Of a DNA stretch of 39,431 nucleotides, positions 1-39,431 are shown one piece after another (the first letter of the stretch is position 1; each line of letters opens with the position of its first letter). The notes under the pieces were generated by a model, which made no database searches, had not been told where the DNA came from, and saw only the letters and a program-made list of their open reading frames with translations. Source of the DNA: Rhodospirillales bacterium (lineage in GTDB: Bacteria > Pseudomonadota > Gammaproteobacteria > Nevskiales > Nevskiaceae); the NCBI GenBank assembly GCA_903970615.1, contig CAJCJH010000062.1:1-39431 (forward strand), read 5' to 3'. The translations under genes were made by a program, and so were the position numbers.

Positions 1-18
1 AAATGTTAGCGATGCCGC

Positions 19-786
19 TCAGCCGTGCATGGTCAAGCCACCTGAGACACTGATGGTCTGGCCGGTCATGAAAGCCGCATCGTCGCTGGCAAGAAAAGCC
101 ACCAGCCCGGGATAATCGCGCGGCTCGCCGATGCGGCCCAGCGGCACGCCGCGGACCATCGCATCGCGGATCTTCTGGCCTTCTTCGCCGGTGCCGACGA
201 AGGCATCCATCGCCGGTGTGTTGGTAGGGCCGGGTGCGACGCAGTTCAGCGTCACGTTCTTGCGCGACACCTCACGCGCGAGCGCCTTGGCGAACGCGAT
301 CGTCGCGCCCTTGGTGCCGGAATAAACCACTTCGCCGGATGAGCCGACACGGCCGGCATCCGAAGCGATGAAAATCACGCGGCCACCGCCGCGCTGAACC
401 ATGCCTTGCACCACGGCATGCGTCATGTGCAAAGGCCCCATGTAATTGATGCTCACCACTTTCTGCCAGAAATCCGGCGTGGTTTTGAGGAAGGGAATGG
501 GTTTGTCCCAGCCGGCGTTGTTGACCAGCGCCCAGGTTGCGCCGATGCGGCTTTCAATCGCCGCGACGCCCGCTTTCACGTTTTCATAATCGGTGATGTC
601 GCAGACCTGCGAATCAGCGCGGCCGCCTGCGGCCTTGATCAATTCGACCGTCTGCGCCGCAGCCTCGCCGTTGATATCGAGCACGCCAACGATCATTCCT
701 TCTTCGCCGAGGCGGGTGGCGATTGCTCGTCCGATGCCGCTGCCAGCGCCCGTGACGAGGGCCACCCGATCTTTCAAACCGCGCAA
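19..786 (-). CDS. SDR-family dehydrogenase, BadH-like (probable hydroxyacyl-CoA dehydrogenase)
   Basis: Classical short-chain dehydrogenase of 255 residues, expected to oxidise a hydroxyacyl-CoA with NAD. The cofactor motif TGAGSGIG is at residues 12-19, NNAG follows mid-protein, and the catalytic YSGTK (YxxxK) comes after an IASDAGRVGSSGE segment. That segment and the C-terminal TGQTISVSGGLTMHG resemble, from memory, BadH, the 2-hydroxycyclohexanecarboxyl-CoA dehydrogenase of Rhodopseudomonas. The start is taken as TTG at 786 because AAGGAG sits 6 nt upstream and the product then begins MRGLKDRVALVTG; an in-frame ATG at 864 would add 26 unconserved residues and lies upstream of the operator and -10. 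It is divergent from the lipid operon and shares an upstream inverted repeat with the MaoC, dehydrogenase and reductase genes, which suggests a role in the same beta-oxidation-like pathway. Family is certain; substrate is inferred. Confidence 0.88.
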   Translation of the reverse strand: MRGLKDRVALVTGAGSGIGRAIATRLGEEGMIVGVLDINGEAAAQTVELIKAAGGRADSQVCDITDYENVKAGVAAIESRIGATWALVNNAGWDKPIPFLKTTPDFWQKVVSINYMGPLHMTHAVVQGMVQRGGGRVIFIASDAGRVGSSGEVVYSGTKGATIAFAKALAREVSRKNVTLNCVAPGPTNTPAMDAFVGTGEEGQKIRDAMVRGVPLGRIGEPRDYPGLVAFLASDDAAFMTGQTISVSGGLTMHG

Positions 787-841
787 TTCGTTCTCCTTCA
801 AATTTGTTATGGAATCGTGGGCTATACCCAAGGCGTTACGG

Positions 842-847
842 ATTATA
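842..847 (-). promoter_or_regulatory. Perfect -10 hexamer for the SDR gene
   Basis: Read on the minus strand the bases are TATAAT, about 55 nt upstream of the TTG start. The operator-like inverted repeat at 848-861 sits directly upstream, where the -10/-35 spacer would be. No good -35 hexamer is visible; the best 17-nt-spaced candidate reads TGGATT. Binding at the repeat would block polymerase. Confidence 0.55.
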
Positions 848-861
848 GTATGCTCCCATAC
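848..861. promoter_or_regulatory. Operator-like inverted repeat GTATG-CTCC-CATAC (site A)
   Basis: Perfect 5-bp arms with a 4-nt spacer in the divergent region between the SDR gene and the lipid operon. The same architecture recurs at 8768, 10556 and (imperfectly) 14748, each upstream of an acyl-CoA or redox gene. The 5-4-5 layout resembles sites of TetR-family fatty-acid regulators such as PsrA, although the arm sequence differs. It abuts the SDR -10 box, so control of that gene is the simplest reading; control of the lipid operon starting at 984 is possible. Confidence 0.65.
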
Positions 862-983
862 CAAAATCCACAGGGCTGAAAGTCATCAAAGTCGCTGTGG
901 AGTGCAAGCGCAACGGCTCCTGCCACGTCAGCGGGAATCGGGCGCGAAACCCGGTGCCGAGAATGTTGTCGTGGGGGATGAGT

Positions 984-1877
984 ATGAGCGAAGCGGTTGT
1001 GCAAGCAGAGTCGAACGCCGCAACGGCGCGCGTGCTTGGCGATGTTTACGAACAGGGCAGCGGCTCGCCGCTGATCCTGCTGCATGGACTCAGCGGCACC
1101 TGGCAGATCTGGAAGCCGGTGATCGAACATCTTTCGGCGCATCATCAGGTGATCGCGCCGACCTTGCCCGGTCATCACGGCGGTCCGGTTTTAGGTGAAG
1201 GCGTTGAGCCATCCGTCGCGGTGATCGCCGACCTGCTGATCGAAAGCTTTGCCGCACGCGGCATTCACTCGGCGCATGTGGCCGGCAATTCGCTCGGCGG
1301 CTGGCTTTCGCTCGAACTGGCGCGGCGCGGCTTCGCCAAATCGGTGGTGGCGTTCTCGCCAGCCGGCGCTTGGCGAACCGCGGCGGATTACCGCGATGTG
1401 TCGCGGCCATTCGGCATCTTCTTCGTGCTGATGCCGTTCATCCTTTTTTTGACGACATTATTTCTCGGTTTCGCCTGGCTGCGTCACCAGCTCGGTTTGC
1501 AGACGATGGAACATGCCGAGCGCATGCCGGAATCCGATTTTCGTGATTCCTTGTCGGCACTCAGCAACACGCGAATCCTGCCGGCGCTATTGCGCACGAT
1601 GGGACGCGATGGCCCGATCGCCGCGCTCGACGCGGCCGGCATTCCGATCCGAATCGTCTGGGGCGAGCAGGACAAAGTGATTCCGTTCGAACGCTACGGC
1701 CGGCCGATGATCGAGCGCGTGCCGGCAGCCGAGTGCCTGCACATGGCGGGTGTCGGTCATGTGCCGATGTACGACGATCCTGCGCAGGTCGCGCAGCGCA
1801 TTCTCGAAGTCACGCAAGCGGCGGATGCCCGCGCAGATGCAGCGGGCGCGGCCAGTGCGGCCGGAGCGATCGCGTGA
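984..1877 (+). CDS. Alpha/beta hydrolase, first gene of the neutral-lipid operon
   Basis: Protein of 297 residues with an alpha/beta-hydrolase fold. The oxyanion segment ILLHGLSGTWQIW is near the N terminus, the nucleophile elbow reads GNSLGG (GxSxG), a WGEQDKVIP segment carries the likely acid residue, and GVGHVPMYDDP carries the likely catalytic His. A short hydrophobic stretch (FFVLMPFILFLTTLFLG) in the cap region could touch the membrane. The ATG at 984 is preferred over 978 or further upstream because GGGGG at 973-977 lies 6 nt away. Its stop overlaps the GTG start of the acyltransferase (GTGA), so the two are translationally coupled. A lipase, esterase or thioesterase role on acyl lipids fits the context; the exact substrate cannot be read from the sequence. 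Confidence 0.85.
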   Translation: MSEAVVQAESNAATARVLGDVYEQGSGSPLILLHGLSGTWQIWKPVIEHLSAHHQVIAPTLPGHHGGPVLGEGVEPSVAVIADLLIESFAARGIHSAHVAGNSLGGWLSLELARRGFAKSVVAFSPAGAWRTAADYRDVSRPFGIFFVLMPFILFLTTLFLGFAWLRHQLGLQTMEHAERMPESDFRDSLSALSNTRILPALLRTMGRDGPIAALDAAGIPIRIVWGEQDKVIPFERYGRPMIERVPAAECLHMAGVGHVPMYDDPAQVAQRILEVTQAADARADAAGAASAAGAIA

Positions 1878-3706
1878 ACGCGGATGTGCTGGCGGTGCTG
1901 CGCTCGCGCAAGAGCTACGCACGCGAAGTGCTGGCTACGGATCGTTTCCGCAAGCAGCTGGCGCTGCTGGCGAAACGCTTGAAACTAGCGCTGGAACAGG
2001 TCGAGCGCGAGGCGACGATCGGGCTCGAAGAAATCGTCACCGTGCAAAATCCGATGTACACGGCGATGTTCGATTACGGTCTCGGGCCGATGCACACGCG
2101 CGCCTGGACGCTGGAAGTCGATCCGCGCGAATTGCAGCAATTGAGGCGGCTCAACGTCAAAAATCCGCTGGTATTTCTGCCGACGCATCGCTCGTATGCG
2201 GACGCTTTCATCCTGACCAAGGTGCTGCGCGAAAACGGTTTGCCACGCAACCACATTCTCGGCGGCAACAACCTCGGATTTTTCCCGCTCGGTACCATCA
2301 TCCGCCGCTCCGGTGGCGTGCTGGTGCGGCGCAGTTTCAAGGACGATGAAATCTACAAGCTGGTGGTGCGCGAGTACCTCGGATTCCTCGTCGCGCAAGG
2401 CCGCAATCTGGAGTGGTACATGGAAGGCGGCCGTTCGCGTACCGGCAAATTGCGGCCGCCGAAATATGGTTTGTTGCGCTATCTGGTCGACGCGATCGAA
2501 AGCGGCGTGGCGAAAGATATGCTGCTGATGCCGGTGTCGATCACTTACGACCAGTTGCACGAAGTCGGCGTGATGGCGGCCGAAGAAGCCGGCAGTGCCA
2601 AGACGAAGGAAGGTCTGCGCTGGCTGGCCGGTTATGCACGCGGCCAGCAGAAATGGATCGGCACGGCGTTCGTGCATTTCGGCGAAGCGCTGAGCTTGCG
2701 CGAAGCCTTGCAGCGGGCGGATAGCGAAGTCGAAGGCAAGCAGTGGACAGTCGAGAAAATCGCCTTTGAAGTGTTCCAGCGCATCAACCGGGTGACGCCG
2801 GTGACCGCGCCCGCGCTGGTGACGCTGGCCTTGCTCGGCGTGCGCGATCGCGCACTCACCTTGCTGGAAGTAAGCGGGCTGGTGCAGCCGCTGCTGGAAT
2901 TCGCCAGGCAACGCGGTCTGCCGTCGGGCCAGCTCGAATCGCTGAGCGATGATGCCGGCCTGCTACGCACGTTGCATGCGCTGAGCAAATCGGGTGTCGT
3001 GCGCTGCCACGAAAGCGGCGCGGAAGCGGTTTACGGCATCAATCCCGGCCAGCATTCCGTCGCGGCGTTTTATCGCAACAGCGCGATCCACTGGTTCGTC
3101 AATCGCGCTATCGCCGAACTGGCGCTGCTCAGCGTGGATGGCAGTATCGACAGCGATCCAGTGCAGCAAGCCTGGGATCGCGCGTTTGCTTTACGCGATC
3201 TGCTGAAGTTCGATTTCTTCTTCAGCGACCGTCAGACTTTCCGCGAAGAAATCAAGCTCGAAGCGAGCTTGCTCGATCCCGATTTCCGCGAGCATGTGGC
3301 GACACTGAAATCCCGCCGCCAGTTGCTGCGCAAGGCGCCGTTCCTGATCGCGCATCGCGTGCTGCCGGCGTTTCTGGAGGCCTACTTCATCGTCGCCGAT
3401 CGACTGGCGCTGCGGCCGCTGGATCAAGCCATCGACAAAAACGCGCTGGTCGAAGAATGCTTCGGCGTCGGTCGTCAATATCTGCTGCAGCACCGTCTGC
3501 ATAATCCCGAAGCGATCTCGCGCGAGCTGTATCAAAACGCGTTGAAACTGGCCGATAACCGCGGTTTGCTGAAAGTGCAGGAAGGTGCGTCCGGCGATCT
3601 CGCGCAGCGGCGACGGGCATTTGCGGATGAACTCGAAACCGCGGTAAAAAATGTCGCCGCGATCGACGATCTGGAGCAGTCGCGCTTGAAGGCCGACATC
3701 GGATGA
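1874..3706 (+). CDS. PlsB-type glycerol-3-phosphate 1-O-acyltransferase
   Basis: Membrane-associated acyltransferase of 610 residues expected to transfer an acyl group to sn-glycerol-3-phosphate, the first step of phospholipid and triacylglycerol synthesis. The four acyltransferase blocks are visible in order: HRSYAD (H105 and D110, the HX4D catalytic pair), GGVLVRRSF, EWYMEGGRSRTGKL and MPVSITYD. It is shorter than E. coli PlsB (about 800 residues) and closer in size to the compact PlsB-like proteins found beside lipid-storage genes. The GTG at 1874 was chosen because it overlaps the preceding TGA (GTGA) and gives the expected N terminus; the open frame extends further upstream only inside the hydrolase gene. 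Its own stop overlaps the next ATG, so it lies inside a coupled run of lipid genes. Confidence 0.88.
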   Translation: MNADVLAVLRSRKSYAREVLATDRFRKQLALLAKRLKLALEQVEREATIGLEEIVTVQNPMYTAMFDYGLGPMHTRAWTLEVDPRELQQLRRLNVKNPLVFLPTHRSYADAFILTKVLRENGLPRNHILGGNNLGFFPLGTIIRRSGGVLVRRSFKDDEIYKLVVREYLGFLVAQGRNLEWYMEGGRSRTGKLRPPKYGLLRYLVDAIESGVAKDMLLMPVSITYDQLHEVGVMAAEEAGSAKTKEGLRWLAGYARGQQKWIGTAFVHFGEALSLREALQRADSEVEGKQWTVEKIAFEVFQRINRVTPVTAPALVTLALLGVRDRALTLLEVSGLVQPLLEFARQRGLPSGQLESLSDDAGLLRTLHALSKSGVVRCHESGAEAVYGINPGQHSVAAFYRNSAIHWFVNRAIAELALLSVDGSIDSDPVQQAWDRAFALRDLLKFDFFFSDRQTFREEIKLEASLLDPDFREHVATLKSRRQLLRKAPFLIAHRVLPAFLEAYFIVADRLALRPLDQAIDKNALVEECFGVGRQYLLQHRLHNPEAISRELYQNALKLADNRGLLKVQEGASGDLAQRRRAFADELETAVKNVAAIDDLEQSRLKADIG

Positions 3707-5139
3707 GCGCGCTCGACGCCGCAATCGCCGCCATCATGGCCGCACCGAAAGGCCCGAAAATCGGCGCCTTTTTCGATTTCGATGGCACCTTGATCGACGG
3801 CTATTCCGCCGCCGCCTATTTCGCCGATCGTGTGCGCAGTGGCGAGGCGAATTGGCAGGAGATCGTCGAGACTTTACGTCTGCTGGGAAAAGGCGATCTG
3901 AGCGACGCCGAATTCGGCGAAATCATCGGCAAGGGCATCGCCGAATGGGCCGGGAAAACCGAAGCGGAAATGCTGGAACTGTGGCAGCGCTTGTTCAGAA
4001 AAAAAATCGCCAACAACCAATTCCCGGAAGCCTGGCATCTGGTGCGCGCGCATCAGCGCATGGGCCACACCGTTGCGATTGCTTCATCCGCAACGCCTTA
4101 TCAGGCCATGCCGCTCGCGCAGGAATGGGATATCGCGCACCTGATCTGCACGCAGCCGATGATCCGCAACGGCAAGCTCACCGGCGGCATCTTCGGCACG
4201 CCGGCCTGGGGCGAAGGCAAAGCCGCCGCCGTGCGCAGATTCGCCAGTCAGCACGGCATTACGCTGACGCAGAGTTACGGCTACGCCAACGGCAATGAAG
4301 ACCTCGCGTTCCTGAATACGGTAGGCCATGCCATCGCAGTGAATCCAAAGCCGCATCTGGCCGAAGTCGCCTCGGAGAAATCCTGGCCGGTGCTGCGATT
4401 CCAGGCGCGGCGCAATGCACCAGCCGCGGCCGTCGCCCGTACCATCGGGGCTTATGGCGCGATGGCGTTGAGCTTCGCCGCCGGGCTCGGCTACGCCAAG
4501 GCCACCGGCAATACGCGCCGCGCGGTGGACATGATCGCTGCGGTCGGCAGCGAGTGGGGACTCGCAATTGCTGGCATCGAGATCGATTTGACCGGCTCGC
4601 ACAATCTGTTCGTGCGGCGGCCGTGCGTGTTTCTGCTGAATCATCAAAGCAAGCTGGATTTCTTCGTGATGATGAATATCCTGCGCAGCGGCTTTACCGG
4701 CGTCGCCAAAAAGGAAGCCGAAAATACGCCCGGATTCGGCCCGTTCATGCGCATGGCCGATATTGCCTTTATCGATCGCAGCGATGGTCGCAAGGCGCGC
4801 GAAGCCTTGCAGCCAGTGGTCGAAAAACTCAAACGCGGACTGTCGATCTGCATCGCACCGGAAGGCACGCGCTCGTATTCGCCGAGGCTCGGCGCGTTCA
4901 AGAAAGGCCCGTTCCATATTGCGATGCAGGCCGGTGTGCCGCTGGTGCCGGTGGTGATCCGCAACGCCGGCGAGATGATGGCGCGCAATGGTCAAACCTT
5001 TCGGCCGGGCACGGTTCAAGTGGCTGCATTGCCGCCGATCGAGACCACACACTGGACGCTTGTAACGATGGAACAGAATATCGCTGCGGTGCGCCAGCTG
5101 TATCTCGATACGCTGGAACACTGGCCGCAAAAACAGTAA
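3703..5139 (+). CDS. HAD-IB phosphatase / PlsC acyltransferase fusion
   Basis: Two-domain protein of 478 residues. The N-terminal half is a HAD-IB hydrolase: FFDFDGTL (DFDGT at 25-29) supplies the nucleophile motif, with a SerB-like IASSATP and a later GYANGNEDLAFL block. The C-terminal half is a 1-acylglycerol-3-phosphate acyltransferase: NHQSKLDF (H314 and D319), FIDRSDGRKAR, IAPEGTRS and VPLVPVVIRN. Known fusions of this type occur in mycobacteria and some proteobacteria. One polypeptide could therefore acylate lysophosphatidate and remove a phosphate, giving diacylglycerol for the downstream WS/DGAT. That coupling is inference, since the HAD substrate is not established by sequence. The ATG at 3703 overlaps the preceding TGA (ATGA). 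Confidence 0.88.
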   Translation: MSALDAAIAAIMAAPKGPKIGAFFDFDGTLIDGYSAAAYFADRVRSGEANWQEIVETLRLLGKGDLSDAEFGEIIGKGIAEWAGKTEAEMLELWQRLFRKKIANNQFPEAWHLVRAHQRMGHTVAIASSATPYQAMPLAQEWDIAHLICTQPMIRNGKLTGGIFGTPAWGEGKAAAVRRFASQHGITLTQSYGYANGNEDLAFLNTVGHAIAVNPKPHLAEVASEKSWPVLRFQARRNAPAAAVARTIGAYGAMALSFAAGLGYAKATGNTRRAVDMIAAVGSEWGLAIAGIEIDLTGSHNLFVRRPCVFLLNHQSKLDFFVMMNILRSGFTGVAKKEAENTPGFGPFMRMADIAFIDRSDGRKAREALQPVVEKLKRGLSICIAPEGTRSYSPRLGAFKKGPFHIAMQAGVPLVPVVIRNAGEMMARNGQTFRPGTVQVAALPPIETTHWTLVTMEQNIAAVRQLYLDTLEHWPQKQ

Positions 5140-5157
5140 TCGCGCGGCCAGAGAACG

Positions 5158-6165
5158 ATGAACTCGAAAATGCGCGTGGCAGTGCTGGGCGCCGGTTCCT
5201 GGGGCACGACGGTGGCCTCGCTGACCGCTGCGAATGCGCCGACGCTGCTCTGGTCGCGCGATCCGCAAACCACTGATCAGATCAATTGCGAGCATCGCAA
5301 CGACAAGTATCTGGCCGGCATGAGTCTGCATCCCGAGCTGCGTGCGACCACTTCGCTGGAAGAAGCGCTGCGGCATTGTGATGTGCTGGTGATGGGCGTG
5401 CCTTCGCACAGCTTTCGCGAAACGCTGCGCGCCGCTGCCGCGATATTACGGCCGTGGGTGCCGGTTATCAGTCTCGCCAAAGGGCTTGAGCAGGGCAGCA
5501 ACCGGCGCATGACGGAAGTGATTTCGGAAGAGCTGCCCGGTCATCCCGCCGGTTTGCTGGCCGGCCCCAATATCGCCAAGGAAGTGCTGCAAGGCCTCGC
5601 GGCCGCGGCGGTGATTGCGATGACGGACGAGCAGATCGCGCGCTCGCTGCAACCGATTTTCAGCCGAAGCGTGTTTCGCATTTATACCAATACCGATGTC
5701 GTCGGCTGCGAACTCGGCGGCCCTTTGAAGAATGTCATCGCCATTTCGGCGGGTATGGCGGATGGTCTCGGCGTCGGCCAGAACACGCGCTCGCTGGTGA
5801 TCACGCGCGGCCTTGCGGAAATCACGCGGCTCGGTGTTGCGCTTGGCGGCCGTCCCGAAACCTTTTCCGGACTCACCGGCCTCGGCGATCTGCTGACGAC
5901 CTGCATGAGTCCGTTGTCGCGCAACCGGCAGGTCGGCGAACGGCTGGCGCAAGGCGAAACCACGGCAGAAATCGTCGCCTCGATGAAGATGGTCGCCGAA
6001 GGCATCAAGACCAGTTCGGTGGTGATGGAACTGGCGCACCGTCATGCTCTGAGCTTGCCGATTGCGGCCGAAGTTTCGGCCGTGGTGAAAGGCGAACATA
6101 GCGCGGCGCAGGCGTTTCGTGGTCTGCGCAGAATGGCGGCGGGTTCCGAAGGTGAAGCCGCTTGA
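5158..6165 (+). CDS. gpsA: NAD(P)-dependent glycerol-3-phosphate dehydrogenase
   Basis: Cytosolic enzyme of 335 residues that reduces dihydroxyacetone phosphate to sn-glycerol-3-phosphate, the backbone for the acyltransferases encoded just upstream. The Rossmann motif GAGSWG is at residues 11-16. Family blocks [28 protein letters not shown] and [14 protein letters not shown] are intact, and the length is normal for GpsA. It begins 18 nt after the HAD/PlsC stop; the Shine-Dalgarno is weak, and an in-frame ATG at 5170 (MRVAVLGAG) is an alternative start. In many bacteria gpsA sits with unrelated housekeeping genes, so its place here inside a lipid-assembly operon supports dedicated supply of glycerol-3-phosphate. 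Confidence 0.95.
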
Positions 6166-6263
6166 ATACCGAGCCGCAAATCCAGAATCAACAAAAAATT
6201 TACGAAGTCCACACATCAAAAACGTAAGTATTTGCAATTTCCACAGGAGCGTTTCGTAACCCC

Positions 6264-7754
6264 ATGAGCCATTCCGAATTCACTGCCGAAGTCCTCGAAG
6301 AGTTGCGCAACTGGGGCGGCCCGGCCGAAATGAGTGCCTTTGAAAGTGTGATGTGGCGCGCCGAAATCGAGCCGCGCCTGCGCTCCACGACGACCTCGGT
6401 TTTTTTTCTCGATCAGGAGCCGGATTGGGAGCGTCTCTACAACGGCCATCAATGGCTGGTGCGCGCGGTGCCGCGATTTCGGCAGCATGTGGTCGAGCCG
6501 GCGTTCGGCGTCGGCATGCCGACCTGGGTGATCGATCGCAATTTCAATCTCGACTATCACCTGCGGCATGTACGCTTGCCCGCGCCGGGCAGCGAGCGCC
6601 AGCTACTCGACTTCGCGCAGACGCTGGCGATGCAGCAGTTCGACAAATCACGCCCGCCCTGGGAAGCCACCTTGATCGGCGGACTCGAAGGCGGCCGCGC
6701 CGCTTACGTGCTGAAAATGCACCACGCGGCTTCGGACGGGATGGGCATCATCCAGCTGCTGACGCGTACACTTTCGCGCAGCCGCAAGCCCTCGCTACGG
6801 CCGGTGCCGAAAGCAGACGCGCGTGAGCGCGGCGTGCGCAGCGGTTCGCAACTGGCGCGCGAACGCCTGCTGGATTTGCCGAAAGCGACGGCCGGCAAAA
6901 TGAGCACGCTGCTGGGTTCGATCGGCCGTCTCGCGCAACAGCCGGATTCCGCGCGTAAATTCATTGACTACACCGATTCGGCCAAGCGCATGCTCGGCAT
7001 CAAGCCGGTAGCCGGCTCGCCGCTGTTGAAGCGTCGTAGTCTGTCGTGGCGTTTCGATGCGATCGAAATTCCGCTGGATGATTTCAAGGCGGCTGCGCGC
7101 GTTTGCGAAGGTTCGGTCAACGACGTCTTCCTTGCCGGCTTGATCGGTGGCTTCCGGCGTTATCACGAAATCATGGGGTTGCCGATTGCGCAGATGCCGA
7201 TCGGTTTTCCGATCAGCCTGCGCACCGCGGACGATACTCCCGGGGGTAACAAGTTCGCCGGCTCGCAATACGCCGCACCGGTGAGCGAACTGGACCCGAT
7301 CGCGCGCGTGCGCCATGTGCAGGCCTTCGTGCGAGACACGCGCAACGAGCCCGCGCTCGACATCATGGTGCGGCTGATGCCGCTGGTAGTTCGCATGCCC
7401 ATGTCGGCGGTCACCAAGCTCACGCTCGATTTCACCGGCGCGCAGGACGCGCAGATCAGCAATATTCCGGGCATCAATCATCCGGTGTACATGGCAGGTG
7501 CTGAGGTTACGCACTTCTGGCCGTTCGCACCGGTGCCGGGCTGCGGCATGATGATTACGATGATGTCGCACAACGGCCGCTGCTGCATCGGCATCAACAG
7601 CGACCGCGCCGCCGTGATCGAACCCGAGCTGATGACGAGTTGCCTGCGCGAAGGTTTGCAGGAAATGCTGGCACTGGCCAAACCTGCTGGGGCTGACATT
7701 AAAGTCGCGCCGAAGCGCAGCCGCGCCGCCAAAACCGGGAAGGCATCCACATGA
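6264..7754 (+). CDS. Wax ester synthase / diacylglycerol acyltransferase (WS/DGAT)
   Basis: Protein of 496 residues from the bacterial WS/DGAT family, which makes wax esters or triacylglycerol from acyl-CoA and an alcohol or diacylglycerol. The catalytic HHxxxDG motif is intact (HHAASDG, residues 153-159), preceded by PPWE (131-134) where the family's PLW motif sits. The C-terminal domain carries a VNDVFLAGLIGGFRRY segment and an AQISNIPGIN segment. Length fits the family (about 450-500). A 98-nt AT-richer gap separates it from gpsA, and the nearest good Shine-Dalgarno (AGGAG at 6244-6248) is rather far from the ATG, so this gene may have its own promoter. Its stop overlaps the next start. 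Substrate preference cannot be told from sequence. Confidence 0.93.
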   Translation: MSHSEFTAEVLEELRNWGGPAEMSAFESVMWRAEIEPRLRSTTTSVFFLDQEPDWERLYNGHQWLVRAVPRFRQHVVEPAFGVGMPTWVIDRNFNLDYHLRHVRLPAPGSERQLLDFAQTLAMQQFDKSRPPWEATLIGGLEGGRAAYVLKMHHAASDGMGIIQLLTRTLSRSRKPSLRPVPKADARERGVRSGSQLARERLLDLPKATAGKMSTLLGSIGRLAQQPDSARKFIDYTDSAKRMLGIKPVAGSPLLKRRSLSWRFDAIEIPLDDFKAAARVCEGSVNDVFLAGLIGGFRRYHEIMGLPIAQMPIGFPISLRTADDTPGGNKFAGSQYAAPVSELDPIARVRHVQAFVRDTRNEPALDIMVRLMPLVVRMPMSAVTKLTLDFTGAQDAQISNIPGINHPVYMAGAEVTHFWPFAPVPGCGMMITMMSHNGRCCIGINSDRAAVIEPELMTSCLREGLQEMLALAKPAGADIKVAPKRSRAAKTGKAST

Positions 7755-8662
7755 ATTCGAGCACGAGCGGCGATCGGAATTTGAAATTGCAGCACAGCGA
7801 AGCGAGCCTGTTCGGCGTCGGCGATGTGAAGATTTTCTATCAGCTATGGGCGCCGGAAAATCCGCGCGCGGTGGTCGTCATCGCGCATGGTCTGGGCGAG
7901 CACAGCGGACGTTACGCGCAAGTGGCCGAACAGCTTTGCGCCGGCGGCTGCGCGGTGTACGCGCTGGATCATCGCGGGCACGGCCGCTCCGGTGGCGCGC
8001 CAGCGTATGTGGATCGCTTCGCCAACGCGGTCGCAGATATGGATCAGTTGGTCGATATCGCACGCCGCGAGCAGCGCACGCTAGCGCTGAAGCTGCCGCT
8101 GTTCCTGCTCGGCCACAGCATGGGTGGCGCGCTCAGCCTGAGTTATGCGCTGAAATTCCAGGGCAAGCTCGATGGCCTGATTCTATCCGGCCCGGCCGTA
8201 GCGCTCGATGGTGCGCCGCCGTTACTGGGGCCATTGGCGAAATTCCTCTCGGCGGTGACGCCGAAACTGGGCCTGTTCTCGGTCAAACCCGAACTGGTCA
8301 GCCGCGATCCGGCGGCTGTTGCGGACTATGGTGCGGACCCGCTCAACTGCCACGGCAAAGTGCCTGCGCGAACGCTGGGCGAAATCATCCGGCTGGTGGA
8401 ATGGCTGCCGGATGCCTTATCGACGCTGAGCTTGCCGCTGCTGGTAATGCACGGCAGCGAAGACAAACTCGCCGGCCCTTCGGGCAGCAGGATGATCGTC
8501 GAGCGCGTCAGTTCAACGGATAAAACGCTGAAAATCTATCCCGGCCTGTTCCATGAAATCTTCAATGAATTGCCGCAGGATCGCGCGCAGGTGCTGGCTG
8601 ATCTGTGTGGCTGGGTCGCAGTACACATCGCCAGCTTTTCGGCGCCTGCCAAACGCGCTTGA
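7751..8662 (+). CDS. Monoacylglycerol-lipase-like alpha/beta hydrolase
   Basis: Serine hydrolase of 303 residues in the PldB/monoacylglycerol lipase group. Visible elements are AHGLGEHSGRY (HGxGE oxyanion region), LDHRGHGRSGG, the nucleophile elbow GHSMGG with Ser123, a HGSEDKLAGP segment with the likely catalytic Asp, and GLFHEIFNE with the likely catalytic His. The ATGA overlap with the WS/DGAT gene implies coupled translation, so a lipid-making and a lipid-cleaving enzyme are made together. It could release fatty acid from monoacylglycerol during turnover of storage lipid; lysophospholipase activity is an alternative. The operon ends here, about 50 nt before a strong hairpin. Confidence 0.9.
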   Translation: MNSSTSGDRNLKLQHSEASLFGVGDVKIFYQLWAPENPRAVVVIAHGLGEHSGRYAQVAEQLCAGGCAVYALDHRGHGRSGGAPAYVDRFANAVADMDQLVDIARREQRTLALKLPLFLLGHSMGGALSLSYALKFQGKLDGLILSGPAVALDGAPPLLGPLAKFLSAVTPKLGLFSVKPELVSRDPAAVADYGADPLNCHGKVPARTLGEIIRLVEWLPDALSTLSLPLLVMHGSEDKLAGPSGSRMIVERVSSTDKTLKIYPGLFHEIFNELPQDRAQVLADLCGWVAVHIASFSAPAKRA

Positions 8663-8710
8663 TTGGGGAAAGGTCGAGCAAGGCGAAGCTTGCGGGCGGA
8701 TCGATTCCCA

Positions 8711-8731
8711 GAGCCGGGATCAACCCGGCTC
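8711..8731 (+). terminator. GC-rich hairpin after the lipid operon
   Basis: GAGCCGGG (8711-8718) pairs perfectly with CCCGGCTC (8724-8731) around an ATCAA loop. No T-run follows, so it is not a textbook intrinsic terminator; it could be a weak terminator or an mRNA 3' stabiliser separating the lipid operon from the MaoC unit. Confidence 0.4.
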
Positions 8732-8767
8732 CCGCCTGCGCCCATTGCGATGATCGGCCGCAAAACA

Positions 8768-8781
8768 GTATGCTTACATAC
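8768..8781. promoter_or_regulatory. Operator-like inverted repeat GTATG-CTTA-CATAC (site B)
   Basis: Perfect 5-4-5 inverted repeat ending 35 nt before the MaoC ATG, in the position expected for a promoter-blocking operator. It is followed by TAATTG, comparable to the TATAAT that follows site A in the gene direction. Identical arms occur at 848 and 10556. Confidence 0.65.
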
Positions 8782-8816
8782 TAATTGAAAAATGCGGATA
8801 CGAGGAGTGTGTTGCG

Positions 8817-9272
8817 ATGGCCGGGTTATATTTCGAGCAGTTCAAGCCGGATCAGGTGTTCAAGCACGAGATTCGCCGCACGGTCACCGAGGCCGACAAC
8901 ATCTGGTTTTGTGCTGCGACCTACAACCCGGCGCAGATCCACATCGATGCCGAATACTGCCGCAATACCGAGTTCGGCAAGCCGCTGGTCAATTCGATTT
9001 TCACACTCGGGCTGGTGCTGGGCTTGTCGATCCAGGACACCACGCTCGGTACCACGGTCGCCAATCTCGGCATGACCGATACCAAGTTCCCCAAGCCGGT
9101 TTTTGCCGGCGACACGATCCGTTCGGTGACTACGGTGGTCGATCTGCGCGAGAGCAAATCGCGGCCGGAAAACGGCATCGTCACGTTCCGTCATGAAGGC
9201 TACAACCAGCGCGACGAACTGGTCTGCACCACCTTGCGCCAGGCCTTGATGCTGCGCGTTCCGAACACCTGA
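8817..9272 (+). CDS. MaoC-like hot-dog dehydratase/hydratase
   Basis: Protein of 151 residues with a single MaoC-type hot-dog domain, a family that hydrates enoyl-CoAs or dehydrates hydroxyacyl-CoAs. The segment AATYNPAQIHIDAEYCRNTEFGKPLVNS matches the hydratase-2 region in outline (NP...H.D), followed by the usual FPKPVFAGDTI strand. The canonical GD pair before NP is replaced by AT, so the usual catalytic Asp seems absent or shifted, while the His remains. It is the first gene after site B and is followed 71 nt later by an acyl-CoA dehydrogenase on the same strand, so the two probably form one unit. The sequence GAGGAGTG at 8801-8808 provides a ribosome site. Confidence 0.82.
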   Translation: MAGLYFEQFKPDQVFKHEIRRTVTEADNIWFCAATYNPAQIHIDAEYCRNTEFGKPLVNSIFTLGLVLGLSIQDTTLGTTVANLGMTDTKFPKPVFAGDTIRSVTTVVDLRESKSRPENGIVTFRHEGYNQRDELVCTTLRQALMLRVPNT

Positions 9273-9343
9273 AGTTACATTCCTGAAGTCGAATTGCGCC
9301 GGTGCGGCGCGCGGCTTCATGCCCATTTATTTCGGAGGACACG

Positions 9344-10510
9344 ATGGATTTTGCAATCAATCCCGATCATCAATCGATCCGCGACGGCGTCGGCGCCGTG
9401 GTGCGTTCGTTCAAGGATGAATACTGGCTGGAGCGGGACGAAGACGGCAAATTTCCATTTGAATTCCATCGCGCGATGGCGGAAGGCGGCTGGCTCGGAT
9501 TGACCATGCCGGAGGAATACGGCGGTGCGGGTTTGGGCGTCACCGAAGCGATGATCATGATGCACGAAGTAGCCAGCCACGGCGGCGGTATGTCGGCGAC
9601 ATCGACCGTGCATATCAATCTATTCGGTCCACATCCGATCGTCGTGTTCGGTACACCGGAACAGAAGGCGCGCTGGATTCCGCGACTCGTCGCCGGTCAG
9701 GATCAATGCTGCTTCGGGTTCACCGAACCGGATGCCGGGCTCAACACCACCGCGATCAAAACCTTTGCGCAGAAAGTGCCGGGCGGCTACAAGGTCAACG
9801 GCCAGAAAGTCTGGACTTCGACCGCGCAGGTCGCCAACAAGATCATGCTGCTGACGCGCACCACCAAGCTGGAAGACTGCAAGCGTCCGACCGATGGCAT
9901 CACCATTTTTTATACTGATCTCGACCGCGCCAAAATCGCGGTGACGAAGATTCCGAAGATGGGCCGCAAGGCGGTCGATTCGAATTCGATCTTCATCGAT
10001 GATCTTTTCATTCCCGAGGAAGATCGAATCGGCGAAGAAGGCAAGGGCTTCAGCTACATTCTGCACAGCCTCAATCCGGAGCGCGTACTGATCGCGGTGG
10101 AGGCCATCGGCATTGGACAGGACGCCTTGCGCCGCGCCTCGAAATACGCCCGCGAGCGCGTGGTGTTTGGCCGGCCGATCGGCCAGAACCAGGGCATTCA
10201 GCATCCGCTGGCGGAAAAGTGGATGCAGCTTGAAGCCGCCTATTTGCTGGTATCCAAGGCGGCCTGGCTTTACGACAACCACTTGCCGTGCGGGGCGGAA
10301 TCGAACGCCGCAAAATTCATGGGCGCGCGTGCCGGCTACGATTCCTGCTTGCAGGCGGTGCTGACATTCGGCGGCTTCGGTTATGCGAAGGAATATCACG
10401 TCGAGCGGCTGCTGCGCGAAGTCACCGTAACCCGCATCGCGCCGATCACCGAGCAGCTGATTCTTTCCTTCATCGCGGAAAAAGTGCTGGATCAGCCGAA
10501 ATCGTACTGA
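9344..10510 (+). CDS. Acyl-CoA dehydrogenase family protein (first)
   Basis: FAD-dependent acyl-CoA dehydrogenase of 388 residues, expected to form an enoyl-CoA and pass electrons to ETF. Visible family blocks are LTMPEEYGGAGLG, CCFGFTEPDAGLNTT, YKVNGQKVWTS and FGRPIGQNQGIQHPLAEKW. The C-terminal site where many members carry the YEGT catalytic Glu here reads RIAPITEQ, so the base is probably E246 in NPERVLIAV, the alternative position used by isovaleryl-CoA and long-chain dehydrogenases. The start at 9344 (MDFAINPDHQ) is chosen over 9302 because TTCGGAGGACACG gives a strong ribosome site. It follows the MaoC gene with no operator of its own. Substrate unknown; a branched or alicyclic acyl-CoA would fit the neighbours. 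Confidence 0.88.
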   Translation: MDFAINPDHQSIRDGVGAVVRSFKDEYWLERDEDGKFPFEFHRAMAEGGWLGLTMPEEYGGAGLGVTEAMIMMHEVASHGGGMSATSTVHINLFGPHPIVVFGTPEQKARWIPRLVAGQDQCCFGFTEPDAGLNTTAIKTFAQKVPGGYKVNGQKVWTSTAQVANKIMLLTRTTKLEDCKRPTDGITIFYTDLDRAKIAVTKIPKMGRKAVDSNSIFIDDLFIPEEDRIGEEGKGFSYILHSLNPERVLIAVEAIGIGQDALRRASKYARERVVFGRPIGQNQGIQHPLAEKWMQLEAAYLLVSKAAWLYDNHLPCGAESNAAKFMGARAGYDSCLQAVLTFGGFGYAKEYHVERLLREVTVTRIAPITEQLILSFIAEKVLDQPKSY

Positions 10511-10555
10511 TTATCGAAAGTTCTCATTGGCGCAGAAGTCGTCTTTACAACGATC

Positions 10556-10569
10556 GTATGGAGGCATAC
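10556..10569. promoter_or_regulatory. Operator-like inverted repeat GTATG-GAGG-CATAC (site C)
   Basis: Here the palindrome extends to 8-bp arms (ATCGTATG, spacer GAGG, CATACGAT, 10553-10572). It lies 35 nt upstream of the second acyl-CoA dehydrogenase, nearly the same distance as site B from its gene. It is the strongest of the four related sites. Confidence 0.68.
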
Positions 10570-10604
10570 GATGATCCATTGCCGAATGATGCCGGAGTGT
10601 CACC

Positions 10605-11834
10605 ATGTTTGAGCGCAGCCTTTTCCACAGCGAACACGAGATGTTCCGCACCTCGGTTCGTAAATTCATCGAAAAGGAGATCGCGCCTTTCCATGCGCAG
10701 TGGGAACACGAGGGCATCGTGCCGCGCGACCTCTGGACCAAGGCCGGTGAAGCCGGCATGCTGTGCTGTACGATTCCGGAGGAATACGGCGGTCTCGGCC
10801 TCGATTATCTGTTCGACGTCGTCGTCTTCGAGGAGATGGCACGCAGCGGTTTCACCGGCCCTGGATTCCTGATCCACTGCGATCTGGTGGCCACCTACGT
10901 GAAGTCTTTCGGCTCTGAGGAGCAGAAGAAATACTGGCTGCCGAAGATGGTTTCCGGCGAAGCCATCGGCAGCCTCGGGATGACCGAACCGCACGCCGGC
11001 TCCGATCTACGCAGCATCCGCACGAAGGCCGTGCGGGATGGCGACGACTTCGTCATCAACGGCCAGAAAGTCTTCATTTCCAACGGCCAACTGTGCGATG
11101 TTCTAGTGCTGGCGACCAAGACCGAAAGCCTTGCCGGCGGCAAAGGCATTACGCTGTTTCTGGTCGATACTTCGCTGCCGGGTTTCAAGCGCGGCAAGAA
11201 TCTCGAAAAGCTCGGTCTTAAGGCGCAGGATACTTCCGAGCTGTTCTTTGAAAATCTTCGCGTGCCCGCCAGTGCCATGCTCGGCGCCGAGGGCGAGGGT
11301 TTCAAATTGATGATGACCAAGCTGTCGCAGGAGCGTCTGGCGCAGGCGATTCGTTCGGCGACGGTGGCGGAGCATCTGGTGCAGCTGACGGTGGACTACA
11401 CCTCCGAGCGCAAAGCTTTCGGCAAGACCCTCGGCGATTTCCAGAACACGCAATTCAAGCTGGCGGAGATGAAAACCGAAGCGGTCATCGGCCGCGTGTT
11501 CACCGATCATTGCATCCGGAAATTCATCGATGGCCAGCTGGACGAGGTCGATGCTGCGATGGCGAAAATGTGGCTGTCGAACCTGCATTGCCGGGTTGCC
11601 GACGAATGCCTGCAACTTTTCGGCGGCTGGGGCTATATGTGGGAATATCCGATTTCGCGCGCGTTCGCTGATGCACGTATCGTCAAGATCGCTGGCGGCT
11701 CGATCGAAATCATGAAGCACATCATTGGCCGCTCGTTATTCAGCGCGTCGCGCAGTTCCGAGCGCGTCGGCTCTGCGACGAAAAGTGATTCAAGCGTGGC
11801 GGCGGGAAAAACCTTGGGTCAAGCAGTGGCTTGA
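10605..11834 (+). CDS. Acyl-CoA dehydrogenase family protein (second, long-chain type)
   Basis: Protein of 409 residues with the complete acyl-CoA dehydrogenase layout: IPEEYGGLGLDY, GSLGMTEPHAGSDLRSI, FVINGQKVFISNG, RKAFGKTLGDFQNTQFKLAEM, and CLQLFGGWGYMWEYPISRAF near the C terminus. The C-terminal flavin segment reads KIAGGSIEIMKHII, the GG-(S/T)-x-EIM form typical of long-chain and branched-chain members, and the probable catalytic base is E243 in SQERLAQAI. About 30 Ser/Ala-rich residues follow the domain and look dispensable. It has its own operator (site C) and is followed 141 nt later by an acyl-CoA ligase, so it may start a two-gene unit. Confidence 0.9.
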   Translation: MFERSLFHSEHEMFRTSVRKFIEKEIAPFHAQWEHEGIVPRDLWTKAGEAGMLCCTIPEEYGGLGLDYLFDVVVFEEMARSGFTGPGFLIHCDLVATYVKSFGSEEQKKYWLPKMVSGEAIGSLGMTEPHAGSDLRSIRTKAVRDGDDFVINGQKVFISNGQLCDVLVLATKTESLAGGKGITLFLVDTSLPGFKRGKNLEKLGLKAQDTSELFFENLRVPASAMLGAEGEGFKLMMTKLSQERLAQAIRSATVAEHLVQLTVDYTSERKAFGKTLGDFQNTQFKLAEMKTEAVIGRVFTDHCIRKFIDGQLDEVDAAMAKMWLSNLHCRVADECLQLFGGWGYMWEYPISRAFADARIVKIAGGSIEIMKHIIGRSLFSASRSSERVGSATKSDSSVAAGKTLGQAVA

Positions 11835-11975
11835 ATATTCGCAGTATTGCCGAAGCTTCTTGAAGTAAGCCAAGTGATCAAGAACTTCCTCGAAGAAATG
11901 ACGACTCGATTTTCGAGGGAAAGGTAGCCCATAAAAAAGCGCAGGCGTGAATTGAAACTGCGCAGGAGGAACGCT

Positions 11976-13547
11976 GTGTGGCTGCACGCTGAAATAAAGT
12001 CGCTGGCCGATATTCCGCGTTATTACGCGCGCAAGCTACCGGAAAAAACCGCGCTGATCGATGGCGTTGGCGCGCGCACGTTTCGTGAACTGGATCAAAC
12101 CAGCAGCCGTATTGCGGCGGCACTGGTTGCCGCCGGTATTCCGCGGCGCTCGCATATCGGCTTCATCGGCAAAAACTCGGCGCGCTACTTTGAAGCGCTG
12201 TTCGGCGCAGCCAAGGCAGGCTGTGCCGTCGCGCCGCTCAACTGGCGTTTGTCGGAGGCCGAGCTCGCTCTGGTCATCAACGATGCGCAGTGTCCGATCG
12301 TGTTGGTCGATAAGGAATTTGCGGAGACCGCAAAAAGTCTGCAGCAGCGCTGCGAGCATCCGTTCCGGGCTATCCAGTTCGATTCTACAACCAAGGTTCC
12401 GAATGAATTGGAAACCTGGCTCGGCGCGAATGCGGCCGCTGATCCGTTTATCGAAACTGCGCCAGAAGATACCGCGGTTTTGATCTACACCTCCGGCACT
12501 ACCGGCAAACCCAAGGGTGTGCAGCTCACGCATCGCGGCTTCGGCCACATGCGGCTTTGCGAGCATCTGGAGCCAGCGCTGCAATGGCAGCCCGACGACG
12601 TGATGTTGATGGTGATGCCGGCGTTTCATCTGGTCGGCACCGGCCTTTCGGTGCAGGCGCTTTACAATGGTTCGCCCGTTTCGATTCTGCCGGCGCTGGA
12701 CCCGGGACGCACCTTGAAACTGATCGAGCGCGATCGCCCGACGATCTGCGCCTTGGTGCCCACTGCGATCCAGATGCTGCTCGATCATCCCGATGCGGCG
12801 ACGACCGATTTTTCGTCGCTGCGACTGGTCATGTACGCCGGTTCGCCGATCAGCTCGCGGTTGTTGCAGCGCGCGATCATGCAGATGAAATGCCGCTTCA
12901 TGCAGTTTTACGGTGCCACCGAATCATCCGGCGCACTGACGCTGCTGCGGCCGGAACAGCACGACCTCAACAACGAAGCGCGCTTGCGCTCCTGCGGCAC
13001 ACCGTTGCCGCTGATCGAAATCAAGATCGTCGACGCCGATGGCCAAGAATTGCCGGATGGCGCAACCGGCGAATTCTGGGTGCGCGCGCCTTCGCTGTTC
13101 GGTGGCTACTGGAATCAGCCGGAAGCGACCGCGGCCGTTTTTCAGGACGGCTGGTATCGAACCGGCGACGCCGGCTTCCGCGACACGGAAGGACTTTTAT
13201 ATATCGTTGATCGCATCAAGGACATGATCGTCACCGGCGGCGAAAATGTTTACTCGGGCGAGGTCGAGCAAGCGCTGCAAAAACATCCTTCCGTGCGGCT
13301 CTCGACCGTGATTGGAACGCCGGACGAACGCTGGGGCGAGAAGGTCACTGCGGTGGTGATCACAGCCGATGGCGCGCAACTCACCGCCGAAGAAATCATT
13401 GCGCATTGCCGCAGCTTGATCGCTGGCTACAAGGTTCCGAAAACCGTGATCTTCGTCGACACTTTACCGATGACCGCAACCGGCAAAGTGCTCAAGCGCG
13501 CCGTGCGCGAGCAGATTGCGAAAGAGATCGCGTCTCGGGTTGGATAA
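11976..13547 (+). CDS. AMP-dependent acyl-CoA synthetase/ligase
   Basis: Adenylate-forming ligase of 523 residues that activates a carboxylic acid to its CoA thioester. Motifs in order: IYTSGTTGKPKGV (phosphate loop, TSGTTGKPKG at 172-181), QFYGATESSG, GYWNQPEATAAVF, WYRTGDAGFRD and VDRIKDMIVTGGENVYSGEVE, then the C-terminal ATGKVLKRAV with the catalytic Lys. The start is the GTG at 11976, since AGGAGG lies exactly 6 nt upstream; a TTG 24 nt earlier would place that Shine-Dalgarno inside the gene. Following the second acyl-CoA dehydrogenase, it would supply the CoA substrate for the cluster. Fatty-acid-type specificity is likely, but the acid itself is unknown. Confidence 0.88.
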   Translation: MWLHAEIKSLADIPRYYARKLPEKTALIDGVGARTFRELDQTSSRIAAALVAAGIPRRSHIGFIGKNSARYFEALFGAAKAGCAVAPLNWRLSEAELALVINDAQCPIVLVDKEFAETAKSLQQRCEHPFRAIQFDSTTKVPNELETWLGANAAADPFIETAPEDTAVLIYTSGTTGKPKGVQLTHRGFGHMRLCEHLEPALQWQPDDVMLMVMPAFHLVGTGLSVQALYNGSPVSILPALDPGRTLKLIERDRPTICALVPTAIQMLLDHPDAATTDFSSLRLVMYAGSPISSRLLQRAIMQMKCRFMQFYGATESSGALTLLRPEQHDLNNEARLRSCGTPLPLIEIKIVDADGQELPDGATGEFWVRAPSLFGGYWNQPEATAAVFQDGWYRTGDAGFRDTEGLLYIVDRIKDMIVTGGENVYSGEVEQALQKHPSVRLSTVIGTPDERWGEKVTAVVITADGAQLTAEEIIAHCRSLIAGYKVPKTVIFVDTLPMTATGKVLKRAVREQIAKEIASRVG

Positions 13548-13627
13548 GAGGTCTGGCTGGATTTTTTGCCCGGATGCAACAAGGCATGTTCAGCAAGGGC
13601 GAAACCTTCCGAACGCTTTCCAACCCT

Positions 13628-14698
13628 TCACGGCATTTTCGAGATGTGGCTTTCGTCGGTGAATTTGTCGTAGAAAATCTTGTCGAGCCGCATGCCGGTT
13701 TCGGTCATCGATGCAATGCCGGCGTCGATCATTCCCGGCGGCCCGCACATATAACCTTCGGCATTGCTCCAGTCGATTCCCGGCATCGCGTCGGTAATGA
13801 ACTGCGTGACCAGACCGCGCGCGCCGGTCCACGCGCTATCCGCCGGCTCGTGCGACAGCACCGGCATCAACACGAACTTGTCTGCCCACGAAGAAGCAAT
13901 CGCCTGAATCTGTTCGAGCGCATAAAGATCGGCTTGCGTGCGCGCGCCAAACAGGAATGCGCAGGGGCGTTTCACACGATCCTGACGGCCCGCTTCGAGC
14001 AGACTCAATAGCGGCGCCAGCCCGCTGCCGCCGGCGATGCAGATCATCGGTGCTGTGCCGGCATGCAAATGAAATGCGCCGTGCGGACCTTCCACATCGA
14101 GCGCGATATCCTTCAGCCGACCGGCGAATAATTCCTCGGTAAACGCACCGCCAGGCACTTTGCGGATGAAGAAATTCACCGAAGCGAGCCCCTCACGATC
14201 AGGTGCGTCCGCAAACGAATAATTGCGCGCACGGTTGATATTCGGCGACTTGAGATTCGCGTATTGCCCCGCGATAAATTTGATCGGGCGATCCAGCTCG
14301 ACGGTGATGCGCACGATATCGTGCGTCAGCGTTTGGGTATCGACCAGTTTGCCGGTGAATTTCTCCGGCGGCGGCGCATCGAGCGCCTGGATTTCGACTT
14401 CGACCTGGGTCAGCGGATCCTTGGGAATTGCCTGGCACGCGAGGATGAACCCGGCCGCGATTTCCTGCTGCGAAAGTGTGTAGCCGAAATCGCTCAGCGC
14501 GCTGACGCGGCCGGCCTTGAGCTTGCACTTGCACGAGCCGCAGGTGCCGACCGTGCAGTTGTGCGGAAACGGAATGCCATTGGCCAGCGCGGCTTCGAGC
14601 ATGGTCTGGCCGCTGGGCACTTCGTAGCGCGCGCCGAACGGTGCCACTTCCACGAATTTCGCTTCTTTGGGCGCAAACAGCGATTTGAACAAACCCAT
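13628..14698 (-). CDS. [2Fe-2S] ferredoxin / FAD / NAD(P) reductase
   Basis: Three-module electron-transfer protein of 356 residues. A plant-type [2Fe-2S] ferredoxin domain comes first, with ligands C48, C53, C56 and C88 (CX4CX2C...C). An FAD-binding domain follows (RNYSFADAP, the RxYS motif), then an NAD(P)-binding domain (ICIAGGSGLAPLLSLL, later YMCGPPGMID) and a C-terminal FYDKF. This is the layout of oxygenase reductase components such as DmpP-type phenol hydroxylase reductase. No oxygenase is present in the window, so the partner is elsewhere. GGAGG sits 4-5 nt upstream of the ATG. An imperfect copy of the shared operator lies 50 nt upstream, tying it to the acyl-CoA genes, with which it converges. 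Confidence 0.88.
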   Translation of the reverse strand: MGLFKSLFAPKEAKFVEVAPFGARYEVPSGQTMLEAALANGIPFPHNCTVGTCGSCKCKLKAGRVSALSDFGYTLSQQEIAAGFILACQAIPKDPLTQVEVEIQALDAPPPEKFTGKLVDTQTLTHDIVRITVELDRPIKFIAGQYANLKSPNINRARNYSFADAPDREGLASVNFFIRKVPGGAFTEELFAGRLKDIALDVEGPHGAFHLHAGTAPMICIAGGSGLAPLLSLLEAGRQDRVKRPCAFLFGARTQADLYALEQIQAIASSWADKFVLMPVLSHEPADSAWTGARGLVTQFITDAMPGIDWSNAEGYMCGPPGMIDAGIASMTETGMRLDKIFYDKFTDESHISKMP

Positions 14699-14747
14699 GA
14701 TTCCTCCAATTTCATTCGCTGCTTGATGGCAGAGTTTTTCTTGATTA

Positions 14748-14761
14748 GTAGGCTACCATAT
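14748..14761. promoter_or_regulatory. Imperfect operator copy GTAGG-CTAC-CATAT (site D)
   Basis: Same 5-4-5 layout as sites A-C with one change in each arm, 50 nt upstream of the reductase start. Read towards the gene, it ends CTAC-TAATCAA, close to the CATAC-TAATTGA at site B. The match is weaker, so this site is less certain than the other three. Confidence 0.45.
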
Positions 14762-14877
14762 CATCTGCCTGATGGGTTTCGATTGTCGGTCGGCCACGCA
14801 GAAAAATGATTGGCCGCGAAGCGCAAATTGCCGACTTGCCGCAAAATCCGCCATCGAATTTAACTGCGGAAAAATCC

Positions 14878-16650
14878 ATGATCAAGCGATCGATCGCCCT
14901 GTTGCTTGTCGAAAACCTGCTCGCATGCCTAGTGTTGTCTTGTGCGTCGCAGTCTGCGGATGAGACGAGGCGCAACACGGCGCCAGCCAAGACGATCGAC
15001 GTGCGTCTGATTGCGTTCAACGACTTTCACGGCTACATCACCGCGCCGGAAGAAGGTTTGCTATCGCCGGACCCGCAGGATGCCTCAAGAGCGGTAACGC
15101 TCGCCGCTGGCGGTGCGGAAAATTTCGTAGCGCAGGTGCATCGTCTGCAAACGGGGCATCCGCTGAATGCCGTGGTCGCGGCGGGCGATCTGGTGGGTGC
15201 GGGCCCGTTCGATTCCGCCTTGTTTCACGATGAACCGACCATCGAGTTGATGAACGCGATCGGCCTGAGCCTCAGTTCGGTCGGCAATCACGAGTTCGAT
15301 CACGGCCGCGAAGAGTTGCTGCGCTTGCAGAACGGCGGTTGCCGCGCGGATGGTATACGCGGCGGCGACACGTGCATCGGTGGCGATTTCAGCGGCGCGA
15401 AATTCCACTATCTCGCCGCGAATGTATTCGATGCCGCTACCGGCAAGCCGCTGTTCGCGCCGTACGAGATCAAGACGTTTGCGGTGCCAGGCGCGCGCAG
15501 CCTGCGGATCGGCTTCATCGGGCTGGTGTTGAAAGGCACCGCGTCGATGGTGCTGCCGAGTGGCGTTACGGGCCTGGATTTCCGTGGCGAAGCCGCCAGC
15601 GCCAATGCGCTGGTACCGCAGTTGCAGGCGCAGGGTGTGGATGCCATCGTGCTGTTGATTCATCAAGGCGGCAGCACTTCGGGTAGTTTCAACGATCATG
15701 CCTGCCCGGATTTCAGCGGCGCGATTTTGCCGATTGTCGACGCGCTCGATCCGGCCATTCGCATCATTGTCAGCGGCCACACACATCAGGCCTACCTCTG
15801 CCGTCGCGGCGATCGGCTCATCACCAGCGCTGGTTCTTATGGGCGTTTGTTGACGGCGATCGATCTGCATTTCGACCGCAATAGCGGTGTATTGCGCGAC
15901 TTCGATGCGAATAATTTTCCGGTGATCCAAGCCCAGAACGCTGCGAATGAATCGACTGGCGATTCGATCTCATCAATTGATGATGCGAGTGATTCGATCC
16001 AGCGATTACTGAACCGCTACGAAAAGATTTCAGCGCCGCTGGGCCAGCGCGTCGTCGGTCACTTGAGCGCAGCCTTGTCGCGCACGCCGAATGCCGCGGG
16101 AGAATCCGCTCTGGGCGATATCGTCGCTGACAGCATGCTGGATGCGGCGAGCGCAGATGGCGCGCTGATCGCGTTCACCAACAGCGGCGGCCTGCGGCAG
16201 GATTTGCGGCCGCAGCGTGAAGACGGCGCGATCACTTACGCGCAGGTTTTCGCATCGCTGCCATTCGGCAATACGCTGGTGACGATGAATCTGAACGGCG
16301 CGCAGATCAAGGCACTGTTGCGTCAGCAGCGCGGCTTTCCGCAGTTTCGTCCGCTACAAATTTCGCGCGGATTCAGCTATGCGTGGTCCAACCGGAAACT
16401 GGTGGACTCGAGCGTAAAGCTGAATGGCGAAACGCTGGTCGACGATCGAAGTTACCGCATCGTCGTCAACGAATTTCTGGCCGAAGGCGGCGATGGTTTT
16501 CGCGTGTTGAAGCGCGGCGAAAATCGCCGCGAGTCTGGCCATGATCTCGAAGCGGCCTTGGCCTATTTCAGCGCACATTCGCCGCTGACGGCGGCTCCGC
16601 AAAACCGCATCAGCTGCCTGGATTGCACGCTGCCTGACGCACCGCATTGA
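14878..16650 (+). CDS. 5'-nucleotidase-family metallophosphatase, probable lipoprotein
   Basis: Exported enzyme of 590 residues in the UshA/5'-nucleotidase family, which hydrolyses nucleotides or nucleotide sugars in the periplasm. The start at 14878 gives a signal sequence (MIKRSIALLLVENLLACLVLSC) with a plausible lipobox and lipid-bearing Cys22; the upstream in-frame ATG at 14806 would bury this signal. Metal-ligand motifs of the calcineurin-like domain are all visible: AFNDFHGY (D49 and H51), AAGDLVGAGP, SVGNHEFDHG and VSGHTHQAY. The C-terminal 5'-nucleotidase domain follows, with AFTNSGGLRQDL and FLAEGGDGF. It stands alone, divergent from the reductase gene and convergent with oligopeptidase A. 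Confidence 0.9.
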   Translation: MIKRSIALLLVENLLACLVLSCASQSADETRRNTAPAKTIDVRLIAFNDFHGYITAPEEGLLSPDPQDASRAVTLAAGGAENFVAQVHRLQTGHPLNAVVAAGDLVGAGPFDSALFHDEPTIELMNAIGLSLSSVGNHEFDHGREELLRLQNGGCRADGIRGGDTCIGGDFSGAKFHYLAANVFDAATGKPLFAPYEIKTFAVPGARSLRIGFIGLVLKGTASMVLPSGVTGLDFRGEAASANALVPQLQAQGVDAIVLLIHQGGSTSGSFNDHACPDFSGAILPIVDALDPAIRIIVSGHTHQAYLCRRGDRLITSAGSYGRLLTAIDLHFDRNSGVLRDFDANNFPVIQAQNAANESTGDSISSIDDASDSIQRLLNRYEKISAPLGQRVVGHLSAALSRTPNAAGESALGDIVADSMLDAASADGALIAFTNSGGLRQDLRPQREDGAITYAQVFASLPFGNTLVTMNLNGAQIKALLRQQRGFPQFRPLQISRGFSYAWSNRKLVDSSVKLNGETLVDDRSYRIVVNEFLAEGGDGFRVLKRGENRRESGHDLEAALAYFSAHSPLTAAPQNRISCLDCTLPDAPH

Positions 16651-16713
16651 TCGTCCGCGACGAAGCCAAAATCGATCGCTTTCAAGCCAGTTCAGCGCAT
16701 TCAAATTGAGCGA

Positions 16714-18759
16714 TCAAGCCAGCCCGGATTGCTTCAGCAGCGGTTCGATCGAAGGCTTTCTACCGCGAAATTCGACGAACAGATCCATTGCTTCGCGGGC
16801 GCCGCCATTGGCGAGCACGGTGTCGCGGAAGCGATAACCGGTTTCGCGATCGAAGGCACTTTCCTCGAACGCTGCGAAGGCATCTGCGGACAAGACTTCT
16901 GCCCATTTGTAGCTGTAATAACCGGCCGCATAACCACCCGCAAAAACATGGGTGAAGCTGTTCGGCATGCGGTTCCAAGCCGGCGGCGCGAAGATGCTCA
17001 CTTCGCGCCGCACCTGTTCGAGCGTGGCCAGCACACGTCCAACTTTGGCGGCGTCGAAGTCGCGGTGCAGACGCAAATCGAACAGCGAAAATTCGATCTG
17101 CCGCAGTGTGCCGAGGCCGGCCATGAAGGTTCGGCTTTTCTGCAATTTTTGCAGTAATTGGTCTGGAATCCGCTCGCCGGTTTTCCAGTGCCGCGCAAAG
17201 CCGCGCAGCGTTTCGCGGTTGTAACACCAGTTCTCCATGAACTGGCTCGGCAACTCCACCGCATCCCAGGCCACGCCGCGAATACCGGAGATTGCGGCTT
17301 CGTCGACTCGCGTCAGCAGATGATGCAGGCCGTGGCCGAATTCGTGGAACAGCGTGACCACTTCGTCGTGCGTCAGCAGCGCCACCTTACCGGCCAGCGG
17401 TGGCGTGAAATTGCAGGTGAGATAAGCCACCGGCCGCTGCAAGCCCGAAGCGGTGCGGCGACGGCCGAGGCATTCGTCCATCCACGCGCCGCCGCGCTTG
17501 TCCTGCCGCGCGTAGGGGTCGAGATAAAACAGGCCGATTTCGGCACCATCTTTTTCCTTCAGCGCATAGGTGGTGACATCCGGATGCCAGGTGGCGATGC
17601 CGTCGATTTTTTCGATCGATACGCCATAAATGCGCTCGACCAGCGCGAACATGCCCTGGATGACTTGTGGCGCCGGAAAGTAAGGCCGCACTTCCTCTTC
17701 CGAAAAGCCGAGTTTTTCTTCCTTCAACTTCTCGGTGTAATAAGCGCTGTCCCAAGGCTGGAAATCTTCGAGGCCATCGCGTTTTTTTGCATACGATTTC
17801 AATTCCGAAAGTTCGGCCTCTGCATGCGGCTTCGCTTTCGCTGCGAGGTCGAGCAGGAAATTTTCAACTTCCGCCGGCGACTCCGCCATCTTCGTCGCCA
17901 GCGACAATTCGGCAAAGTTGTTGAAGCCGAGCAGCTTCGCTTGTTCGTCGCGCAGCGCGAGAATTTCATCGGCCAGCTGCGAGTTATCGTGCTGCCCGGC
18001 GAGCGGGCCTTGATCGGACGCGCGCGTGGCATAGGCCTGATACAACTCGAAGCGCAGCTCACGATTATCGGCGTAGCTGATGACCGCGTCGTAGCTCGGG
18101 AAATCCAGCGTCAACAGCCAGCCTTCGAGATTTTTGGCGCGGGCTTTTTCGGCGGCTTGCGCCTTGCCTTCTTCGGTCATGCCAGCCAGCAGACTTTCAT
18201 CGGTGACATGCTTGCTGAAAGCCTGCACCGAATCCATCAGATTTTCTTCAAACCTGGCCTGCAACTCGGAAAGTTTGAGCGCCACTCTTTTGTAGCGCGC
18301 TTTTTCCGGCGGCGGCAAGGCGATGCCGGCGAGCTTGAAATCGCGCAGCGCATCGATGATGACTTTCTTGCGCGACGGCGAAAAATCCGCATAACCCGCA
18401 CTTTTCGAGACGCGCTCATAAGCCTGGAACAGGCCTTCGTGCTGCGACATTTCGAGGCTGTACTCGGTCAGCTTCGGCAGGCAGATGTTATAAGCCTTGC
18501 GCCAGTCCGCAGTCGCCTTAACGCCGAATAAATGCTGCACCGGACCCCAGGCGCGGCCGAGGCGCTCGCCCATGTCTTCCAGCGGCTCGACCAAGCCTTC
18601 CCAGTTTAGTCGGGCGGCATCGCCGGCGAGCAGCTGTTCCAGCTGCGCCTTGTTTTCGTTGATTACTGCCAGCAAGGCCGGCTCGGCATGTTGCGGTTCG
18701 ATGCGGTCGAAAGCGGGCAGGGCGCCCGGCGTAGCGGCGGCGAGCAGAGGATTATTCAT
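16714..18759 (-). CDS. prlC: Oligopeptidase A, M3 family zinc metallopeptidase
   Basis: Cytosolic thimet-type oligopeptidase of 681 residues, close to the size of E. coli PrlC (680). The zinc site HEFGH is at residues 472-476 in the conserved context LFHEFGHGLHHLL, and the third ligand Glu lies downstream in the SGIRGVAWDAVELPSQFMENW block. C-terminal YYSYKWAEVLSADAF is another M3 signature. The family degrades short peptides, including cleaved signal peptides. It has its own upstream region, divergent from the lipoprotein hydrolase at 19065. A long open frame lies antisense to it but is not a credible gene. Confidence 0.95.
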   Translation of the reverse strand: MNNPLLAAATPGALPAFDRIEPQHAEPALLAVINENKAQLEQLLAGDAARLNWEGLVEPLEDMGERLGRAWGPVQHLFGVKATADWRKAYNICLPKLTEYSLEMSQHEGLFQAYERVSKSAGYADFSPSRKKVIIDALRDFKLAGIALPPPEKARYKRVALKLSELQARFEENLMDSVQAFSKHVTDESLLAGMTEEGKAQAAEKARAKNLEGWLLTLDFPSYDAVISYADNRELRFELYQAYATRASDQGPLAGQHDNSQLADEILALRDEQAKLLGFNNFAELSLATKMAESPAEVENFLLDLAAKAKPHAEAELSELKSYAKKRDGLEDFQPWDSAYYTEKLKEEKLGFSEEEVRPYFPAPQVIQGMFALVERIYGVSIEKIDGIATWHPDVTTYALKEKDGAEIGLFYLDPYARQDKRGGAWMDECLGRRRTASGLQRPVAYLTCNFTPPLAGKVALLTHDEVVTLFHEFGHGLHHLLTRVDEAAISGIRGVAWDAVELPSQFMENWCYNRETLRGFARHWKTGERIPDQLLQKLQKSRTFMAGLGTLRQIEFSLFDLRLHRDFDAAKVGRVLATLEQVRREVSIFAPPAWNRMPNSFTHVFAGGYAAGYYSYKWAEVLSADAFAAFEESAFDRETGYRFRDTVLANGGAREAMDLFVEFRGRKPSIEPLLKQSGLA

Positions 18760-19064
18760 GGTTTTCTTTTCCGTGATTCGATCAATCTTTCCAGCGTAGT
18801 GCTTTGTGCGCGGTGTTCAAGGGCTATTCCAAGGGATGCCGCAGATTTATTCCTCGCCGCCAGCAAGCACGCATGCCGCGCCGCAGGTCGAGTCTGCATT
18901 CGGTCGATGCCGTTTTTAGCGGCTCTCATCTAACTGGCAATCTGGCTGGCAATCTAAGTGGGAATTCAACTGGCCGTTAAACGGGCAGGTAAACTTGGGG
19001 CTTGACCGCGCCGCGTCTGCGCGCATCATTGTCGAATTCTGTCGGGTCGTTTTCAGGAGTTTCA
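18760..19064. other. Divergent intergenic region with short direct repeats
   Basis: About 305 nt between oligopeptidase A and the lipoprotein hydrolase, presumably holding both promoters. No clear -35/-10 pair was found. The only visible structure is a short run of repeats near 18934-18975. No small gene with a convincing ribosome site was seen. Confidence 0.4.
18934..18955 (+). repeat. Exact direct repeat CTGGCAATCT, 12-bp period
   Basis: CTGGCAATCT occurs at 18934-18943 and again at 18946-18955, separated by GG. Degenerate copies (CAACTGGCCGTT, ACGGGCAGGT) follow. It could be a slippage product or direct-repeat regulator sites. Confidence 0.5.
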
Positions 19065-20018
19065 GTGCGTATTCTTCCTTTGTTGATTGGCGGAGTGATG
19101 GGCGCAGCCGCACTTGTCGGCGGCTGTTCGAGCACCGGCGCGCTGAATTCGTTCGCGCCGGATGGTGACTACAAGCTAGCGAGCAATATTGTTTACGACA
19201 CGCACGGCGACAAGCTGGATGTTTACACGCCGCTGAATGCGCAAAATGCGCCGGTTGTTGTGTTCATTCCCGGCGGCCGCTGGGAGCAGGAAAATACGTT
19301 GCCGAAAGAGCAGTATCGCTTTGTCGGGGAGGCGCTCAGCGCGAAAGGCTACATCGCCGTTGTGCCGAATTACCGCACGTATCCGCAGGTGAAGTTTCCG
19401 GATTTCATCAGCGATTGCGCCAAGGCAGTGGTCTGGATTCATGCCAACGCGCATTATTACGGCGGCGATCCCGCCAAGATCGTCGTGCTCGGGCACGATG
19501 CCGGCGCATATATCGCTGCCATGCTCGCGTTGAACCCGGAATACCTGAAGCAGGCCGGCGGCGATCGCAGCTGGCTGCGTGGCATGATCGGCCTCGCCGG
19601 GCCTTACGATTTCCTGCCGATCACTGATCCGGATTTGCGCGACCTGTTTGGGCCGCCGGAAAGTTTTGAAGCGACCCAGCCGATTCTGTTTGCCGACGGC
19701 AGCAATGCGCCGATGCTGCTGCTGGCCGGTGACGACGACAAGATCGTCGAGGTCAAGAACACCAATAATCTTTACGATCGGATCAAGCGCAACAATGGCA
19801 CCGTCGAAAAAGTGATTTATCCGAAGATGAGCCACGAGAGAATCCTGGCGGCGCTGGCGACGCGATTACAGCGTGAATCCGATGTGATGACTTACATCGT
19901 CGGCTTCGTGCAGCGCTACACCAGTGGCGCGCCGAGGGCGAACAACTTCGGTATTCAAACCAGTGTTCCGGGTATTCAAACCAGCGTACCCGGTATCCAG
20001 ACCAGCGTTCCTAAATAG
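19065..20018 (+). CDS. Alpha/beta hydrolase lipoprotein with Asp at the nucleophile elbow
   Basis: Protein of 317 residues resembling carboxylesterase/BD-FAE-type hydrolases. The GTG at 19065 is chosen because AGGAG lies 5 nt upstream and the product then starts with a lipoprotein signal (VRILPLLIGGVMGAAALVGGC, read with Met at position 1). An N-terminal VVVFIPGGRWEQEN matches the HGG-type oxyanion region in altered form (PGGRW). The nucleophile elbow, normally GHSAG, reads GHDAG because the codon is GAT, so it either uses Asp or is not a classical esterase. GDDDKIVEV and MSHERIL carry the other triad candidates. The last residues are three copies of GIQTSVP. The gene is followed 16 nt later by a gamma-carbonic anhydrase gene. 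Confidence 0.82.
   Translation: MRILPLLIGGVMGAAALVGGCSSTGALNSFAPDGDYKLASNIVYDTHGDKLDVYTPLNAQNAPVVVFIPGGRWEQENTLPKEQYRFVGEALSAKGYIAVVPNYRTYPQVKFPDFISDCAKAVVWIHANAHYYGGDPAKIVVLGHDAGAYIAAMLALNPEYLKQAGGDRSWLRGMIGLAGPYDFLPITDPDLRDLFGPPESFEATQPILFADGSNAPMLLLAGDDDKIVEVKNTNNLYDRIKRNNGTVEKVIYPKMSHERILAALATRLQRESDVMTYIVGFVQRYTSGAPRANNFGIQTSVPGIQTSVPGIQTSVPK
19950..20012 (+). repeat. Three tandem 21-bp repeats at a gene's 3' end
   Basis: Units at 19950-19970, 19971-19991 and 19992-20012 each begin GGTAT(T/C)CA(A/G)ACCAG and encode GIQTSVP. They differ mostly at third codon positions, which suggests that the peptide has been conserved after duplication. Only Lys and the stop codon follow. Confidence 0.9.
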
Positions 20019-20034
20019 CTACGCTAAGCTTGCG

Positions 20035-20562
20035 ATGATCCGAACCTATCGCGGCATTGCGCCGACGCTCGGCGCCGGTGCGTATGTCGACGAGCAAGCC
20101 GCGCTGATCGGCGATGTCACGCTCGGTGCGGATGCTTCGATGTGGCCGATGTCGGTGGCGCGCGGCGACGTCAACACCATTACCATCGGCGCGCGCAGCA
20201 ATATCCAGGATGGCGCGGTGCTGCATGTCACCCACGATGGCCCGTATTCGAAAGGCGGTGTGCCGCTGGTGATCGGCGAGGAGGTTACCGTCGGGCATCT
20301 CGCCATGCTGCATGCTTGCACCATCGGTAATCGCGTATTGATCGGCATGCATGCCACCGTGCTCGATCGCGCCGTGATCGAGGATGAAGTTTTGCTGGCC
20401 GCCGGCAGCGTGGTGGCGCCCGGCAAGCATCTGCTGTCCGGCTTCCTGTATCGCGGTTCGCCAGCGGTGCAAGCGCGGCCGCTGAGCGCCGCTGAACGCG
20501 CGTTCTTCCAGTACTCGGCGGAACATTATGTGCGCTTGAAGAATCATCATCAGGCGAGTTGA
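20035..20562 (+). CDS. Gamma-carbonic-anhydrase-family hexapeptide protein (YrdA/PaaY-like)
   Basis: Left-handed beta-helix protein of 175 residues built from hexapeptide repeats such as IGDVTL, IGARSN, IGEEVT and IGNRVL. Zinc-ligand histidines are in place: H67 in VTHDG, then H88 and H93 in VGHLAMLH, with the 5-residue spacing of Cam-type enzymes. Members of this branch often lack strong carbonic anhydrase activity, so a hydratase or thioesterase-accessory role remains possible. The ATG at 20035 gives the conserved MIRTYRGIAPTLG start; a longer open frame from 19924 overlaps the repeats of the upstream gene and is rejected. Confidence 0.9.
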   Translation: MIRTYRGIAPTLGAGAYVDEQAALIGDVTLGADASMWPMSVARGDVNTITIGARSNIQDGAVLHVTHDGPYSKGGVPLVIGEEVTVGHLAMLHACTIGNRVLIGMHATVLDRAVIEDEVLLAAGSVVAPGKHLLSGFLYRGSPAVQARPLSAAERAFFQYSAEHYVRLKNHHQAS

Positions 20563-20682
20563 GGCTATCAATGTCCGGCGGCGTGATTCCGCGAAATAAT
20601 TTCCGCAGCGAATTCCGCAAGCCAAACCCGGACATCGAATTCAGAAACCAAATTCAGCAATCAAACCAGAGAATCTGTCGAA

Positions 20683-21489
20683 ATGACTGCAAACAAAACC
20701 CGAACGTCCAAAGCCCGAACTTTGGTCCTGCTGCGACATGGCCAGAGCCAGTGGAATCTGGAAAATCGTTTTACGGGCTGGGTCGATGTGGACCTTACCG
20801 ACACCGGTCGCGCCGAAGCCAAAGCCGCGGGCGAGTTGATGAAAGCCGAAGGTCTGAAATTCGACATCGCGCATACTTCAGTGCTCAAGCGCGCGATCCG
20901 CACGCTATACACCGCGCTCGACCAGATGGATGCCTTGTGGCTGCCGGTACATAAAAGCTGGCGCTTGAACGAGCGTCACTACGGCGCACTGCAGGGTCTG
21001 GACAAAGCCGAAACCACCGCCAAGCACGGCGAGGAGCAGGTAAAAATCTGGCGACGCAGCTATGACATTCCGCCGCCGCCAATGGCCGAATCCGACCCCG
21101 GCCATCCGCGCAACGATCCGCGCTACGCCAAGCTCGATGCCGCCGCCTTGCCAGCCACCGAATCGCTCGCAAGCACGCTCGATCGCGTGCTGCCGTACTG
21201 GCACGACGCCATCGCGCCGCAATTGAAAGCCGGGCAAACCGTGCTGGTCACCGCGCATGGCAATTCGCTGCGCGCGCTGTACAAATATCTGAATCACGTT
21301 CCGGAAGACAAAATCGTCGAGCTGAATATTCCCACCGGAATTCCGCTGCAATTCGAGCTGGATGAGAATCTGAAAGTGCAGTCCTACCGCTATCTGGGCG
21401 ATCCCGACGCGGCAAAACGTGCGGCGGAAGCGGTGGCCAATCAGGCGCAGGCCAAGCCCAAACATTGGACGGCGCAATTGATCGAGTGA
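20683..21489 (+). CDS. gpmA: 2,3-bisphosphoglycerate-dependent phosphoglycerate mutase
   Basis: Glycolytic/gluconeogenic enzyme of 268 residues that interconverts 3- and 2-phosphoglycerate. The phosphohistidine motif LRHGQSQWN is near the N terminus, followed by [19 protein letters not shown]. Other conserved blocks are [21 protein letters not shown]-like residues (here [13 protein letters not shown]), [16 protein letters not shown], and [15 protein letters not shown] with the second catalytic His. It has about 12 extra N-terminal residues and a short C-terminal tail rich in Ala and Gln compared with E. coli GpmA. No T-tailed terminator is seen in its own direction. Confidence 0.96.
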
Positions 21490-21525
21490 GTGGACCGAGT
21501 GATCGGCCGAACTATCGACGCGCAT

Positions 21526-21560
21526 AAAAAAGCCATCCGGCCAGGGGAAACCGGATGGCT
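21526..21560 (-). terminator. Intrinsic terminator, minus strand, facing the GlsB-like gene
   Basis: AGCCATCCGG (21531-21540) pairs perfectly with CCGGATGGCT (21551-21560). Read on the minus strand the 10-bp stem is followed by a T-run (complement of the A-run at 21526-21531), the form of a Rho-independent terminator. It would end a transcript coming from the GlsB-like gene or from a small RNA starting downstream of it. Confidence 0.75.
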
Positions 21561-21565
21561 CACCA

Positions 21566-21630
21566 GCCTCGTTGCGAGGCCGGCAGTTTCTTCGCTAACG
21601 GTCGGGAGATCCGTTGGGGGACGCGAAGAA
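21566..21630. other. Hairpin cluster between gpmA and the GlsB-like gene; candidate structured RNA
   Basis: A 6-bp hairpin GCCTCG/CGAGGC (21566-21580) is followed by a larger element: TTCTTCGC (21588-21595) pairs with GCGAAGAA (21623-21630), enclosing AACGG/CCGTT (21597-21601 and 21611-21615). The inner loop TCGGGAGAT and the bulge GGGGGAC are unpaired and G-rich on the plus strand. With the adjacent terminator the region reads as a compact minus-strand RNA or long 3' UTR. No coding frame explains it. Confidence 0.4.
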
Positions 21631-21727
21631 CTGAATTGAGTTTAAGCGCCGCGGCTTAATCCAGACTGAATGCCCGTGATGGTTGCTGCCGGACGCCATG
21701 GATGCCTCACCCGCCGCGCGATAACGG

Positions 21728-21979
21728 CTAGCGCGACAGCCGCCGGATCACACCCACCACCACCAGCAGCACAATGGCGCCAATCACCGCGCCGATAAAA
21801 CCGGCCGCCTGTCCCGGTGCGTAAAGCCCCAGCGCTTGTCCGCCGAAAGTGGCGGCGAAGGCGCCGGCGATACCGAGCACCGTGGTCAGGATAATGCCCA
21901 TCTTGTCATCGCCCGGATGCAGGAAACGGGCGAGCAGGCCAGCGATGAAGCCGATGATTAAGGTGCCGATGAGATGCAT
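21728..21979 (-). CDS. GlsB/YeaQ/YmgE-family small membrane protein
   Basis: Inner-membrane protein of 83 residues with three hydrophobic segments (around 2-18, 28-46 and 57-77). The family pattern is clear: GFIAGLLARFLHPGDDKMGI, then LGIAGAFAATFGGQALG, and a C-terminal GAVIGAIVLLVVVGVIRR. Such proteins are annotated as transglycosylase-associated and are linked to stress responses in enterobacteria, but their molecular job is unknown. GGAG lies upstream of the ATG (AAGGAGTTTCC). The gene is monocistronic and is followed by the hairpin cluster and terminator at 21526-21630. Confidence 0.92.
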   Translation of the reverse strand: MHLIGTLIIGFIAGLLARFLHPGDDKMGIILTTVLGIAGAFAATFGGQALGLYAPGQAAGFIGAVIGAIVLLVVVGVIRRLSR

Positions 21980-22060
21980 GGAAACTCCTTGCGTGTGGTC
22001 AGATTTTTTTACTGCGGCCTGGGTTACGATTACCAGCCCGCGGTGTCGCTTCAGGCCCGA

Positions 22061-22549
22061 TCATAAAGCAAGATCGGGCAGCGCCTTGAGTTTGGCGTTC
22101 AGCGCCCGTTGCTGCCGCAGCCAGGCTTGCGCATCGTCGCTATCGCGGGCGAACCAGGCCGCTGCGCTGCCGAGGATGAAGTGATAGCCCCAGGCATCCA
22201 TGTCGGCAAACATTTGCATGCGCGAATAACCGGCCAAGCGGTCCGCGAGCAGGCATTGCAGATAGCAGACGGCGTTCTCTTCGGTGTCGCTGCCGCCGGC
22301 ATCGCGGCTCAGCGCTAGCCGCCGTGCGTTGTCCATCAACAGATAATGACAAGCCTCGTGCAGCGCCGAATGTACCGGCGTGTCGTTGCGCACGTATAGC
22401 GTATTGCCGACCAGTCCGGCTTCCGGTTCGCCCCAATAACTGCCGGGAATCGGCGCGTTCGCAGGTAGCCAATGCACGAGCAGATCGAAGCCGGCGAGCA
22501 GTTGCTCCAGCGCTTGTTTGCGCAGTTCGTTCAACAGCGTGACATTCAT
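22061..22549 (-). CDS. Unknown protein with an HExxH metallopeptidase-like motif
   Basis: I do not recognise the family of this 162-residue protein. It has no signal peptide or obvious membrane segment. The middle reads VHSALHEACHYLLMD, an HExxH zinc-binding pattern inside a helix, followed about 25 residues later by DTEENAVCYLQ, where a Glu could act as a third ligand, as in gluzincins. Upstream, PGSYWGEPEAGLVGNTLYVRNDTPVHS could form the beta-edge preceding the active helix. It may be a small cytosolic zinc peptidase or a non-catalytic relative. The gene stands alone; the region between it and mtgA would hold its promoter. Confidence 0.75.
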   Translation of the reverse strand: MNVTLLNELRKQALEQLLAGFDLLVHWLPANAPIPGSYWGEPEAGLVGNTLYVRNDTPVHSALHEACHYLLMDNARRLALSRDAGGSDTEENAVCYLQCLLADRLAGYSRMQMFADMDAWGYHFILGSAAAWFARDSDDAQAWLRQQRALNAKLKALPDLAL

Positions 22550-22693
22550 AGGTTCACAAGTTTCGGCGCGGTCGTCGAAAGCCCGATTCGGGAAGTCGAC
22601 ATAGTGCGCGCCATTATCCGCACCGTGCGCTGGCCGTTTTACGCTTAAGATTCATGACTGCTCGGTGGGCCGGTCGGGCGCTGGAGATTTTCG

Positions 22694-23431
22694 ATGTTGC
22701 GATGGCTGTTCGGTGTGATCTTCGGCGTGCTTGCGCTGCTGCTGTCGGTGCTCGTGCTGCTGCGTTGGCTGCCGCCGCCGACCACGGCTTACATGCTGCA
22801 AAGCCCGACGCAGCCGGTGCAGAATCGCTGGGTGCCGGCGTCGGGTATCGCGGAGGTCGCGCGGCGAGCGGTGGTCGCATCCGAAGATCAGAAATTCTGG
22901 ACTCACGATGGCTTCGATGTCGAGGCGATCCAGAAAGCTTACGAGGAAAACCAGAAATCGAAAAAGGGCCGCGTCCATCCGCGCGGCGCTTCCACCATCA
23001 GCCAGCAGACCGCGAAAAATCTTTTCCTGTGGCCTGGCGGCGGCTATTTCCGCAAGGGCGTGGAAGCGCTGTTGACGGTATTGATCGAGCACCTCTGGAA
23101 CAAGCCGCGCATTCTGGAAATGTATTTGAACATCGTCGAATTCGGGCCCGGAATTTATGGCGTTGAAGCCGCATCGCGAGCTTATTTCGGCAAATCGGCG
23201 GTCAATCTCAGCCCGCAGGAAGCCGCGCGTTTGGCCGCGGTATTGCCGAATCCGCGTCACTGGAGCGTGCGCACACCCGGCCCGTATGTGCAGTCGCGCG
23301 TGAACTGGATTTTGGGACAGATGGGCTACGGCGCACCGGTGGAAGAGCCGGAACCCGCCGGCAACAATGTGGACGACAACGCCGGCGCACCGAATACTGA
23401 TAACGACGATCCGGCTGCCAGCGGCGGCTGA
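22694..23431 (+). CDS. mtgA: Monofunctional biosynthetic peptidoglycan transglycosylase
   Basis: Inner-membrane glycosyltransferase of 245 residues (GT51) that polymerises lipid II into glycan strands. One N-terminal membrane helix (residues about 3-25) anchors the periplasmic domain. Family motifs are ASEDQKFWTHDGFD with the catalytic Glu, RGASTISQQTAKNLFLWPG, KPRILEMYLNIVEFGPGIYGVEAAS and SPQEAARLAAVLPNP. The last 30 residues form an acidic, Asn/Asp/Ala-rich tail not needed for the fold. GGAG lies 8 nt upstream of the ATG. There is no penicillin-binding domain, which separates it from bifunctional PBPs. Confidence 0.94.
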   Translation: MLRWLFGVIFGVLALLLSVLVLLRWLPPPTTAYMLQSPTQPVQNRWVPASGIAEVARRAVVASEDQKFWTHDGFDVEAIQKAYEENQKSKKGRVHPRGASTISQQTAKNLFLWPGGGYFRKGVEALLTVLIEHLWNKPRILEMYLNIVEFGPGIYGVEAASRAYFGKSAVNLSPQEAARLAAVLPNPRHWSVRTPGPYVQSRVNWILGQMGYGAPVEEPEPAGNNVDDNAGAPNTDNDDPAASGG

Positions 23432-23515
23432 TCGCAGGCCGATTTATTTCCGCCGCCTCCGCACGCGCGAGCTTCGGCAGGGTCTCTTGAACATCGTCAA
23501 CACCGAGCCAGGCCC

Positions 23516-23869
23516 ATGAGTGAGCACGAATGCCGAATCGACTATGTGGAATTTCCCGCGACCGATATCGAGGCCAGCAAACGCTTCTATGCAGAGGTGT
23601 TCGGCTGGAAATTTACCGACTACGGTTCGGATTACGCCAGCTTCGACGACGGCCGTCTCAAGGGCGGCTTCTGGCGATCGGCCGAACCGGCGCGCGAAGG
23701 CCGCGGCGTGCTGATCGTGATCTACGCGGAAAACCTTCACGCGATGGCCGAAAAAGTCGTGAAGGCCGGTGGCTCAGTCACTCGTGAGGCTTTCGAGTTT
23801 CCCGGCGGCAGGCGATTTGAATTCACCGACCCGAACGGTAACAAGCTGGCCTTGTGGTCGGATCAATAG
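23516..23869 (+). CDS. VOC-family (glyoxalase/dioxygenase fold) protein
   Basis: Small cytosolic protein of 117 residues with one vicinal-oxygen-chelate unit: IDYVEFPATDIEASKRFYAEVFGWKF at the N terminus and the C-terminal FEFTDPNGNKLALW, both standard for the superfamily. It resembles the single-domain proteins often annotated as putative glyoxalases or antibiotic-resistance-like proteins. Metal ligands are not obvious: the usual N-terminal His is replaced in YVEF. Function is unknown, and it may bind a small molecule without catalysis. It starts 84 nt after mtgA and could be cotranscribed with it. Confidence 0.85.
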   Translation: MSEHECRIDYVEFPATDIEASKRFYAEVFGWKFTDYGSDYASFDDGRLKGGFWRSAEPAREGRGVLIVIYAENLHAMAEKVVKAGGSVTREAFEFPGGRRFEFTDPNGNKLALWSDQ

Positions 23870-23991
23870 TCGATCGCGGCGACGCTTCACCCCCGAGTTT
23901 CGTACACGATATTCGCCGCTATTCCGCATTGATGAAGCTGTGAATGTTGCTGAACCCGGAATCGCAGCGGTCTTGATCGTATGATGTTGCG

Positions 23992-24768
23992 ATGATCGAA
24001 ACGCCCGACAGCAACATTTCGCGCCGCGTGCTGGTTGTCGAAAAGTTATGCAAGCAATATCGGGATCGACTGGCAGTCGACAACATTTCGTTCGATGTGC
24101 GGCCGCATGAAATCGTCGGTCTGCTCGGCCCCAATGGTGCGGGCAAGACGACCACGATCAACATGATTCTCGGCGTGCTGAAGCCGACTGCCGGCAGCAT
24201 CCAGATCGAGAATTTCGATGTCGCGCGGCAGCGCCGTCGTGCGCTGGCTTCGACCAACTTCGCCGCGGTTTACGCGCCGCTGCCGGGCAATCTTACGGTC
24301 GCGCAAAACCTGCATTATTTCGGCTTGATCTACGACGTACGCGGCCTGCGCGAGCGCATTGAAGTCCTACTTGAACAGTTCGATCTGCGCCGTTTCCGCG
24401 ACACCAAGTGCGGCCTGCTTTCCTCCGGCGAACAGACGCGCGTGACGCTGGCGAAAGCGGTGCTGAACCAGCCGCAATTGCTGTTGCTGGACGAACCCAC
24501 CGCGTCGCTCGATCCCGCCACGGCGCAGGACGTGCGCGGCATGATCCGGCGCATTGCTTCCGAAGGCAGCGGCGGCATTTTGTGGACTTCGCACAACATG
24601 TACGAAGTGCAGGAGGTGTGTCATCGCGTGCTATTCCTGCATCGCGGAAAAATCCTGTTGCAGGGCGATCCGAAAACCTTGCCGGAAGAACACGGCGTGG
24701 CCACGCTCGACGAATTGTTCATCCGCCTCGCGCGCGAACCGCTGCGCCAGCCTGCGGAGCACGCATGA
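23992..24768 (+). CDS. ABC transporter ATP-binding protein (NodI/CcmA-like)
   Basis: ATPase subunit of 258 residues for an ABC-2-type exporter. Walker A is GPNGAGKT (46-53), the signature is LSSGEQTR (variant of LSGGQ), Walker B is LLLLDEPTASLDP, and the switch His is in LWTSHNMYEVQ. The gene overlaps the permease start by ATGA, so the two subunits are coupled. Similar pairs export lipids, polysaccharides or oligosaccharides in other bacteria; nothing nearby fixes the cargo. Confidence 0.92.
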   Translation: MIETPDSNISRRVLVVEKLCKQYRDRLAVDNISFDVRPHEIVGLLGPNGAGKTTTINMILGVLKPTAGSIQIENFDVARQRRRALASTNFAAVYAPLPGNLTVAQNLHYFGLIYDVRGLRERIEVLLEQFDLRRFRDTKCGLLSSGEQTRVTLAKAVLNQPQLLLLDEPTASLDPATAQDVRGMIRRIASEGSGGILWTSHNMYEVQEVCHRVLFLHRGKILLQGDPKTLPEEHGVATLDELFIRLAREPLRQPAEHA

Positions 24769-25568
24769 GTCCGCGCCGGATCAGCGGCATCGTGCTGCGC
24801 CAGCTGTACCTGATGCGCGGCAGCCCGACGCGCGTGCTGCCGACGTTCGCCTGGATTGCGATCGATATCGTGCTGTGGGGGTTCATCACGCGCTGGCTCA
24901 ATCAGGTGAGTCATGCGGGCATGGATTTCGTCCCCAGCCTGCTCGGCGCCGTGCTGCTATGGGATTTCTTTACGCGCGTGATGCAGGGCGTGACGACGGC
25001 ATTCTTCGAGGATTTGTGGTCGCGCAATTTCCTCAATGTGTTTGCAACACCGCTATCGATTTCGGAATACGTCAGCGGGCTGGTGATCATCAGCGTGATG
25101 ACCAGCAGCATTGGATTGCTGATTATGCTGGTGCTGGCGTCGAGTATTTTCGGGCTGTCGTTCCTGGCGTATGGCCTGCTGTTGCTGCCATTCCTGCTGG
25201 TGCTCTTCCTGTTCGGCATTGCGCTCGGCATTGTCGCCAGCGGCATCGTGCTGCGCTTCGGGCCGGCGTCCGAATGGCTGGTATGGCCGCTGCCGGCGCT
25301 GCTGTCGCCGTTTGCCGGCGTGTTTTATCCGCTCTCGACGTTACCTATGTGGATGCAATGGGTCGGCCATCTACTGCCGCCATCGTATGTGTTCACCGGC
25401 ATGCGCGCGATCGTCGCCGGGCAGGCGGTGGCGTGGTCCGATCTGGCGATCGGCATCGCGCTCGCTATCTTCGAGGTCGCCTTGTCCGGCTGGTTTTTCA
25501 GCCGCGTGTATCACCACGCCGTGAATAGCGGCTTGCTGGCGCGCTATAGCGCTGAAAGTGTTTCTTGA
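24765..25568 (+). CDS. ABC-2-type transporter permease
   Basis: Integral membrane subunit of 267 residues with about six hydrophobic segments, partner of the ATPase encoded immediately upstream. The family's C-terminal signature is present around LSPFAGVFYPLSTLPMWMQWVGHLLPPSYVFTGMRAI. The ATG at 24765 overlaps the ATPase stop (ATGA); an open frame extends much further upstream only as a shadow of the ATPase gene. It probably works as a homodimer with two ATPases as an exporter. Confidence 0.9.
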   Translation: MSPRRISGIVLRQLYLMRGSPTRVLPTFAWIAIDIVLWGFITRWLNQVSHAGMDFVPSLLGAVLLWDFFTRVMQGVTTAFFEDLWSRNFLNVFATPLSISEYVSGLVIISVMTSSIGLLIMLVLASSIFGLSFLAYGLLLLPFLLVLFLFGIALGIVASGIVLRFGPASEWLVWPLPALLSPFAGVFYPLSTLPMWMQWVGHLLPPSYVFTGMRAIVAGQAVAWSDLAIGIALAIFEVALSGWFFSRVYHHAVNSGLLARYSAESVS

Positions 25569-25624
25569 TTGAATTCGCTGACGGGCGCGAAGTGCGGTAG
25601 AAATCCAAAGCGTTCAGTGGCACA

Positions 25625-25825
25625 TCAAGCTTCAGGTTCAGGCTTCGACTCAGATTCGCGCCGTGACTGATCCAGCCGCCGCTGCGCGATTTCATCTTCC
25701 GCCGCTTCCCGATTTCGTTGCGCTTTGGTGCGCCCGAAACGCAGCCGGTTTTCCGCAGCCTTCTGTTCGGCATCTACGCGTGTTTTGCGTTTGCGCGCCT
25801 TGTTCAGGTTGATGATTTCCGCCAT
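25625..25825 (-). CDS. DUF4169-family small basic protein
   Basis: Protein of 66 residues beginning MAEIINLNKARKRKTR and continuing with AAENRLRFGRTKAQRNRE, AAEDEIAQRRLDQSRRE, which is the DUF4169 pattern. It is highly charged, mostly helical, and has no cysteine or membrane segment. Function is unknown; the family is known mainly from alphaproteobacteria. The start at 25825 is fixed by the family N terminus; the open frame continues upstream to 26071 but that part is not conserved. GGAAG lies upstream of the ATG. Confidence 0.8.
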   Translation of the reverse strand: MAEIINLNKARKRKTRVDAEQKAAENRLRFGRTKAQRNREAAEDEIAQRRLDQSRRESESKPEPEA

Positions 25826-26170
25826 GTTGCCGGCTTCCGAATCCGCTTCAAGTCGAGTTGCAGAATCGTAACCCTTGCGCGCTGGAGGATGCACAAAGCT
25901 CGCACTGTTTGCGTCCGTTATCGGCGTTTGATCTTCGCTGCACAGCGGTTTTTGCATCGCAGCAATCGGTTGCGTGCCCTCACAGGATTCGACGGCGACG
26001 AAAAAAGGGCATAGAGTACGTCCCGCATACGTTTCAAGCACGTTTCCTTGGTTTCGTTCCACCCGTGTCAAAGCGGCGTCACGTCATTCAGCGGCTACCT
26101 TCTTGATCGCTTGCAACACGCAAGGCATTTGCGCCTGCATTCAACTGTAATTTTGTAAGGAGAGTAGTAA
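25826..26170. other. Intergenic region, probable long leader of the cold-shock gene
   Basis: About 345 nt between the DUF4169 gene (minus) and the cold-shock gene (plus). No conserved reading frame was recognised. Its final part (TAAGGAGAGTAGTAA before the ATG) is the ribosome site. Cold-shock mRNAs often have structured leaders of 100-160 nt, which this could hold; I could not identify a cold box or a confident promoter by eye. Confidence 0.4.
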
Positions 26171-26386
26171 ATGGCTGATACATCGACTGGCACCGTGAAG
26201 TGGTTCAACGACGCGAAGGGCTTTGGCTTCATCACCCCTTCCGACGGCGGCGAAGATCTCTTCGCGCATTTCAAGGAAATCCAGGGCGGCACGGGCTTCA
26301 AGAGCCTGACGGAAGGACAGCGCGTTGAATACAAAGCCGCGCGCGGCCCGAAGGGCATGCAGGCGACTCAGATTCGCCCGCTGTAA
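26171..26386 (+). CDS. Cold-shock-domain protein (CspA family)
   Basis: Nucleic-acid-binding OB-fold protein of 71 residues that melts RNA structure, in the cold or constitutively. RNP1 is KGFGFI (16-21) and RNP2 is LFAHF (30-34), where most members have VFVHF. The conserved start [16 protein letters not shown] and a C-terminal [10 protein letters not shown] are typical. A strong Shine-Dalgarno (AAGGAG) sits 9 nt before the ATG, and an intrinsic terminator follows about 20 nt after the stop, so it is a single-gene unit. Confidence 0.96.
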
Positions 26387-26406
26387 TTCGAGACAACTGA
26401 CGTACA

Positions 26407-26437
26407 AAAAACCGCAGCTTCCGCTGCGGTTTTTTTT
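26407..26437 (+). terminator. Intrinsic terminator after the cold-shock gene
   Basis: ACCGCAGC (26411-26418) pairs with GCTGCGGT (26423-26430) around TTCC, and is followed by a run of eight T. The preceding A-run extends the stem and makes it usable on the minus strand too, where the MAPEG gene ends nearby. Confidence 0.92.
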
Positions 26438-26469
26438 GGCCTGCGATTCGCTCGCCGCTGGGCGGCCCG

Positions 26470-26862
26470 TTAAAAAAACAGCGCGCGCACGACGCTGATC
26501 AATCCGCCGAGCGTCAGCCCGACGATGGCGAGAAAGCCGATCAGGAATCCAGCGCTGCGCTTGGCTGGCGCGATCTGATAACCGATCGCATATGCCACGC
26601 GGCCAACCAGCCAGGCGGCACCCAGAATGCCAGCCCAGGTATCGCCGCGGTAAATTGCGAACACCCACAGCGCGGGCAGAAACATCAGCGTGCTTTCAAC
26701 CGTGTTCATCTGGATGCGCAGCGCGCGCTCCACAACCGGATGGCCGCTGGTAGCCGGAGGCGCAATCTTGTATTTACCGCGAGTGCGGCCGACATTGAAC
26801 ATCACGCCGAGTTGCAGCAGCACGGTCAGCAGGGTAATCAGCGCGGGCAGAGGATGCGGCAT
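26470..26862 (-). CDS. MAPEG-family membrane protein
   Basis: Inner-membrane protein of 130 residues with four hydrophobic segments. The MAPEG signature (RAxxNxxE) is present as ERALRIQMNTVESTLMFLPALW. Eukaryotic relatives are microsomal glutathione transferases and eicosanoid enzymes; bacterial members are mostly uncharacterised. The ATG at 26862 was chosen over 26901 because it starts directly on the first membrane segment (MPHPLPALITLL). It converges on the cold-shock gene, sharing the intergenic terminator. Confidence 0.88.
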   Translation of the reverse strand: MPHPLPALITLLTVLLQLGVMFNVGRTRGKYKIAPPATSGHPVVERALRIQMNTVESTLMFLPALWVFAIYRGDTWAGILGAAWLVGRVAYAIGYQIAPAKRSAGFLIGFLAIVGLTLGGLISVVRALFF

Positions 26863-27070
26863 TAGCAGTGTTCCTGAATGAGGGGACGGGCGGCTTTTCA
26901 AGCGGTCTATTATCGGTGGACAGTGCCGGCTACGCGAGCGCTTGCGTCGAATTCAACGCGGCCGGGAATATCGCCCGCAAGTCTCGCGGTATCGTCCGAA
27001 TCGAAGCCCAGGAAGCAAGTCGAGCGCGGTAATTGCGCTATCGTCAGGGCACACATTCGAGATCAGCCGC

Positions 27071-27463
27071 ATGAACAAGCCGCCGCTGGACCCTTCCGAT
27101 TCCAATTCCCGGTCCAGGCTGGACCGCATCGTCGCTGATACACGCCGCAAGGCCGACCAGCGCAGCCTCGGCTATCGAGAGCAGGCCTTGAAAATGTACC
27201 CCTGGATTTGCGGCCGTTGCATGCGCGAATTCACGCGCGCCAACCTTCAGGAATTAACCGTGCATCACCGCAACCACGACCACGATTACAACCCGGCCGA
27301 TGGCAGCAACTGGGAACTGCTCTGCGTCTATTGTCACGACAACGAACATTCGCGCCAGCTCGATGCGCGCTCGGGAAGCGATGGCGGCCGCAGCGAAAAT
27401 GCAGTCGCCACTGGTAACCCTTTCGCCGATCTGAAAGCGCAGATGGCGCGGAAAAAAATTTAG
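27071..27463 (+). CDS. YajD-family HNH nuclease-like protein
   Basis: Protein of 130 residues with one HNH domain. Two CxxC zinc pairs (CGRC and CVYC) flank the beta-beta-alpha metal core LTVHHRNHDHDYNPADGSNWELLCVYCHDNEH, in which the conserved His-His, Asn and final His are present. E. coli YajD has the same layout; its DNA or RNA target is not known. The ATG at 27071 gives the conserved N terminus; the frame is open further upstream without similarity to the family. No partner gene is adjacent. Confidence 0.87.
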   Translation: MNKPPLDPSDSNSRSRLDRIVADTRRKADQRSLGYREQALKMYPWICGRCMREFTRANLQELTVHHRNHDHDYNPADGSNWELLCVYCHDNEHSRQLDARSGSDGGRSENAVATGNPFADLKAQMARKKI

Positions 27464-27492
27464 CGCAGATAGCGCTTATCGTTCTACTAGCC

Positions 27493-28329
27493 TCATCGAC
27501 CGCCCGGCAGGTAGCGGAACCGTGCCATTTGCTGGCGATGATCCTTGACGATGCGTTCTATCTGCGCACTACTCAATACCCCGCGCCATTGATTCGCCCG
27601 GCCGACCCGAAAAAAACGCCGATCCTTGGCCGCCGCTTCGACGAATCCATCGCGTGTTTCGATGCTCGCCAGACTGCCGAAGCTCGAATGCCGGATCGCG
27701 CGGTCTATTCTCGCCGCATCCTTGTCGAGACCAACCAGGCGCGCGACTTTCATGAATGATTTGCCCGGCTTCAACAGCAGATCTTCGTAGCGCAAAACGA
27801 CAATGCGCTCGTTGACGTGGTCCGCCCAGCTGGCAACATGCTGCGACCAGGAACCGAGAATCTGGCTGACAAAAAGCGCATCGGTGGCGGTTGCAAGTTG
27901 TTCGGCGGCAAGCCGTTCGATCGCCTCGTCCAGCGAGAGGCTGAAATGGTGGCTCATGCTGATTGCCACATCCAGCGGGTTGCGGACCACATAAACCGCA
28001 CCGACCGATACCGAAGCGTTGTGCAGCGGATGACCGTCGAAGCTGCCCGATCGATTGTGCGTTTTTACAAAACGGGTGCCAGGTGCGGCGCGTGCGATCT
28101 CGGCGTGAACTCCCGTGCGCAACGCGCAGAGTTCCGCGACACTCATCAGCTGGTGCGAGCGGCCACCGAGCTTGCTGTAGCGTTCGGGCAGCGACTCGTC
28201 ATCACAATAGCGCGACAGCTCGTTAAGCGGCACCGGCTGATCACGGTTGGCGATCAGATTGGCCAGAAACGCACGAATCCAGGTGTTGCCTGATTTGGGA
28301 TACGACGCCAGCCACAGGATGTTGCTCAA
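27493..28329 (-). CDS. Sulfotransferase-domain protein
   Basis: PAPS-dependent sulfotransferase of 278 residues. The 5'-phosphosulfate loop is YPKSGNTW (residues 10-17) and the 3'-phosphate site is VVRNPLDVAISMSHH. A further family block is ERIVVLRYEDLLLKPG. The start is a TTG at 28329 with no strong Shine-Dalgarno, but the motif spacing needs a start close to here. The acceptor is unknown: bacterial enzymes of this type sulfate lipids, sugars or small molecules. It lies between the YajD-like gene and a DUF2058 gene with no obvious functional partner. Confidence 0.85.
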   Translation of the reverse strand: MSNILWLASYPKSGNTWIRAFLANLIANRDQPVPLNELSRYCDDESLPERYSKLGGRSHQLMSVAELCALRTGVHAEIARAAPGTRFVKTHNRSGSFDGHPLHNASVSVGAVYVVRNPLDVAISMSHHFSLSLDEAIERLAAEQLATATDALFVSQILGSWSQHVASWADHVNERIVVLRYEDLLLKPGKSFMKVARLVGLDKDAARIDRAIRHSSFGSLASIETRDGFVEAAAKDRRFFRVGRANQWRGVLSSAQIERIVKDHRQQMARFRYLPGGR

Positions 28330-28416
28330 GGGTCGTGCTGAGGATCAGGTCGAAGCGATATTCTAGCGTCCAAACTTATCACGGCTTTTATCCCCGCCGA
28401 TTCACATCCTGCAGAG

Positions 28417-28947
28417 CTACCACTTCAAATCATCCGGCACGACGAAATCCTTGTACGGATCATCCGGCGCGGGGCTTGATTCCGGCGCGGTGCTCAAGGC
28501 AACCACCGAACGCTCGTCGCGTTCGCGGATGCGTTCTGCGGCGGCTGCCGGCACCAGATCGTAACGGCCTTCATAGCGTGCGATGGCGAGTTCGCCAGCG
28601 ATCAGCCGCGCGCGCAGGCCGGCATCCACCGGAATGCGACGGACTTTTTTGCCGTCGATGAAATTGAAGTAATCGTGACCTTCGACTTTCGGCAGTTTGT
28701 GCTGCTCGATCAGGTTCTTCACCTGCACCATGCGCGCCTTGCGGCCCATGCTGAGCTCGCGCTGGCGATTCAACTCTGCATCGCGCGCGGCTTTTTCCGC
28801 ACGCACTTTTTCGGCCGCTGCCTTCTGTTCGGCAATCTGGCGCGCGCGATCCTTGTTCTGCTGGCGCTGTTCCTTGCCGCTCTTTTCCGGCAGCTTCTCC
28901 TTGACCAGACCCGCGGCCATCAATTGATCGCGTAAAGACAGGCTCAT
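28417..28947 (-). CDS. DUF2058 family protein
   Basis: Protein of 176 residues beginning MSLSLRDQLMAAGLVKEK, the DUF2058 start. The first 100 residues are strongly charged and probably coiled-coil (KSGKEQRQQNKDRARQIAEQKAAAEKVRAEKAARDAEL), followed by a compact C-terminal part with YFNFIDGKKVRRIPV. The family is widespread in gammaproteobacteria; function unknown, with nucleoid or RNA association suggested only by charge. The ATG at 28947 is preferred over 28980 on family grounds. Confidence 0.88.
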   Translation of the reverse strand: MSLSLRDQLMAAGLVKEKLPEKSGKEQRQQNKDRARQIAEQKAAAEKVRAEKAARDAELNRQRELSMGRKARMVQVKNLIEQHKLPKVEGHDYFNFIDGKKVRRIPVDAGLRARLIAGELAIARYEGRYDLVPAAAAERIRERDERSVVALSTAPESSPAPDDPYKDFVVPDDLKW

Positions 28948-29074
28948 GAATCGAAACTCGTTGATCGACGTGAATGACATAGTTTAAGCAAGCTGGGATT
29001 TTGTCGCGGGCAAGCAATGCAGTTCGATCGCGCGAATCGCGCAAGCATTCGTTGCCAAGCCAGGCGTCGCGCGA

Positions 29075-31084
29075 TCAAGCCCGCCCGAGCAATTGCTCCA
29101 CGATCCCCGGATTTTCCAGCGTCGAAATATCCTGCGTGATCGCTTCGCCCTTGGCGACGGAGCGCAGCAATCGCCGCATGATCTTGCCGCTGCGCGTTTT
29201 CGGCAGCTGATCGGTGAAGCGAATTTCGTCCGGCTTGGCGATCGGCCCCATGCTTTTGGAAACGAACTCGCGCAGCTCGCGCGACAGCTTCACAGCGTCG
29301 TCGTCGACCGGCCGTTCGCCCTTGCAGATGACGAATGCGACGATGCCCTCGCCCTTGATCTCGTGCGGCCGGCCGACCACCGCGGCTTCGGCCACGCGCG
29401 GATGCGCTACCAGCGCGCTCTCGACTTCGGCGGTGCCAAGCCGGTGGCCAGCGACTTTCAGCACGTCGTCCATGCGGCCGAGAATCCAGTAATAGCCATC
29501 CTTATCGCGGTGCGCAGAATCGCCGGCGACATACAGAAACGGTTTATTTTCGCGCCGCGCCGCGAGCGGGTCGCCGAACTGCGACCAGTACGTGCTGAGA
29601 TAGCGCTCGTTATCGTCATAAACCGTGCGCAGCATCGATGGCCACGGCTTGGTGATGACCAGATAGCCGCCGGCATCGTTGCCTTCGATGATATTGCCGG
29701 CTTCATCGACGATCTCGGCAAAAATGCCGGGCAGCGGCTGCGTGCAGGAACCGGGTTTGGTTGCGGTGGCGCCCGGCAGTGGGCTCATCAAAATAGCGCC
29801 GGTTTCGGTTTGCCACCAGGTATCGACGATCGGCAATTTTTCATGGCCGATGACGCGGTGGTACCACATCCAGGCTTCCGGATTGATCGGCTCGCCGACG
29901 CTGCCGAGCAGGCGCAGTCTGGAAAGATCGTAGCGTGCCGGAATCTGCTCGCCCATTTTCGCCAGCGCACGGATCGCCGTCGGCGCGGTATAGAAAATGG
30001 TGACGCCGTGATCCTGGCAAATCTTCCAGAAGCGTCCGGCGTCCGGCGTCATCGGGCCGCCTTCGTACATCACGATGGTCGCGCCGTTGCTCAAGGGTCC
30101 ATAAGCGACATAGGTATGACCGGTCACCCAGCCGACATCCGCCGTACACCAGAACACGTCTGAATCGTGCAGATCGAAAATCCACTTGCTGGTGATGTGC
30201 GCACCGAGCAGGTATCCGCCGCTGGAATGCTGGATGCCTTTCGGTTTGCCGGTCGATCCCGAGGTATACAGCAGGAACAGCGGATGCTCGGCGTTCACCC
30301 ATTCCGGCTCGCATTCGGCGCTCGTATTTGCGGTAATTTCATGCCACCAGACATCGCGCCCGGCCGTCCATTCCACCGGCTTGCCGGTGCGCCGGTAAAC
30401 CACTACTTTGGCCACCGATTGGCAGCCGCTGGCGAGCGCTTCATCCACTGCTTTCTTCAATTCGACCACGTGGCCGCCGCGCGTGCCGCCGTCTGCCGTG
30501 ATGACGGCCTTTGCGTTTGCGCCCTCGATGCGGTCGCGCAGGCTCTGCGCGGAGAAGCCGCCGAACACCACGGAGTGCGTCGCGCCAATGCGTGCGCAGG
30601 CCTGCATGGCGATCACTGCCTGCGGGGCCATCGGCAGATAGATCACCACGCGGTCGCCTTTCGCAACACCGAGCGCCTTCAGTGCGTTGGCGAGCTTGCA
30701 GACTTCGTCATGCAATTGCTGGAACGTGTAGGTGCTGACATCGCCCGGCTCGCCTTCGGAAATGATCGCCAGCTTGTCCGCATGCGTCTTCAAATGGCGA
30801 TCGATGCAGTTGTACGAAACATTCAGCGCGCCATCGGTGAACCAGCGGTAATTCGGTGCCTCCGCATCATCCAGCGCAATGCTGAACGGCTGCTGCCAGT
30901 CCAGTTCTTCGTGCGCCAACCGCGCCCAGAACGCGACATGATCGGCCGCCGCTTCATCGCGCAGTTCGCTCAGCTTGCGCGCGTCGATCCGCGCCTTGGC
31001 GGCGAAATCTGCATGTGGCGGAAACAGCCGCGTTTCCGTCAAGCTGGATCGAATGTTTTCCTGCAGGCTCTCGGGCTTGTTCAC
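29075..31084 (-). CDS. acs: Acetyl-CoA synthetase
   Basis: AMP-forming ligase of 669 residues that converts acetate, ATP and CoA to acetyl-CoA; E. coli Acs has 652. Motifs are [13 protein letters not shown] (phosphate loop), [19 protein letters not shown] (adenylation), [33 protein letters not shown], and [14 protein letters not shown] with the catalytic Lys that is acetylated in known Acs enzymes. The start is GTG with AGGAG 6 nt upstream. It lies 206 nt downstream of an MHS-family transporter gene on the same strand, with a terminator between them, so the genes are separate units that may act together. Confidence 0.95.
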
Positions 31085-31232
31085 AGATTTCTCCTCTCGA
31101 TATTGCTCTAGCTACTGCTCATCTTGATCCATCATAGGCGAGTCGGCCGAACGGCCAGGAAAGCCCGCTCGAACTTTTGATTGCGCTAGCGCGGGTTCGT
31201 TGCGCGTTCGCCCACTCTGAATCGATCCAGCC

Positions 31233-31269
31233 AAAAAGCGGCCCGCATCCGGCGAGGACGCGGGCCGCT
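31233..31269 (-). terminator. Intrinsic terminator after the MHS transporter gene
   Basis: AGCGGCCCGC (31237-31246) pairs perfectly with GCGGGCCGCT (31260-31269). On the minus strand the stem is followed by a T-run (complement of A-run 31233-31237), just downstream of the transporter stop. Confidence 0.85.
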
Positions 31270-31290
31270 CGGTGTTGAAGCCGACCGCGT

Positions 31291-32955
31291 TCAATCCGAT
31301 AAGGAAACGCCCTTGGTTTCGCGCAGGAAGAACGTGCCGATCACTAGCGTCATCACCGCAACGATAATCGGATACCAGAGGCCGTAATAAATATCGCCGT
31401 GTGAAGCCACCAGCGCGAACGCGATCGTCGGCACGAAGCCGCCAAACCAGCCGTTGCCGATGTGGTACGGCAGGCTCATCGAGGTATAGCGAATCCGCGT
31501 AGGGAACAGTTCCACCAGCCAGGCCGCGATCGGGCCGTAAACCATCGTCACATAGATTACCAGCAACGCCAGCAGCACGATCAGCATGGGTTTGTTGACC
31601 AAGGCCGGATCGGCTTTTTTCGGATATCCCGCCGCAGTGATCGCATCGCCGGCCGCCTTTGCGAACGCCGCCGCCTGCGTCTTGAATTCGGCTTTTTCGA
31701 GCGCTGTACCTTCAAAGGATGCGATCGTCTTGTCGCCGATTTTCACCTGCGCTACCGCGCCCACTGCGGCCGCTTCATTCGCGTAAGGCACGCCATTTTT
31801 GGCGAAGAAACTCTTGGCGATATCGCAGGAACTGGTGAAGACTTTCTTGCCGACCGGATCGAACTGCGTGCTGCATTGCGCCGGGTCTGCGATCACGACG
31901 ACGGGCGAAGTTTGCGCAGCGTTTTCGAGTGCGGGATTGCCGAAGTGCGTGAGCGCGTGAAAGATCGGAAAGTAAGTGACGGCTGCGATCAAACAACCGG
32001 CCATGATCACTGGCTTGCGGCCGATGCGATCCGAAAGCCAGCCGAACAATACGAAAAATGGTGTGCCAATCAACAGGCCGCCGGCCATCAAAAGGTTCGC
32101 CGTCACCGGCTCGATCTTCAAGGTCTGGCCGAGAAAAAACAGCGCGTAAAACTGGCCCGTGTACCAGACCACGCCTTCGCCGGCGGTGGCGCCGAGCAGC
32201 GCGAGAATCACCACTTTCAAATTCTTCCATTGACCGAAGGATTCACGCAGCGGCGCTTTTGACGTCTTGCCTTCCGCCTTCATCTGCTGGAATACCGGCG
32301 ACTCGGCGAGTTGCAGGCGGATGTAAACCGAAGTCGCCAGCAGCAGCGACGACACCAGGAACGGAATGCGCCAACCCCACTTGTCGAAATCCTCGCCGAG
32401 GCTCAGGCGGCAAGCCAGAATCACCAGCAGCGACAGGAACAAGCCGCCGGTCGCCGTCACCTGGATGAAGCCGGTGGCGAAGCCGCGATTGTCGTTGCGC
32501 GAATGCTCGGCGACATACGTTGCCGCACCGCCATATTCACCACCAAGCGCCAGACCTTGCAGCAGACGCAGGCTGATCAGCAGGATCGGTGCGGCCACGC
32601 CGATGCTCGCGTAACTCGGCAGCACGCCAACCAGAAACGTCGACAAGCCCATGATGACGATGGTGATCAGGAACGTATGCTTGCGCCCCACGCGATCGCC
32701 GAGCCGGCCAAACACCAGCGCGCCGAACGGCCGCACCGCAAAGCCCGCCGCGAACGCCAGCAGCGCGAAAATGAAGCCGCTGGTGTCGTTGAGTCCGGAG
32801 AAAAACTGCTTGGCGATGATCGCCGCCAGCGAGCCGTACAAGTAGAAGTCGTACCACTCGAAAACGGTGCCGAGCGACGAGGCGAAAATCACGCGGCGCA
32901 AAGCCGCGGGGCTGATCGCCTGCCCGGCGGACGCGGAAGCATTCGGCATGTTCAT
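31291..32955 (-). CDS. MHS-type major facilitator with a long internal insertion
   Basis: Metabolite:proton symporter-like protein of 554 residues, larger than typical members (about 430-460). The MHS signature is intact: SSLGTVFEWYDFYLYGSLA, then RPFGALVFGRLGDRVGRKHTF, LRLLQGLALGGEYGGAATYVAEH and the C-terminal LVELFPTRIRYTSMSLPYHIGN. Between the fourth and fifth pairs of helices (residues about 331-450) is a soluble, Ala/Lys-rich insert with two cysteines (DPAQCSTQ and SSCDIAK), likely exposed outside. Substrate is unknown; the acs gene downstream makes a carboxylate plausible. ATG at 32955 has AGGAGGAG 6-8 nt upstream; a TTG one codon earlier is less likely. Confidence 0.92.
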   Translation of the reverse strand: MNMPNASASAGQAISPAALRRVIFASSLGTVFEWYDFYLYGSLAAIIAKQFFSGLNDTSGFIFALLAFAAGFAVRPFGALVFGRLGDRVGRKHTFLITIVIMGLSTFLVGVLPSYASIGVAAPILLISLRLLQGLALGGEYGGAATYVAEHSRNDNRGFATGFIQVTATGGLFLSLLVILACRLSLGEDFDKWGWRIPFLVSSLLLATSVYIRLQLAESPVFQQMKAEGKTSKAPLRESFGQWKNLKVVILALLGATAGEGVVWYTGQFYALFFLGQTLKIEPVTANLLMAGGLLIGTPFFVLFGWLSDRIGRKPVIMAGCLIAAVTYFPIFHALTHFGNPALENAAQTSPVVVIADPAQCSTQFDPVGKKVFTSSCDIAKSFFAKNGVPYANEAAAVGAVAQVKIGDKTIASFEGTALEKAEFKTQAAAFAKAAGDAITAAGYPKKADPALVNKPMLIVLLALLVIYVTMVYGPIAAWLVELFPTRIRYTSMSLPYHIGNGWFGGFVPTIAFALVASHGDIYYGLWYPIIVAVMTLVIGTFFLRETKGVSLSD

Positions 32956-33129
32956 CAACGCTCCTCCTGATATTTTTTGGTTTGAATCTTCTTTTTCGAT
33001 GCAGCCGCTTTAGCTTAGCGCCGTGGCACGTTTCGCAGGTTACAAGCCGCGGGTTCGCCGGCGAAGTGCTGACTCACGGTACTTTCGCGCTGCTCGAACG
33101 GCGATGCGGGCGGCTGCGATAATGTGCAA

Positions 33130-34116
33130 ATGCACTATCGCCACAGTTATCACGCGGGCAATTTCGCCGATGTATTCAAACACGCCGCACTTTGCGGTCT
33201 GCTCCAAAGTTTGAGCCGCAAGGACAGCGCCTGGTGTTTTGTCGACACGCATGCCGGTGCTGGAAGTTACGATCTCGGCGGCGAAAACGCGGCCGCCACC
33301 GCCGAATGGCGCAACGGCATCGCACGGCTGATGAATCCCGCCGAAGCCACGTTGAGCGACGCTGCATCCACGATGGCAACACCGGCAATGCTGGCGCGTT
33401 ATCTCGCCGCTGTGCGCGACTTTGCCGGCGGCGAACGCCAGGCGGATCGCGGCGCTGATACCGGCGCTGATACAGGGCACTATCCCGGCTCGCCCGCGCT
33501 TGCGGCGATGCTGGCGCGTCCGCAGGATCGGCTGCTGTTATGCGAGCGCGTGCCGGAAGTGGCGGATGCGCTGCGGCAAACAATTGGCCGCCGAGCGATC
33601 GTGCATGTGCGCGATGGCTATGAAGCGGCGTCCCTGCTGCCGCCCGCCGAAAAGCGTGGCTTGGTGTTGATCGATCCGCCATTCGAGCGCACCGATGAAT
33701 TCGATGCGATTGCGGATTTCATCATCACCGCCGCGCAGCGATTTTCCGGCGGCATTTATGCGGCCTGGTATCCGCTCAAGAACGCGCATGTCGCCAATCA
33801 ATTGCGCCGCCGCGTGGCGCGCGAAACCGGCAAGCCGGTGCTCGATCTGCGGCTCGATGTGGGCGTTGCCAATCAGGCACCTAACCGCGATGCCGAACCC
33901 GCCGCGCCCTCGCGCGCCACCGGCCCGCGCGTGGCGATTTTCTCGCCGCGCAAGGCGCAGGCGATCGTGAAAGTGCGGATGCACGCCTGCGGCTTGTTGA
34001 TCGTCAACCCGCCGTTCGGCTTTGAAACGCAAGCGCGCGAGCTGCTCGCCTATCTAGTGCCGCGTCTGGCGCAAGGCGCACGGACAAACTGGCAAGTGGA
34101 ACCGATCGGGGCATGA
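33130..34116 (+). CDS. rlmJ: 23S rRNA (adenine2030-N6)-methyltransferase
   Basis: Methyltransferase of 328 residues. The conserved start HYRHSYHAGNFADVFKHAAL, SAM-binding VDTHAGAGSYDL and catalytic IDPPFE (DPPF motif for N6-adenine methylation) identify RlmJ; the family is largely gammaproteobacterial. E. coli RlmJ has 280 residues; the extra length here includes a Gly/Asp-rich linker (ADRGADTGADTGHYPG) and a Pro/Ala-rich segment (NRDAEPAAPSRATGPR). The ATG at 33130 is preferred to the GTG at 33124 because it gives the family start. It is alone on the plus strand, divergent from the transporter. Confidence 0.9.
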   Translation: MHYRHSYHAGNFADVFKHAALCGLLQSLSRKDSAWCFVDTHAGAGSYDLGGENAAATAEWRNGIARLMNPAEATLSDAASTMATPAMLARYLAAVRDFAGGERQADRGADTGADTGHYPGSPALAAMLARPQDRLLLCERVPEVADALRQTIGRRAIVHVRDGYEAASLLPPAEKRGLVLIDPPFERTDEFDAIADFIITAAQRFSGGIYAAWYPLKNAHVANQLRRRVARETGKPVLDLRLDVGVANQAPNRDAEPAAPSRATGPRVAIFSPRKAQAIVKVRMHACGLLIVNPPFGFETQARELLAYLVPRLAQGARTNWQVEPIGA

Positions 34117-34237
34117 ACGCGAATAGTGGCGAATGCGCGGGAACATCTGCGATCGTGCCGTCGTCAACAATCACAGCGCCAATGCAAACGCAGCGGTGTA
34201 ATCATCGGCATCAATCCACATCTTTCAGGAAGCCGCA

Positions 34238-34762
34238 ATGACCGTTGAAATACTGCACGCTGGCCAATGGCTCGAACTGAAGCGCGAAGGCCAATGGGAA
34301 TACATTTCGCGGGTGCGCGAACGCGGCGCGGCCTTCATTCTGGCGATCACCGATGCGCGGGAAATCGTGCTGGTTGAGCAATACCGAACCGCTGTGCATG
34401 CCAATATAATCGAGCTTCCAGCCGGAATCATCGGCGACGAATCCGGCTTTGAAAACGAAGCCGGAGAAGCCGCCGCGCTGCGCGAACTCGAAGAGGAAAC
34501 CGGCTTTCGCGGTACCCTTGCCGAGTGTCTGTTGACCGGCCCGGTCGCGCCCGGTTTTGCATCCGAAAAGTTCTATCTGTTTCGTGCCACGGGCTTGACG
34601 CGCATCCACGCCGGCGGCGGTGTTGAAGGCGAGAACATCACCGTGCATCTGGTGCCGCTCAGCGAAATCCGCAGCTGGCTCGAAGCGCGCATCGCCGAAG
34701 GCAAGCTGGTGGATTCGCGCGTGCATGCCGGGCTTTGGTATGCGCCTGCGGAATCAGCCTGA
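34238..34762 (+). CDS. Nudix hydrolase
   Basis: Pyrophosphohydrolase of 174 residues, probably cleaving a nucleoside diphosphate derivative such as ADP-ribose or NADH. The Nudix helix is clear in AALRELEEETGF, but the loop before it (PAGIIGDESGFENEAGE) is five residues longer than the standard GX5E spacing. The ILAIT...EIVLVEQYRTAVHANIIELPAG lead-in is typical. AGGAAG lies 5 nt upstream of the ATG. Similar proteins are annotated as ADP-compound hydrolases; substrate is not decided here. thiC follows after the riboswitch. Confidence 0.87.
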   Translation: MTVEILHAGQWLELKREGQWEYISRVRERGAAFILAITDAREIVLVEQYRTAVHANIIELPAGIIGDESGFENEAGEAAALRELEEETGFRGTLAECLLTGPVAPGFASEKFYLFRATGLTRIHAGGGVEGENITVHLVPLSEIRSWLEARIAEGKLVDSRVHAGLWYAPAESA

Positions 34763-36916
<2,154 letters not shown>

Positions 36917-36934
36917 GTAACGCAGCTTGGCAAG

Positions 36935-36966
36935 CCTAAACTAGTCTACGTTTAGACCAGTTTAGG
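36935..36966. promoter_or_regulatory. Inverted-repeat operator of the toxin-antitoxin unit
   Basis: CCTAAACTAGTCTA (36935-36948) faces TAGACCAGTTTAGG (36953-36966) around CGTT: 13 of 14 positions pair. It lies just before the antitoxin ATG and overlaps its ribosome site (AGGAG at 36964-36968). This is the arrangement of an autoregulatory Phd/YefM-type operator bound by antitoxin and toxin. Confidence 0.85.
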
Positions 36967-36974
36967 AGCGTGTC

Positions 36975-37211
36975 ATGGAAGTCGGTGCTTACGAAGCCAA
37001 AACTCATTTGCCCAAGCTGCTGGAGCGCGTCGCACGCGGCGAGCGCATCACCATTACCAAGCACGGCAAGCCCATTGCTACGCTGGTGCCGGCCGCTTCC
37101 GCACCCGCTTCCATGGATGATTTGTTCGCGCGTATGGATGCGTTCCATGCGAAACAGAATCGCAGCTGGCGCGAGATCGTCTGGCTCAGGCACGAGGGAC
37201 ATAAATACTGA
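36975..37211 (+). CDS. Type II antitoxin, Phd/YefM family
   Basis: Protein of 78 residues with the Phd/YefM DNA-binding N terminus: EVGAYEAKTHLPKLLERVARGERITITKHGKPIATLVP. The C-terminal 30 residues (MDDLFARMDAFHAKQNRSWREIVWLRHEG) should wrap the toxin. It overlaps the toxin start by one nucleotide (TGATG) and has a strong inverted repeat at its promoter, so it probably represses its own operon. Pairing of a Phd-type antitoxin with a VapC toxin is common. Confidence 0.93.
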   Translation: MEVGAYEAKTHLPKLLERVARGERITITKHGKPIATLVPAASAPASMDDLFARMDAFHAKQNRSWREIVWLRHEGHKY

Positions 37212-37618
37212 TGGACTTCGTTCTGGATGCTTCGGTCGCCTTATCCTGGGTTTTCCCAGACGAAAAGCCTGAGTATTCCATGCGAGTCCGCGAGCGCCTG
37301 CGCACGGAGTTCGCCATCGTGCCCGGATTGTGGTCGCTGGAGCTGACCAACATAGTGGCTCTGTCGCTCAAGAAGGGCCGCATTACGAAGGCGGGCTTCG
37401 ACGAAGCGCTGGCGCTGTTCACATCGATTCCGGTGATCTCAGACGAGGCCACCTTCAGGGCCGCTTGGGGGCCGACGTTGCTACTCGCTGTTGATTACGG
37501 CCTTACCGCTTACGATGCTGTATATCTCGAACTCGCTCAGCGCCGAAAGCTACCGCTCGCCACGCTGGATGATGATCTGCGCAAGGCGGCGAAGAAAGCT
37601 AAAGTGAAGTTGATCTGA
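37211..37618 (+). CDS. vapC: VapC-type PIN-domain ribonuclease toxin
   Basis: PIN-domain protein of 135 residues. Acidic metal ligands are visible in their usual places: D6 in LDASVALSW, E44 in WSLELTNI, D102 in LTAYDAVYLELA and D120 in ATLDDDL. VapC toxins cleave tRNA or rRNA and stop translation until bound by antitoxin. Translation is coupled to the antitoxin by the TGATG overlap. All key residues are intact, so the pair is likely functional. Confidence 0.94.
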   Translation: MDFVLDASVALSWVFPDEKPEYSMRVRERLRTEFAIVPGLWSLELTNIVALSLKKGRITKAGFDEALALFTSIPVISDEATFRAAWGPTLLLAVDYGLTAYDAVYLELAQRRKLPLATLDDDLRKAAKKAKVKLI

Positions 37619-37683
37619 TGAAGGTTGCGCAACGGGTTATTTTCGTCATGGAACGAGCGCGCTCAGTGCAGAACGCCTAGTCC

Positions 37684-39431
37684 ATGCCCGCAATCGCCTG
37701 GTCAGAAATCCGCAGCCGCGCCGCTACGTTCGCGCGCGATTGGGCGGGCGAAACTTCCGAGCGCGCCGAGGCGCAGAGTTTCTGGAACGAGTTCTTCGCC
37801 GTGTTTGGTGTGGATCGCCGGCGCACCGGTGTGCGTTTCGAGAAAGCCGCACAGCGTTTCGGCAAGCGCGCCAAGGGCCGCATCGATGTCTTCTGGCCCG
37901 GCCTGCTGCTGGCCGAACACAAGAGCGCAGGGCAAAGCCTCGATGCCGCGCACACGCAGGCCACCGATTATTTTGAAGGCCTGAACGATGACGAACTGCC
38001 GCGCTACATCGTCGTCTCCGATTTCCAGAACTTCCGTATTTTCGATCTCGAAGACGGCACCGAAGCCGAACTCACGCTGGCCGAACTACCGAAGAAAACC
38101 CATCTGTTCGGCTTCATCGCCGGCTTTCAAAAAGTGCGCATCCGCGAAGAGCCGGAAGCCAACATCAAGGCCGTGCAAAAGCTTGGCGAACTGCACGACG
38201 CGCTCAAAACCGACGGCTACAAAGGCCACGCGCTGGAAGTGTTTCTCGTGCGCATCCTGTTCTGCCTGTTCGCGGACGACACCGGCCTGTTCTCGCCGAA
38301 AGACAGCTTTCTCGAATTGCTGGAGACCACCGATGAAGATGGCAGCGATACCGGCAGATTGCTCGCGGGACTGTTCCAATGCCTCAACCAGCGACGCGAC
38401 GCGCGCCAGAAATCGCTCGCCGAAACCTTCGCGCCGTTTCCATATGTCAACGGCAAGCTGTTCGAAGAGCGGCCGGATATTCCCGCGTTCGATAGCAACA
38501 TGCGCGCCTTGCTGCTCGAATGCTGCCGGCTCAACTGGAGTTCTATTTCGCCCGCGATTTTCGGCGCGATGTTCCAGAAGATCATCGAACTCGACGCCAA
38601 GGATCGCCGCCGCCAGCTCGGCGCGCACTACACTTCCGAGGCCAACATCCTCAAAGTGATCCGGCCGTTATTTCTCGACGAACTGCGCGCCGAATTCGAG
38701 CGCATCAAGCACAACAAGAATGCGTTGTTCGAGTTTCACAAAAAACTGCCCACGCTGAATTTTCTCGATCCCGCCTGCGGCTGCGGCAACTTTCTGGTTA
38801 TCACCTACCGCGAACTGCGGCGGCTGGAAGCGGATGTGCTGCGCGCCGCCGAAGCGTTCGGCGCTCATATCGTCGGCGCATTCAAACAAGCCGTCATGGT
38901 CAATGTCGATCAATTTCACGGCATCGAGATCGAGGAATTTCCCGCGCAGGTGGCACAGGTTGCGATGTGGCTCACCGATCACCAGATGAACGTGGAAGTG
39001 GGCCTCGCGTTCGGCGAACCGTTCGATCGCCTGCCGCTGGAGAAGTCCGCCAACATCCGCCAGGGCAACGCGCTGCGGCTGGATTGGGAGGCTTTCGTGC
39101 CGCCAACGAAGCTCAATTATATTCTGGGCAATCCGCCGTTCGTTGGTAAACAGCTCCAAAGTGAGGACCAGAAAAAAGATCTCGCCATCGCCACCAATAA
39201 TCTCAAGGGCATCGGCGTTCTGGATTTCGTCTGCGGCTGGTATTTCAAGGCCGCGCAATATTTATCCGGCAGCAAGGAAGGCTTCGCCAGCGGTGACAAA
39301 AAGCAATTCGCCGACGTACGTTTCGGCAAGCAGCCACGCGGCATCGAAGATATTTTCGTCTCGCTCGATCAGCAGGATTCAACAGCGCGCGAGCACATCC
39401 GCTGCGCCTTCGTCAGCACCAACAGCATCAC
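37684..39431 (+). CDS. MmeI-like type IIL restriction-methylation protein, 3' end outside the window
   Basis: Open to the right edge: 582 codons with no stop. The N-terminal nuclease core shows D68, E78 and K80 (GRID...LLAEHK, D-X9-ExK), matching the MmeI arrangement. A helical connector follows, then an N6-adenine methyltransferase domain with motif I FLDPACGCGNFL (360-371) and motif IV NPPF (483-486). The single-chain MmeI family is about 900 residues, so the target-recognition domain is probably beyond the window. An in-frame TAG lies 6 nt before the ATG, fixing the upstream limit; no clear Shine-Dalgarno is seen. It follows the VapC pair by 65 nt. BREX PglX is a less likely alternative. 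Confidence 0.87.
   Translation, partial: MPAIAWSEIRSRAATFARDWAGETSERAEAQSFWNEFFAVFGVDRRRTGVRFEKAAQRFGKRAKGRIDVFWPGLLLAEHKSAGQSLDAAHTQATDYFEGLNDDELPRYIVVSDFQNFRIFDLEDGTEAELTLAELPKKTHLFGFIAGFQKVRIREEPEANIKAVQKLGELHDALKTDGYKGHALEVFLVRILFCLFADDTGLFSPKDSFLELLETTDEDGSDTGRLLAGLFQCLNQRRDARQKSLAETFAPFPYVNGKLFEERPDIPAFDSNMRALLLECCRLNWSSISPAIFGAMFQKIIELDAKDRRRQLGAHYTSEANILKVIRPLFLDELRAEFERIKHNKNALFEFHKKLPTLNFLDPACGCGNFLVITYRELRRLEADVLRAAEAFGAHIVGAFKQAVMVNVDQFHGIEIEEFPAQVAQVAMWLTDHQMNVEVGLAFGEPFDRLPLEKSANIRQGNALRLDWEAFVPPTKLNYILGNPPFVGKQLQSEDQKKDLAIATNNLKGIGVLDFVCGWYFKAAQYLSGSKEGFASGDKKQFADVRFGKQPRGIEDIFVSLDQQDSTAREHIRCAFVSTNSI

Follow-up and report, generated by a model that had tools for sequence, protein, structure and literature searches.

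An inverted repeat, GTATG-N4-CATAC, which precedes four acyl-CoA/redox units in the window (the whole stretch of 39,431 nt analysed here), is very probably a real control element common to a range of proteobacteria. The regulator of the corresponding regulon is most likely not a TetR protein but a MarR protein whose gene is on another contig of this genome, and this MarR quite probably acts through the repeat as a repressor of alicyclic or terpenoid-acid catabolism, both its DNA binding and its ligand being putative. The operator, its targets, its conservation, the association with MarR and the overlap with promoter-like boxes were obtained by computation. The features of the window are listed in Table 1; genes were called with our own codon-usage caller and their starts are approximate.

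Table 1 Operators, promoter elements and genes of the window
Feature	Position	Strand	Location or composition	Basis
SDR, BadH/MrcD-like 2-hydroxycyclohexane-carboxyl-CoA dehydrogenase	19..801 (start 801 or 786)	-		NCBIfam BadH; 82% to Azoarcus KH32C
TATAAT adjoining operator A	842-847	-		sequence
Operator A (predicted)	846..863 (core 848-861, perfect)		between divergent SDR gene and ABH1-PlsB-LPLAT-GpsA-WS/DGAT-lipase run	27.0 bits; orthologous site in relatives
Six-gene run (neutral-lipid synthesis)	984..8662	+	alpha/beta hydrolase, GPAT/PlsB-like acyltransferase, HAD+LPLAT, GpsA, WS/DGAT, monoacylglycerol-lipase-like	
Operator B (predicted)	8766..8783 (core 8768-8781, perfect)		35 nt before MaoC	23.4 bits
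MaoC, (R)-specific enoyl-CoA hydratase-like	8817..9272	+		82% to Azoarcus KH32C
Acyl-CoA dehydrogenase 1 (ACAD1)	9344..10510	+		85% to Azoarcus KH32C
Predicted promoter, second acyl-CoA dehydrogenase	10544..10572	+	-35 TTTACA (10544-10549), 17-nt spacer, -10 TACGAT (10567-10572)	
Operator C (predicted)	10554..10571 (core 10556-10569, perfect)		35 nt before second acyl-CoA dehydrogenase	24.2 bits
Acyl-CoA dehydrogenase 2 (ACAD2, MrcB-like)	10605..11834	+		79% to Azoarcus KH32C
Long-chain acyl-CoA ligase (AMP-binding)	11976..13547	+	downstream of ACAD2	above cut-off of NF004837
[2Fe-2S]/FAD/NAD reductase, BenC/AntC-like	13628..14698	-		family search
Operator D (predicted)	14746..14763 (core 14748-14761, two mismatches)		49 nt before [2Fe-2S] reductase	19.9 bits

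The operator has a consensus of about ATAGTATGGWWCCATACTAT, also written ATAGTATGG-WW-CCATACTAT. Against 0.005 perfect copies expected, the window contains three (A, B and C), the fourth copy, D (GTAGGCTACCATAT), being imperfect. Counting mismatches gives seven window matches with at most two mismatches, including the three perfect ones, versus 7.15 expected, which is the chance level, so that site D required other evidence. That it is a chance match was rejected with a matrix trained on 85 sites (71 distinct 22-mers), all from genomes other than the own one, which gave A to D the scores listed in Table 1 and the next-best window match 4.9 bits; in 30 shuffled windows the best score averaged 4.7 and never exceeded 12.7. 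On the matrix evidence the weak copy at 14748 is a real operator site, and homologues of the reductase gene in relatives have eight distinct sites with at most one mismatch in front. The first-pass annotation, which had reported perfect copies at 848, 8768 and 10556, a nearly perfect one at 14748 and no other, is thereby put on a firmer footing than it had claimed, as the matrix from other genomes ranks the same four first and finds no further copy in the window. Two GC-rich 5-4-5 palindromes also reach three to four window copies (CGGCG four, TGGCG three).

The distances of 35–62 nt to gene starts given in that annotation agree with those measured, namely 46 or 61 nt for the SDR gene, depending on whether the start called at 801 or the TTG at 786 is used, and those in Table 1 for the other three. 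TATAAT adjoins site A in the direction of the SDR gene, TAAT comes after both B and D, and C has neither; three of the four sites thus have such a box, as had been stated. Operator C lies within the -35/-10 spacer and overlaps the -10 box of the predicted ACAD2 promoter, a position which fits repression. TTTACA precedes the site in 8 of 11 ACAD2 promoter rows (window included), and at MaoC promoters a promoter-like box, TTGACC, overlaps the site in 4 of 12 rows.

In the whole own genome (3.17 Mb) there are six perfect copies versus one for the reversed pattern; three of the six are in the window, and two, on contigs C7 and C74, are not located before target genes of the acyl-CoA/redox type. 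The 13 genomes of the genus that were searched, own included, contain 45 perfect sites versus four reversed-pattern ones, and eight genomes from other genera of the order contain three versus 12. In relatives (Nevskia, Solimonas and Panacagrimonas, the names being inferred) sites again precede these genes, and a looser form of the operator occurs in some Alpha- and Betaproteobacteria. Among 84 distinct perfect sites in Nevskiales stretches, which were chosen around sites, five are inside called genes (at least 60 bp from both ends), and a named target is located within 260 bp of 53, leaving 31 with none named. A site with at most one mismatch was found upstream of MaoC or ACAD1 in all 14 close ACAD1 orthologues (at least 86%, own included). 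The sites are therefore above background genome-wide, mostly intergenic and kept upstream of orthologous genes, all of which supports the earlier proposal that the four acyl-CoA/redox units, with a common operator upstream of each, form a regulon.

No TetR or MarR domain was detected by Pfam in the 37 called genes of the window, one of which has no family assigned, so it was rightly stated that the window lacks a regulator gene. The own genome possesses a MarR gene on another contig (G000:C70:19621-20262) and a second copy with 51% identity on C99. Of the 85 genomes of the order surveyed, 17 harbor at least three perfect sites, and 16 of these, own included, contain the MarR gene, the exception being G011 (three sites, 88% complete), where no close MarR was found and the best match is 41%. 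In eight genomes with MarR and without TetR-B, one of two TetR genes found near sites, there are 26 sites, whereas genomes lacking both would predict 2.6. The own contig C66 encodes a MarR paralogue (43%) that lies among eight weaker variant sites in 15.9 kb, all eight in gaps between called genes. Outside Nevskiales, 34 matrix matches of at least 12 bits were found in 11 of 29 loci with MarR (shuffled: 0), and 14 matches in 10 of 42 loci whose stretch contains no MarR gene, which may in these cases be encoded at another place. In Alphaproteobacteria (L090, L100, L121 and L388) the MarR gene is inside a compact cluster, ACAD1-MaoC-thiolase-ketosynthase / x298-ACAD2-MarR-SDR-ECHa. Since MarR thus belongs to the gene cluster, its co-occurrence with the sites alone could mean that it is a target rather than the regulator.

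The MarR orthologue of G002 matches Pfam MarR/MarR_2 with an E-value of about 1e-13, and the best NCBIfam model for the own MarR is SlyA with 65 bits, below the equivalog cut-off of 120. Structure prediction (mean pLDDT 84.8) gives a MarR winged helix, the fold of SlyA/MarR proteins, with SlyA 1lj9 as the best PDB match and the DNA-bound SlyA 3q5f among the first five structural matches; about 50 low-confidence residues at the N-terminus are mostly absent from the shorter alphaproteobacterial homologues. The operator of SlyA itself differs from the GTATG-N4-CATAC type.

TetR fatty-acid repressors such as PsrA, FadR and FabR have palindromic operators before acyl-CoA genes, and a repressor of this kind had been suggested in the first-pass annotation; however, neither of the TetR genes near sites, TetR-A and TetR-B, follows the distribution of the operator or is common to all the regulon-bearing genomes. 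It is quite unlikely that the regulator is TetR-B, a protein with an AefR-like C-terminal domain whose gene would have the operator in its own divergent promoter and be absent here through an assembly gap, the own assembly being 98.15% complete in 126 contigs. A site with at most one mismatch is indeed located upstream of 12 of 13 TetR-B orthologues (in G031 at a distance of about 330 bp from the match). Such an arrangement is typical of autoregulation and is seen more often than with MarR, whose best copy has such a site within 250 bp upstream in 4 of 20 genomes (G000, G002, G032 and G044), with second copies in G035 and G039 also having one; autoregulation of MarR through the operator is, by these counts, not general. 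Of the 17 genomes with three or more perfect sites, 11 have TetR-B; it was not found in the other six (G000, G012, G024, G028, G039 and G044), among them the single-contig genome G039 and the isolate G044 (probable Solimonas aquatica), and in the latter the sites still precede the same genes. Moreover, it occurs in 3 of 80 loci of the homologue survey, all from Nevskiales, though matrix matches occur in other classes, and none of the 17 TetR_N matches of the own genome fitted a truncated TetR-B at a contig end. As the main regulator TetR-B was rejected because the regulon persists in genomes where it was not found.

Still less credible, indeed highly improbable, is a role for TetR-A, a FadR-like protein encoded beside an HGD/BcrA-type dehydratase operon, with the other sites as its remote targets. 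Its gene is present in the own genome, the NCBIfam model that it matches best, though below cut-off, is that of the Bacillus fatty-acid regulator FadR, and a site separates TetR-A from HGD1 in G008, G002, G035 and G044; in G010 a site precedes TetR-A where the contig ends. However, the gap between TetR-A and HGD1 has no site within two mismatches in the own genome and none within one in G028, and among the 21 genomes searched, G005, G006, G007 and G011, with 3–8 perfect sites each, have merely 32–39% homologues; TetR-A was rejected on the lack of a close orthologue in several site-bearing genomes and the siteless gap in the own one. Of the earlier proposal of a TetR-type fatty-acid repressor regulon, the regulon stands, MarR fits better than TetR, and the pathway is more specific than fatty-acid metabolism, as the targets match bad/mrc ring-cleavage genes.

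The genes resemble, as far as sequence comparison goes, the mrc and bad genes for cleaving CoA esters of ring acids. The likeness to mrc was assessed by proxy, with proteins of Azoarcus KH32C, to which MrcD and MrcE are most closely related according to the accessible part of the source (PMC4109377), standing in for the Castellaniella Mrc proteins. The window SDR, MaoC, ACAD1 and ACAD2 are close to this plasmid-borne set (Table 1), the own-genome ECHa on C99 is 90% identical to its counterpart, and the F, G and H partners from the relative G008 show 54, 63 and 42% identity.

That MarR binds as an activator or dual regulator of fatty-acid and neutral-lipid metabolism instead of as a ring-acid repressor is doubtful. 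Site A also faces the six-gene neutral-lipid operon, whose gene order is identical in the relative locus L141 (G006), and both ring-cleaving enzymes score below their equivalog cut-offs (window SDR: best model BadH, 309.7 versus 431.2 bits; ECHa of G008: best model BadI, 407.9 versus 467.6 bits). Against this, the position of operator C fits repression, and the own SDR and ECHa are 82 and 90% identical to proteins of the strain named closest to MrcD/MrcE (PMC4109377).

Given a MarR repressor of ring-acid catabolism, we infer direct binding, repression, a CoA-ester ligand and the exact substrate class. With no substrate present, a MarR dimer on the operator, over the -10 box and/or in the -35/-10 spacer, would block RNA polymerase; after uptake and activation of a ring acid, MarR would be released by one of the first CoA-thioesters formed in the pathway. 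This would switch on the entry oxidation (desaturase/AlkB-like oxygenase and [2Fe-2S] reductase), the ring-cleaving set (SDR as MrcD/BadH-like, ECHa as MrcE/BadI-like, ACAD2 as MrcB-like), the later beta-oxidation (MaoC, ACAD1, ketosynthase-like protein and thiolase) and the neutral-lipid operon, in some genomes also TetR-A/TetR-B and in a minority the MarR gene.

The regulon may be regarded as a new and well-supported case of an established type of system, MarR-type catabolic control. As to its being undescribed, the spelled-out motif occurs in none of 5.39 million open papers, and among the papers listed in topic searches none dealt with this regulon by its title or the opening of its abstract, subscription journals being mostly outside that scope. 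According to the accessible part of PMC9795900, BadR, a MarR protein of Rhodopseudomonas palustris and Aromatoleum sp. CIB, controls the bad-ali cyclohexane-carboxylate genes through the operator CAATnnATTG (core CAAN4TTG), with a CoA-ester of the pathway as effector. Both systems have a MarR-type repressor (here proposed), BadH/BadI-like ring-cleaving genes and an operator over promoter boxes (here predicted ones), but the BadR genes are compactly clustered (PMC9795900), whereas those of Nevskiales are dispersed and tied together by an 18–20 bp operator. No CAATnnATTG is located within 60 bp of sites A to D, which rules out plain identity with BadR, a distinction made on the operator and not on protein sequence. 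The mrc island of Castellaniella defragrans 65Phen, as far as its published description was available, contains MrcB-F, an (R)-specific enoyl-CoA hydratase, an acyl-CoA dehydrogenase, a thiolase next to a hypothetical protein and, as listed there, three MarR genes, but that description assigns no operator or regulatory function (PMC4109377). The enzyme set of Nevskiales is similar (MrcB-F-like and others) by this description and the Azoarcus proxy, but it is dispersed and adds the BcrA/HGD-type operon, TetR genes and the neutral-lipid operon. CouR, a MarR protein of Rhodococcus jostii RHA1 to which the own MarR is distantly related (chain named CouR in entry 6c28, E = 6e-6), likewise has one inverted repeat at several promoters and, in the part of the source consulted, represses a CoA-dependent catabolic regulon and is displaced by acyl-CoA, but its operator is cATTGA-N5-TCAATg and its substrates are aromatic (PMC4737184).

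The type of the MarR recognition helix tracks that of the operator, with matrix matches in 8 of 9 xGK loci versus 1 of 14 LTK loci; six of the 29 MarR loci, in which the helix was unread, were left out of this count, among them L093 and L116 (with a looser expression L093 is LTK and L116 unread), and the correlation is confounded by phylogeny, the LTK loci being alphaproteobacterial where titled. Sites resembling TNGTAAACNNGTTNACNA are present in the LTK loci, all 14 having one within four mismatches of TAGTAAACNNGTTTACTA and 10 of the 14 one within three, versus four and zero hits for the reversed control, although this AAC-type pattern is post hoc, having been derived from shared words in the divergent promoter and then counted in the same loci. 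Exact 5-bp palindromes (spacers 0–8) in intergenic DNA of 17 alphaproteobacterial loci included no GTATG type among the top words. Loci whose MarR has the other helix thus show, again post hoc, a different inner half-site in the same 18-bp frame; in the SlyA alignment the most differing position (G112/T112) adjoins, rather than equals, the equivalents of SlyA Ser62/Val64/Arg65. It may well be, and we lean slightly towards this, that alicyclic/terpenoid-acid catabolism in Alpha-, Beta- and Gammaproteobacteria alike is under the control of a single MarR clade, whose operators keep to a fixed 18-bp frame, TAGTA-xxx-NN-xxx-TACTA, in which the inner three bases of each half-site switch between TGG and AAC with the helix (xGK..LG vs LTKVAIG), while the targets stay constant and the arrangement passes from a compact divergent cluster to a dispersed regulon. 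Such loci would offer a natural pair of operator and recognition-helix types with which changes in the specificity of MarR proteins could be studied.

The observation of four sites is thus extended to predictions of the operator, its regulator, the target genes and the class of substrate. The operator may help to annotate pathway genes that are dispersed, and the regulon would link Nevskiales to the breakdown of ring-shaped terpene-like or naphthenic acids.

The inverted repeat GTATG-N4-CATAC, a candidate operator, had been proposed in the first-pass annotation to mark a regulon of four sites in the window, and the three copies described as perfect were confirmed at their positions, with only 0.005 perfect copies expected under a first-order model of the window. 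The fourth, nearly perfect copy is present with two mismatches; matches with at most two mismatches number seven in the window against 7.15 expected, so a mismatch count does not distinguish this copy from chance, and a 22-bp matrix was therefore built from 85 sites (71 distinct 22-mers) that precede regulon genes in genomes other than this one. The four sites are the top four matches of this matrix, the fifth-best match in the window scoring 4.9 and the maximum over 30 shuffled windows being 12.7. By this test all four sites are genuine.

Coordinates of the operator sites and of associated or neighboring features
Feature	Location	Matrix score	Remark
Site A	window 848	27.0	perfect
Site B	window 8768	23.4	perfect
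Site C	window 10556	24.2	perfect
Site D	window 14748	19.9	two mismatches
Neutral-lipid run	window 984-8662		six genes: alpha/beta hydrolase, PlsB-like, HAD-LPLAT, GpsA, WS/DGAT, lipase
Toxin-antitoxin-like pair	window 36975-37618		adjacent Phd/YefM-type antitoxin and PIN-domain genes
MmeI-type restriction-modification enzyme	window 37684-39431		at the contig end, probably cut off there
Own-genome site outside the window	C70:2707		perfect, before desaturase/AlkB-like gene
BcrA/HGD-type operon, own genome	L051:2765-6258		adjoins TetR-A
BcrA/HGD-type operon, G008	L143:12031-15535		adjoins TetR-A
TetR-B and site GTACGGTACCATAC, G002	C5:93397 and 97224 (L148, L193)		about 3.8 kb apart
Paralogous cluster, own genome	C66 (L385:1-15915)		

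The genome (3.17 Mb, 126 contigs, the window being the entire contig C62) contains six perfect copies, three of them in the window, against one copy of the reversed pattern used as a control; the corresponding numbers are 45 and 4 for 13 searched genomes of the same genus, and 3 and 12 for eight genomes from other genera of the order Nevskiales. The motif thus exceeds its background in the genome and genus, and it is not mainly intragenic, as only 5 of the 84 distinct perfect sites in the fetched Nevskiales stretches fall inside called genes; a named target lies within 260 bp of 53 of them and of the other 31 none does, and the own-genome perfect sites on C7 and C74 likewise have no regulon-type target gene. 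The claim that one operator is shared by acyl-CoA and redox units holds at their orthologues. A site with at most one mismatch precedes MaoC or the acyl-CoA dehydrogenase gene ACAD1 in all 14 genomes that encode a close orthologue of ACAD1 (86% identity or more, own genome included), and a site with at most two mismatches precedes the second dehydrogenase gene, ACAD2, in 12 of the 13 genomes where it follows ACAD1, the exception being G039; in G035 ACAD2 is located elsewhere, with a perfect site. Among the remaining 16 ACAD1 loci (59-68% identity) two have a flanking site with at most one mismatch. Other targets seen in relatives are the SDR/ABH1 divergent promoter, the [2Fe-2S] reductase, ECHa, ECHb, a ketosynthase-like and thiolase operon, the desaturase/AlkB-like gene, an HGD/BcrA-type operon, the x298 gene, FMN oxidoreductase genes, and the TetR-A, TetR-B and MarR regulator genes. 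The operator set is a real and conserved regulon. The BcrA/HGD-type operon, which is preceded by a regulon site in several of the relatives, resembles those for (R)-2-hydroxyacyl-CoA dehydratase or benzoyl-CoA reductase.

According to 90 target-linked sites, the palindrome is longer than the 14 bp searched: position -2 is T in 88%, mirrored by A, position -3 is A in 62%, and the inner positions are G/C in 77%, giving a consensus of approximately ATAGTATGGWWCCATACTAT, the outer bases of which lie outside the search pattern.

Regulator genes found near sites in relatives code for TetR-B, TetR-A and a MarR protein, and a MerR gene and a LuxR-type gene lie near single sites in G007. One candidate for a TetR-type repressor, as suggested in the first-pass annotation, is TetR-B, which occurs (63% identity or more) in 13 of the 85 genomes of the order and has a site upstream in 12 of its 13 copies, this being the rule and the main point in its favor. 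However, TetR-B was not found in the searched own genome and is present in only 11 of the 17 genomes with at least three perfect sites, compared to 16 of 17 for MarR, so the suggestion was not borne out. MarR (E up to 1e-30) was detected in 20 of the 85 genomes; the eight having MarR and no TetR-B contain 26 sites versus 2.6 expected, and the 64 having neither contain 21, below the 31 of the reversed control. The exception, G011, has three sites and no close MarR was found in its assembly, which is 88% complete. In Novosphingobium, Sphingopyxis and Bradyrhizobium, ACAD1-MaoC-thiolase-ketosynthase and x298-ACAD2-MarR-SDR-ECHa form a single divergent cluster with MarR within it. Comparative evidence of this kind indicates that the regulator is most likely MarR rather than TetR. 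A site with at most one mismatch lies within 250 bp upstream of the best MarR copy in just four of the 20 genomes (G000, i.e. the own genome, G002, G032 and G044), so MarR autoregulation is not general; second MarR copies in G035 and G039 also have such a site. The site GTACGGTACCATAC adjoins TetR-B in G010 and G032, and an insertion may separate the two in G002.

At ACAD2 the site lies within the 17-nt spacer of TTTACA (found in 8 of 11 ACAD2 promoter rows) and TACGAT, overlapping the latter. At MaoC a TTGACC box stands 16 nt ahead of TAGTAT in 4 of 12 rows, so the operator overlaps the -10 box in those promoters; the window's own MaoC promoter fits this arrangement more poorly. Such overlap would fit repression by occlusion. 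The predicted structure of MarR is confident across the winged helix. BadR is released by cyclohexane-carboxyl-CoA (PMC9795900) and CouR by p-coumaroyl-CoA (PMC4737184); by analogy, the regulon's MarR is proposed to be acyl-CoA-released as well, the likely inducer being a CoA-ester of the pathway.

Outside Nevskiales, matrix matches scoring 12 bits or more number 34, spread over 11 of 29 ACAD2 loci with a MarR gene, and 14 in 10 of 42 loci without MarR in the stretch, with none in shuffled sequences in either case. Directly before ACAD2 (within 150 bp), 5 of 71 loci have a site with at most one mismatch and 10 with at most two (reversed control, 0 and 0). The MarR recognition helix, read in 23 of the 29 loci scanned, is of two types, xGK and LTK, with matrix matches in 8 of 9 xGK loci (30 matches) versus 1 of 14 LTK loci (one match; Fisher 1.6e-4, kinship ignored). 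In LTK loci the frame is kept but the palindrome is a different one, TNGTAAACNNGTTNACNA, which mostly lies in the promoter of ketosynthase/x298 (or of ACAD2). In post hoc counts, TAGTAAACNNGTTTACTA is matched with at most three mismatches in 10 of 14 LTK loci (reversed control 0) and with at most four in all 14 (16 matches, control 4), versus 0 of 9 and 3 of 9 xGK loci, respectively (control 2 matches). Residues 112-118 of the own MarR align to the start of the SlyA recognition helix, and the clearest difference, G112/T112, is adjacent to the SlyA contacts named in PMC4737184, not at them. A switch of operator between clades is possible and is the boldest part of the reading. On a MAG contig labeled Klebsiella pneumoniae (L094), probably wrongly, operator-like sites accompany a MarR-ACAD2 pair. 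The own contig C66 may hold a sister regulon: a MarR paralogue (43%) is located there amid eight weaker variant sites of 7-15 bits, all between called genes, along with an ACAD1 paralogue (68%).

With regard to the pathway, BadH is the closest model for SDR and BadI for ECHa, each with a score below the cut-off. Identity to a plasmid-borne set of Azoarcus KH32C is 82% for the window SDR, 82% for MaoC, 85% for ACAD1 and 79% for ACAD2, and 90% for ECHa (C99) and 51% for MarR of the own genome. For MrcD and MrcE of the Castellaniella monoterpene island, proteins of this Azoarcus strain are reported as the nearest (85 and 88%, respectively); the island has three MarR genes, one near an acetyl-CoA acetyltransferase gene, and mutants with insertions in mrcC or mrcF fail to grow on limonene (PMC4109377). 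The divergent cluster on a Sphingopyxis macrogoltabida plasmid further encodes a protein annotated as alkane 1-monooxygenase, 49% identical to the regulon's desaturase/AlkB-like protein, and a [2Fe-2S] protein with 51% identity to its reductase. On these likenesses, identities and cluster contents, the regulon is read as one of alicyclic or terpenoid acid catabolism, here coupled to a neutral-lipid operon. The neutral-lipid run and the BadH-like gene have a common promoter region and operator, and storage lipid synthesis may be induced together with ring-acid catabolism.
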